Shown piece after piece: positions 1 to 64,000 of a stretch of DNA of 64,000 nucleotides. Within the stretch, counting starts at the first letter, position 1, and every line of letters begins with the position of its first letter. The notes under the pieces were generated by a model that saw only the letters and a program-made list of their open reading frames with translations, did not search any database and was not told the DNA's origin. This stretch comes from Trametes villosa. Its lineage: Eukaryota; Basidiomycota; Agaricomycetes; Polyporales; Polyporaceae. The position numbers and the translations under genes are program-made. The stretch is from NCBI GenBank assembly GCA_002964805.2, contig PUDQ02000003.1, forward strand, positions 3,286,001-3,350,000, given 5' to 3'.

Positions 1-1635
1 GAGACCACTGTGAGTAGGAGATACGTGGGGTCGTTCGGTGCTAATGCTCCCGTCTTCTGAAGCCTTCCACTTGGAACGAGGAATCTTCCTTGTCCGACGA
101 GGAACTCGTCAAGCTCCACTCACATGTTCCCCTTCTCATCGATCACTAACGCCGTGGAGGTCCGCCGGATTGCGGTCGACGCGGTGACGAGACCTTGCCA
201 CCTGCAGGATGCCAAGGTCACGACCATGCGCCTCGTATGAAGCGCGGCGTCGACCACCTGGACCTCTGTCCCTACCGTCCTGAGGGCTTTTGAAGTTCAA
301 GGCGTGAAGACGATAGTGGGAGAATTGACTGTCACACTCTTACAGGTACTAGCTTAGCATCAACCTCTGGCAGTGCTTCCGTGTCGATTGGACGATTCAT
401 GACTACGTCAGGCGGCTGCGGCGGCGCATACAATCTTCACTGCCAATTGCCTCGAGCTCGCCGGCCTCCCCAGACATGTTATGACCTCTGCACCGCGGGC
501 TAACTCCGCGTACATGCCCTCAGCGCAGAGCGCTAGAAGGTCAGGTGCGTCTCGGCGTGCTGAAGCCCATTCCGCGTCTTTCTTACTTCGCTGCGTCAGG
601 TACTAGACAGGCTTTCGCCGCGGCGCCCCCCGCGATACTGCCACTGTATGCGTCCTTCCGCGACGTCCCGGAGAACATTGCGTTGACAATCTAAACGCTG
701 TCGGTCACCTTGACTTTGCCCGAGCTTATGCCCGAGAAGGTGCAGAAGGCGCGCGACACCATGGAGCAGCGCGCGCAGCCCGTCCTGGACACGACCCGTC
801 ACTAACGGCGCAGGTGCAGGAGGTCCTCGGCTCGCTGAAGGCCTGCGTCTCGGAAAAGAGAGCAGAGCTTCACAAGAGCGCAACCACCACTATCAGTGCG
901 AGGACGGCCAACGGCAACTGCGACGCGGAATCAAGCGCGAATTCCCCTACACCTCCCGGTCTCGCGTTAGCATCCTCCACACCCCCGCACCCCCTCCCTG
1001 CCAGGCTCGATTGTCACGAACATACGCACCCTTCCGCTTTCACAGCCACCGCAGACGGTCATTTCGTACGACAGAGCACTCGTATTGCGCATTTACGTCT
1101 CATATGTACATCTGCTATCGTCTTGTACGTAGTATCGGAGACTAGACAGCCGCTCCTCGTCGCGAGCTTGACTTCCTTGATCCCGTCGTCGGCCTCCCGA
1201 AATCATTAACTTCGCCTCGGATAATATTGGGTGGGGCCGCCGCGCGTTGGGCCACTTGAATGAGGCCATGAGTTGCCAGCCTGTGGAGAAGGGCGTGGTT
1301 GGTCAGCGCGCCGACGTCGAAGGTCGCGCGGGCGCCCAAGTTACTTCGGCGGGAGGTGTTCGGGGTAGATGTATCATTCGTATGGCGCGGAGTCTTGTCT
1401 TCGAGTATAGTGATATGCGTGGGTTATGTTTCTCCGAAAGTATTGTATCGCGAGGCGGTATTCGGAGTCCCGCCGCGCTGACGCGGGTGGGTTGTAACGA
1501 AGTTTGGTGGTGTTGAAATCGTAGGCGTGGATTCTTGAGATTTGCAGGTTTCGTGTTGAGGGATAATCGAAGGTGTCCGAGAGCGAGAGACAGTGCCTGC
1601 GCGTTGCTTGATCTCGAAGCGAAGTGCAAGACACT
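1..1635. other. No supported gene
   Basis: Reading frames here are short, overlap each other on both strands and do not join through plausible splice sites. A few GC-rich open frames (for example 814-1209 on the plus strand) are low in complexity and resemble nothing I recognise. I see no RNA gene or clear repeat. Confidence 0.5.
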
Positions 1636-2660
1636 TCAGTCGCTACTGGGAGGATCTTTCAAGTTCAGTGATGTAGTAGCAGGGAATGTATTTCGTTTGC
1701 AGCGTTCAATGTCATCTTCGCGCAAGTCAGCACCTGCGACGTGGAATTGTATGGCGCCGGCAATGCTCCCGGTTACACACAGTGCAGCTAGGGCTTCATC
1801 TAGAGGTTTCGCGCAATGCTGGAGTTTGTCCCACAGCGCCAGCGCGTCGCTGGCTTTCGCTTGGCCAACGAACTCTAGGTCGACGCTGAGTTCCACCTTC
1901 CGTGTTGAAGGTGTTATGATCTGATTGCGGATAAACCAAGCCGCGGCGCATAGTTCACCGACCATGCAATCGTCTAGGGACGCGATCATTGGGATCTTGA
2001 CAGCGAACTGGTGGAGGTCTTCAAGATGTAAGGTCGGAGGGAAGGGGCATGGGGCTTTGACATTCGTCACATAACCTAGGTTTATGAGATGATATAACAG
2101 CGCAGAGCGCATGTAACTCACTGCTAGTCGCCAAGCTGTGCAGTCCGCCGATGGTTGCGAGGTCTAGAGTAAGGGTTTGGAGAGTCGTGCGGGCTTCATG
2201 CAACAGCCAGTAGATAGCGCCGGCGCCGAGTCGCGCGTGCTATGCGCGAGTTAGACCAATGTTGAAGAGGGATGGCGACGAGCATGCTCACCGTTCGATG
2301 CTCGTTGGAGATTGAGGCGTATGTCAGAGCCAGCGAGGCTTCACTTGACGGGTCGAGTTTGGTGGCGGCGTCCGCGCTATCGAAGGCCCAGCAGACAGAA
2401 TTGATCGTCACGCGCCGCAAGTATTCCTTGCCCGCCGCTCCACCCAGCGTCATTGACGCTATGAACTCCGTCGCGGAAGAGAAGATTAGATAGTTCAACG
2501 AGATAGATGTGACAGAGAGCCCGCCACGCCCGAGGCATTGGGCCAGCTCGCCCGAGGAATTCTTGCAGACCGTGACTCTGACCGTGGACGAGGAACGCAG
2601 GGCATCCACCACCTCATCCCATAGTTGCAATAGGGGTCCGCAGTGGGACCAGGAGCCGTG
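1636..2660 (-). CDS. Unrecognised LRR-like protein, 5' end unresolved
   Basis: Three exons join in phase on the minus strand: 2660-2292, 2239-2122 and 2054-1636, with introns of 52 and 67 nt that begin GTGAGC and GTGAGT. The last exon ends in a stop at 1636. The protein has short leucine-rich stretches such as TLQTLTLDL and TLHLEDLHQF, which resemble the irregular LRR tails of basidiomycete F-box proteins. No F-box was seen because the upstream exons between about 2660 and 3400 could not be resolved. The product may be an F-box/LRR protein acting as a substrate adaptor of an SCF ubiquitin ligase, but that is inference from style and from the F-box neighbour at 3666-4973. It could equally be a gene remnant. 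Confidence 0.4.
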
Positions 2661-3665
2661 CTGAGAGTATGCCGAATACGCTGTGACACTCGCAGGACAC
2701 TTGCAGGAGATCCTGAAGGGCGCGGTGCTGAGATTATCGCATAATGCTACTGCCCGTCCCGGAGAAATTCAGTCAGCGTGTCTAATACGCAACGGCTACG
2801 GCATGGTAATGAATATGGCTTACCTGTTTTATCGCCACCACCCGTACACCCCGCAACACATTCTGCTGGTTGCAGTCGCACTTCAAGACTGCATACGCTG
2901 TCCCCGTGTACTTCCACAGTGTTGGATATGAGCGCATCGGGAGCTCTCGAGCCATCTGCGCCGCTGAGCATTTTAAGGGCAGCCAGAAGGAGTGCTGTGA
3001 GCAGGAGAAGGTGAGGAAAGGAGGAGGAGAGGTGGGGCGAGAGTGTGTAGGCATATCCTCGCTAGATGTGGGCGCCATAGAATGGTTGCACCTTATGAGC
3101 GTCCTCCTGCGTAATGATGATATGAGTGAGACGAAACAGCAGCGCGGTATACCGTTGATGTCTCTGTGTATTCCATAGCGCGCCCAGGTCCGATAGTGAG
3201 TGCGCGATGCAGTCGGAACAAACCAGGAGAATGCTGCTGCCGCCGCGCAACCCACGATACCACGTGACCATAAGCGCCTACCCTCTGCTCTAAGTCTCAG
3301 CCTCCGCGCTCTCCTCCGACACCAGATGGACTTTGGGGACGGGTACATCGAGGAGCTCAGCTGTCTTTGGGACTTTTTGGTGTATTGAGATGTTAGCTCA
3401 TTGTGCATGCCCAGGAATAAAACGTCTTACAAAGGAAGTGCAGATTGATAGGTATGCGTGGAGGGTCGTTTCTCCGTTCCCAGCGTAACATATCCTCTAC
3501 CAGTGAGGATATGAATCTGTTAGTAATGACACAAGGTTTCCGCTGTATTGTCACCAACCTGGTAGAGGTAGATCCTTCCTGACGGTGTCTGTGAACGGGC
3601 CGTGGTCTATCCTGTGACTTATCGTCAGGAACCATTGCTTTGATATGGAAGAAGAGATATAACAT
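2661..3665. other. Unresolved region between two LRR-type genes
   Basis: The minus strand has open stretches that could be 5' exons of the gene at 1636-2660, but I could not join them with confidence. No start codon with a convincing exon was found. Confidence 0.4.
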
Positions 3666-4973
3666 TTACCGATTGTAGGGGATGACTAGATTTTCGATCA
3701 AGCCAGCATCCCAAAGTCGTGGAAAGATCGAAGCAAAACGTGCGCTGCACCAGGCATCCCCGGCTTGGTTGCTAAAAACATGCAAGCGGATCTTCTCCAG
3801 AGCGGGGAAATGGGACTCCGCTACCAGCTCCTCAAGCCCGGGATTAATCACTGTGAGGTAGTCGGTCAAGCCGGTCTCTCCCCAGGCCTCGAGCTCAAAG
3901 CGACTGAAGTAGAGTGAGATGGTGCGCAGCCTCTTGGCGGCAAGGGTTCTGAACAGCTGCGGCGTCCTTGCGATGCGGGTCGCGTATGTCTCGCGCGGTT
4001 CCTCGAGCCGCGGTCCACGTAGATATACGTCGAACGTCTCCAAGTTTGGCAGATCGCAGATGACCGCCCACGGAAGGTCTGGATCTGTTGTAGATTGTCA
4101 GCATGATGATCTTATCTTACAAGTGCAACGTTGCTCACGCTCTCTGAGATCGGGATGAGTAAAGTAAGTGAACGTTCCGAGGTTGATCTGAAAATGGGTC
4201 ACCCTAGCAGCTACGAAGCTGAGCAGGGATCTTAATTCATTGACTTGGATCCGTAACTTCTCGAGCCCCTGGGTGCCCGCTGTGAGCCCACATATACGGC
4301 CATGATACTAGCGGCTTACCATCCGTCGGACAGTATGGGAGGTTTCCATTGCCAGAGCGAGGTGCGCAATGGGCGGTAACAACGAGAGCTTCCTCGCCTT
4401 CGGTAGTTCTAGCGGTAGCGGCGAGCCCACTGGGCGTACAGTTCTTGGCTTCATCCAGAAGACGTCTTTTAGAGTCAATGTGCGGAGGTTGGGGAAGAGT
4501 GCCACCAGGTCGTAGAGGGTCGAAGAGCTCGTCACCGACAGTCTATCGACGCAGAGTGAGGTGATGCCGGAGCATTTGGGTGGAGTTGGCCGGAAGAACC
4601 TATGACTAGGAAGATGCGTCCTTTCAGGCCATATGAACACGAGCTCGCGGAGAGACGGGAATGATGGCGCCAGGATAGAGAGGAAGAATAGATACTCGGG
4701 GGCAGTAGCTGTGTTTGATTCGGCGATCGTGACTTGACGAACGTGTTTACAAAGATGTCCGGCGGTCGCAAAGTTTCGACGATGCCGATGATACTTGTCC
4801 TCAGGGTTCTGGGAGTGCCCAATTGTCAGCTCCCTGTACAGGAGGAATTGGCAGTATGGGACCCAAGCACGGCAAACCAGCACGCAGCTCCTGATGATGT
4901 GTCTCCAGAAGCGGTTCTCTAGGATGAGGTCCAGGATCCACTGGACGAGTTCGATGGGGAGTACGGGAGGCAT
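3666..4973 (-). CDS. F-box protein with irregular leucine-rich tail
   Basis: Three exons join cleanly: 4973-4320, 4268-4139 and 4084-3666, with introns of 51 and 54 nt (GTAAGC and GTGAGC donors). This gives about 400 residues. The first residues read MPPVLPIELVQWILDLI, followed by a CxLVCRAW-type segment near residue 35, which is the usual F-box pattern of Agaricomycetes. Leucine-rich segments such as LFPNLRTLTLKDV and GLEKLRIQVNEL follow. F-box proteins bind Skp1 and present substrates to the SCF E3 ligase; the target here is unknown. The open frame runs upstream of 4973 only through a GTG codon, so the ATG before the F-box is preferred. These genes are usually members of large, fast-evolving families. 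Confidence 0.75.
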
Positions 4974-6004
4974 GAACTTGAAGGCGCAACTGTTGCTGCT
5001 AACGGCTGACTGCGATGCGATGGACGATAGAACCCTGTCGCTTGTTCGTGGGAGACCCCTCCCGCTGGCGAACACGGCAGAAAGCGCGGGGAGACCCACG
5101 GTATAAATGCGTTTCGCGCAAAATTACACGCTATCACACACTTTGTGTCGCCCCGCAATGTATGCGCGACTCAGGCTGTTGAGGATAGACTCACCAGGCT
5201 TTCTTGAACGAGTCCGTATATTTCAAGCATGCTCGAACGGCTGCATAGCGAACAAAGATCCTGGATTCGCGATCGAGGGCAATGCGGGCATTTCGTTGTC
5301 GCGGTGAGAAAGCTCCGAGTCGAACATAGACAGGAGATATGGGCGCCTACATGCTATTGCCTCTGGTCACTGGCTGTCAAGCCGTCTCAGAGCATGACGC
5401 CACCAGCGCTTATCGCGCCGCTTCTCCGGTCAGGCCGAGAAGCGTGGCGTCTGTCCCGGAAACCGCGGAAATGATTCCGTCCGTCAAAACAAGCGCTCAT
5501 GGCGCGCTCCCCTTCTCTCGTCCATATCAGGAGCGAGCCCGCCCCGACGCGCGCTAGCCCGCCCCTTCCTAAAGTAGGAGCCCTGTATAATAATGATATA
5601 ATAATGGCTGCTGGAAAACATTTGGTTTTTCTTGGCCTGGCCTGCCGCCTCGTTGCATCACCGCGTGCCCTTCGTGGTCCTCATCGTCGCCGGCTCATGG
5701 CTCCTCCTCACTTGCTTTCTGTCGTGTCAAGAGAAATGGTCTCTTCTTGGATGCTCACCCCAACGGGCCACAAGAGGATACCACCACTCCAAGCCTTCCA
5801 CATACGCCGAACGAGCGATGAGGCCAAGCATCTGGCACTGGTGCCTTAGGTTCGTTCACCTTTGCGTTCTTCAGGCCTCGCGCTGAGAGCCTACGCTTTA
5901 AAAGCAGACTGGCCGGAGCTCTTCAAGTCCATCCCCGAGTTCCATCGCCACAGAGCCTCCCAACACCTCTTACATATAGCTGTACCGTACTGTAACCACT
6001 CGAC
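4974..6004. other. Intergenic, no supported gene
   Basis: This lies between the start of the minus-strand F-box gene and the start chosen for the plus-strand gene at 6005. Open frames on the plus strand overlap in several frames and show no recognisable product. It may hold the promoters of both divergent genes. Confidence 0.4.
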
Positions 6005-8205
6005 ATGCCTTTGCACTCGCTGCCCGTGTTCTCACCTATCTCCTCGCTTTCCTCTCTGCCGTCTACTCCATCGACCCGGGCTGCCCATACCCCCAAGACC
6101 ACCCCTGCGACGTCGCCGACCAAAGCTGCAGCCGCCCGCACTGATGGAGTGCCGGGAACCCACGTCTCACCCTCCCGCCCACACGCCGTCTGGAAGGCGA
6201 AGCTCAAAAGCTGCTGCACGACGGTAACATTTCAGACTAAACCCACTCCGAGGTTCGAGGTTGCCCCCTAGTGAGCTTTACTTGTGCTCGTTGCGCGAAC
6301 ACTTGCTAACCGGCCCCAGCCCACAGGACGCTGTACACGGGGGTCCGGTCCCTGTGGCCGACCTTCCGCAGTACGCCAGGACGCACCTGTGGCCGGACGA
6401 TATCAAGTGCCTCTGCGTCCTCGCGGACGGCTTCGAACAGGCGGTCCGCATCTTCGTGCCCTACACGGGCGAACATGCCGGGGACCCCGTGCTCGCCTGT
6501 GCTCGCTGGAAGCCCGACGGCTTTCAGGGCTGTCGGTACTGGGGTACGTCTGTCTCTATGACCCGTACCTATCTAAACTAATAGAATCCTTTCATTGCTT
6601 TCAGTCAACCTGAGACGTCTCTTCCCCGATGAAAACTTCCTCAAGTTTATACCTCTGATGGCGTACCCGACACGCTTGCGCCGCAGCTCGAGTGGTATGT
6701 TCCTTCATACCTTGGGTCATCGGCTCGGTCTGACATTTTTGACATAGTCAACAACGCCAAGCCTCCGACTGTTGGCGGCCGCTCCTTCACCTGCTCGTAC
6801 TCGCCGAGGCTCACTGCTAGCTCCCTTGAGCCAGGCGTTGGTGAAGCCTACCCCGACTTCATTGCCGCCGATCTGGCAGCATTTTACGGCGCCGAGCAGC
6901 CTGCTTTTCCCCCAGCCATTGGTCCCTCATTTCCGCTCCCACCCTCGTTCCCATCCCCCCTCTCTGGCCCCGCTCCCGACGACTACGGTTCACCCCTCAC
7001 GGGACCTCTCTTCGAGCTCCCTCCGCTGCCGCCGCTGCCGCTCCAACCGCTCCCGCCCCTCCTGCCTCTCCCTGTGGCCTCGGGCTCCAGGTCTGCCGCC
7101 ACCATTGACGACGATGATGGCCTCGAGGGTGCCTCCGAGCCTAGTGTCCTATTGGACAAGGGCAAGCACATCGCCCTGGGCGATTATATTGTCAACACAC
7201 TGCCTCGTATGTTGACACCGTCCAAGTCTACATGCCTGACTTCACGCTCACCTCTCTACAGGGTTCAAGGAGGAGGACGGCTTGGATGTTCAGCCCCTTG
7301 GTCCCGCTGCGTTCGAAGGCCCGGACGTCCCAGGGCCCCTCCATGAGAAGCCCAAGATCCCTTCCGCCATCGACATCGAGTCGATGTGGGAGGAGCTCTC
7401 TACGCCGGGCGGCCCCGGACTCGAATATCATCGCTTCATGTCGATGTGGGGAGGTTGCAAGACCTGCCACAAGATCATGTTGATTAGCACGTTTCTCACT
7501 CACGTCTGCCACATGCGGGCCTCCCCCGAGGTGACCGAAGACGCTGCCGTCCCAGGAGCTCCGGAGCCGTCTGGTAGTAAGTCCGCACCTCTCGAGTCTC
7601 GCTTGACAGAATGTCTAATCAGTACTTCCCGCAATAGGCAAGAACATCGGCAAGGGCAAACGGAAGATTGTTCCCGTCCCTGAAGCACCCCCCCGCCTCA
7701 CCCAACGCCTCCGACTTGGCGCGCGCATACGTGCCGCCTTGGCGGGAAGTGCTGCCGCCCGCGCTTCCGCTCGCGCTGCCGTCCCCGCTGCCCCCGCCGC
7801 CCGCACTGCCGTCCCCGCCGCCCGCGCTGCCATCCCCGCCGCCCGCACTGCCGTCCCCGCCGCCCGCGCTGCCATCCCCACCGTCCGCACTGCCATCCCC
7901 ACCGTCCGCACTGCCATCCCCACCGTCCGCACTGCCATCCCCACCGTCCGCACTGCCATCCCCACCGTCCGCCTGCCGCCCCCGCTGCTCCCCCATTCGC
8001 CGCCCCCGCTCCTACTGCCGCCGACCTCGTTGCGGCCGCTCTCGCTGCCCTCCCCGCCGCCCCCGCTGCGGCTGCTCTCGCTGCCCTCCCCGCCGCCCCC
8101 GCTGCGGCTGCTGCTCAGCGTGCCGTCCGTGCTGCATCGGGTGAGTTTCGCGAGGTTGTAGACGCTGAGACTGGGGTGACCACCTTGGAGTATTTCGAGA
8201 AGTAG
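6005..8205 (+). pseudogene. Pro/Ala-rich protein of unknown function, one-base frameshift in repeats
   Basis: Six exons join in consistent phase: 6005-6223, 6327-6543, 6605-6694, 6748-7206, 7262-7576 and 7638-8205. The ordered part (roughly residues 75-180) contains DGFEQAVRIFVPYTG and KPDGFQGCRYWG. A central segment holds a possible zinc-binding cluster (GGCKTCHKIM, then HVCHM). The last exon is Ala/Pro-rich and carries tandem 21-bp units (TVRTAIP per unit). The frame that opens this exon does not reach the natural-looking end EVVDAETGVTTLEYFEK: the last repeat unit lacks one A near 7972, shifting the frame. This is either a true mutation or an assembly slip in a repeat. The start is uncertain because a second frame upstream of 6223 also splices in phase. 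No function can be given. Confidence 0.5.
7780..7975 (+). repeat. Tandem GC-rich minisatellite, 21-bp and related units
   Basis: From about 7880 the 21-bp unit CCGTCCGCACTGCCATCCCCA repeats several times in a row. Before it are related CCGCCCGC-type units. It lies inside the last exon of the gene at 6005-8205 and encodes an Ala/Pro/Thr/Val repeat. The final unit is one base short at 7972. Confidence 0.85.
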
Positions 8206-9299
8206 TTGATTTGTGCGACCTTCACTTGTCCTGTATGATGTAGTACCATGATTTTGTGTGTGCCAGCTGGCAATGATGATCTCAGGCGATGAAACAAAAA
8301 TATAATTTCTTGTGACGCCTGTACTGGGAGCTATGCCACTTGAGTATGAGGGATATGCCCGCTCATGCACTCCTCCCTGCTGCGACACGACCAAACTGCA
8401 TCTGCGCGCAGTAGCACGCGGAGCCGACTCGGACTTGACATGATGTGCCCCGCCATACACCGGCACGCCGCGATACTATGCGCCCACACACTACGCCACG
8501 CTATGCCACACCCCGCCCCGCCCCGCCCCGCCCCGCCCTGCCATGCCACGCCACGCCACGCACTCGCACGCGCCTACTAGGAGGCCTGCTTACCGCACGC
8601 CAAACCACGCAATTTCTGCACCTACGATACACCCGCGCCGTCTGCACCTCGGGGATGTCGTCACATACGCCCTCCCTCACATTCATCACCCATTGATCGC
8701 ACACGGCGCGAGGCAGCTCGGGCCACCGCCTATTTATCTCGGCGTTCATATTTGCGAGGCAGCTCGGGCCACCGCCTATTTATCTCGGCGTTCATATTTG
8801 TGAGCAATGTCATCTGCGACGACACGTACTGGAGAGAGCTAATCAGCAGTGAGAGGTACTAATATGAGAGGAACGTGCACCACAGACATGCTCTTTGCAA
8901 GTCCAACGTCGGCGCTGTACGGTGTGCAGCAAGCGACAAGAGGCTTTCGATCGGGAGCACCGGCGTCTGCATCTTGAGGTGAAGCAGCGCGTCGATGTGC
9001 TTCGCGCACCGCTGTTGCTGCTTGCGCGCGCGCGGCGCCGCAACGCGCATATTCTGCGCCGCGTGCAGCTCCGGGGCATGCCCAGATCGATGAGCGTAGT
9101 AAGGACGCGACTCGCGGTGGCGGCGAGGAGATAGGCGAGGGGTGTGCCTATGTTTATTGCGTGCCTGTTGAATACCGGCGAGCGGTGGAAGATCCGCGAG
9201 AGGTCGAACGTCGTAGGTCCTCGCTGATCGGCGAGTGGAAAGCGCAGACGATGGCACCACCCGGGGAACTTGAGACAGCAAGTTTTCGTTTGGACCAGC
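8206..9299. other. Intergenic with simple repeats
   Basis: This holds a (CCCCG)n and CCACG-rich tract at about 8508-8570 and a perfect 46-bp tandem duplication at 8709-8800. Long minus-strand frames run through it into the minisatellite at 9300 but have repeat composition and no recognisable domain. Confidence 0.5.
8709..8800. repeat. Perfect 46-bp tandem duplication
   Basis: The sequence beginning CGAGGCAGCTCGGGCCACCG at 8709 is repeated exactly from 8755. Two copies only; it looks recent. Confidence 0.9.
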
Positions 9300-9304
9300 G
9301 GCGG

Positions 9305-9745
9305 TGACGGCAGAGCGGTATGTCGGGCGCCGTCGCCCGACCGTCCTCGACCGCGCCCCGTCCTCAACCGCGCCCCGTCCTCGAGCCTCTGTCGGCGGTG
9401 GCGGCAGAGCGATATGTCGGGAGCCGTCGCCCGACCGTCCTCGACCGCGCTCTCCTCGACCGCGCCCCATCCTCGACCGCGCCCCGTCCTCGAGCCTCTG
9501 TCGGTGGTGGCGGCAGAGCGATATGTCGGGCGCCGTCGCCCGACCGTCCTCGACCGCGCCCCGTCCTCGAGCCTCTGTCGGCGGTGACGGCAGAGCGATA
9601 TGTCGGGCGCCGTCGCCCGACCGTCCTCGACCGCGCTCTCCTCGACCGCGCCCCATCCTCGACCGCGCCCCGTCCTCGAGCCTCTGTCGGCGGTGGCGGC
9701 AGAGCGATATGTCGGGCGCCGTCGCCCGACCGTGCTCAATCCTCG
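9305..9745. repeat. Nested minisatellite with a hairpin in each unit
   Basis: Five units begin with a GGCAGAGCGRTATGTCGGG block at about 9309, 9402, 9511, 9588 and 9697. Each unit carries the palindrome GTCGGGCG-CCGT-CGCCCGAC, followed by one to three copies of an inner CCTCGACCGCGCCCCGT-like block and then CCTCGAGCCTCTGTCGG. Units differ mainly in the number of inner blocks, so the repeat evolves at two levels. Long reading frames exist on both strands but are a by-product of the repeat. Confidence 0.85.
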
Positions 9746-9982
9746 GTGCGGAGGGGCGCACTGCTACGACAAAACGGACCCGCAACGTGCACGCGCGAGA
9801 GCGTCTTGGTGGCACTCTTCACCGAGTCACCAGTGGGTGTGGACAGGATATAGTTTCCTCCTGGAATTGCTGTAGTGCGCACTGCAGTTTCTCCAGCAAC
9901 ATCAGGGCCTGAAGTTGCTGCAGAAACTATGTTGCACGGCAGCCTTCCGCAAGGAAAGGAAAATGCGCCATAATGCAGAAGT

Positions 9983-10062
9983 TGCCACCAGCAGGGATTG
10001 AACCCGGGACCTAAAGGTGTCCAGGAACTAACCCAACTAATATTAACCACTACACCATGGTA
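9983..10062 (-). ncRNA. tRNA-like Pol III unit, probably a pseudogene
   Basis: On the minus strand an A-box-like TGGTGTAGTGG is followed about 45 nt later by a B-box-like GGTTCAATCCC. The 23-nt block around the B box (9990-10012) is identical to the one in the plus-strand unit at 10293-10374. The acceptor stem pairs only in part, and no reliable anticodon can be assigned, so a functional tRNA is unlikely. It could still recruit TFIIIC. Confidence 0.5.
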
Positions 10063-10292
10063 CTGTTGCTTTTCCAGGGTTCCAATTGCAATATATCACC
10101 GCTTTTTGGGCCCCCCACCCTTTATAGTAGCTCTTAATGCACTCTATACAGGCTGTAAGGACCCCTATATTATGTAGTTTGGTCGCACTTTTGACCGCTT
10201 TTTAGATACTCTCTATATACACTTCCTATAGGTACAGGGGAGCCAAAAGATAGTGATATATTGAGATTACACCCTGGGGAAAGTAACAGACT

Positions 10293-10374
10293 GGTGGTGC
10301 AGTGGTAAGCACTAGTAACTCTAATGATGCTCAGATCATGGAGGTCCCGGGTTCAATCCCTGCTAGTGCCACTT
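10293..10374 (+). ncRNA. tRNA-like Pol III unit, probably a pseudogene
   Basis: An A-box-like TGGTGCAGTGG at 10295 is followed by the B-box-like GGTTCAATCCC at about 10349. The unit faces outward, away from the similar minus-strand unit. Cloverleaf stems are imperfect. It resembles the tRNA-derived head of a SINE more than a working tRNA gene. Confidence 0.5.
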
Positions 10375-11021
10375 TCCGCACTTTCCACATTTTACCTCCT
10401 TTGGAAGCTGGGTCCGTGACATAGTTTCTCCAGCAACTTCAGTCCCTGGTGTTGCTGGTGAAATTGTAACGCGTTTTCCAGCAACTGTAGGAGAAACTAT
10501 ATCCTGTCTACAGGGACGCCTCACCGAGTTGGGTCATCAATGCCGAGCTACAGTATAGAAACGTCAGTGACTGGGACACTTCCTCAAGCGCTACGATGCC
10601 TGAGCGCTCGCCGGCTGTCGTGGTGGTGTTGAGTCTTGACGTCGTGCAAGGAGGACGAGTGTGATTGATGCCTTGTAAGTACTTACGCCACACGAGCGGT
10701 ACCGATGGATAACCGAAAATGGTAAGTGACGAAGTACTGTGGTACGCCCCTGTACCACATCACACAATTTTTCCCAGTCGCCACCACCACGCGACTGCAA
10801 CGTCAGGAGGGAGGCCTCCCCGCGCTACTCGTCTTCTTTACCCGGGCTACCATTGTCAACTACCTGGCGTTCCGGGCATACGGCAATCTCTGCGCCCTCA
10901 GGAATCCTGAGCACCTATGGATCCGTCAGCTTGCACTGCTCCGGGCTCTCTTCGGCCTTCGCAAACACCCATTCCAGATCATTTCTTCACACAAGCACTC
11001 TCCTTAGAAATCAACTCAGCA

Positions 11022-12518
11022 ATGCAAACACACGCGGCCCGGAAAGGCTCGGAGCCTGCCAACATCGACCACTCAGGCTACACCAGAAGTCACGCTCGAG
11101 CACTCCACACAATCGAGTGCCTTCGAGTGCGCATTTGCGAACTAGAGACGCAGAACTCCGAGCTACAGGCTGCTATACACGCTGCGGAGTACGGCGAGTC
11201 TCCCCGGGTGTCTCGGCCTCTCTCATGCGTGATTACAGGCACGCGGCCTACCTGGGTCCAGCGGCAGACGTCGACGGCGAGGACTCACCCGTTCTGGGTG
11301 GTCTCGATGAAGATGCGAAAGACAGACAACTCGGCTCAGGCCCGATAGCGTCTCACACTCTCCCTTCGGCCAAGCACGACCCCGGAAAACACGGGAACCT
11401 ACGATTCTTTTCCAAGCACGCGTTCAAGCCGTACCGTCCGAAGAACGATCTCAGCGGTCAGGCTTATTCGGGCGAGGGGGTCCCGATCTACCTTGAATCG
11501 CTTGACGGCAGTACCATGTCCGCGGATACTTACAACGAGCTGCGTGCATTACTTAAACAGATTTTCAACACCTTGAAGCGCCGCAAAATCGACCCGACCT
11601 CGTGGAGACGAGTTGGCGCAGAGGCGTTTCAGTATACCGCCGCACAAGTGTACGCAAGCTTCCCCGATGTCGGGGAATGTGCCGGCCACTGGAAACTGCA
11701 ATACCTCTGCACGCGAATGTTCCCCGACTTCAAGCGCGACCGCAGGCGCTCCGGTGACAAGGCTCAAAACTCCCAAGAGGCATCTACCGAGCTCACTGCA
11801 CATACGGGCAAGCGCTCTCGAGCTGCCGCCGCGCTGCCTGCAATGCCAGGCCCGACATCAGCCAAGCGAATGAAGTATGCAGAGGTTATAAAGCACGGTC
11901 GGACCCTTTGGTTTCCTCTTCTCATCCTGCAACATCACGCTGACGTCCCTCTCACAGTCCACTCTGACGTGAAAACACACTCGGCAAATGTCAAACCGCA
12001 TGCCGCCCAGTCTGAGCCTGCGGATGTCAGATCGGCTCGCGCCTCGTCCAGCATAGACCCGGCGGGTGGCCATGGATCCTCCCGGATTAACGCAACACCG
12101 TTGTGTGCTCCTCTCCAATCGAGGACCCTTGTCTCGTCCGGGTGGCCCGACATCGACAGCGGCCCCTTGAGTCTGTCAAAGTCACCGTTCAGCATCTCAG
12201 TACGTAGCACGCTACCCACCGCCCCTGCTCCGCTGCCTCCACCGCTGGGAGGTAGCCTCCTCAACGAGTCCGAGCCCGGCCTCGATGCTATCCCGCGCGC
12301 TCTTCAAGAGGCCGCGAGCACGTCCGGCTGTGCGGCAGGCTCAAGGAACGAACTCGACGAACATGTCACGAGCAGCCTTCAAAAGGACGCCGTCTTGGGT
12401 TCAAACGAGTCGGGCACGGTAAGTAGACAATATCATGTTCAATAGCATGCTAATACCAGTCTATCAGGGGCTCGGCAACAAGCCGGACATGAAAGGGAAG
12501 GGGAGGGCTAGTAGGTGA
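11022..12518 (+). CDS. Unknown 465-residue protein with N-terminal coiled coil
   Basis: Three exons, 11022-11188, 11239-12418 and 12468-12518, join through introns of 50 and 49 nt with matching phases (GTACGG..CAG and GTAAGT..CAG). Residues about 28-55 form a short heptad-like helix (TIECLRVRICELETQNSEL). A conserved-looking block at about residues 150-225 includes a YNELRALLKQIFNTLKRRK helix and the segment CAGHWKLQYLCTRMFPDFK, which is rich in basic and aromatic residues. The rest is Ser/Pro-rich and likely disordered, ending in GNKPDMKGKGRASR. A DNA- or chromatin-related role would be a guess; I do not recognise the family. The upstream open frame from 10739 starts at GTG in another frame and is not used. 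Confidence 0.6.
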
Positions 12519-12779
12519 AGCACGCAATGGCGAGGGGCGGGGGCGAAGAACAAGGAGATCATGAGGCAAGGAGAAGAAGGCGTATGCCCGGGCGGGAATG
12601 AGGGCGAGGGAGACGAGCTATGGGCACGGCCTGCGAAGAGGGTACAGCACGAGGAGGGCGGCTCACGAGGGCGGCGCGGGGTAGTAGAACGAGCGAAAAT
12701 GTACCGAGACCGCAGACGGCGCGCACTACCGTAACGAATCGGTTCTGCCCATATACGCGCACACGTCGAGGAAGCGGGA

Positions 12780-13640
12780 GATGCCGCGTCGCGGGGCGTA
12801 CGTGCATGGCGGCGCGGCGCAGCGTACGTGCGCGGTGAGGGGCAGATGCGCGGCGCGACGGAGCGAGGCGTACGTATGCAACGGGACGTACGTATGTGCG
12901 TGGCGTGTCGTAGGTGTAGGTGCGTGGCGCGGCGTGCCAGTGCGTGGCAGGCCGGACGTGCGCGGCGCGGCGCGGCGCGGCGTACGTGCGCGGGGAGGCG
13001 CAGATACGCGGCGGGGTTGGGCGGGGCGTACGTATGCAACGAGACGTACGTGTGCAACGGGAGATACGAATGTGCGTGGCGGGTCGTAGTAGGTGTAGGT
13101 GCGTGGCGCGGCGTGCCAGTGCGTGGCGAGCCGGACATGCGTGCCAGTGGCGCGGCTCGGGGTACGTGCGCGATGAACCGTGAGGCGCAGAAACGCGGCT
13201 GGGCGTACTGGGTGCATGGCGCGGCGGAGGGGCAGGGCGGGGCGTAGGCAAGTCACGAGGTGTAGGCGCGTGGTGGAGCGTAGGTGCGTGGGGTGGCAGA
13301 TATGCGCAGTGGGGCGTACGTGCGCGATGGGGCGTACGTGCGTGGCGGGTCGTAGGTGTAGGTGCGTGGCGCGGCGGCATGTACGTGCGCGACAAGGCGT
13401 CCGTGCGCGCCGCGGGGTGCACGCGCGGTGAGGCGTAGATACGCGGCGGGATGTAATGGGTGCGGAGCGCGGCGGAGGGGCGCGGCGGGGCGTAGGTAGG
13501 TGACGGGGAATGCCATTGCGTGGCAGGGAGTGCCAGTGCATGGCGCCGGTGTCAGCGCGTGGCGGGGCGTAGGTGGGTGGGGCGGCCTCGTACTGGGCGC
13601 GCGGCGAGGCGTAGTTGCGCGTCGCGGAGAGTCTTATGGG
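12780..13640. repeat. Degenerate GC-rich minisatellite
   Basis: Words such as GTGCGTGGCGCGGCG, GGCGTACGTGCG and GTCGTAGGTGTAGGTGCGTGG recur in variable order throughout. One larger unit (GTCGTAGGTGTAGGTGCGTGG... to a GCGTGCCAGTGCGTGGC ending) can be seen at about 12908-12950 and again at 13084-13125. Minus-strand frames give long Arg/His/Pro/Thr-rich translations that are a by-product of the repeat. No gene is supported. Confidence 0.75.
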
Positions 13641-13872
13641 GAAGGGGGGCATGGCAGGGCGGACAGCCAACAGGCAAGGGGTGATCTGGCAATATCTGCC
13701 AAGCTGTTCCGCAAGTCACATATTCTAGCTGATCTTTGATACTGTATGCAGTCCGAGGTACTACGCACCTCCCTCGTCGCCCTCGTCGCCGTCCGTGCTC
13801 ACCGCTACGCGCGTCCCTCACCTTTTATCCTCCCTTAGCATTGCGTCGGCATTCGCTACTTCTCCTGCTCGC

Positions 13873-16800
13873 CTACATGGTTTTGTATGACTTCTTCCGT
13901 TTCTGTTGGCGCTCCGGTGACGGCCCTCGGATGCGTTTGGTGGGTTCGGTATTCCCTATCATTCCGCATTGTTAGCCATCAGAGCTCGTGCCAGGTCCGC
14001 GGATATTACTCACCGGATGAAGCTGGTGCCTTTGTGCCGCACGCGGGAGGGCGGTCTGGGCGGAGTAGGTGTGCACTCGACGCCACGTTCGCGCTTCCGA
14101 GACTCTCAGATATATCTGCCATGAGTTCTTGGAACTCCTGGATATCCGTCGACGCTTCGAGGACGAGGCCTTCCACCCTAAGCGTGACTGCGAGGCCATG
14201 AAGGACCGGAAGAACCTGCTTGATATCGTGGTTCACTTGCTGACGGAGCTGGTGTGTCACTGCCTCACGGCTAAGTACTGAGGTCGAGCTTGAGGTCCCT
14301 GCTCGTGCAGACTGTAAAGGTGTAAGGTCACAATCAAGCGGTAGGTACTATGTAGCGACGCCGTCAATCACTCACTTGTGTGCCAGGCGCTGCGCTGCTC
14401 AGGTTCTCGGATGATATGTCGCCCGGCTGGGGTGCGACCTGGCTCCCATTTTCAGAGTCTGTCTCTACTGTAGCATTGCGTCCGGGCGGAACAGAGTCAG
14501 CATCATATAGGAGTTATAAGAACCTGCCACTCACCGTCGCCGCCATCATCAGTTTGGTCACCACCACTGAATCCATCTTTGGCCGCCTCTAGCAGCTGCA
14601 GCTCGTTCTCGAGAGATGCCGCGCTATCAGATACAGATGGCGGGGGGAGGAAGACGGCGGACTGTACGAGTGGCGGGAGGGTGAGCCGGGGTTCGGAGGG
14701 AGATGTGCGGGTACCGGGCGCCGCCTGAGGGGACGCCTGAGCACTTGCGTCTGGCGAGGTAACACCTAGGGGTGCCGTCGTGACGCTGCGTTCATAGTGT
14801 ATCCCGTACCAGAGTTGGTTCTGGGCATCTATGCGCTTGGCTTCTTCACAAGACTGAGGCGAAGGGAAATTGCTTATGATGTAGCCCGAGGTCGCCCAGG
14901 AGCTAATGACCATGCGGAACGCGCGCAGGTGTTTGCAAGCTCCCCCGCGACTACGCCAGTCAGGACAGGAGCACGTTGCAACTCCAGAGGGGTGGAAGGT
15001 GAGTTTATAGCGAATGGGAGGGGCCTGTGCGACGGACGGAGGTGGGATAGCCGTCGACGTACACTCGGCCCACAACTCATAAGAGACTTGGGCGTAAACG
15101 GGGCGAAGGAGTCCTCGGCGCAGGATTGCTTCTGCCTCCGTGTCCCGGCGCGCGTCGGGCTGGAAGTAGAACCATGGCCTCTCCAGAGGTGCCTGTGCAG
15201 TGTCCTTCGCCGCGCGCTGAGAACTCGACTGAGTTGCCGATGAGACGAGAAGGTCTTGTCCTCCTGCGGCGGCCCGGAAGCGTTCAACCTTCCATCTCCT
15301 GAACCCAAGCAGCATGCGATGACGGGCGTATACACGGGGCAGTATGTTGACGGCAAGATGGAAGAGAAGAATGTCGAAGCGCAGGCGGGCTCCAGAGTGC
15401 TGCCACTGACGGAGATGGTTCCTTTTGAGGCTGCCGTTGAACGCTTCTAGATGGTTAGTGGTTGGAAGGACATCCTCTACCGCGCAGCCCATACGTTCTG
15501 CGGCAACCTGCCGCCCCTTTTTGGACCAGCCCGTCCACATCGCCACAGGCATCCACATCGAGCGCAGGTAGGCGATGTACGACAGACCGGCCTGACTAGC
15601 CTTCTGGCCTGCGGTATCAGCAGCAAGCGCACACAGGGTCTCCTCCTCGTTGGCGAGGAGCGCAGTCGCAGCCGCGTGGGATACTGTCTGCAGCAGTCTG
15701 AAGCCGAAGCCTGTTAGGGATACTCGATCACTGCATGATGGTGCTTAAGTACTTACGTTTCTTCAAGGTTCTGGGCACGGCTCTCCAGGTAAGACTTCCA
15801 GTGTGCAAGTTGCTTTCCGAACAGCGTGTTACGCTTATTCTTCCAGCACTGTCGGACATGAAACTTGCAGAGGAGCAGGATGATGTCGGGCCAGATGCGC
15901 AGGAGTGCGCCGCGCTCCTTGGTGTCGGTGTCGGTCATTGCGACGAAGGGCTCGAATGAGTGTTTCGCCTCGTCCAGAGTGCAGCCCATCCAGGTCTTCC
16001 ACTCTCCGAGCAGCTCAGTGAGTACAGCAGTGTCGTAGCCAGCATGAGTCGCGCGATTCCCAGAAGGTGCAGAAAAGAGGAACATCGCCACGGGGACTCC
16101 GTGGTGGGCCTCGTCGACCCCCATGGCTATCCAGAGGAGGAGTCTTGATGTGCAAACGCCAAAGGTCCCGTCCAAGACAAGCTGCTGCCGATGGACGTAC
16201 TTCCAGGCCGCGGTGCGCATTTCGGGTGTGGCGATGCAGATCTTCACGCGCTCGTTCTGCTCCGCCCGGGCGGCGTAGTGGAAGACAGACTCGGCGATGT
16301 CGCGCTTGTAATGCGGACTCTTCGGGTCAAGCCAGTTGTCAACATTGTATTCGGGGAGTATAGACACGTCGATGCCGTAGTCTGCGCGATAGTGCTGCCT
16401 GTAGAGCCGGCTGAAGTCGCTTGTCTGGAGTTCGTAGCGCGCATTCTGTAGCATGGGATCGGCTTCGCGCTGACCGCGATAGAGTTGCCGCGTAAACATC
16501 TCCATATTCTTGTTACGAATTTGAGCCACACTGTATACCATAGAAAATCATTGTTAGCGATCCTTGATATACTCATGCATAGAATATATATCACGTACTC
16601 CGCGCCTGAACGGAGCTGTAGCAGCGCAATCTCCACGACGTGTGGATGCAACGGAACCGCGGGGAAACGGACGAGCATGGACTCCTCGCAGGCCTTGTTG
16701 TGCTCGAAATACCCCATAACACGGATGATCTCGCCTGACCCTTCGACGAAGGTAACCTCAGCGTGCGCAAGGCAGCCCGTGTACTCGTACGGCGCCCGAC

Positions 16801-17375
16801 GGGTCCATTCTGCAGCGTCCGGCTGCGCTTCTGCTTGCGGTTTCTTCGCCTTACCCCTCTGTCGTGCTTGGGTGTCATAGCCACAGGCGCTTACAAGGGG
16901 AACACCATGCATTACTGATGTGAGACAGCGCAAGTATGGGCACAAGTGTATCTACCATTGGTAGAGGACGCGGCGTGCGTGAGTGCGCGTCCCCTTGCGG
17001 TACCACCTATCCCCCCATGCTACACTCCATCGGCTCTCCAGCTGCCCTAGGGACGCACTGTCGAGCTTCTCCCTCGCGAGAAGGTCGGTCGCTTGTTTCT
17101 GAGTGCTCGGCGTGTAAGCGACCTTGAGCATCTTGCCGTCGGCGTCCAGCTGCTGGATATCCCGCAGTTGTTGATCACTGCAGTAAAGCTGTTTGGTGTT
17201 GCACTACCAGGGTACGTCAGTACTATCGTGACCGTGCCGCAACCATTGAACTCACCTTGACATCAAGCCTGCGATCGTCCCAGACTACGCCAGCATGTGC
17301 AGCCCCGGTTGCAGGGGCGTTAGCGCGGGCTGCCTGGAAAGTGTTGGGAGGGACCGTCGGAGGGCCGACATTGAC
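13873..17375 (-). CDS. MULE-type (Mutator-like) transposase, apparently intact
   Basis: Eight exons join in phase: 17375-17256, 17203-16956, 16889-16599, 16530-15757, 15697-14535, 14467-14376, 14311-14014 and 13955-13873, giving at least 1022 residues. At least one short 5' exon is missing from this model; a 24-nt exon near 17490-17515 fits the phase. The N-terminal part has a Cys/His-containing domain (VLYQCACGYDTQ and YFEHNKACEES). The DDE core has Asp in LVLDGTFGVC (about residue 340), Asp in VAMTDTDTKE (about 420) and Glu in NHLEAFNG (about 562). A SWIM zinc finger (CSCPDW.....ACKHL) lies at about 720-734. Transposases of this group cut and paste Mutator-type elements from long TIRs. I found no frameshift or in-frame stop. 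The TIRs of this copy were not identified. Confidence 0.8.
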
Positions 17376-19540
17376 CTGGAATGAGGAATTAGCATGGACG
17401 TCTTAGGTGTCGGATGAAGAGGCTGACAGCGATAGGAATACTCGAGGTTTCCGTGGTGCGAGGGCCCTCCGGCTCACACAGGTGAAGGCCCTTGGGCATG
17501 GCTGTGCGCGAAAGTCAACGAAGGGCTGCTGGTATGTGTAGGCTGAGTTTGCAGCGAAAGCGAGGGTAGGCGGGTATGAGCGGGAGCGGGATACAGCAGT
17601 CCGGGGACTTACGCAGTGACGATCGGCAGGGTGGGCCCCTGCAGCAGAGGCCTCGCCCTCCCTCGGGCTTCACGGAGGCATGACGAGCCACCGCATGTCC
17701 GTGACGAGGAGCCTGCTGAGAGAGATGATCAGCAATGAATCAAACTGGACACCTTGCTCACCAAAACATGCTGGCGTTGTCCTCTTACAGGCCGTCTTCG
17801 AGCATAGCTTGTGCTGCGAAGTTGTGGGGATGGTCCGCGTGTTGTGGCCGTCTGCAAGAATGGTCAGGTCGCTGCGAAGAAAACACGCCCGGACTTACCT
17901 GGTTGCGTGAATGTCTCATGTGCGTGCCCCTCGGCTCGACACGCGGCTGAACACCTCTGAGCATGACTTGCTCATGTCCGTATGAAGACACTCAGGCCGC
18001 GCGCACCGGGCGGATGCAGGGGACACGACGTGTTGTCGACGACGCAAATGAAGCTACGGGCATCGTGGAGAGACCATGGGGCTAGGTGCTCCAGGCGGGC
18101 GCGGCGCGACAACCTACCGCCGACGCTACAAACAGCCATTTGTCTGCTCCTCCCGACGAGGAGGAGTTGCGCCGCGTGGGCGTACTGCAGCGCGGCGGCG
18201 AGAAGGCGCGGCGAGCGGGGGCGTGTACACACCTCATGCGGATCCTCCCTCTTCCAGGAGGGCAGTGGAGCGCGAGGTTGATGTTCTCGAACTCGGGATA
18301 AGTGGTTATCATTGACAGCGAAGTGTAGTTAAGTATGTGCCACAAGACAGACGGCGGGGACAAGTCAAGAGCGGGGGTCGTCCGAGGGAGGCAATGGGGG
18401 CGGGCAGAAGCAGGCTGGCGCTGGCAGGGCGCGCTCCCACGCCCATTCCACCAGAAGGCGCCGATCTCCCCGAGTGCTCCTGTCAAAGTCCTCCCTTCCG
18501 ACCACTTTCAGACGACCTCTGACAGCGTCCCGATATCAATCTGTGACGCCATAGTCTGAGACGGCCGACCAGCCTTGGTCACTGGTCAGATCTAATCTTA
18601 TCTATACGGCTCCATTTAGGACAACACCCGCGGTGCGTCGCCTCTTGGCGTGCAACGATGGCCTTCATCCCCTCCTCCTGGCCCCAATCCTCGCCCTTGA
18701 GCACCTGTTCGACGATAGGACGTCAAAAACGGGCGGCGGAACCGGAATAGCACTCAGACGAGCCAGCCAGTTACGGTAACGCCCAGCTACTTCAAAAAAG
18801 TGCGGAGCGACCATGTCGATGAGAAAGGGGATCTCTGTGCTGAGCACGCGAAGCGAGTCCCCGTTCGTGTTCTCGGAAACGTTAGGTGCAGGACCGGCCA
18901 AGGCCTCCCTTCTTGGAAGCGCGTGTTCACCCAAGGTGCGTAGTCAGTCACGCCGGCATCGTGATTGCTATTCTAACCTTCGGATGCCGGACCCCGTGGT
19001 AGCAGTTGATGCAGAGAGTCAGAGACCGGCGCAGAGGAACCAGCGCAGAGTACCCAGCGCAGAGGAGGTGCAAGCAGCAGCCTCCGAGGGCGGTCGCCAA
19101 TGCTAAAATGCACAAGTAAGGTTGCATCAGTGCACATAGGTATGCCTCTACCCCGGTACCCTCCCGAATATCAAACTAGCCCGGACTACGTGTCCCAGAC
19201 CCCGGAGTTTGTCAGTTGTTCGGGTCGCTTGAAGCGCAGCGTACACTACGCGGCCCGGACTTTCGAGCAGCTCATCCGAGGTATCTTTTGTTCGTGATTA
19301 CGACGGCGCAGTGGATGCAGGAAACTTGTTGACGCGGTCTCCAGACTATGGTGCAGCGTTCTCTGATCACATCTGCTAGGAGACACCGTTGCGAATATAA
19401 CTAAATTTTACGTTTATATAGGTCTTAATGCCGCGGGACGAGGGATCTCCACCGCGGTCTTCTGGCTGTACAATGTCACCACCCGACCACATCCGTGGGT
19501 CTCTCTCTGCCTCGCGCCCCTGCTTGCTCGAAGTCTCTGC
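17376..19540. other. Mostly anonymous; possible decayed LRR fragments
   Basis: The part next to 17376 probably holds the first exon(s) of the MULE gene. Minus-strand frames at 18082-18486 and 18665-18934 contain segments such as LSMITTYPEFENINLAL that look like the LRR tail of an F-box protein, but they do not join into a gene. Nothing else is supported. Confidence 0.3.
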
Positions 19541-20447
19541 TACCATTCTCCTAAGGCGACCTCGGTAACCCTAGACCTACTCCTCCCGCACACCTGCCGC
19601 TTCCGCATTCTCGTGGTGCGGGTACCGAGCGGCCGCTTAGACAAGGGGTACTGATCGAAACGGTGACGCCCGCTCTTCAACGCGGGCATATCAGAGCTCG
19701 AGCGGCTCGATCTCCTCTCGGTCCACACCGACGGAGTCCGCGAACGCGGCTTATCGGAAGTGGTGGCGGACTACCCGCTGTGTCGGTCCAAGCTGCCTCG
19801 TCTGCGTTGGCTCGCCTTTGGGCTCGTGGTCCTACCTGCCGCGCAGGACTTCTGGCGCGGGCTGCAAGGGCTGACGTTGTACGACTACCTCGGGCCCGAC
19901 GCGTGCCCTCCTCCCGCAAACTCGTACCGGAGCGACTCCGACTTTGACAATGTAAGTGCTGCCTATCCAGAGCCGCGGTGTTTCGCCACGTTTGGGCGAT
20001 TGTGTCCCGGCCGCCGACCCGGAGCCGGAGGATCATGATGTGCTCTTCGAGGGCGCGTGCACAACGCTCCGCAATGACGGCGAGGATACCTCGAAAGTGC
20101 CTATTGGATGGGCTCCGGTAAATATGCACGTCATGGCGCGCTGTGAAGCTGTACTGACCTTTTTGTAGACCGAGTTACGCCTGTTGGACGTGCTCATATT
20201 CCCCCCGGACGAGATGCCCGCGGTCACGGCGGACGGCGACTACACCTCTCTGCGGGTCTTGCGAGAATGCCGGGCGCTCTCCATCAGCCCGCACATCGCA
20301 TTCGCAATGGCGCTGCGCACGGTTGGTGCGGCGTACTTCCCGCCGCCGGAGGTAGATCTCCTGGGGGTCGAGGAGGAGTGCATCGGCATTCGCGACCAGT
20401 GGAACGCTGCTGTGCCTAGTCGGTCTGTGCTAGAGGTCTACGGGTAG
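19540..20447 (+). pseudogene. LRR-type (F-box-like) gene remnant
   Basis: Leucine-rich segments SVTLDLLLPHTCRFRILVV (about 19560), ISELERLDLLSVHTDGV (about 19686) and LPRLRWLAFGLVVLP (about 19793) lie in one frame. Two in-frame TGA codons separate the first two. Downstream, an exon ending at 19951 with a GTAAGT donor can join exons at about 20035-20116 and 20169-20447, finishing in PSRSVLEVYG. The TGA codons could lie in an unrecognised intron (a GTACCG donor and CATATCAG acceptor bracket them), so the gene may be intact. No F-box is visible at the 5' end. The style matches other basidiomycete F-box/LRR genes. Confidence 0.35.
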
Positions 20448-21099
20448 TATGTCGACTCATGTTCGAGGTATACCAGGGATTTCTAAGATAGTTAGGCTTG
20501 AGCTTGAGCTTGAGGCATGCTTCAAGTTCAAGGAGGAGGCGATGCTCGGTACCCCCTACCCATCACCGCCAGATCGCATCGTGCGCAATGCAGCGCGGGC
20601 GCTTATGCAGGCGTTGTCAGTACTGTCGTAACTCTGAGTCTGAGACTGCTGCATGGTATGAAAGGTCAAGCTTAAGGTCGAGGAATTACCTATACAGATA
20701 CACGGCATGCTGAAATATACGAGGAGGAGTATTCTTAATAGCGCGTAGCGTAGCTTCTTCATGCTTTTAGACCTGCACCGACCACGCGCCTTCACCGTAA
20801 CGTTTGTGGCTTTCCTATGCCACCATGATCTATGCCGGTCTCTCATGTCTGCAGGCATCTGCCACTAGTAAACATCTCGCTAACACTACATTCCAATCTG
20901 TGGTACGCTGCGGGCTACGCTGTTGCGATTGAGAGTCGAAGCGCTTTAACCTCCGAGCTGTACATGTGTGCGACGCGGTTGCTATTACCCAAGCCCTGGC
21001 TTTTTCGGATCTCACGCAACCCCATCATGACCGTCGGACATCTTCCGCATTTTATGCTGCTTCGCTTTGCTTGAATTCAAAGACCAGCGTGTACAAGAA
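20448..21099. other. Intergenic, no supported gene
   Basis: No coherent reading frame, repeat or RNA gene was seen between the LRR remnant and the MITE. Confidence 0.5.
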
Positions 21100-21101
21100 T
21101 A

Positions 21102-21394
21102 GGGGTGCTCAATTCTCGCCGTTCGTTCACTGGTTCGGGCGCCTCGTTAGACGCCCTCCCGCCGCTAGCTCGGGGGTCGGCTGGAACGGTAGCCTGTACA
21201 CCGTCAAACATCTTCAGATGGATTCTGAGCAGCTCTGCTTTCTGGACATATAATATACTATGTGATTTCCTGTGGAAGCTCGCGGTGGTTCATGTTGCGA
21301 TGAGACGGGGTGGAGGAGGGTGGAGGACGCGCGGCTGGTATAGCGCCCAATAAGCGCCCGAACGGGTGAACGAACGGCGGGAATTGAGCACCCC
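21102..21394. mobile_element. 293-b MITE with TA target duplication (Tc1/mariner-like)
   Basis: Terminal inverted repeats of about 41 bp begin GGGGTGCTCAATTC at 21102 and end in the complement at 21394, with only three mismatches. They are flanked by TA at 21100-21101 and 21395-21396, the target-site duplication of Tc1/mariner-type elements. There is no coding capacity. It ends 126 bp before the homoserine dehydrogenase start codon, so it sits in or next to that promoter. Confidence 0.85.
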
Positions 21395-21427
21395 TAATGG
21401 TGCAACGAAGACGACTGATCTGGGGCA

Positions 21428-21435
21428 GATAAATA
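21428..21435 (+). promoter_or_regulatory. TATA-like box of homoserine dehydrogenase
   Basis: GATAAATA lies 86 nt upstream of the start codon at 21521, just inside the edge of unique sequence next to the MITE. A pyrimidine-rich stretch follows before the ATG, as is common in fungal promoters. Confidence 0.4.
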
Positions 21436-21520
21436 ACCTGGGCATGACTCGAGTGCCGTACCCCGCTCGCTGCACCCTTCTCCGCTTCCTCTTCAGTCTG
21501 CTTCCTCTTCAGCAACGACC

Positions 21521-22803
21521 ATGGCCACCATCGCTTCGACAGCCAAAACCTTTCGTGTCGCTGTAGTCGGCGTCGGGCTGGTCGGCGGCGAGTTCATCAA
21601 GCAGCTGCTCGCGTTCCCCGCACCCAGCCCCTTCCGTCTCGTCTCGCTCTCGTCCTCCAAGTCCACCTTGTACCACCCTGATGGCCTCTCCGTCTCCGCC
21701 ACGAGCTGGAAGGACGAACTCGCGGGGTCCGGGAGGAAGCCCGACCTGCAGGAGCTGCTGCGCGAGCTCGCAGCGTTGGTGAAGCCGGGGCAGGAGGTGG
21801 TCCTGATCGACAATACGTCCTCGAACGACGTCGCCGCGCTCTACCCGCAGTTCCTCAAGTTCGGCGTGAACGTAATCACCCCGAACAAGAAGGCTTTCTC
21901 GGCCGAGCTGTCTCTGTACGAGCAGATCCTCGCCGCGAGCCTGGATAGCGGCGCGCGGTTCCTGAACGAAGCTACTGTCGGGGCGGGGCTGCCGATCATA
22001 TCTACGCTGAAGGACCTGGTGGCGACGGGCGACAAGGTGCGTAGTATGCTCTGTTGGTGTCTGCGAGGAGGTGCCAATACAACGGCTTGCTGCAGGTGCT
22101 CAAAATCGAGGGCGTGTTCTCGGGCACCATGAGCTACATCTTCAACGAGTTCTCCACCGGCAAACCAGGCGGGCCAAGCTTCTCCTCCGTCGTGAGCATC
22201 GCCCGCGAAAAGGGCTACACGGTACGTGCATGCAACAGCGACCATCTCGACGTACTCAATCGCGCCGTAGGAGCCGCACCCCGCGGACGACCTCAACGGC
22301 GCCGACGTCGCGCGGAAGCTCACGATCCTCTCGCGGTTCATCCCCTCCCTGCGCGCCGCGCTCCCGAACGGGTACCAGTCCGTCAGCACGAAGTCGCTCG
22401 TCCCCTCCGAGCTCGAGAGCATCGAGTCCGGCGACGAGTTCATCCGGCGTCTGCCGGAATTCGACGAGCACTTTGACAAGATGCGTACGGAGGCCGCGGA
22501 GGCGGGCATGGTCCTGCGGTTTGCCGGCGTGGTCGACGTCCAGGCGGGTGTCATCAAGGCGGACTTGGAGAAGTACGTTGTCGTTGTGTCTGGCGGGGGT
22601 TCGCGCGACTGTGCACTGTGCTGATGGCGAGACGCAGGTACCCAGTCAGCCACCCGTTCTCGACGGCGCTTGGGGGCTCCGACAACATCATCATGTTCCA
22701 TACCGAACGGTATGGCGCGCGGCCGCTGGTCGTGCAGGGTGCCGGCGCGGGCGCAGCGGTGACCGCGATGGGCGTCTTGAGCGATCTCTTGAAGCTGGTG
22801 TAG
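21521..22803 (+). CDS. HOM6: Homoserine dehydrogenase
   Basis: Four exons, 21521-22036, 22096-22221, 22271-22572 and 22638-22803, encode 369 residues (yeast Hom6 has 359). The enzyme reduces aspartate semialdehyde to homoserine with NAD(P)H, the branch point to threonine, isoleucine and methionine, in the cytosol. The Rossmann motif GVGLVG is at residues 17-22. FLNEATVGAGLPII marks the start of the catalytic domain, followed by GVFSGTMSYIFNEFS and the C-terminal HPFSTALGGSDNII. It is the monofunctional fungal form: no ACT or aspartokinase domain is present. All introns are 49-65 nt with standard ends. A large antisense frame over the locus is a shadow. A MITE lies immediately upstream. Confidence 0.95.
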
Positions 22804-23491
22804 GGGGCCCGGGCGGGACGAAGTCAAAATCAAGTGTATCTCTAGGTGTGTCTCCTTTGCGTGTTCATCTGCGAGCAGGCTCACTGGAACTTCGAGTTTC
22901 AGCAGTACATAGCAATCGACGTGCGCAAAGCGCACAGCTGTCAGCGTTCGCTCACATTCGCAACATTCGCTTTCTCGGCGAACCGGGTTCTGGTATATCG
23001 GCTTGCAAGCACGATCGCTCGATGCTCGCCAAGCCAAGTGAACTATGGTCTCCACTCACCCTCGGCAGGCGGACACGAGCTCCAGGAAGATGCCGTTTGC
23101 GGGCAACGTGCGATCACCCGCTGACCAACTCTCGGCCGCAGGCATATCACCGCCCTTCACTGCGCCCACGGGCCAGCTTTCCTCCTAGGCTTCACTGCGA
23201 GATGTCAAAGCAGCCTATGATCACTTCCACAGGAAGAGCCGTCGGCGGGAGGTCGGCCGCATCGGCAGATTAGGGCACGTCGCTGCTGTCGCTGCCGGTA
23301 AGCATTTAGACTTCCCTGCCACTATGTACGGTTCGTGTCATTGCATATACCCTGCATGGGCGTATTACCTCTGGTGCGCGCTGCTATATAGGCGGGCGCA
23401 CGGAAGACAGATGCGCTAGAACGCACTTGCGCTCTCTCGGTGCCCTCACGCTCCTCAATAGACCTAACCATCTTAATATCTATGTTCGTGA
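22804..23491. other. Intergenic, no supported gene
   Basis: This contains the 3' flank of homoserine dehydrogenase and the upstream region of the first DUF6535 gene. Small open frames here have no recognisable product. Confidence 0.5.
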
Positions 23492-23551
23492 GTGATCCTG
23501 CGATTGGAGTCTGTCGCGGATAGCTCACAATTCTTCATCCAGCAGGACGAG

Positions 23552-25865
23552 ATGCCAGCCGATATCCCAATGCCGACCGATGCGAGCACGACTGCAGCGT
23601 CGGTGTGTACAGACGTTAGACGTCCGGTCAATCTGGTGCGCAACGACGACTCATGTCCGATACTCTCCGTGCTGACTGGCGCATAGGACGTGGAAGAGTG
23701 GAAGCTGCTCGAACCCAAGGTATGCGGAGGGATACTCCTGCTCGTCGTGCCCCCCAACGTATAGCCAACAACAGACGTTCCAGGAGGTGTTTGCCGAACT
23801 TCGTCGAGAGTACGGCGATAGACGGAGGTCCAAGGCACAGGAAAAACTCGACAAAGTGGTGAAGGAGCATTTTGACGACATGACGGATAGGTGGAAGTCG
23901 GAAATGGACACCCTACTTGTCTACGTCAGTCACTTCCAGATCTGCTGGGGATTATTTCACACTAAACGTTTGCACCGCGTAGGCTGGTCTCTTCTCGGCC
24001 GTACTGACAGCGTTCAACATAGAATCCTACAAGCTCCTCAGACCCGCTCCGATGGACGAAACGGTGGCGGCACTGAGGCAGCTCACCCGCCAGCTGAACG
24101 ACTTCTCGATCAGTCACTCGTTCATGAATGCTGCTCAGCGCCCCACCCCAGTAGACGACGCGACGCGAACGTCATTCCTCGCCCCGCCATCCATCGTCGC
24201 CATCAATGCACTCTGGTTCTCGAGCCTCATCTTCAGTCTGGCCTCGGCGTCCCTAGCGCTTCTCGTGAAGCAGTGGCTGTACGAGATGACATCCGGCCTC
24301 TCGGGGACGTCGCGCGAGGGCGCGCAACTTCGCCAACACCGTCTGGATAGCCTCGAGAAATGGCATGTCTCTACGATCATCAAGACCATCCCCCTCCTTC
24401 TCCAGATCGCACTCGTCTTGTTCCTCATAGGCCTAGTCCTCCTTCTGTGGTCTCTGCAAGGGACCGTCGCTGCCGTAATCTCGTCGCTCACCGGGATTCT
24501 CTTCATCTTCCTGGCTGCAGTAACCATCCTACCCACCTTCGAATGGCACTGCTGCTACCGCTCGCCCCAAGCCTACATCATGTACACGTGCCTCCGTCCC
24601 TTCCGAAACGGGGTAATCAGCCTGTTTCACCGGGGCACGAACGTCTGTGGACGACACGCTTCGAGCAAGTCGTTCCTCGGTCGGCGCTGCTGGCCGACGC
24701 TGCAGCAGTGGTTCGGGCTCCTCTCGCGCGCAGTGCGGTACAGGTCCTGGGAGACGCAGGAGCGCGCGTACCTCACCCGTTCCGACTCCTCCTTCTCACT
24801 CAACGTCGCCACCGCCATCAGGGCCTGCGACGCCACTCTAGACCCCGTCTGTTTGGACAACATGCGCGTCGCCCTCTCGGCGGAACCCGACGCACCCCTC
24901 GTGCGCTGCCTGTGGTCCCTCGGTATGAAGGCGGACATTGCGACGAGCGTCCGGGCGGAGCTTCTCAAGCGCGACGCCCCGGAGTCCCTCGCCCGTGTCG
25001 TCCTCCACGCCTTGCGGCAGATGCTCGCCATCGAGCGCCACAACCGCGGGAAGACGTGGGAGGCGGACGTGCAGGCGCTGTTGCGCTTCTACAACTTCGC
25101 GAGCAGGACGGACGAGCACGTACCGCACGACGACCTCACCCTGAAGACGAGCTTCCTGATCGCGATGGAGGCCGACCATGTGGACAATCAGTATGCTGCG
25201 TTACGCTATCTGGCGGCGGCTGTCCGCGTCGACTCTGCAGCACCGTGCAATTACGCAACCGTTGCCCGAGGTAAGCAAGGCCAATCGTCGAAAGCAGTGC
25301 GCACGTAGCTAATCGAATCTCCACAAATGAAGTCCTGTCGGCGGCGGAGCAATGGATCGACAAGAAGCAGCCGTCCGACGTGACGGAGCAATCGAGGAAC
25401 GCACCCCAAGTCTACATGTGCGCTTTCGTAATCGCCACGCACTGTGTCCTCCGTCTAGTGACAGGGAAGATGAGCACGCCGTATCCGCAGGAAGAACGCA
25501 TTGCAGCGCAGTGCGAGCGTGGCCGAACCGCCTTGGGGACCCTTCCGCGCTTCTTGCCGGCGTCAAGAGCCCTCGAGGCGGACACGGCCCTCTGCAACGA
25601 GCTGCTGTGGGGGCTGTCGCTCCTACTCCAACCGCTCACAAGCCTCGTTGCTATCAGGCCGGAACTGGTCGATGAGGACGTTGTTGCAGCCTTGGAGTTG
25701 GCGTGGTCTACCGCCAAACCTTCTCTCGTACCATGGGTCGCGTCCGCGCCGCGCACGGATGGCCCGGATCACCCCCAAGGCTCCGTTCGCGATCGGTTAG
25801 CCGCCCTGCAGGAGGACGCATCCTGGTGCTTTGACCCGTTTGGGATGTCTCTTTCCCCGCAGTAG
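23552..25865 (+). CDS. DUF6535 multi-pass membrane protein, copy 1
   Basis: Five exons, 23552-23602, 23687-23719, 23775-23924, 23983-25270 and 25333-25865, encode about 684 residues; an in-frame ATG at 23492 could add 20 more. The conserved N-terminal third fits DUF6535: a charged helix (KLDKVVKEHFDDMTDRWKSE), then GLFSAVLTAF, followed by hydrophobic segments ALWFSSLIFSLASASLALLV, LLLQIALVLFLIGLVLLLW and ISSLTGILFIFLAAVTILP, about four membrane spans. The C-terminal half is soluble and helical. The domain is common and expanded in Agaricomycetes; its function is unknown. It has a tandem paralogue 0.8 kb downstream on the same strand with the same exon plan. Confidence 0.85.
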
Positions 25866-26665
25866 GGGTATCCTCGCGCCAAAAGTGCGTGTTGTGATGT
25901 GAGTTCAGCTATACGGACACAGGTGCTGTCATTTCTCACCCGTGACGGTGTACAAGGAAAACACGCAGAATCCTCGTTCTTCTCCAAGGTCCTTCGCCCG
26001 TCCATGTCTTCTCCGGTATGTGTGCTACTTATCGTAGTAATCATCCATTATTGTTATAAACTCTTCGCCCCCAGACTGCAATAAACTAGAATGTGCCACC
26101 CGACTCTTGTTTTGGTACAATCACATGAATTACAGATATCTCTTCCGGGATATGGGCTAGTGTCGGTACGTACGCGCGCATCCTGCTGGTATGTACTTCT
26201 CGCGCTCGTCTCAGCCCATGCCCGGACAAGTTGGGCTGCCCGTCACCCCGGGGCTAGCAAGGTAGATTAAGCCGCCACCTGTGCTATTCACTTGCACGTT
26301 CATCATGCGCCGATGCAAGGTGGCTTGTGCCCTGTGCGATGGCATGAGGGCCGTCTTCCGCTGACCTAAAGGCGATGCTCCAGTCTCTATCTGGTAGAGT
26401 GGATGCTCTCCTGCCTCCGCAGTTGGACGCGCTCCGCCAATTCTTCCATGCAAGGTGTAGTCATAACCAAGCTTCGATGGGATACGACAGGTACTCCGAA
26501 CGGGGACTCCGAAAGTATGTATTCGGGGTCGGGCCTTGAATAGTTATAAGGCTCGGGGGAAGGAACTCGTCTTCTTGCTTGAGCCCCGAGCGAAGAGTCC
26601 GTGGTCTATCGACAATTTTCGGCTATCTGCACGCTACGTCGTACCAGACCCCTCACAAACAAATC
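25866..26665. other. Spacer between the DUF6535 paralogues
   Basis: No gene or repeat is visible. Upstream of 26666 the sequence should hold the promoter of the second DUF6535 gene. Confidence 0.5.
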
Positions 26666-28980
26666 ATGTCCATTCGCAACGCTCAACCTGGCTTGGTACG
26701 CACCCCCGCCTTGCATCGTGCCGTGGTGTCTCATCGACTGATAGTACATACAGGGTGACCATGAATCACCGGCAGACCCTATTCAAGCTGGCGATTGGGT
26801 CGTTCCTGAGCCACAGGTGTGTTCAGGCGACATTGTGAGTGTTGTCAATGATAACAGGATGGGCGAAAGGTTATTGCCGCGGAGCTCCAGAAGGAGTTCG
26901 GCGACGATCAACAATACGAAGCGCAAGGAAAGCTAGACGGGATCTTGCAAGCGACCAACAACAGTTCGATGGAGCGACGGAAATCAGAGCTGGATACTCT
27001 ACTCGTCTACGTGGGTATATTCAAGTTCATCTTGCGGTATTCAGGCCTTTGTTCACTCCTCTTACTAGGCCGGTCTGTTCTCCGCCGTCCTAACTGCATT
27101 CAACGTGGAGTCATATCGGCTCCTGCAACCCGACTCGACTGAGTCGATGGCCGCAGCCTTATGGCAAGTATCGGAGCAACTTAACAACCTTGCCGTCAAC
27201 GCTCCCGCCGGCACCGTTATCCACCGACCACGCTTTCTTCGCGATGAAGCTCTTCCGTTCAGCCCCCCGCTCTTTGTGGTCTGGGTCAACTGCCTCTGGT
27301 TCTCCAGCCTCGTAATCAGTCTAGCCTCGGCGTCGATTGCGCTCATAGTCAAGCAATGGATATACGAGAACAATGCCGGAATTTCAGGCGAGTCCCGCGC
27401 ATCCACCCAACTTCTACAATATCGCATGAACTCCCTCAGGCGATGGAGAGTACACGCGATCATCATGCTCGTCCCCGTCATGCTCCAGCTCGCGCTCATC
27501 ATTTTCCTCGTCGGGCTGGCCATTCTCCTATGGAACCTCCACAGCGTCGTCGCCGCCGTCGCTTCCGCGTTCATTGGCACTCTCTTCCTCTTCCTTGCCA
27601 CGGTGACCGTGCTGCCCGCCTACCGGTGGGACTGCTGCTACCGCTCCCCGCAGGCGCTCATGGTGTACACCGCCGTGCGCGCGTTCCGCAATCGCATGAT
27701 GGACGGCCTGCAGTGGGGCAACAGATTCTGCGCCGCACGGCGTTCGGCGGCCAAACCCGCGCCTCTGGACTTCTGGTGGTATTGCCTGCAGCGCTTCTGC
27801 GGCATCCTCTCGCGCACGACAAAATACCGAACTTGGCAGGCGCAGGAGCGTATCAACCTCAGCCAGCAGTCCGGCGCGCTCAATATCGAGACGGCAGTGA
27901 CGGCTTACGCCACAACGCTCGAACCCGCTTGCCTCGACCGGATGCGCATCGTCCTCTCGGGCGAGCCGGGCTTGCCACTCCTCCGCTGTCTCAACGCCTT
28001 GGGAATCGCGATGGGCGACGGGACGGTGGTACCCGCATCGTTCTTGAAGCGCAACGCGCGCGTCGTGGTGTCGCGCATGCTCCTGTATGCACTCCGCCAG
28101 ATGCTCGCAGTCGACAGGGGGGATCGCTCGAAGCTAGCGCCGGGTTGGGAGGTCACGGTCCAGGCGCTCTTCAACTCCTACAACGTCGTCTTGTCAGGCA
28201 TCTCGGTCCCTTACGATGACCTCGCTTTGCGGACCGCGTTCCTTATATCCATGGAAGCAGAGGATACTGCGAACCGCTTTGCGGCGCTACGCTACCTCGC
28301 AGATGCGGTGGACGCCGACGCGTCGACACCATGCGACTATTCCACCGTTTCCTGTGGTGGGTTCTTTGACATCTCTTCATTGTGGTTGATTCTGATCAGG
28401 CTGCCTCTTCGCGTTTCATACAGTCCTATCTGGCGCCGAACAATGGATCGAAAAGCAGGACGCAAACGCACGCAGCACCGCGCTCCCTCAGATCAACATG
28501 ACAGCCTTCTGCATCGTCGTATACTGCATGCTGCGCGTGGTCGAGGGGAAGACGGACGTGCCGATGCCGCAGCGACCGCGCTTCACGGGCCTCTGCGACC
28601 GCGCGCGCACGGCGCTCTGCGAGCTCCCGCACTTCCTCCCCGACCGAGACACGCTCGTGCGCGACCATGCGCTTTGCGACCAGTTCTCGTTCGGGCTGCA
28701 GCTCCTCCTCGCGCCGCTTACGCGCCTCTCCAGGGCAATGGACGCGCCACACGCGGCCGACTCCGCTCCGCACCTAGTGGACACCCCGTCGCCGATCCAT
28801 GAAGACGTTGTCGACGCGTTGGAGGACGTGTGGGACACCGCATGGGCCGTCCTGGTTCCCGACCCAGGTCGGCCATCGAGAGTAAGGGACCTGCCCATCA
28901 CCGGACGGCTGGAGTCGTTGCAGAGCGACGTGGCATCGATCTTCAATGCGTTCGGCATGAGTCTCTTCATCTATAACTAA
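26666..28980 (+). CDS. DUF6535 multi-pass membrane protein, copy 2
   Basis: Six exons, 26666-26695, 26754-26816, 26858-27010, 27069-28356, 28424-28980 plus the phase-matched junctions between them, encode about 696 residues (five introns are not needed; the model has four). The large fourth exon of copy 1 and the matching exon here are both exactly 1288 nt. The DUF6535 hallmarks recur: KSELDTLLVY, GLFSAVLTAFNVESY, then spans CLWFSSLVISLASASIALIV, LQLALIIFLVGLAILLW and AFIGTLFLFLATVTVLP. The soluble C-terminal half is conserved with copy 1 (for example the VLSGAEQWIEK start of the last exon). One intron (26817-26857) is only 41 nt, so that junction is the least certain. Function unknown. Confidence 0.85.
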
Positions 28981-29331
28981 ACGACGCCCCCACCGTACTG
29001 CCTCATCGCTGTACAGCCGCTGTATTCCGTCTCCTTCTAGTCTGCTTCAGACTGTGTACCACTTCGTCCCATCTTGTGTATGCAGTGGTTGCGCCAGGCC
29101 GCAACGCTTACCACACAAGTTCTTACTTATTTCGGGGCTGCCTAGATGCTGTCCGTCCCGGCATTGACAAGATACTGATTGGTAGAAACCAGACGACGGG
29201 GCTAATGACGGCCAGGCTCCCGGCTGTTCAGGTAAATCGCAAATGTGACGATGGGCAGCGACAGGTGTGCCGGACGCGACGCGATGGTATTGAAGACAGT
29301 CACAGAGGTAATGGCAAAAGGAATGTACGAT
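28981..29331. other. Convergent intergenic region
   Basis: This holds the 3' flanks of the plus-strand DUF6535 gene and the minus-strand HF1 gene. No other feature is visible. Confidence 0.5.
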
Positions 29332-31553
29332 TTACGCGCCAAGGATACTACACAACTCTGCCAGGGGCCCCACAACGGCGGACGGATGCGGGGTCTCATT
29401 GCGGACGCCGACGAGGAAGTCGACGTTGCCTTCGATGCCATCAAGACGCCTGACCAGCACCGTCGGATGCAAATCCACCATCGCAGGGACGAGAACGCGG
29501 CCCACGCCGCCGCTCACGACCACGACATCTGCCGCCGCCAACGCAGGGGCCCCGCCGTCCGACCTAGCCTGGAAAGCCGGAAGGTCGACTTGCTGGCACC
29601 ATCGCCGCAGTTGTGCGAAAAAACGTTTTAGGGACTGGCGTATGCACTGGCGCGTTCACAGGGAAGACCCGCGCCGTAGGAAGGACGAGCCGGAGGGTGG
29701 CGAGCGTGCTGGGGGAGAAGGGGGCGAGGCCAACGACCTTGTAGCCGTGCCGCGTGAGCCGATCGATAGACTGTGAAGCGTCGGAAAAGAGCTTGGGCGA
29801 GAGGATGCACGCAAGGGCGTCGGCGAGGAAGGCGGGCCGCGACGAACGCGCTATCTCGAGCTTGTCTGCTAGGTTCCTGAGGGCGAGATGTACGACTGCC
29901 GGGAGCGAGGTGGCGGATGCGTCCTGCGAGCACACAGTCAGAGCTTCCATTTCGAGGTATAGCTCCACTGCCGCTCGTGCGTCCAGAGAACGGCGGTGAG
30001 AAGCTGACAACCACGGTTCGATCGCGTCGCGGATCGCGCCCTCTCTGTCCTAGAACGTATGACCGCCACCTCAGCAAAATTGAGTAAAAAGTAATGCAGA
30101 GACTCACCAAGACAACTCCGAGTATATCGAGAACGACCACCTGTGGGGATGGGGACAGAGGCACGCTCGCGAAGGTCCATGGAAGATAGGGGAATGCGAA
30201 GGGAAGGTTCCACACGTAAAGTGACTTGTCCTCCTCGCCAACCGGGTCATTTTCACGTTGACTGTGGCCACCACCATCGGGCTTCGGTTCATTTCCGCTA
30301 CCGCGGCGGCTTGCCCTGCTCTCGCTCACGCCGCTGCGGCTACTCCCACCGCCGGCATGCCCGTTTCTGCCCCCGCCCCTCCTTTCATTGCTAGCAGTGC
30401 TCTTCGTGCTCCCAGTATGCCTTGAGCTCCCCTGGGTTGTGAAAGTCGCACCCGTGAGGGTGCGCCCATCGGTCACCGAGTCGCCGCTCCAGGTAGCGGT
30501 GCCGAGTGTTGAAAATGGCCAACAAGCCGCGAGCTGGGCCTGAAGTGCCGAATCTTTCCGAAACAGAGCTTGAGTTCGCCCTTGGGGAGGCGCATCAGCG
30601 TCATACTCGTCATAACTAGCTGGTTGCGCGGATATGCGACCTTCAAGGGCGTCCTGCAGGGTAATGGAGCCGCTAAGCATGACTATGCCGCGATGATATG
30701 ATCAGAATGCGTACCGCCCGAGTTTCGCGCACATATCGGATAGCTTTCTCCACGCCACGCCACCTATAATCCTTGCACAGCCTGCTGCAATATCAGTGCA
30801 TGTTGGTAGCGGTCAATGACGAGAGTAAGGAGCTCACTGATGATATATGAGGATATGATCGTAAATGCTCGACGGACTGTCACACCTCGGAGCGGGGCCG
30901 CTGTTGACAAAGTCGAAGCAATATGCTCGTGGGTTGTGGAGCTCGCCAAACATGTAGGTCGGGTCGAGATCTTCGCTCCCGAAGACGGGCCAGCCAGATT
31001 GCCGCCAGTCAGGAGTGCGAGCGTATGGTGACAACCGCTCTTCTAGTTCTGCCGTTCGGCGCTGCACCCAGGCATCGTAGACTGCGTCTTGGTTCGCCAC
31101 AGCCGAACTCCGGAATGCAAAGAAACTATCAGGCTCGAAGGAGTCATAGGAAACCTCGAACGGAATCCTGTGGGCACCTGCAATTGGTAACGCAGGCACA
31201 GTGTGCAAGTAGAGCGGCGAGTGGAGAGTCTCTGCGTAGCATCTTATGGGCGTTACGGCCATCAGCTGCGAGCTATCGGGTCCAGCGTCCGCGGTATGTT
31301 CGCCGGTGTCGATGGCGAATTTAGGGCCTATAGTGAATGAGGCATCGGGGACGGCGATGGGCGACGGGAGTGTGGATATCGCGCACAGGAAACCAGGCGC
31401 GTCGGGGTCTCCAATGTCGTCGTGGAGGTTGAATCGGACGGCCCAGAAATAAACGTTGGGGATCCTCGCCGCAGCAAGCTGACCGTCACGAGGCAGCCAG
31501 TACGCAGATTTGTCAGGTCTGAACTGAGCAACGACGAACCCATGCAGCGCCAT
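29332..31553 (-). pseudogene. HF1: unknown N-terminal domain fused to HAD-like domain, frameshifted
   Basis: Exons 31553-30838, 30781-30715, 30653-30108 and 30049-29332 follow the plan shared by all HF genes. The N-terminal domain (about 240 residues) starts MALHGFVVAQFRPDKSAYWL and ends with YMFGELHNPRAYCFDF. The 67-nt exon 2 encodes LCKDYRWRGVEKAIRYV. A Ser/Gly-rich linker follows. The HAD-type motif I (VVVLDILGVVL, Asp about residue 437, then DREG) spans the exon 3/4 junction. Exon 4 is 718 nt, one more than in HF2: a run of six A (29618-29623) shifts the frame after PVPKTFF. The correct continuation, up to the GGVGRVLVPA and HPTVLVRR segments, lies in the next frame down to a stop at 29332. 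It is a mutation or a homopolymer error. Its partner kinase K1 lies 600 bp upstream on the same strand. Confidence 0.75.
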
Positions 31554-32153
31554 GCCTGAGATATGAGCTGTCCAAGGTGGTGGCAGCTTTTTGGGGTCAA
31601 TATTGAACCCCAGTGCGGCCGCAACTGGATGCGTACTTCCGCTCAGTAGGCCGCAGACAAGGACAAAGAGGGGAGGATGAGGTCTGGTTTGCGTCCGTCA
31701 GTTGATGAGAGTACCCAGTAGTAAAACCCACATACAGAGAGACTCAGGAGAGTTGAGCAGCGGTTTGTACCAGTTTGAATGTGGTGGTCCGAAACAAAAC
31801 GCCTGTCGCGGTAGTAGGGGTGATACTGCTGGCGCTTACGCCGGCTGGACAAGCGTCCGGTGTGGGCGCGTACCGCAGACTCGACGCACTCGACAGCGAA
31901 CGACGCTTACTCTGAGATTTATCTTCGCCTTACGGACCATAGCCGTAACATAGTGCAGCTGGGAAATTGTCCCCGGGACTGCCGAAATATTCAGCGCGGT
32001 ACCGACATGCCATCCCGCCGAGCGAGTTCCACTGTGTTCCAACTTATTGCGCTGCAAGTGGCCGTGAAGATCGAACGGAGCACTGTACAGTAACAATACC
32101 GGCCGTAGTACAGGATTTAAACGCCTGCACATGCGCCAATGAAGCGTGGGCCT
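31554..32153. promoter_or_regulatory. Spacer between kinase K1 and HF1
   Basis: About 600 bp separate the end of K1 from the start of HF1 on the same strand. It should contain the K1 terminator and the HF1 promoter. No gene is visible. Confidence 0.4.
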
Positions 32154-33367
32154 TCACATATAGTTAGGATTCCACTGTTGCTCCTCCACGTAGCGTAGCG
32201 CCGCAACGTACTCCTCGGGCAGGAGTGTTCCGCTCTTCTTCCAGGACGAGTCCATCCAGTCGTACACCCAATCGCACACCCACCCCTCCGCGCGCATTCG
32301 CTCGCGGAACAGTCCTCGAAGCATCGCGTAGTCCGGCTCCTCTCCGAACGCCAGGCCCTTGACGTGAGCGTGATACTTTGCGAACTCGGGTGGGGAGAGC
32401 GCGAGAATACCCCCGAGTTCCGGGTCCATCTTCATTGCATGGATGAGCGACCGCCTGGTCGACTCGGGCCCAAGGAGATGCTTCCAAGGAAGGTTGACGC
32501 CGTGGATGAATTCGAGGAGGACATATAGTAGGGATTCAACGTCGTCGGCGCGGGACACGGCTGTAAGGCACAGAGTTACCAGTAAGCAGAGCGACTGAAG
32601 AGGAGAGACGGTAAATGGGCACACCGTGCGACTGGTGTGCAGCTACGCTGGCGTACCGGACTGTTCCTAGCGGGCGGAGGTCGTCCACGGAGATCGGGAT
32701 ATGCTCGCCGGTGTCTGCTAGGAGGTACGGACGTGCGAGCGCGAAGTCGAACATGTAGACGATCTTTGCTGTCTTGCCGCGGCCCATCGCGAAGTTGTGC
32801 GGCTTGATGTCGCACCCGACCATCCCTCTAGAGTGTAAAAACTGTATCCGACGGAGCTAGCGGCAAATTCAGTGAGAGATGGTGAACGGTAGGGCGATAT
32901 ATGGTAGCGGAATGGCACCCTTACCATCTGTTCGGCGAGCATGCACGTCGTGCGCAGGGTAAAGGTCCCTCTGCAGACGCGAAGCAAGCTGCTAAGATTG
33001 GGACTGAGGTAGTCCATGACAATCACGCAGTGGTTGGCGTCATTGCCGGCGTAGTGGATGGTCGGAAAGCCCTCGGTGCCGTCGGGGATGAGGGCGTGCA
33101 CCATCGCTTCGTACTTCAGCCTCGGTATACAGAGCTCCTCGTCATTGAAGCGTTCAATGTGCTTGATGGCAACTTCGGAGCCTGTGTTGATGTTGAACGC
33201 GCGCACAACATCGCCTGACGACCAGGAAAGTCAGTCTCCGTACGCGCTGAGTGATTAGGATATATACCGTCAGAGCCGCTGCCTAAGAAGTGGGTAACTT
33301 GGTAAATCCCGCAAACGGAGTATGATGCGGTGAATCCGGTGTCCTCAGAAGTAGAAGCAGACTGCAT
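32154..33367 (-). CDS. K1: divergent CK1-like kinase
   Basis: Four exons, 33367-33268, 33214-32925, 32856-32625 and 32560-32154, encode 342 residues, about the size of a bare kinase domain. The glycine loop is LGSGSDG. The ATP-anchoring Lys is in EVAIK (Lys51). The catalytic loop reads GCDIKPHN (Asp146, Lys148, Asn151), where CK1 kinases have HRDIKPxN, so the HRD Arg is Cys. The magnesium motif is DFA (167-169) instead of DFG. CK1-like features include GTVRYASVAAH after the activation segment and SRADDVESLLYVLLEF. Key acidic and lysine residues remain, so activity is possible but altered; phosphotransfer is not shown by sequence. It is paired with HF1. Confidence 0.85.
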
Positions 33368-34640
33368 ATGAATTCACACGTAGGATGGGACGACGGTTAG
33401 CAACGTATGCGAGATCTAGATGCCGGCAATCGTGGGCCAGTGCCAGCACTGTGAGTTTGACGGTCAAAGAGGAGGAAGGCACAGGCTGCGGAGTGGACTT
33501 GTTCAAGTTGGGCTGCGTGTATGTGGTATGACGGTGGTTATTGGACAAAAATATTTGCAACCCTTCTACCCCGCCGTTCCTCTTGATTCCCCACCGATCC
33601 CCACTGATCCCCTCTGGTCATCGTCGTTCCTCCTGATTCACCAGCTTGCACTCTCTATCCTCGCCGCTCAGCATAGATCCCTATGGTTCCCGGCGAGGGT
33701 GATGCACCCTGATTCCCCATGGTTCCCTCCATGAGGGCAATGCATCGAAAACACGAGTGGTAGTGAAACACCGTGATTCCTCACTGATCACTCTATTTCC
33801 CCAATGGCTCGGGGCATGTTCCGGTGTTATTTCCTCACAGTTCCTCGCAGTTCCTAGCAATACCAGCAAAGTCGAGTCAGTGGTGCAATGCGGCCAACTT
33901 GAAGACTTTCATGTGCTACTAGGCTAGGGCTTATAATGGTAGCCCCCGGGGTCCGTCGTTAAAGACTCGGGTTATCGGAGCAAGTACAGCGCATTTAGCT
34001 AACTATAAGCCGTTCTAGCGCGCTATGGAGTAGGCCATTGGACTCTCTTACAGTACGTGACTGAGGTATTCAACTTCTAGCAATCGAAGGGCGGGAGGGG
34101 TAGGCCTCGCTGATTAAGCGCTGGGGAATTAGAGGGAAACACGAAGCCCGAGACCGATTACATTTTGCGAGCTCGGTGGGGACCTACGGCGACGCTGCCA
34201 CCACGGTACAATATAGTCATGGGGATCCATGGGGAATCAAACTGAATTGATGTGCACTGAGGAGTGAGCGAAGACCGCGACGGAGTGGTGCAGAACGGGG
34301 ATCGAGTGAGGAGCGCTGGTGCACAGTGGGGAACCAGGGGGAATCGTGGGGATTTACGCGGAATTGTGCTGCATTGGGATGAACCATGGTGATTCTCGGT
34401 GAACTTCGGGGAAAACCCCTGGTTAAGTGGATTAAGTCCAGTAAACCGCCTCATAATGTGGGCCGCCGTGAACGTTTGAAACACAACCGAATGGGGAAGC
34501 GCCCGCATGGCGCCCAAGGAGCTCGCTCAGCCCAGTGCACTGCTCAACACACGCAATAAGTATACCTGTATCTTGGTGAGGTGACAACCGAAGAATCAAA
34601 GGCGAGGATATTATTGGATAGAGAACCTGTGCGACATGAA
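33368..34640. other. Intergenic region with two opposed TGATTCCCC-type arrays
   Basis: About 33574-33855 holds many short TGATTCCCC/CGATCCCC/GGTTCCC words on the plus strand. About 34200-34420 holds the same words in reverse complement (GGGGAATC, GGGGATT, GGGGAACC). Between them is unremarkable sequence. No gene is supported. The arrangement looks like a worn inverted repeat or mobile element. Confidence 0.5.
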
Positions 34641-37003
34641 TTACACGCAAAGCATCTCGCACAACTCCAGCAAAGACCCGACCACGGCAGACGGATGCGG
34701 GGTCTCATCGCGAACGCCGACGACGAAGTCGACGCTGCCCTCGATGCCGCCGGGCCGCCTGACCAGCACCGTCGGGTGCTGGTCCACCATCGCAGGAGCA
34801 AGGATCCGACCCACGCCGCCGCTCACGACGACAACGTCTACCGCCGCCAACGCGGGAGCGCTCTCTGAACTCCATGCCTGGAGAACCGGAAGGCCGATAT
34901 GCTGGCACCACCGCCGCAGGTGTGCAAAGAAAGTGTCGGAGACGGGCACGTGCACGGGCGCATTTACCGGAAAGACTTGTTCCCTGGGAAGGAGGGGCCG
35001 GAGGGTGTCCAACGTGCTCAGAGAGAACGGCGCCAGGCCGACGACCGTGTAGCCATGTCGCGCGAGCCGGGCGATAGACTGTGCAGCGTCCCCGTATGGT
35101 TTGGGCGAGAGGATGCACGCGAGAGCGTCAGCGAAGAAGGCGGGGCGCAACGAGCGCGCAATGTCGAGCTTGCCTGCGAGGTCGCTGAGGGCGAGGTGCA
35201 TAGCGGCCGGGAGCGAATTAGCGGATGCGCCCTGGGCGCGGGCAGCCAGCGCTTCTAGCTCGAGGTAGAGCTTCACGGCCGCCGACGTGCTTGAAGGACG
35301 ACGGCGGGATGCGGACAACCACGGCTCGATCGCGTCGCGGATCGCACCCTCTCTATCCTAGAAAGTGTAGCCACCGCCTCAGCATAAGCAGCATGCACAG
35401 ATTAAGGGATGCAGAGGCTCACCAATATAACGCTGAACACCTCGAGGACGACCATTCGTGGAGATGGGGGCAGAGGAACCCTCGGGAAGCTGAGGGGAAC
35501 TGTTGGGAATGCCGGGGAGAGAATACGGACGGTCACTAGGTTGCTAGCTTTACCAGCCTGGTCAGCGGCCTGGTCAACGGCCTGGACAGCGGCCTGGTCG
35601 ACGGCCTGGTCAGCGGCACCTGATTTCCGGTCGTCGTCGTTGTCGTTGTCGTCGTTGTCGTTGTCGTTATCGTTGTCGTTGTCGCTGTCGTTGTCGTCGT
35701 CGTTGTTGTCGTCGTCGTCGCCGTTGTCGTCGTCAGGAGCCGCTTGACTTCCGCCTTCGGCGCGAGGGCTCCCGTCGTCTTGCTTCAAGTCGCTGCCGCT
35801 ACCGCAACTCCCGACGCTGGAGTTTCCACTTCTGGCCCCGCTCTCGGCATCGCTTGTGATGCTGCTACCGCTGCGAGAAGACTTATAGCTCTCCAATTCT
35901 TCACTAGTCACACCGCTGATGGTACCCCACATGGTGCCGCTCTCGTTGGAAGTCGCGGCTCTGAGTTCGGAGATTCTCCAACAGGCTTCAAAGTGTGCCT
36001 GAAGCGCCGAGCTTTGCTCGAACGAAGCCAGAGGTGGTTCAGAAAGGGGCGGTGTGGCATCATATTCGGCGTATCCAGCTGGTTCCACGCAATTTGGGTG
36101 CTCGAGGGCGTGCTGTGGGGAAAGAGCACAACTGAGCATGTCTTCGCGTCGACGATGATGATAAGATGTGTACCGCTCGGGCGTTTCGCACGTATCCAAT
36201 GACTTGCTCGACGCCACGCCATCTATAGTCCCTGCACACCCTGTCGCCATGTCAGTACACGTGCGAGTCAGGCTGCATGAGCAGGGAGGTACTCACTGAT
36301 GATACAGGAACATTTGGGTATAGATCTCCGATGGACGGTCGATCCACGGAAGAGGGCCAGAGTTGACGAACTCAAAACAATACGCCCGCGGGTTGTGCAG
36401 CTCGCCAAACATGTAGGTCGGATCCATAGCCTCGTGACCGAGAGTAGCCCGCCAACCCAAAGTACCCGGCGCGCGAGCAAGCGGGGCCAATTTTTCCGCG
36501 AGTTCTGCCGATTTGCGCTCTGCCCAAACGTCGTACACTGCGTCTTGGTTCACCGCGGCCGCATCCCGGAATTCCGAGAAGCTGTCTGTATCGAGCAAGT
36601 CGTAGGGTGGCGGCATCGGGATTCTGCGGGCCCCAGCGATCGATAGTACAGGCGTGGTGTGCAGGTAGAGCGGCGAGTGCAGATTCGCTTCTCGACATTT
36701 GATGGGTACGATGGCTACCAGCTGCGAGTCATCGGGCCCACTGGTAGGTCTCGTGTCTGTGTCGACAGCGACTTTGGGGCCTATGGTGAACGAGGCATTG
36801 GGGACAGGTATGGGCGACGGGAGTGTAGATATTACACAGAGAAATCCAGGCGTGTCTGAGCTTCCAGGGTCGTCATTGAGGTTGAATCGGACGGCCCAGA
36901 AACGGGGGTTGGGGATCTTGGCCGCGGCTAGCTGACCAGAACGAGGTAACCAGTACGCGGATTCGCCGGGTTTGAATTGAGCGACGACAAACCCGTGGGA
37001 CAT
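34641..37003 (-). CDS. HF2: unknown N-terminal domain fused to HAD-like domain, nucleophile changed
   Basis: Exons 37003-36297, 36240-36174 (67 nt), 36112-35423 and 35357-34641 encode 726 residues without a break. The N-terminal domain (MSHGFVVAQFKPGESAYWL to YMFGELHNPRAYCFEF) is closest to HF1. Exon 2 encodes VCRDYRWRGVEQVIGYV. The linker is unusually long and acidic: repeated Asp/Asn (about 35640-35740) followed by Ala/Asp/Gln repeats (about 35560-35630). Motif I reads VVVLEVFSVIL, so the nucleophile Asp of HAD enzymes is Glu (residue 482) and the following Gly is Ser. The rest of the HAD-like domain (VVGLAPFSLSTL, GGVGRILAPAM, HPTVLVRRPGGIEG) is kept. It is likely catalytically dead. Partner kinase K2 lies 581 bp upstream on the same strand. 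Confidence 0.85.
35540..35745 (-). repeat. Trinucleotide-type repeats coding acidic linker
   Basis: Plus-strand GTCGTCGTTGTC-type triplets (about 35630-35735) encode Asp/Asn runs on the minus strand inside HF2 exon 3. Adjacent GGCCTGGTCAACGGCCTGG-type units (about 35560-35620) encode an Ala/Val/Asp/Gln repeat. Such tracts expand easily and should vary between strains. Confidence 0.85.
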
Positions 37004-37584
37004 AGTTGAGGCCGTTCAGTGCTGCCAGCGTGTTCGTTCCGATACGGAGCCCTCTGTAACGACCGAACACGTAATGTATTCTGGTTGAATAGCGGATGCA
37101 ACAGGTGCGTGGTGAGGTTCGGCGGCGAACGCAATCGGACCAGAGGATTCAGAAAGGATAAAAGGGTCGACCAGAGGGTTGGCGTCAAAGGCGTCAACGA
37201 GCTGATAGAGAGGCCTCGATGAGCTGGTAGACCAGGGTCGTTGGATTGGTATGTCGCGGTCGGGGCGTAGCGGCAGGTGGTGGCGTAGCAAACTGGGCGC
37301 TGATCAAGCGCTCGAGCGCTCAGCGGCATGTTTCGGCGCTTCAAGCTTCAAGTATAAATAACGCGCGTGCCACTACTACTAGTGCGCTCCCAGGCGCGGA
37401 CTCTAGAAAGTTATCGATACGGACGGCAGCCTCCATTTCTCTGACGGCTCTGCGTCTACGACTATTGCATGTTGAGCACCGGAGTTGCAGAGGAATTTTG
37501 AGTGAGCAACAGTCATAGTGTCCGCACATCATGCATTTCTCCTAGTACATGCTTTGTGTATGGGTATCGCCGTAGCCCACACGT
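37004..37584. promoter_or_regulatory. Spacer between kinase K2 and HF2
   Basis: The 581-bp gap has the same position and nearly the same size as the K1-HF1 gap. It should carry the HF2 promoter. No gene is visible. Confidence 0.4.
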
Positions 37585-38791
37585 TCACATACAGTGCGGA
37601 TTCCACTCCCGCTCCTCTACGTAGCGTAGCGCAGGAACATATTCCTCGGGTAGGAGCGTCCCTTTCTTGTGCGCGGACGTGTTCATCCAGTCATACACCC
37701 AGTCGCATGCCCATCCCTGTGCGCGCATCCGTTCGCGAAAGAACCCGCGAAGCAGCGCATAGTCCGGCTTCTCGCCAAATTCCAGGCTTTTGACGTGCGC
37801 ATGATACGCTGCGAACTCGGGCGGAGAGCGCGCGAGGATTCCTGCGAGTCCCGGGTCTTCTTTCATCTCGCAGATGTGCATCCGCTTGATGGATTCGGGC
37901 CCTGGGAGTCCTTTCCATGGAAGGGAGCCGTGGTGAAACTCGAGGAGGATATAAAGCAGCGATTCAAGGTCGTCCGCGCGAGACACGGCTGTAAAACGGG
38001 TAGCAGATTAGCGGGATATCCAAAGAAAAGAAACGGAGGTGCTGACGCACCGTGCGACTTGTGTGCCGCCACGCTGGCATACCGGACAGTTCCAAGCGGA
38101 CGACGATTGTTCACGGAGAACGGGATGTGCTCGCCGGTGTCTGCCAGGATATATGGTCGCGCAAGAGCGAAGTCGAACATGTAAACAATCTTTGCGGTCT
38201 CGCCACGGCCCATTGCAAAGTTGTGTGGTTTGATATCACAACTGATCATCCGTGTAGCGTGAAACGTCTCTATCCGGCGGAGCTAGTGGCGCAATGACCA
38301 AACGATCAGTGAATTGCAGGTCTGGATGAGACAGTGGTGTGGCGTACCATTTGTTCGGCGAGCATACAGGTGGTGCGCAGGTGAAAGGTACCCCGACACA
38401 CGCGGAGCAAGCTGCTAAGGTTTGGACTGAGATGGTCCATGACTATAACATAGTGGTTGGCGTCGTAGCCGGCGTAGTGGATGGACGGGAAGCCTTCGGT
38501 GCCGTCGGGGATAAGGGCATGGACCATTGCTTCGTACTTCAGGCCTGGAATGCTGAGTTCGTCGTGGGTTGAGCGAGCCTGTTGCTTGATTGCCACTTCG
38601 ACCCCTGTGTTGATGTTGAATGCGCGCAGGACTTCGCCTGAAGACCTAGTTAGTGAAACTCAGTACGCGCAGCGTGAAAGGAGCATAGTACCGTCCGAGC
38701 CCATACCCAAGAAATGGGTGGCTTGGTAGATCCCGCATACAGAGTAGGATAAAATGAATCCGCGTTCCTCTGGAGCAGTATTGGACTGCAT
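37585..38791 (-). CDS. K2: divergent CK1-like kinase
   Basis: Exons 38791-38692, 38637-38348, 38282-38051 and 37988-37585 encode 341 residues. The first three exons have exactly the same lengths as in K1. Start chosen at MQSNTAPEERGF, matching K1's MQS start; the upstream extension begins only at TTG. The loop is LGMGSDG, Lys51 is in EVAIK, the catalytic loop is ISCDIKPHN (Asp146, Asn151) and the metal motif is DFA. The HRD His-Arg pair is replaced by Ser-Cys. The helix before it (LRRIETFHATRM) has drifted from the LHSRG seen in other copies. It is the closest relative of K1 and is paired with HF2. Confidence 0.85.
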
Positions 38792-40052
38792 CTTGATGTA
38801 CTGCCTGAAGAACGGGGTGGCGAGCGAGAAAGTGTACAAGACTTGAATAAATGACAAAAGCCGGGGGCTGCAAGCAAGGAGTAAGACTCGAACGACGCAA
38901 AGCCCGTGAGTGATTCAAGCGATTCAAGCACAAGAGTGAGAGGACGTTTGGGTTTGTTCAATGGGCGGCGGCGTTGCTGTACGGACAAGTCGGTAAGATG
39001 CCACATAATATGGTGCTTCAGCAGCTGAGCGCTGACTCTGAGCGCCAAAAGCGCCTCAACCACGTGGGGCGCTGTCCCCAAGCCTGCCCGACTGCCCGGA
39101 CCGGGACCCCTCCGGACCCTGCCTACACCGATGACTGGCAGCAAGTACTAGCCTACACTGCAACACCGACTGAAACTTTTCAAGAACTTGAAGAAGGGCG
39201 CAGCCAAAAGCCGCCGTCCTTTGGCCGCCCTTAGATTGAAATTCGAAGCCCATGCGTTCAAGATCCAACACGCACTAGGCCCAGGATCAGCCCAGCTGAT
39301 AATTATTCTCATCGCCGTCATATGCGCCCGCAGCCGCTACACACATCGTTGATCACCACCACTCAGGCTGAATACTCGGGAGGTGCGAACTGCAGAAGCA
39401 GCTGCTAGCCCCTTGCGAGATGCACACGGGCGAGAGTGAGTATGGTCTACACTTCCAGCGAGCAAGCGCACTGACATTTCTCGACGTTGACAGTGCCGCA
39501 AGATGATGTATACATCCCCGCCGTCACGCCCGAGAGCTTCTGTCAACACATGCACGGTACTCCGAAGTGCAGGAGGGTTCGTCCTCCTGATCTGAGCCCC
39601 CGAAAACTTGATCTTCTGCATGAGAGGCGTGCGACGATCGATGCAACAAGCGTGTGTACAACCGCGCAAATGGCGGAAGATGGCTCCGTATGTGAGTCGT
39701 GTACACGCGGGTTGTCTTCCGCGCAACAGGATTCCGAGCTTTCTCATCTATCAGATTGCCCCAGCTGTGTATCGCCCCTCTGCCCAGAACGCCCCATCTT
39801 CTGCTCGAGTCTATCGATGTTCGCACCTCACCGTTTCTCCATGATGCAGCCCACGCTCTCATTTGTTGTCGCGGGCCGTCGTCTTCGATTTCCTATCTCA
39901 GACAATCAGTACGATGAACCCTTCGTCGGAGTGAATGAGAGCACCCTCCAAGAGCTCAGCTCGGTCGCCGCTGACGCTTCGTCAATCTTGGTATAAAGGT
40001 GGCGACTCCGCACTCCGGTAGGTGCGCTGCTTCCCTCAACTCAACAAGTTGC
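38792..40052. other. Intergenic, no supported gene
   Basis: An open frame at 39487-39996 on the plus strand runs for 169 codons but overlaps open frames on the other strand, has no recognisable domain and does not splice convincingly into the gene at 40053. I leave it out. Confidence 0.4.
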
Positions 40053-42654
40053 ATGATGGACAAGCGAAACCGCCACAACGACCCCGAACGTCCCAAGGAT
40101 CCCAACCTACGCCCTCCTGCGCGAAAGCCTGCGCGAAAGCCTGCGCGACCTTCTCCCAATGCCGCTAACCCGCCGAAGGTGGTCGGGGCATGGCAGGAGG
40201 GACACGATCAGGTAAGGTCCACTTCGCGCAGGCGCCATGCATCTATTGCACTGATGTTTAACAGGATACTGGTCCGCCGACTTCGGACACGAACGAAGAT
40301 GAGGGTGAACAGCAAGAAGAGGTACGTCCAGCGCAACCTATCCATTGACAAGCAACGACCCTCAGCCATGACCTGTCTTGACACTCCAGCAGCTCGTTGA
40401 CACCCACTACAACGCCCCTCCGCTTACGTCTTCAACTTCGCGTCGTGAGTTGATTCATGCACGTCCATTATCCCAGAGGAGTAATCGAGGCTGCTATTCA
40501 CAGGTTCTCAGCCTGAGGCGTCGCGCGTGACAGTCAGTTGACCCCAGTTTGCGGCTGCCTGATTTCATTGCTCACGCGAACCTCAGCGTACACCTTCTAC
40601 CGACCAATCGCGCGATGAGGGACTAAATGCCAGTGAGTTTGCTCTTGTGTCAGCTCGCAGAAAGCGCCGGTCACTGACTGCCACCTGGAATATATCACTG
40701 TCGCTCTATCTCGCTTGGGCTGTAGATTGGAAGTTCCCACCAGGTCGCTCCGGGGGAGTGCCTTCGCCTACGCATCTTCCGCCATCGTCGTCGCTGAGTC
40801 CCCAACCCCCACCATCCACGCACCCCCCGCCACCGTCGAAGCAGCCGCGAGAGCGGACCACGGAGACGCCCCGGCCACCCCGACCAAAGGATGAGCACCG
40901 TGACCTCCCGCACCAGTCTGCCCCGGGGGTTACGGACAAGGGTCACCTCGACAGGGCTGGTGGCAAGCGCGGTGTGCATGATTCCAACCGATCAAAGCAG
41001 CCCAACGCTCCACCCGTGCCTGCGAGCGTGCAGGGCAATGAAACGCGTGGGCCACAGCCCGGTTCCCAGATCACGCCATCCTCGTCTTCTCGCGACACGG
41101 CTCCGCCTGCTAACAAAGGTCGCAAGCCGTCCCGGCAGGCGCCGTCGGCAGCCTCACAACTGGCCCAGCCATCGTCTGCTCAGCCTACTCCGACGCCCTC
41201 ATCTGGCGCGGGTCAGCCCTTGTCGTCTCGACAGGGCATTGCCCCCTCGATCGGACAGACTCAGTCCCAGTCGTCGTCCAGACAGACACCGCCTGTGCAG
41301 AACACACCGGTTTCCGCGCCCCCGATAGCCAAGTCCAAGTCCATACCGTCGTCGTATAAGGCGCAGGAATCAAAGGACACCAAGGCGTCGCGGCGCAAGG
41401 CGCAGGCAGAATCAACCGGTGCTTCCGTGTCCGAGGCTGCGACTCCGCCGCCCTCGCTTCATATCACGAAGCCCTCGGTGTCGGCAGCTCCCGTCGCTCC
41501 CACAGCGAGCGCCACGCACAGTGTCCGCTTAACGCCGCCGGAGATTGCAATGCCAGGCGGGAGGCCCGAATGGATCCCACCTAAAGATGAACAGGGCATC
41601 GCAGGGCCCATTCCGGAATCATACGGTATATATCCGCCTGCTTATCTTGATATGGGCACAGTTAAACATCGTGCTGCTTTACAGAGCCGAAGGGTAGTGA
41701 TTGGAGAAAGCCATTCAAGCTGGGCAACGTGGTGACGATAGCCTTGCCACCCGACCGACGGTACGGTCCCGGCAGCTTCCAGTCGACCTCCGCCGGCAAA
41801 ACCGAAGGCGACAGTGTCAGGGCGGCACAGAACGCCGGGGGTGCCGCGGATGCTACCTCAGCTGAACCGGCAGGTACCTCCGTCGGCGCGAGCGCAAGGA
41901 ACGTGCCTACAGGTGCTACTGCGCAGCGGCGTAGGGACAAGACCGTTCCGCAAGGCCCGCATTTGGCGGTTGACTCGAAGAAATCACGCAAAGACAGGCC
42001 TGGGCTTGTGGCCTGGCACTGTCATATGAGACGGGTCCTCTATGTCTCCCCTGTGATTACGTCGAATCAAGACGAGTCAAAGAAGGAGACAATAGTGGAC
42101 CCCGTTCGCGGGGATTTGGTGAGGAGGGCCAAGGCGGACCTAGCTGCGGTGAGCCTTACCTTTAGCTACCCGCATCTACACTGTAGTCCGCTGACATACA
42201 CTGGCTACTACAGTATGGTACCGGTCTAGACAAGGAAAAACAGCGGTACTGGCGGCCCATCAAATGGGACGCAGAGTTCCCTGTACCCGCAACCCCCATA
42301 CATCCTCTCCGCCTGGATCCCATCACTGTGAAGTGCAGTGGTCGCAAGGCTCGTAATAGGTTCACAATGTCCTACATTTGGGTCGGTGATGCGGGCCATC
42401 CCGCCGCTTTCGAAGCTATCCGTGAGTCGGAAAAGGAACAGCATCGCCGACCCGGGGTTATCCGTCGCCCGCACCAGTACATCAACCTTCCGAAGGAACA
42501 ACGAGATCTTGCTCAAGCACACTGGGTTGAGAGTACGCCTATCCCTCATTGCCCTCGTCTTGTGCAGTCAGCGCCTGACGCCAAACGCTCAGTTTGGTAC
42601 AACCCCGACCTGCAGTTGCGACCGGTGATAGACGATGTCGAAGATGTCGACTGA
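40053..42654 (+). CDS. Unknown Pro/Ser/Gln-rich protein
   Basis: Seven exons join in phase: 40053-40211, 40265-40321, 40393-40444, 40504-40526, 40587-41625, 41685-42148 and 42214-42654, about 744 residues. The long fifth exon encodes a strongly disordered Pro/Ser/Gln/Lys-rich region. Two more ordered segments stand out: WRKPFKLGNVVTIALPPD with VDPVRGDLVRRAKADLAA, and near the C-terminus WDAEFPVPATPIHPLRLDPI with FTMSYIWVGDAG and WYNPDLQLRPVIDD. I do not recognise the family. The layout of a disordered middle and compact ends would suit a scaffold or regulator, but that is a guess. It interrupts the HF/K array together with ERG2 and SPC2. Confidence 0.6.
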
Positions 42655-42975
42655 TGATCGAGTTGCTCTTACGTGCCACAAAGGGTCTGTACGATACAGA
42701 AGACGCTCCACAATGTACTATGCCTATGTTCCATATGCTATGACGCTTCGCTACACCGCAGAGCTCAAGTGCTGTCAGGCTGGTCGCCGTAGATGAGGAA
42801 GAACGCGCGGACGCCAACGCCATCGCTCGAGGAACGATCACCGCAGCCACTCGCGCAGAGCACAATCATCGCATAGCATCTCGAACCCATTACAGGAATA
42901 CTGTATAGTCGCGTGCGTTACTTTTCAGCTCAGAGGCGCAGAACGTAGCGGGCTCGTCAGGGGAAGGATGGGGCA

Positions 42976-44295
42976 CTAGATCTTGCCGATGGAGAGGTTG
43001 CGGATGTACTCGCGCACGGTGATGCGGACGGTCTCGCCGAAGGACCAGAAGTCGAGTGTGGACGAGAAGGTGTCCGCGAAGCCGAAGGGAAGCATGAGCG
43101 GGATCCAGCCTGCGCCACACCATCGCCGTCAGCGTCTGCGCACCGGCGCGAATCAAGGAAACGCACCTCTGGCGTACTCGAGCGCGTAGCAGCCCTCGTG
43201 CATCTTGTACTGCTTGACGTGGCCGCGGCGGAGGTGGTGGACGTCGCCGGGGCGGTAGACCTCCATCTCGAGCTTGGGCGGGTCGAACGCCCACTGCTCG
43301 CCGACGAGGATGTTGAAGTAGTCGTCCGCGGTGTGCACGCCGCTGTGGCCCTCCGTCCCGAGCGGCGTGCCGAACACGATGAGGTACTCGGTGATGCTCG
43401 CGTGGATGACGTACATCGCGCCCATCGCGCCGCCGGCGTTGTTGAACACCCACTCGGACGCGTTCGTGTTGAGCGCGATGGCGGAGGATGGGTAGTGCGC
43501 GGTGAGGTTCGAGACGATGAAGGGGATGATCGCGTTGATGTCGCCCGGGTGCGCGCGCACGGCGGCCTGCGCAACCTCGTGCAGCAGCTCGGGCGTGAAG
43601 ACGTACCACCGGTCCTGCGGGGAGATTGGGTTCAGCACGCTGCGCAGACCGATGCGGGGGCGCGAGGAGGGTGACAGATAGTGTTCGCAGCAAAACGCTG
43701 CCATTCTGCCGCGGGCAATTGCCAGGCGGCATCTGCCATTCTGTCAAGCGAGGGCCCCGGCAGAATCTGCATTGCGCATACAACATTGTTAACCTGCTGT
43801 AGCGAGCACCCCGCTCATAGTTTGCTTTCGCGGAGGTATCCGGGACAGACGCCTTTTCAAGCGGCGCCGTCCCAGTGAGATGACATCGCATCCGCGCAAT
43901 TTGGGTGCACGGCGAGAACCCCAAGATCAAACCCAGACCTGTAAGTGTTGTAATCAACACTTACAGGCCTGTATTTGTTGCCTGGCGAGAGTTCTATCCA
44001 TGCAATTGCAAAGCTGGAGGGCTTTAGGCGTCTGGAGTTCTGCCAGCATTTGCCGGCCCTGGCAAAAGCCGTTCTGCCATTTCTGCCGGCAGAACCGACC
44101 CAAAACAGTTCTGCCCTATACACTAGTGACAGAACTCACCTTGATGCGGTCAAGGACGGCGCAGGCGAGGTAGACGACGAACGCGATGAGGGCGCGGTAT
44201 GCCCACTTGACGAGGGAGCTCCCGGGGCTCGTCGACGCGCTCGCGCCCGCCGCGTTCTTGCCGACGCCCGACGCCGACTTCTTCGTTGCGCCCAT
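42976..44295 (-). CDS. ERG2: C-8 sterol isomerase
   Basis: Exons 44295-44140, 43614-43167 and 43109-42976 encode 245 residues (yeast Erg2 has 222). The enzyme moves the C8-C9 double bond of fecosterol to C7 in ergosterol synthesis in the ER membrane; it is homologous to the mammalian sigma-1 receptor. One N-terminal membrane span (ALIAFVVYLACAVL) is followed by YVFTPELLHEVAQ, the cupin-like core with WVFNNAGGAMGAMYVIHAS, HSGVHTADDYFNIL and LRRGHVKQYKMHEGCYALEY, and the C-terminal helix SSTLDFWSFGETVRITVREY. Intron 2 is 57 nt. Intron 1 is 525 nt because of a transposon-like insertion (43679-44125). Confidence 0.95.
43679..44125. mobile_element. 447-bp hAT-like non-autonomous element in ERG2 intron 1
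   Basis: An 8-bp direct repeat GTGACAGA flanks it (43671-43678 and 44126-44133). The element begins TAGTGT and ends ACACTA, which fits the YARNG ends and 8-bp duplication of hAT transposons. Weaker inverted similarity (TTCTGCC and TTGCCAGG words) continues inward at both ends. Without the element and one copy of the duplication the intron would be 70 nt, a normal length here. Confidence 0.75.
43938..43967. repeat. Perfect 13-bp hairpin inside the hAT-like element
   Basis: CCTGTAAGTGTTG, loop TAAT, then CAACACTTACAGG. It would form a strong stem in either transcript. The stem includes a GTAAGT-type sequence, but splicing there is not expected in ERG2, which is transcribed from the other strand. 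Confidence 0.85.
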
Positions 44296-44851
44296 GGTGT
44301 GTGTCGCGGTGTGTGGGGAGCGGGGGCGCGAACGAAGCGCGGTTTATATGCTGGACGCGCTGCCGGACGCTGGCGGTGGCAAGCGAGCGCGAGTGGGACG
44401 ATGTCCGCACATAATTCGCCGTCCCCGGCCCGCGGCACTCGCGAAGCGCGTCCGTCAGCACCGCTGACTCCGTCCCGCTTGGTTCGGTTCAGCTTTGAGG
44501 GCAAAGGCGATCTGATGGGACAATGAGCCGCACTGGCGGAGATGAACCAAGAGACAATGGCGTGGCTAGTGCAAGTGCCACGTTGGACCACAGACGCGTC
44601 TGTCTGGATTGGGAGTGCCCCGTGTCCGTGTCGCCCGCCGTCTTCTCCTCCCCTCCCCTCTCGCCCTCTCCCCGTCTGCCCGACGCCTGTCACCCTCCAG
44701 CACCGCCGTGATACCCTCTGCGCCTCAGCCCATTCTGCTCTCATCTGACGCGTAGCTCACGACTCGACAACGCCCGGACCACACGCCAGCGACCTCGGAC
44801 TCGGACTTCGCGAAATTTCCACGCATATATCCACCCACACACACATACACC
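44296..44851. promoter_or_regulatory. Divergent promoter region of ERG2 and SPC2
   Basis: The two genes are transcribed away from each other from this 556-bp spacer. It holds a TATA-like site on the ERG2 side and pyrimidine-rich and CACACA sequence before the SPC2 start. No other gene is visible. Confidence 0.45.
44341..44350 (-). promoter_or_regulatory. TATA-like box of ERG2
   Basis: CATATAAACC on the minus strand lies about 46 nt upstream of the ERG2 start codon. Confidence 0.35.
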
Positions 44852-46311
44852 ATGGCCCCGCGCACACGCAAGGCAGCAGCCTCCCCACCACCCGCCTCCT
44901 CCTCAAATGGCGACGCACCACCGCCGCTCCCGCCCAAGGACGAGGAGCCGACCGCCGTCGTCGACGTTGACGCGCTCCTTGCGCCCGTCCCCGGCGAGCC
45001 GCGCGAGGAGGTCAAGGTGAACAACGCGAGCGCGTCCGACATGAAGCACGCGTGCGACGATGCTCTCAAACGCGTGCGTACCCTGTTCCTTCTTCCATTA
45101 TCCCTGTCGTTGTGTCGGCCTCCGGGCGGGACGTCTGAGCGGGGTCGCGTGCGTGCGAAGCCGCCGCCGGGGGACCGCCTCTCTGTTGGGTGCCCTGTTC
45201 GCTCTCGCGCCGCCATCCGGGTGACGTTGCTTCGCGCATCGCTCAGCTGCGCGTGCAAGAGCTTATCAGGGCCTGTGGAACGCCGACGCCATCGACGTTT
45301 GGGCCGCACCACGCGCGTGCCTGATTGCTCCTGAAGCCTTGCCGCTGATCTCCCGCTCTGGCTAAGGTCGTGCGCCGAAGGCTCGGGGTATCCTGCGCGA
45401 TTTCTTGGGCACCGCACCAGTGTCCGGTGTCGGTTTGGTCCGGTTGCAGTCGCGTGCAGCGAACTGCTACCCGTATGAACATAACAGGGAGGGCCCAGGT
45501 GGTTCCGCGCATATATGCGTCTATGAACATAGCTCGTCATAGACGGGCCACGCTCGTGTGCACACGCAATCCCGCTACTCCTTCCCCCATTCCCTATTTC
45601 GCGCCTCTGTATACTACTAGCTCATACTAACGCCTCGTTTGTCCGCAGTATCTCTCCCGACCCGACCTCTTCAAGCAGATCCACACACACACGGACGTGC
45701 GCCTCGCGCTCGGCTGGCTGTCCGTGCTCATCGCGGGCGCGACGGGTCTCTACGGCTGGCGCGTCCCCTTTGAGCAGAGCAAGCCCGCAGTATGGGCGGG
45801 CGTTATTGCGTACGTCCCTTTCCTCTGCGTACACATCGTCGAGCTATGCTTATGAGGATACTTGGCGGACAGATACGTGGTCCTGACAATCGCGCAAACA
45901 CTGTACGCGTACTTCGTCGAGGGCGACATCACGTTCGTCGGGAAGCGCAAGACGTTCGACAAGCGCGTCAGTCTCTCCCTCCCTCCTCCCTCCCCCCTCC
46001 CCTTCCCCTTCCCCTATAACCTATCCCATACCCATCCACCCGCTGACCCCACACTGCAGATCGTGACCGAGCGGATAACGATCACCTCCAAGACGACGCC
46101 GTCCACACCGACCACGCCCCCCGCGTACGCGCTCGGGCTCGCATACGTGCGCTCCGCGGCGGGCGGGAAGACGCTGCTGGGCAAGGGCCGCGCGCAGGAG
46201 GAGCGGCCGTACACGGAGTTCTTCGACGTGCACGGCGTGATGGACCAGGAGCGCTTCGAGCGCTGGGTCGGCGGTGTTGTGGGGCGCGTCATGGACGGCA
46301 AGGCGCAATGA
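44852..46311 (+). CDS. SPC2: Signal peptidase complex subunit 2
   Basis: Exons 44852-45073, 45649-45809, 45873-45966 and 46060-46311 encode 242 residues. The protein is a non-catalytic ER-membrane subunit (SPC25) of the complex that removes signal peptides, and it links to the translocon. After a Pro-rich N-terminus come KRYLSRPDLFKQIHTHTDVRL, a first membrane span (LALGWLSVLIAGATGLYGW), a second span around VIAYVVLTIAQTLYAYF, then VEGDITFVGKRKTFDKR and a cytosolic tail ending in ERWVGGVVGRVMDG. The junction 45809/45873 was fixed by phase: an earlier AG would break the frame. Intron 1 is 575 nt, unusually long for this genome; I found no clear insertion in it. Confidence 0.85.
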
Positions 46312-46897
46312 GTCGCGACATCATATTCCTATGGCCGGAGGAGGGAGGTGGCGGAAGGAAAGGGAGATGGAAGGGGCGGTGAAAATGCGTACGCCCGGCT
46401 CGGGTTGGGCGGGCAGGTATGGGTATGGGGTATGCACCCTGGATGGTGGGTGGTATGGATATTTAATGCATGCATACATAGGTAGGTGGGTAGGCCGCGA
46501 GCGCCGAGCGGAGGGGAGGTCTCGCTGTACGAGTACGTGTAGTCGTCCATGGTCACCCTTTCCTTATCACATCATACGCATATCCGCGAGTGTCTGGCTG
46601 CACGCTGCTATAGTCAGGTATATGGGTATGGCGAGCTTCACGTCCTGTTATCCGCCGCCCATGCAACCCTCCCGGGCTGGATAAGCAGAAGCTCGCGGAT
46701 GGTTGGTTATAGCATTGGCATAGACTATTTGTTGATTGACCTAGGCGGCCTCGTACAAACTCCAGATCACGCGAAGACGTCTGCATTCACTGGAACGAGA
46801 AGCAGTGACATTCCCAAGCGCGGCAGTCTGCTGCAATGCCAATGCCACCAAGACTGCGTCTCTACCGCCCGGGCACTGCGTTGTGGGGTCGCCACCC
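46312..46897. other. Convergent intergenic region
   Basis: This is the 3' flank of SPC2 and of the minus-strand kinase K3. It is A/G-rich near 46340-46400. No gene is visible. Confidence 0.5.
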
Positions 46898-48139
46898 TCA
46901 CATGTAGTTCGGGTTCCACTCCCTCTCCTCCACGAAGTCCATCGACACGACGTACTCGCTAGGCAGGAGCGTGCCGCCCGGAAGCCCCGCCGGGTCGATC
47001 CAGTCGTACTTCCCGTCGTACGCCCAGCCCTCCCTGCGCATCCGCCCGCGGAACAGCCCGCGCAGCAGTGCGTAGTCCGGCTCCTGCCCGTACGCCAGCC
47101 TAGATACATGCGCGTGGAACGCCGCGAACTCGGGCGGGGAGCGCGCGAGGAGCACGCGGAGCGGCCCCGCGGCCGTCGTGTCGCTCTTCATCTCGCGGAT
47201 GAGCTTGTTGTCCCAGCCGGGCGGCGCGGGGAGCGCCGCCCAGGGGAGCTTGCCGTGGTGGAACTCGAGCAGGACGTAGAGCAGCGACTCGAGGTCGTCG
47301 GCGCGCGACGGGGCTGTAGTAGGATGAATGGTGAGCGGGAGGAGCGGTGCGGAGGACAGCAGGCCCGCGTGTGGCGGAGGACGCACAGTGTGACTGGTGG
47401 GCCGCCACGCTGGCGTAGCGGACGGTGCCCGTGGGGCGGTCGCTCGTCGCGGAGAACGGGAGGTGCGCGCCGGTGTCCGCGCTGATGTACGGCCGCGCGT
47501 ACGCGAAGTCGAAGAGGTGCACGATGTGCGCGGTCTTGTCGAAGCCCATGGCGAAGTTGTGCGGCTTGATGTCGCAGCTGACCATCCCCCGCGAGTGCAA
47601 GAACTGGATCCTGTCAAGCTGAGCGCGGAGGCGTAAGCGTGGCGACGAAGGGTTGGCGGGAAGTAGGGTGGCGCACCATCTGCTCGGCGAGCATGCACGT
47701 CGTGCGGAACGTGAACGAGCCTCTGCACACACGCAGCAGTGTGCCGAGGCTCAGACCCAGTCTGTCCATGACGATGACGTATTGGTTCGCATCCCGGCCG
47801 GCGTAGTGGACAGACGGGAAGCCCTCGGTCCCGTCGGGGATGAGTGCGTGGACCATCGCCTCGTACTTCAGCATGGGGATGTGGAGTTCGTCCACGTTGG
47901 TACGGGCGACCTGCTTGATGGCCACCTCCGCGCCGGTGTTGATGTTGAATCCGCGCATGACACGGCCTGTTGCGATGGACATGAGAGGTCAGCACAACAG
48001 CGCCAAGTGGGTGCGCGTCGAGGGGTTGCATACCGTCTGAACCTGCGCCAAGGGTGTGCGTGACCTGGTATATCCCGCACACGGAGTAGGACTGGATGAA
48101 GTCTTCTGCTCTAGGCGTTCCAAGAATGGGCGGGGGCAT
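46898..48139 (-). CDS. K3: divergent CK1-like kinase
   Basis: Exons 48139-48034, 47966-47677, 47618-47387 and 47313-46898 encode 347 residues. Start chosen at MPPPILGTPRAEDF; upstream codons open only from TTG. The glycine loop is LGAGSDG, Lys53 lies in EVAIK, the catalytic loop is MVSCDIKPHN (Asp148, Asn153) and the metal motif is DFA. Exons 2 and 3 are 290 and 232 nt as in K1 and K2. Distinctive residues shared with K4 are ARTNVDE (K4: PRTNVDE), VMDRLG and the C-terminal ERxWNPN(Y/F)M. It lies downstream of HF3 on the same strand with a 402-bp gap, the reverse order of K1-HF1. Confidence 0.85.
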   Translation of the reverse strand: MPPPILGTPRAEDFIQSYSVCGIYQVTHTLGAGSDGMQPLDAHPLGAVVLTSHVHRNRPCHARIQHQHRRGGGHQAGRPYQRGRTPHPHAEVRGDGPRTHPRRDRGLPVCPLRRPGCEPIRHRHGQTGSEPRHTAACVQRLVHVPHDVHARRADGAPPYFPPTLRRHAYASALSLTGSSSCTRGGWSAATSSRTTSPWASTRPRTSCTSSTSRTRGRTSARTPARTSRSPRRATAPRAPSATPAWRPTSHTVRPPPHAGLLSSAPLLPLTIHPTTAPSRADDLESLLYVLLEFHHGKLPWAALPAPPGWDNKLIREMKSDTTAAGPLRVLLARSPPEFAAFHAHVSRLAYGQEPDYALLRGLFRGRMRREGWAYDGKYDWIDPAGLPGGTLLPSEYVVSMDFVEEREWNPNYM

Positions 48140-48541
48140 ATTGACATCCAGGAACGCGACAGCTGTAGATTGTTTGCTACGCAAGTGCGCAGTCGTTTAG
48201 TGGGTGCTGCAGTGCGTACCACAAGCCTAGGGCTGTTTGCGCGACTCTTGTACTTGACCACGGGCCCACTGCGTGAGGGCGTGGCCGCGAGGGGCTGAGG
48301 ACCAATGAGCCGGATGGAGAGGTTCGTGGGGACCACGTTGTCCGACACGAGACAACGATTGGGGATCCAGATCGGCGCAAGTACGTACTTTGACAAAAGA
48401 ACTAGCGCCCGGATGGCTCGACGAATAACAGGAACAGCCTCATCCGTGTGTCATATGTCCCAGGAGGATTGGGACCAGCAGTGAGCAGAGCCCCAAATTT
48501 TGGCAGGCCGCGCGTGCGCGACTAGACAAAATCAATCGACC
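48140..48541. promoter_or_regulatory. Spacer between HF3 and kinase K3
   Basis: A 402-bp gap on the minus strand between the end of HF3 and the start of K3. It should hold the K3 promoter. Confidence 0.4.
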
Positions 48542-50627
48542 TCAACCCGAGCTCGAAGCAGCCTCGTCGACCGCGCGGCAGAGCCCCTCAAGGCCGTCCA
48601 CGCAGACCGACGGGTGCGGGCTATTCTCGTCCGCGCCAAGCACATACTCGACGTCGCACTCGATGCCCCCGGGGCGCATCACGAGCGCGGTGGGGTGCGT
48701 GTCTGTCGTCGCCGGCCCCAGGATACGGCCCATGCCTGTGGTAGCGACCAGGATGTCCTCCGGGGCGCACGCATTATGCGCGGGTAGAACGACCTGCGCG
48801 CACCACTGCCGTAATTGGGAGAAGAAATTCTCTGGAACGGGCGTGTGCAAGGGGATGGCGACCGGGAAGAAGTATATGTGCTCCAGAAGGCGGGGCGGGA
48901 GCGCGGGACGGAGGGAGGCGAGTGTGCTCGAGGACAGCGGGGCGAGGACGACAATCGTGCAGCCGCACCGCACGAGCTCCATGATATGCGCTTCGACGTC
49001 GCTATGTGGACGTGGGCGGAGGATTATGGCGGCAGCGTCCGAGCGGAAGGAGGGGCGCAAGACGTGCGGCATGTCGACCTTCGTGGAGAATGTGTCGAGG
49101 GCGCTGTGGACGATAGTCGGTAGAGAGGTCGCACCGGAGCCGAGATCGTTCACTGTAAGCGCCTCCAGCTCAAGGTATAGCTTGACGGATTCCTCCGTGC
49201 TCTCGAGAGGCCGACGAGCAAGTGGTAACCATGGATCGAGCGCTGCCCGTATTGCACCTTCCCTGTCCTATATAAACAGTAGCTACGTCAGTGTTCCGAG
49301 ATTGAATGCCCCGAGTGTGCTAAAACGGCGCTCACGAAGACAGCGTCGAACATGTCGAGAACGACCACCCGCGGGACGTGCCGCAGGGGCACGCGCGGAA
49401 AGTATTCAGGTACCCGTGGGTTGTTGAACGGGAGCCACCATACCCACACGCCAGAGCTACTACCGTCGCTATCCGAGCCAGAGCCGGAGGCCTGAGAGCC
49501 TTTGGCACCCGTCGACGAAGGACGCGCTGAACCCGCACTTCCTTCGCCACACTCGGAGTCCGAATCAGGCTCCTGAAGAATGTCCGTTGCTGCTAGGGCA
49601 GACACGGCGGCCAGCTGCGAGCGAAATGTCGGGTCTTGTTGAACGAGAGAACCCGCTGATGCGTGTACTGGAACGTCAGCCTTGACACACTCAGGTAGCG
49701 GTACACCGTCGTCGAGGCCAGATGTGTACTACGAAAGCGAAGACAATGAGCACCGTTCGGGAGACCCACGGGGAGCCTAAGAGAAGTGCTTACCTTTCTG
49801 ACGGCCTCTACCCAGTCCAGAGATCCTTCTACGCTCTCCCATCTATAGTCCCTGCAGATCCTACAGCACGTTCAGTACCCATGCGAGGCGTGAACAGGTT
49901 ATACGTACTGCGCATAAAGAAGAATCTGGTTGTATATCGGCGCCGGGAAATCGCAGTAGGGAATCGAGCCTTCTCGTACGAACTCGAAGCAATACGCTCG
50001 AGGGTTATGCAGCTGGCCAAAGATGTAAGATGGGTCGCGGCTGGCCCCGTAGCGTGCCCAGTTCTTCAACGTCTCTTCACTAAATCCCAGAGGTTGGCGA
50101 TACGAGAGTCGATCCGCGACCTGTGAGGCCGTGCGTGCCTCCCAGGCCTCGTGGAACTGCCTTTCATGTGATGACACCGCATGCTGAAACTTGAGAAAAC
50201 CTTCTGTGTCAAGTTGGTGGCGGCTTTGCCCGGGCACTACGGGCTGCCCGACACCCCCGAGTACGCGCAACGATGGTGCTGTGTGCAAGTAGACCGGCTT
50301 GTGGAGCGTGTCTGATAAACAAACCAAGGGTGGTTGAACGCGCAGTTGGGTGTCATCTAGTTCGACGTCAACCGACAACTCGTCAGTATCGAGCGCGTAT
50401 TTGGGCCGCAGAGTGAAGGAGGCGTCGGGAGTGGGCAGAGAAGGCGGCAGAATGGAAATGGCGCACAGACGGCCAAAGGAAATATCAGGATTGTCGATGA
50501 AATTGAAACGGAGGGCGTAGAAGGGTCGACAGGGAATTTTTGACGCTGTGATACGTGCTGAAATCGTCAGCCAGTACGATGACTCAACAGGCAAGAACTT
50601 GGCGATGACGATTGCATGAGACTCCAT
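48542..50627 (-). CDS. HF3: unknown N-terminal domain fused to HAD-like domain
   Basis: Exons 50627-49909, 49860-49794 (67 nt), 49728-49336 and 49267-48542 encode 634 residues. The N-terminal domain starts MESHAIVIAKFLPVESSYWL and ends YIFGQLHNPRAYCFEF. Exon 2 encodes ICRDYRWESVEGSLDWV. The Ser/Asp-rich linker ends in VWVWWLPFNNP, shared with HF4. Motif I is VVVLDMFDAVF (Asp about 387), keeping the nucleophile but with Asp in place of the usual Gly. It continues as DREG, VVLAPLSSSTL, then ATTGMGRILGPA and HPTALVMRPGGIECDVEY. The Lys and the acidic residue of HAD motifs III and IV are not evident. It is head-to-head with HF4. Confidence 0.85.
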
Positions 50628-51051
50628 GAAAGGGCCTTGAAGAAACTATCTCTCTGACGGCTAGGACTTTCGTGGTGAACGGTGTCTGGTGCACGTCACT
50701 GTAGTCACTACAGAACGAGCTCATGGTGAGTGTACTGTGATACTACCTGTGATCATAGAGAAGGGAAACATACCTCAGTCTCGCGCGCGCAAACGGTGGT
50801 GGCAGGAGGCAAGATTTGGAGAAGAGCGACTGAGCAAACATACATAGTAGCAGTCAGTAAGCGGGCTAGTAAAGTACGCGGCTCTTGTAAGCACCTCCGT
50901 ATCAAAGTAAGTAGAGGGTACTTGCATGCGGTTACAACCATTCAACCGGTTTAAAAGCGCTTGTTGACGCCCTTGGAAGTTGGCTCGTATGCTCCTTCGC
51001 CTCAATGATTGTAATACCGCCGCTCTGCTTTCACCGGTCCTTGTCAATCCC
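50628..51051. promoter_or_regulatory. Shared 424-bp promoter region of HF3 and HF4
   Basis: HF3 and HF4 start at either end and run outward. A TATA-like TTTAAAAG lies at about 50950, 100 nt before the HF4 start. A short inverted similarity around the two starts would be expected if the pair arose by inverted duplication, but I did not see a clear long palindrome. Confidence 0.45.
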
Positions 51052-53110
51052 ATGTCCCATGCCATCGTCGTTGCTCAGTTTCGCCCTTCTAAGTCAGCTT
51101 ATTGGTTGCCCCATCCTGCCCGTCTTGCAGCCGTCAAAATACCCACCCAGCCCTTCTGGGCCATCCGATTCAGCTTCGATGATGAAGTCGCCCCCGGACT
51201 ACTTTGCGTCATCTCTACGGACCCGCCATCCCTGGCCGACTCCTCCTTCGTCTTGGGGCCCAAGTTCGCAATTGATTCCGAGACGTTTCTTACCAATGTC
51301 GCACCTAGCGAAGCGCAGCTCACCATACAGCCGCCTCTCGACTGCCTGTCAGAATACCTTCATCAGAAGGTTTACCTGCATACTGCGCCGACCTTGAACG
51401 TCATGGGAGGACACAAACCCATGGACCCTGAAATCATACGCCACCAACTCGACACCGAAAGTTTTTCCAGGTTCAAAGAGGCAGCCACGGCGAACAAAGC
51501 GCGAGTCTACGATGCTTGGCTAGCGCGAGTAAAAGAGCAACTGGGGAAACAGTTGCCGCACTATACGCCTTCTTTCGACAACGACACGTCAGAGGAATGG
51601 TCCCTCTTCAGCGCATGCGCGGACCCAACGTACATTTTCGGCCGACTGCACAACCCCCATGCATACACCTTCGAGTTCGTCAACGAATGCAGCATTCCCT
51701 TCTGCAACTACGCCCCGTCGATTTACAACGAGATGTTTATGTTTTCTCAGTATGTTCGTCCCCGGCTTCACTGGCCCCATACTAACGATGCTACAGACTT
51801 TGCAAGGACTATAGATGGGAAGGCGTTGAAGGCACCATCGACTGGTTGGAGGCGATCCGAGCGGTATGCATTATGCTTCATTTGCGTACCTGCGACAAGC
51901 TAAGTATCTACGAATGGCACTGATCGTGCCTTTTCCCCAGTACTGGCGTGACCGCCCAAGCAAGCCTATTGCACTACCAGCTCGACACACCAAGGCCGAA
52001 TTTCCGACATACGCGCCTGTCAGCTCTCTACTCGAGCAGAATCCGGGGCACCGCGCCCAGATGGCGGCTGTGGCGCATCTTGTGTCACTCGGTACCCTCC
52101 GGTCGGATTCGGAGGACGAGAGCGACAGCAGCAGTAGCCTCGGTGATTCGCAACGCAGCCGGTCTTCTACTACGTCGAGCGACACTAGCTCTGGAAGATG
52201 GGTATGGTGGCTTCCGTTCAACAACCCGACGGTGGCGCGACACTTTCCTCGAGTACGTCTAGAACGCCCTCCATCTGTCGTTGTCCTCGACGTGTTCGGT
52301 GTCATTTTAGTAGGTGTTGAATACAAAACCTCTCCCGGCTTCTCTACTGCGCAACTCACTTCACTGACTTCCTCTCAGGACAGGGAAGGCACGATTTTCA
52401 CCGCGCTCGAACCGTGGCTGCCCTTCGCCCGCCGTCGCCCCGTGGACTGTACGGAAGCCGTTAAGCTCTACTTAGAGCTCGAGGCTTTAGCAGCGTACGA
52501 CCTGCGTTCTAGTGCCACTTCGCTGCCAGTTCTTGTTCACGCCGCACTCAAGACCCTCGCGATCAAGCTTGACATACCCTCGGTCTCCCGCCCCGTCTTC
52601 TTTTCCAACACCCTCACATCCATCCTGCGTCCTCAGTTATACCGCGACGCCACCAAGAACATTGAACGCCTCGCTCAGCTTGGCTGCGCGATCGTCGTCC
52701 TGGCGCCCTTTTCCACGAGCACTGCACAAGCCATTCGCGCCGCCCTTCCTCCCCATCTCCTGCGTCTCGTGCAGTTCTTTCCGCAAGCCGTCCCACTGCA
52801 TACCCCCGTCCCGGACACGTTCTTCTCCAAGTTGCGCCGATGGTGCGCGCGAGCTGTTCTGCCGCCATCCCACCGAAGTTGCACACCGGCAGACATCCTC
52901 GTTGCAAGCACGGGCATGGGCCGCGTCCTGGGGCCGGCGGCGGCAGACGCGCATCCTACGGCGCTCGTCATGCAAACCGGGGGGCTCGAATGTGCGATCG
53001 AGTACATTGTGGGCGGGGGTGAGAGTTCGCCTCGCCCGTCGGTCTTCGTGGACGGGGGCCTTGAGGGTCTTTACTCTGAAATTGTCAAGCTCGCGTCTGC
53101 GTCCAGCTGA
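51052..53110 (+). CDS. HF4: unknown N-terminal domain fused to HAD-like domain
   Basis: Exons 51052-51749, 51797-51863 (67 nt), 51941-52309 and 52379-53110 encode 621 residues. The N-terminal domain (residues 1-232) begins MSHAIVVAQFRPSKSAYWL and ends YIFGRLHNPHAYTFEF. Exon 2 gives LCKDYRWEGVEGTIDWL. The linker is Ser/Asp-rich with RWVWWLPFNNP. The HAD-like domain starts at motif I VVVLDVFGVIL (Asp about 372) and DREGTIFTALEPWLPF, the order seen in type II haloacid dehalogenases (D-x-x-G...D). VVLAPFSTSTA fits motif II. HTPVPDTFF stands where a lysine is expected, and ASTGMGRVLGPAAAD where motif IV acid is expected. This is the best-preserved HF copy. Kinase K4 follows after 379 bp on the same strand. 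Confidence 0.85.
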
Positions 53111-53489
53111 ACGACGCTGCTCATGTGCATTTGTACCGCGGGTTCGGGCACACCAGCTCGGGAGTTTGGAGGATACAGCTCGATGTCCGGTATAAGATGT
53201 CGGTGTTGAGAATAGAGAAGAATGTCATGCGCGTTCCAAGCTTCTTCATAGTGCATTTACTGCTGCACTCAGGCTCGCCGAGTTGCACGCGCATGCGGGA
53301 GTGCACTAGCCGAGGCGCTCAGAACATCCTCCGCCGTGCAACACCGCCATCAAGCGGCATCGACTCTTCAGCTTCATCCGTCACGTCGACCAGCGTCGGT
53401 CATACGCAAGCTGCTACCAAGACTTCTGTCATCGGTTCCGCAAGTTTGACAGCTTTCCGAGGCTGACTAGTTGCTTCTCACATACCGAC
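53111..53489. promoter_or_regulatory. Spacer between HF4 and kinase K4
   Basis: A 379-bp gap, mirror image of the 402-bp HF3-K3 gap. It should hold the K4 promoter. Confidence 0.4.
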
Positions 53490-54735
53490 ATGTTGGTCGG
53501 AACACCCAGAGTGAAGAAATTCATTCACTCATACTCGGTATGCGGTATCTATCAAGTCACGCATACCATAGGCGAGGGGCTCGACGGTATCGTCTTTTCC
53601 GGCACGTACACTTGGCCTCTCTCACTGACCGCCCCTGGTTCTTTTTATAGGGCGTGTCATGCGCGCCTTCAACATAAACACAGGAACCGAAGTGCCAGTG
53701 GCCATCAAGCTAATGCCTCGCACCAATGTGGATGAACACCACATCCCCGCACTCAAGTTCGAGGCAATGATTCACGCGCTCATTCCCGACGGGACAGAGG
53801 GCTTTCCCTCCATCCACTATGCCGGCCCCGATGCGAATCAATATGTCATCGTCATGGATAGACTTGGTCCGAACCTCGGCGCGCTGCTTCGCCTATGCAG
53901 AGGAGCGTTCACATTTCGTACAATCTGTATGCTCGCCGACCAGATGGTACGTCCCGCACCCACGTTATGAATTCCTTGCCTGACCGCATTTTTGCGATGC
54001 TGTTTTACCTGTGTCGTTACAGCTGCACAGGATCCAATTCCTACACTCCAGGGGGATCGTCAGCTGCGATATCAAGCCGCATAACTTCGCGGTGGGCTTT
54101 GACACCACGGCGCATATCGTCTACCTGTACGACTTTGCCTCTTCGCGGCCCTACGTCAACCCTGAAACTGGAGAGCACCTCCCCCTTACCTCGATCGACC
54201 ACGTCACTGGGACCATTCGGTACATGAGTGTCGCAGCACACAACGGACAGAGTGCGTTCTAGACATACTTTCCCTGCGCACATGCCACCCCAATCTCTGC
54301 TCACAAATCATCTCTGCAGCCCCTTCCCGTGCAGACGACATCGAGTCACTGCTATATACTCTTCTCGAGTTCTATCACGGCACGCTTCCCTGGAAGGAGC
54401 TTCCTGCGCCTCCCTCCCTGAAGCATAAGCTGATCCTCGAGATGAAGACCGACGCGACGCCAACCGGACCTTTCCAGATGTTCCTGGCGCGCTCTCCTCC
54501 GGAGTTCGTCGCCTACCATGCGCATGCGGCGAGTCTTGCGTACGGACAGGAGCCGGACTACGCACTGCTTCGCGGACTATTCCGCGAACGGATGCGCAAG
54601 GAGGGCTGGACGTACGACGGGAAGTACGACTGGATCGACCCGTCGGGGCTCGCGGGGGGCACCCTCCTGCCCGCGGAGTACGTCGCTTCGATGGGCTTCG
54701 TGGAGGAGAAGGAGTGGAACCCGAACTTCATGTGA
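53490..54735 (+). CDS. K4: divergent CK1-like kinase
   Basis: Exons 53490-53586, 53651-53946, 54023-54251 and 54320-54735 encode 345 residues. The glycine loop is IGEGLDG. The VAIK region is EVPVAIK (Lys52), with a two-residue insertion compared with the other copies, which accounts for the 296-nt second exon. The catalytic loop is IVSCDIKPHN (Asp147, Asn152); the metal motif is DFA (168-170). After the activation segment comes GTIRYMSVAAH. It is closest to K3. An unaltered start is supported by LVGTPR, which matches K3's ILGTPR. Confidence 0.85.
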
Positions 54736-54999
54736 ATAGGGGTTTTTACCCTCACGAATATAACTATTCAGTCTGGGTAGAAAGTGGATTTGGAACACTG
54801 TAAGCCGTCATGCTGCGCTAATTATCGAGCGATGGGGCGATCGGTGCTCGTCTCGACGGGCAGCACTGCGCCCGCCTACGTACAATGCGTTGAAAAGCAT
54901 CAATTGACAAACATACTTCTATCTATGACGACCGCGGGGTACATGAAGCTATCGAAAATCGATATATGCATTGCAGCGACGCCATGGTGGCGTGTTATG

Positions 55000-57016
55000 T
55001 CAGATCGCAAGCGCATGACAAAGCCCATCTAGGCCCTGTACAACCGCCGACGGGTGCGGCGTACTGTCGTCATTGCCCACAACGAACTCGACATCGCACT
55101 CAACGCCCCCCGGCTGCTTTACGAGCACCGCGGGGTGCCCGCCCAGCAGCGCCTGCGCGAGGACCCGGCCCACGCCCCCGCTGGCGACGACGACCGCCTC
55201 AGCGCCACAGCCCGGGGGCAATTGCAAGTCTGGCTTGCACCACGCGAAGAGCCGCGCAAAGAACGCGGCGGGGACGGGGGCGTGCAGCGGGATCGGCGCG
55301 GGGAAGAACTGCACGGCGGCGCGGAGGCGGGGCGGGAGCGCGGGACGGAGCGCGGCGAGGGTGCTGGCGGAGACGGGGACGAGGCCGACGACGGTGCAGC
55401 CGCGCTGCACGAGCTGGTCGACGGCACGCACCGCGTCGCGGTGGGGCTGCGGGCGCAGGATCATTGCGGCCGCGTCGGCGAGGAACGCGGGACGCGCGGC
55501 GGGCGACATGGCGAGGCGCGCGGCGAGCGTGGTGAGGGCGGTGTGGACGATGCTCGGCAGCGACATGGCGGAGGTGCACGAGTTGCGTGCCGCCAAAGTT
55601 TCGATCTCGATGTAGAGCTTCACGGCTTGAGCCACGTCCTTCGGACGGCGGCCAACTAGAGGGAGCCAGGGGCTGAGCGCGGAGCTGATGGCGCCCTCCC
55701 GGTCCTGCGGTTTGGGAAGATGCTCGTTCTAGCGATCCCCTCACAGGAGCGACTCGGATGGTTTAGCTCACCAGGATGACGCCAAAGGTGTCAAGCACGA
55801 CGACCGGAGGAGTGTGGGGGAGAAGTACCCTCGGGAATCTTGCTGCAATGCGCGGAAACGCAAACGGGAGCTCCCACACCGATACATATGAGCTGCCCCA
55901 ACTTTCAGAGTCCGCTGTGTCCTCGTCGGAGTTGTAGCTTATGGGTTCAGTGCTGTCGAATGGCTTAGCTGCCGTGGACATAACAGCTGTCAGCTGCGCT
56001 CGGAAATCGGCGTCGTTCTGGTAAAGCTCTTCTGTTGGGATACGCTTTGCGTCTGCTCGAGTCATTGATGGCATTATGCGATCCTTGAGGCGGAAGCTAC
56101 GATAGTCCTGTGAATAAGATGCAGCTCAGTGACGGTACAAGATGCGACCGACAACAGAGTGCTGAGATACCGCTCTGGTTGCTCTGACCCACGCAATAGT
56201 CCTTTCCGCGCCGTTCCATCGGTAGTCTTTGCAAATCCTTGTTACAAGATAAGTACGCCGAATCCTACTGATTGCAAATGTCACTTACTGGGTATATAAG
56301 GCGACTTGTTCGTAGAATGGTATGGGGCAATCGCTGATCGGCAAGGGGGCATTAGGGTGGGCAGGGAGAAAGTCCAAATAGTATGCATGGGGATTGTGAA
56401 ATTCGCTGAACATGTAGGCGGGATCGGGAAGGTTGTAGGAAGGCCATGTTGAATTGCCGTCGGACGCTTGCTGCGTATAAGCGGGGGGCAGTCTTGCTGC
56501 CACCAGGGCCCCCCGGTATTTTTCCCAGACATCGTATATCGACAGTCTGTTATGATCTGCGGCCGACTGGAAGCGGCGGAAGCTGTCAATGTGGAGGCGA
56601 TGCAATGAATATGTGGCGTAGTTGGGAATGTTTTGCCATCCCATGACCACGAACGACGGCACGGTATGAGCATAGAGAGGTTGATGCAGCGAAGAACTGT
56701 GGCACGATATCGGAGGGTGAACCATTAGCTCACTGCTCGAGTCCCCAGTATCGGCGGAGAGCTGGCCCGTGTCGACGGCATATTTCGGACCCAAAGTGAA
56801 GGACGCATTGGGGAGGGGAATATTAGAGGGACGTGAGGAGATTGTACAGATTAAGGCCCCTGCATTAGTGCCCTCCTCCGATTCCTCGTTCAAGCTGAAT
56901 TGAACAGCCCAGAAGGGAGGGCACGGAATCCTTGCAGCAGCTTGACGACCAGAGGAAGATAACCAATAGGCAGATACGGCAGGGTTGAACTGGGCGTACA
57001 CGATAGAGTGTGGCAT
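55000..57016 (-). CDS. HF5: unknown N-terminal domain fused to HAD-like domain
   Basis: Exons 57016-56289, 56237-56171 (67 nt), 56107-55772 and 55704-55000 encode 611 residues. The N-terminal domain starts MPHSIVYAQFNPAVSAYWL and ends YMFSEFHNPHAYYLDF. Exon 2 gives ICKDYRWNGAERTIAWV. Motif I is VVVLDTFGVIL (Asp about 371), followed by DREGAISSALSPWLPL. Downstream are VVGLVPVSASTL, ASGGVGRVLAQA and HPAVLVKQPGGVECDVEF. This copy differs most from the others and has the shortest linker. It is transcribed away from kinase K5. Confidence 0.85.
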
Positions 57017-57337
57017 CTCAGTGTTGACTAGACGAGAGGGAGAGAGGAGACGAAGTTGTCAATGTTCGGGACAGATGACTCCCTTGACCGTGGCGGTGTT
57101 CGAATACTAGCTTCAGCCGACCAGCGCCTACTAAGCGCTCAACGTTGCAACGTTCAGTCGTGGTCCGTATTACAGGCCTCACTGATTAGCACCTGCGCCG
57201 GCCAGTGGACAGTCTAGCTCACCGCCCAGCCACCGCAGGTTGTTAGCTCCAGCGCTGACCTCAAGACAACATTTGGCTACGCGACCGTGTTCATCCTTCT
57301 TCGTCTCCGCGCTTCTGATTTTTCAAACTCATTCAGG
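57017..57337. promoter_or_regulatory. Divergent promoter region of HF5 and kinase K5
   Basis: A 321-bp spacer from which both genes of this cassette are transcribed outward, so they may share regulation. No other feature is visible. Confidence 0.45.
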
Positions 57338-58602
57338 ATGCAGTCAATTAGACTCCCTGACAACGAGTTCATCTCATCATACTCCGTGTGCGGTATTTAT
57401 CAAGTTACCCACAAGCTGGGAGAAGGATCCGACGGTGCGCCTTGTCTAGAACGTCGTTCGAGAAGATATCGCTCGCTGAACACGCGCGCCACCGTCTCAA
57501 GGGGAGGTCTTGCGCGCGTTCAACATCAACACAGGCGTCGAAGTGGCGATCAAGACGACGCCCCGCTTCAACCGAGAAGAGTACTTCACTCCCGCGATGA
57601 AGTACGAAGCTCTCGTCCACTCGCTGGTTCCGCATGACACGGAGGGTTTCCCGACCATCCACTACGCCGGTCCGGATGCAAACCACTACGTTATAGTCAT
57701 GGAGCGACTTGGTCCCAATCTGGCCGACTTGCTGCGCGTTTGCAGAGGCACATTCACATTAATGCGTACCATCTGCATGCTCGCTGACCAAATGGTACGT
57801 CAAGGTCGCAACTGCATAGCTGATGTATCTCGTGATTCATTGGCTGACATGTCACGCAACCCTCAATAGCTCAATCGACTAGAATTTCTACACTCCAGGG
57901 GGGTAGTTCACTGCGACGTGAAGACGCACAACTTTGCAGTGGGTCTTGGCGACAAGGCGGACATCGTCTACATGTTCGACTTCACATACGCACGGCCGTA
58001 TCTCCTTCCGGACATGAGCGGACACATCCCGTTCTCCTCGTCGGGGCGCCATGCCATCGGCACCGTCCGATACGCGAGCGTTGCGGCACACAAATCGCAC
58101 TGTACGTCCACTCTCCCTGCTTCATGGCGCCGTAACGCAGTTCCCACAGCATGTCGCTCACCTTCCTTTGCCCGCAGCCGTCTCTCGTGCCGACGACCTC
58201 GAGTCTCTCCTTTATGTCCTGCTCGAATTCTACCACGGCACCCTGCCATGGCAGGGGCTCCCCGCCCCCAACTCGTCGATCAAGCGCAAGATCGTCTACG
58301 AGATGAAGACGGATCCAAAAATCCCCGTGTCCATCTACTCGCTCCTCGGGCGCTCCCCGCCCGAGTTCCGCCAGTTCTACGTACACCTCATGAGCTTGGA
58401 GTACGGGGGAGAGCCGGATTATACGTACCTGCGCGACCTCTTCCGAGACTGGATGGAGCGGGAAGGCCCGGGGTATACGTACAATTGGAAGTACGACTGG
58501 ATGGACGCGTCGCGGCTGGCGAAAGGCACGCTTTTGCCCGAGGAGTACGTGGTCAACAAGGACTTCGTGGAGGAAACGATGTTCAACCCGTACGTGATGT
58601 GA
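57338..58602 (+). CDS. K5: divergent CK1-like kinase
   Basis: Exons 57338-57434, 57502-57794, 57870-58101 and 58178-58602 encode 348 residues. The glycine loop is LGEGSDG; Lys50 is in EVAIK. The catalytic loop is VVHCDVKTHN (Asp146, Lys148, Asn151), so the His of HRD is kept but Arg is Cys, and the conserved Pro after Lys is Thr. The metal motif is DFT (167-169). Exon 3 is 232 nt as in K1-K3. The C-terminus lengthens slightly and ends EETMFNPYVM. It is the most divergent K copy, as HF5 is among the HF copies. Confidence 0.85.
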
Positions 58603-58870
58603 TTGGGCGCGTCGAGCGAGTGGTCGGACCTTCATTCATGGCATACTTTGGCGGATTGTCTTCGTTTGTCCGTCTGGAATGTTATCATCGAGTGGGCAGA
58701 TACCGCGCAGCATGCATGTACTACGGTAAGGCCAGGCCTGACGTTCAACACCGGTCGAGGTAATCCCGAGACGAATCCTATTGTCACATACTCAAATCTA
58801 CACAAGCGCCGGAAAACACGAAAACCCAGATTTCAACATCACTGAACGCCCAGGCTCATCGTTGAAGCTG

Positions 58871-61624
58871 TTACAACTCAAGCCGCTCTACAGCCTCCTC
58901 AGCCTCCGCCGATACCGAGGGGTCCGGCCCGACCTTCGTGCAAATCCACGTCGACGCGTACATGTTAACCCTGTATCGCGCTGTCAGCCGCCGCTCGCGC
59001 ACGGAAGAGAGGGGGACCCACCTGTCAATGCACTTCCCAGAGGTGCGTGCGGCAACGCGCTCGCACTTGAAGCCCTGCGCCGAGAACGCTGCGATGTACC
59101 ACGGCTTCAGGCCTGCGCTGCGCAGGAGGACGCGGCCGCCGAGCTTCATCGCCTTGTTCACGGCACGAATTTCCTACAGAGACGCTGTTAGTCTGTCGAT
59201 GCAGTAATCGGAACGGCGACGTACCTCGGCAGCTTGGGTACCCTCGGGGTCGAACCAGTCCATATGATCCATGATCTGTTTACCCAGCGTCAGGCCGCAT
59301 ATAATCCGGCTATAACGCGGCAAACTCACCACGGCGACGGTGACGCTCTCCGGACGGATGCGGGCGAGGACTTCGACGAACTCGTCCGTATGCACACGGA
59401 GCCCGTCAAAGGCGCCAGGCTGAGAGAGCTTCTTATGCGCCTCCTCTGAGAGGTACGCAGGATGGCACCTGTACAGGTACCGTCAGTCTCACGCACTCTC
59501 CAACGTGTCGAACCAACACTCACTCTTCCAAATACTGGCCCGTCAAGCACAGCCGGTAGAAGTAGTTGCTATCCCTCAGCAGCGTGTTTTCCACGACCGG
59601 GTCCAGCGTGTCGACCACATACTGCCACATCGCGTCCTTCGGTGCGAACGCGGCTCCGCGTGCGGCAGACGCCGCCAGCGCGTCCTCGTATATCATGTCG
59701 CGCTGATTCGGCGGCACGCCAAGAGCCCTCCACAGGAACTGCTCGTTCGCAACCACGAACCGGCTCAGCCAGCGGCTCAGCACGACCGGCCGGAGGCGCG
59801 TGCGCCACACCGCGCGCTGCGCCCGAATCGTCGTCGCCGCGCACAGCTCGCGCACCGCGCCGCGCAGCCCGAGGGCGCGGAACAACCACTTCGAGAGCTT
59901 GACCGCGATGCGCGTCCCGCCGGTCTCGTACAGGCCGCCGCCGCGGCGCGGGTCGAACGCGCGCGCGTTGTCGAGCCAGAACTGGAACGCACGCGAGGAG
60001 AGGTGCGGGGAGAGCTTCTCGAGGAGGAGCGTGCGGAAGTCCGCGTGGCGGCCCTCGCCGAAGAGGCGCCAGACGTCCGCGCGCGGGAGCGCGGCGAACG
60101 CGGCGAGCTTGAGCTCGAGCAGGTGGTTCTGCGAGGGGTTGAGGTCGACGGCGTGGATGCTGCGCGGGTGCTGGAGCGCGTATGCAAGCACGTTGTCGCC
60201 CGCGGAGGTGATCGCGAACACGACGTCGTCCTTGCCTATGCCGAGCAGCCGCTGGTCCTCCGCGGGGTCCTCCCAGGTGAACGCGTAGATGTACTCGTCG
60301 CCGAACTGCGTGTGCTTTGGTTGGCCTTCGTCGTAATAGAGGCGCCAACGGCGATTTTGGTAGAAGGGCGCGGGAAGGGGGACGTTCGCGGCGAGGTTGA
60401 GGATCGCAGCCTCGAAGCCCTTGGAGCGTAGCTGCGTGCGGGTCGCACGGGCGTCTGCACGGGCCGCCTCCGCACGCTGTTCGGCGTAGTGCACAGGCGA
60501 GAGGTAGGGAGACTCGGTCGCAAGAGCGTCGATGCGCTTCGCAGCAGCGGAGGATGTTGCCGCGCGTTGGCAGCCGAGCCAGATGTAGTACGGGATACCA
60601 CCGAGGGCGTAGTTGCGCTCGTTTGCGCCGAGGATCGTGCCGAAGCGGTGCTCGAGGTAGTCCCGCCGGCCCGCATCGAGGTGCACGCGGTCGAGCCGGA
60701 ACCAAGTCCGCCAAAAGAGGCGCGAGAACCAGTTGACGTGTCGCGAGTGGTGTCCGCCGGTGAAGGTGCGGAGAGAGTAGCTCGAGGCGGACTGGACGTA
60801 GAAGTCAACGCACGCGATGAGACCATGTGGGGCGAGGAGGTCGCCAAGAGAGTCGATCACGGAGTAGAAGCTGGGGAGGATTGAGTGGTGGCCTCGGAAA
60901 GGCGTAGATCGGGTGGTAGACGTACTCGGGAATCATGCTCAGAGAGTAGGACATGCTAACGAAGTCCGCCTTGACGCGATGCTTGCTCCCCGGCTCTCCA
61001 GTCTCGACGGTGTCGAGGGCGTTGTCCGACTTGTCGAGAACGAAGGTGCGTGCGTCCTCGCAGACGACATAGACATTCTTCCACCCCAGCCTCGCAAAGC
61101 GTTTCCGGGCGACCTCGCATAGCGAGGGGCTGAGATCGACCAGGTAGACAGCGGAGAAGAACTCGGTGACCGGAACGAAGTGGTTCATCCGCTCGATGTT
61201 GTATCCGGTACCTCCCCCGACCTGTCACGGCAAGCGTGAGAGCCGGCCAAAGCACAGAACGACATATACGCACATCGACCCAGATAGGCTTCGGTACCTG
61301 TGTCCCCAGGCGGTACTTGAGCTGGGCGGCGGCGAGCTGCAGCATGTCCTCCCGGCCGTTGAGGAGTATGCTCCTCGTAGCGTCGTAGATCTCCGCCTGA
61401 GTACGGTAGAAGCCCTCGAGGGCACGTTGTTGCCCGCTAAGGGCCTTCACGTCCGCAGTGTTCCCGTGGTCGACGGGCTTGAGGAAGCATGCGTAGAAGA
61501 ACTTCCAGTAGACCCACAGCTGCTGGCGAAAGAGGATAAAGACCGCCAGGACGGCGCAGAAGGCGCCATAGACCAGGACATGCTGCCGAAAGGCCGCATG
61601 CACCTGCAGAGCGACGTAAAGCAT
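58871..61624 (-). CDS. BTA1: Betaine lipid synthase (DGTS synthase)
   Basis: Seven exons, 61624-61274, 61221-60926, 60870-59524, 59468-59330, 59275-59225, 59173-59022 and 58970-58871, encode 811 residues. The protein makes the phosphorus-free membrane lipid DGTS from diacylglycerol and S-adenosylmethionine, replacing phosphatidylcholine when phosphate is short. An N-terminal membrane span (VYGAFCAVLAVFILF) is followed by a methyltransferase (BtaB-like) domain with the SAM motif WVDVGGGTGYN and MIPDFYSVIDSL. The C-terminal BtaA-like (DUF3419) part has YIYAFTWEDPAEDQ, ITSAGDNVLAYAL, AVDLNPSQNHLLELK and MDHMDWFDPEG. An apparent frameshift near 60890 is a normal 55-nt intron (60871-60925). The start is the ATG at 61624; the open frame reaches further upstream only to a GTG. 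Confidence 0.9.
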
Positions 61625-64000
61625 ATCCGCCTGGGCCAGGAGTTTCAGCAGATAGTGAGGGAGGGGTAGGAGGGTGCTCACGAGGCGTATCTCCCCGACA
61701 TCTGTCGCTATAAGAGATGTTGTGTCGGCGAAACGATCGCCCTCAGCCTCGCAGGTTCTTCAACCGACCCTTCCATAGACGTACAAGGCGCAACCCCGCG
61801 CGCGCGCCCGCTGGGCAGCCGAGGTGCATGCGTCGGAGTCTCGACAACGAGCCACACGATAACCCCCCTCGTCCGTCACCCCGTCTTCGCGCGAGGAGGT
61901 CAAATGTACTCGCGAGGAACGCGCGCGTGGGCGTCCGGGACGGTGCACGTTCGCTGTCGTGGGACGTGCGGTCCTCGCGCTAGGGCAAAGTAGCGGCGGA
62001 ACGTGAGCGAGGATGGGAGCGAAATCAGCGAGAGCACCGACATATGCATCCACGAGCGTGAAACGTGGGTTGCGGATACGAGGGGAGGCGGTCGCGGTGG
62101 GGGTTGAGCTGGTCCATACACGTGCGTTCTCGATCACTCGCAGGCTTGGTATATGTTCCGAGGGCGGTTGCAAGACACTTCTGGGAATGTCAGGTGTCGA
62201 TTGGCGAACGATAACATCGCCGTCGGGACTCCCGCAAGTCGAATGCATGGTATTGTCGAGGAACGACGCGACAAATAGCCGCCGCGGGCTGGCGACATGA
62301 TTAGCGCCCGGTGGTAACATAGCCCCTCCCGTCATTCGTAGTAGTACCCATTGCGCTCACAGCACGACGAACACATGATTGAGGGCTTTCGGAGAAGTGC
62401 CCGTGAAGTCGGGAATGATTGCATATATGAAAGATCGACGCGTATAACCAACCATCTCTTCAGCAGATGCATACACAAACAAATGGGCGGTTATACTGGC
62501 CACAGCACACGCATACACTTACGAGATACACGACGCAAAGAGCGGTCGCCTTGCGGTCCCCCCAAACAGCAAATCGCGCATCCCGGTAGACCTGGTGAGA
62601 CGCGCGTACATGCTCCTTTGGCTCTATCCATGGACCAGCACGATTCGGCGAGAGAGCCGGATCCAGCCTTCTTCGTCGCAGGAGATAAGGCTCGTGGCGT
62701 CTTTACGTCTTCCGACATGAGGGCTGGGTATCGAGTTGCAGGTTCCGGCAGGCACGATCGAGGGTGCATTGGGCTCAGGCTGCACTTGGCCTGGAGGAAA
62801 CCGCGAGGGTCCCTGAACGGTGATACTGACGGCATCAGCATCCGTGAAGAAGTATGGGGCCGGACCGACAAACAAGGCAGCGTGTCGGGTTGTGGACTAG
62901 CCGGACATCCAGCTCGCGCCTGGCGTCCCGGTTCTTGGTGCTTGGGCGAGATGGTACGCGTTCGAATCGGATCCTGTCAGCGTGATGCAGAGCAACGGGG
63001 GTTAGCGGATGTAGTACGAGTGCGACCACAGTTCCGGCATCGGCTTACCGCTCTGAATGGTTACACGAGCGTCGCTCTCAACTTTCAAGGCTTCGGCGGA
63101 GTGACTGGGCGCCCGGCGGAGCGTCATGCATGCTTTGAACGCGGATGCGGGCTGCCATAGTCTGAGTGCTGTTTGCACTGAGCATGCTCGTGTCCATGAT
63201 CAGTCCTCATGAGAGCGTGCAGTTGCGTATGCATTCGGCCGCACTAACAGCGCGCGTTGGGCGCGCCGTTGCTGATCCCTACGCGCAAGCCGCGCCTGAA
63301 AGACCGGTCAGCGTGCCGACGCGAGGAATTGACTAATGACCTAGCGGGGCCATAACAAAGTACAGCGCACTCGTCGTTCACTCACCGCTATCCTCATTCT
63401 GCTCACCACGATCCCCGACAGCGACCGTGTACGTCGATACTCGTCAACGTTTCCGGATGCTCACGATTCTCGGGTGCACTGGCACAACGGACCGAAAACG
63501 GAATGTCGGATTTGCGGTCGGTGCGCAAACGCGCGAGGTTCGCCCATGTCTCTCGGCGCTGTTCAGCACGGTCGGCGTCCAGAAGATGACGGAAGGGTCG
63601 CGCTCGACGCTGGAGGAGGCTGCAGCGACAAAGTCCGAATAATCGCAGCGACGGCATTGGCAGAGCGCGGGGCGCGGGCAGGGCGCGTCGGACTTGTTCG
63701 GTGATGGGCGCCTACCGGTGCGGTGATGATGTCTTTGCGTCGCGTCGCTGGCGGCCTCTCTCCAACTTGCACCCACCTCCTCCCCGCCGGCCTCAACGTC
63801 GCACCCGCCCCCACCGCACCCTATCCTGTCCTAATATGCTCTCAAGACGAATTATCCTTATTGCGCGCGGGCGTGCTCTCGCTGCCAGCCGCACCGACGC
63901 CGCCGTCATGGCGAAGGGCTGGTGCGCATCCGAGACTCTGCTAGACTACGGCTGGTGCTGGTGCTGAAGAGGTGCTTGCAGGAAAGTCGCCGGCGCGTAC
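61625..64000. other. No supported gene
   Basis: The BTA1 promoter should lie next to 61625. A plus-strand frame at 62351-63160 (269 codons) and a minus-strand frame at 62624-62875 overlap each other; neither shows a domain or joins through good splice sites. The final kilobase has several short overlapping frames. A gene lacking recognisable homology cannot be excluded. Confidence 0.45.

Follow-up and report, generated by a model that had tools for sequence, protein, structure and literature searches.

The DNA analysed here (the window; 64,000 nucleotides, C3:3286001-3350000) lies on contig PUDQ02000003.1 (C3) of the Trametes villosa assembly, which comprises 46.7 Mb in 140 contigs. Spliced models with small introns, predicted from genomic DNA alone, place within it five genes for CK1-like kinases (K1 to K5) and five for a second protein, HF (HF1 to HF5), as five neighbour pairs. 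Each kinase gene has four exons: K1 (342 aa; 32154..33367), K2 (341 aa; 37585..38791) and K3 (347 aa; 46898..48139; Pfam Pkinase, E 1.1e-15) are on the minus strand, K4 (345 aa; 53490..54735) and K5 (348 aa; 57338..58602) on the plus strand. Their partners HF1 (29341..31553), HF2 (726 aa; 34641..37003), HF3 (634 aa; 48542..50627) and HF5 (611 aa; 55000..57016) are on the minus strand, and HF4 (621 aa; 51052..53110) is on the plus strand. HF2 to HF5 are intact, whereas HF1, which shares the architecture of HF2, carries a frame break near 29623 in its last exon and is broken, although its partner K1 is intact. An earlier note on this DNA had described five such neighbour pairs, spaced by about 320-600 bp and arranged in three ways, and the spliced models agree with it on each count: every HF adjoins one K; the measured gaps between coding ends span 321-600 bp (K1-HF1, 600 bp; K2-HF2, 581; HF3-K3, 402; HF4-K4, 379; HF5/K5, 321); and the order is K then HF in pairs 1 and 2, HF then K in pairs 3 and 4, and divergent in pair 5. 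Within the window, identities of 62-78% among K and 39-58% among HF are far above chance, and we reject the reading of these genes as chance open reading frames because all five K and four of the five HF are intact, are built from several exons and have their introns at conserved places.

The pairing, which the note had drawn from the window alone, continues beyond it. A search of the whole assembly with K3, K7, HF4 and HF7, in which locus counts are lower bounds, placed HF matches at at least eight loci (five in the window, two more on C3 and one on contig C68), adding two further intact pairs and one broken remnant. K6 (C3:3360908-3362117, minus strand) is divergent from HF6 (C3:3362585-3364584, plus strand) across a gap of 467 bp, both genes being intact, and the most divergent pair, K7/HF7 (C3:3391670-3394842, minus strand), forms a single open frame. 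Among the matches listed, a K gene or K exon stands beside all eight HF loci, no lone HF locus was found in the assembly, and an HF match is absent at all eight other CK1-family loci (one each on C1, C16, C10, C44, C33 and C18, and two on C20). The latter count leaves out weak matches to ordinary kinases, such as that at C10:2841352, and includes a C44 locus which starts about 600 bases from its contig end, so that one flank is short for the HF search. Because the C10 and C44 loci have identical scores, perhaps as two assembled copies of a single gene, C44 was left out of the CK1 tree, which places K1 to K7 with the seven remaining loci. In this tree, K1 to K7 form a clade separate from the seven other loci with support of 100/100. 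None of those seven is thus a lone K-clade gene, although one of them (C18) sits on a very long branch whose placement is unsure. Two nearly identical Hrr25-type CK1 genes were also observed at C1:2829000-2831500 and C16:344500-347000; these, like the shared C10/C44 locus, are either recent duplicates or haplotypes that the assembly did not collapse.

Other genes stand within the array, as a DUF3419 gene (window 59523-60932, minus strand; E 3.3e-103), single copy by DNA, lies between pairs 5 and 6. Two open reading frames from the spacer that separates pair 2 from pair 3 were searched as candidates for a third pair-linked gene, and neither had another genomic copy at E up to 0.001; the DNA of this spacer has matches elsewhere for a single short repeat alone (window 43679-44126; 81-95% identical to stretches of C77, C1, C87 and C67). 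Just left of the array are two DUF6535 open reading frames on the plus strand (window 23983-25305 and 27069-28799), genes of a kind that fits the Agaricomycete label of the earlier note. They are preceded by a repeat of about 300 bp (21100-21398), whose inverted ends measure about 43 bp and which has partial or whole copies at several other genomic places; it looks like a small inverted-repeat transposon. Further left are pieces of a MULE-type transposase gene (14506-16547, minus strand), with a SWIM zinc finger and a MULE domain in neighbouring open reading frames, and tandem repeats at 7742-8121 and 9249-9729, comprising an array that repeats in a 21-base rhythm as well as a 186-bp family of which one copy is 98% identical to the reference.

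The label of divergent CK1-like kinase given to K by the earlier note holds. The best PDB match of the K profile is CK1 delta (E 6.8e-72), across profile positions 21-313 and thus the whole catalytic domain, and the first tau-tubulin kinase ranks 39th among the best 60 of 673 matches. The catalytic Lys and Glu, the HRD Asp with its Lys and Asn, and the DFG Asp are kept in all seven K. The HRD Arg position, however, holds Cys in all seven, versus Arg in all seven other CK1 loci, which marks K as a divergent branch rather than an ordinary CK1, and the DFG Gly is replaced in six of the seven. At the substrate anion site, where CK1 delta has an Arg that we take to be R178, six K have Arg and K7 has Leu, as does one of three CK1 controls. 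K proteins are 28-38% identical to the seven other CK1 loci of the genome. Introns 1 and 2 share place and phase with the genome's own Hrr25-type gene, and the third coincides with, or is close to, an intron place in a Yck-type gene on C33, all in predicted models; K was therefore most likely derived from an ordinary CK1 gene. K thus resembles CK1 delta/epsilon and yeast Hrr25 in its best structural match, catalytic set and first two intron places, but departs from them in the Cys for HRD Arg, the loss of the DFG Gly in six of seven and its HF neighbour. CK1 kinases typically carry a long C-terminal tail, in place of which K has a short, conserved C-terminus. A weak match of K3, the K that was scanned, to PF17667, presumably the FunK1 fungal kinases, is below cut-off (E 0.026; 13.7 bits against 24.1), and K matches CK1 far better. 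Judged by these residues, K belongs to the CK1 family as a divergent, non-RD branch that is predicted to be active.

HF is a new protein family without a Pfam match. The window copies have four exons and a common layout, in which an N-terminal domain that Pfam does not match is joined through a Ser/acid-rich linker to a degenerate fold of HAD type II. In HF4, on the plus strand, exon 1 (51052..51749) encodes the N-terminal domain, exon 2 (51797..51863) a conserved [ILV]C[KR]DYRW segment, and the end of exon 3 with intron 3 and exon 4 (52199..53110) the HAD fold; the linker of HF2 is long and rich in Asp and Asn. Pfam returned no family for the whole HF3 and HF4 proteins at E up to 1, none for the seven N-terminal exons at E up to 10, and no HAD family in HF, and the HF profiles had no usable match in the PDB by sequence. 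Two apparent structural leads were discarded: a PDB match at 4e-7 is to a designed repeat protein and consists of four short pieces, each at E of about 8 or worse; and an AlphaFold2 model of the N-terminal domain was too poor (pLDDT 41.8), such that the sole match of its fold search (E 8.8) is meaningless. Viral contigs held neither HF nor K and prokaryote genomes held no HF, negatives of little weight given that these collections are by description without fungal genomes.

The earlier HAD label for HF stands as a description of its fold, which the C-terminal part matches, but the domain looks non-catalytic by alignment. TIGR01428, the L-2-haloacid dehalogenase model, is matched at E up to 10 by one of six HF members, which scores 22.9 bits where the cut-off is 125.4. 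The nucleophile position holds Asp in five of seven HF and Glu in HF2 and HF7, and the catalytic Lys of 2-haloacid dehalogenase (K152A entry) is absent from all seven. Motif IV of HADs is acidic, and the corresponding loop reads GxGR in six aligned copies. HF therefore shares its fold with L-2-haloacid dehalogenase but differs in its sub-cut-off score, its lost Lys and its new N-terminal domain. Within the linker, CK1-type sites reach 10.8 per 100 aa, whereas the two domains have 3.0 and 3.4; 79 were observed where shuffles of the same segments predict about 59, with no excess in HF3 and HF7, and the enrichment is mostly a matter of composition.

From the HAD exon of HF7 to the first intron of K7, the DNA forms a single open frame uninterrupted by stops, with HF ahead of K, and the six other intact or near-intact pairs are separated by 321-600 bp. 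The junction spans 64 residues between the last conserved HF block (GLC) and the first conserved K block (GAYQ), and contains an internal ATG. Third-position G+C in this linker (0.60) lies between that of HF7 (0.62) and that of intergenic stretches, and does not settle its coding status. Judged from the open frame in the DNA, HF7 and K7 look fused; alternatively, the junction may hide an unrecognised intron, or translation may start at the internal ATG. The single frame suggests that the K and HF proteins probably work together.

The remnant on C68, a contig of 24,079 bp, is less orderly. Its HF is split into two pieces that lie about 11 kb from each other and share 66% and 72% identity with HF3. 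A first K exon stands at the very end of the contig, where the sequence of this K breaks off; its DNA matches K1 at 89% identity over 136 bp. The middle HF fragment is flanked by perfect inverted repeats of 2,496 bp (9469-11964 and 12402-14897), attributable either to a mobile element or to an assembly fold-back, and we therefore take the locus to be a rearranged remnant. The combination of a K1-like exon with an adjoining HF3-like HF implies either that partners are not strictly fixed or that the contig is rearranged. Elsewhere in the assembly, the right-hand flank of the array (59520-61800) has no second copy and the left-hand stretch (18000-23300) has partial matches only; accordingly, we reject the idea that the cluster is present as a second haplotype, and C68 is not established as its allele.

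The pairs are old and arose by stepwise co-duplication. Across all seven, identities are 44-78% among K and 34-58% among HF, and both the K and the HF tree join pairs 1 and 2 and pairs 3 and 4 with high support and leave pair 7 outermost; for HF, which lacks an outgroup, this position comes solely from midpoint rooting. The remaining branch order is not firm, with 82-92% support in the tree of seven K but no resolution in the HF tree or in the larger tree of K and other CK1 loci. Pairs 1 and 2, a plain tandem duplication 5.3-5.5 kb apart, have dS of 0.90 (K1/K2) and 0.92 (HF1/HF2); the values for K3/K4 (0.95) and HF3/HF4 (1.83) are loose, given saturation and a third-position G+C of 0.90 in K3. 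With dS of 0.9 or more and duplication in steps, a single recent segmental duplication, which the earlier note had named as an outcome that would undo its reading of the pairing, is excluded. At the same duplications, dN is 0.32 and 0.40 for HF versus 0.14 and 0.14 for K, such that HF proteins have changed 2.4-2.8 times as fast. Of 21 pairwise HF comparisons, 18 were computable and gave dN/dS of 0.22-0.39, indicating purifying selection; K spans a similar 0.13-0.43, although many dS values are near saturation. The three relative orders (K-HF; HF-K, including the fused pair; divergent) require at least two changes on any tree, and adjacency of K and HF was kept through every one.

With moderate confidence, we propose that K and HF constitute one lineage-specific signalling unit, in which HF is the dedicated non-catalytic partner of K. 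The interpretation offered by the earlier note is partly supported. Its functional link is backed by the fused HF7-K7 frame, by the absence of lone members (K beside eight of eight HF loci, HF at none of eight other CK1 loci) and by adjacency kept through changes of order; the particular roles it offered, as kinase and substrate, kinase and inhibitor, or parties to a conflict, are ones that the products might conceivably fill. Under our proposal, K would be a predicted-active, non-RD kinase of the CK1 family, and the HAD domain of HF, its catalytic residues lost, would serve as a binding scaffold that docks to K, as its position next to K in the HF7-K7 fusion suggests. The N-terminal domain would confer specificity, the Ser/acid-rich linker would be a plausible K substrate and perhaps be phosphorylated, and the pair would have multiplied as a unit into paralogous versions. 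Also in favour of this account are the separate clade of K1 to K7, the sister pairs common to both trees with like dS for pairs 1 and 2, the catalytic set retained by K, the residues lost from HF and the density of CK1-type sites in the linker. A physical K-HF complex, HF phosphorylation and this division of labour between HF domains are put forward as predictions. Against partnership, the fusion is a single case, HF1 is broken beside an intact K1, and the C68 partners are mismatched; the enrichment of linker sites, mostly compositional and with no excess over composition in HF3 and HF7, also counts against the substrate reading.

The main rival is that K and HF are neighbours by descent only: they would have become adjacent once by chance and been copied in tandem as a block, their products unconnected. 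Seven of the eight pairs sit within one 80-kb stretch of C3, such that tandem duplication of linked genes could by itself explain much of the pairing, and pairs 1 and 2 are exactly such a duplication. We nonetheless consider this explanation unlikely, if a serious one, as it sits poorly with the HF7-K7 open frame, with adjacency retained over at least two order changes in pairs whose dS is 0.9 or more, and with the lack of any lone HF among the matches listed or lone K-clade member among the seven other CK1 loci in the tree.

It is more doubtful that the K-HF pairs are polymorphic and function in self/non-self recognition, or as killer and protector, with HF as the fast-evolving specificity part. 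Clustered multi-copy pairs, the faster protein change of HF at shared duplications, and the broken HF1 and C68 copies would all fit such a system, but HF dN/dS is in the purifying range and similar to that of K, and the fastest part of HF is a low-complexity linker, where change needs no selection. The K-HF array resembles the mushroom A mating locus, with its paired HD1/HD2 genes, in clustering several paralogous two-gene pairs of which some are divergent; however, HF has no homeodomain by Pfam (whole HF3 and HF4, and seven N-terminal exons). Slightly less probable again is an undescribed fungal system of paired recognition in which, at each locus, a non-RD CK1-type kinase is matched to a HAD-fold pseudoenzyme receptor or adaptor; the loci would have multiplied and diversified, such that the pairing state of HF versions would switch the kinases on or off. 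Least credible of all is catalytic activity of HF, as a HAD hydrolase or phosphatase opposing K in a kinase-phosphatase pair, as the HAD type II fold and the Asp in five of seven HF are outweighed by the universal loss of the Lys, the Glu in HF2 and HF7 and the GxGR loop.

CK1 kinases are usually few and serve many pathways. If our proposal is true, T. villosa would possess a branch of CK1 that is encoded together with a partner of its own, and a dehalogenase fold would have been reused as a signalling scaffold. A multiplied, partner-tied branch of this kind would be a good system in which to study the birth of kinase specificity through gene pairing and fusion.
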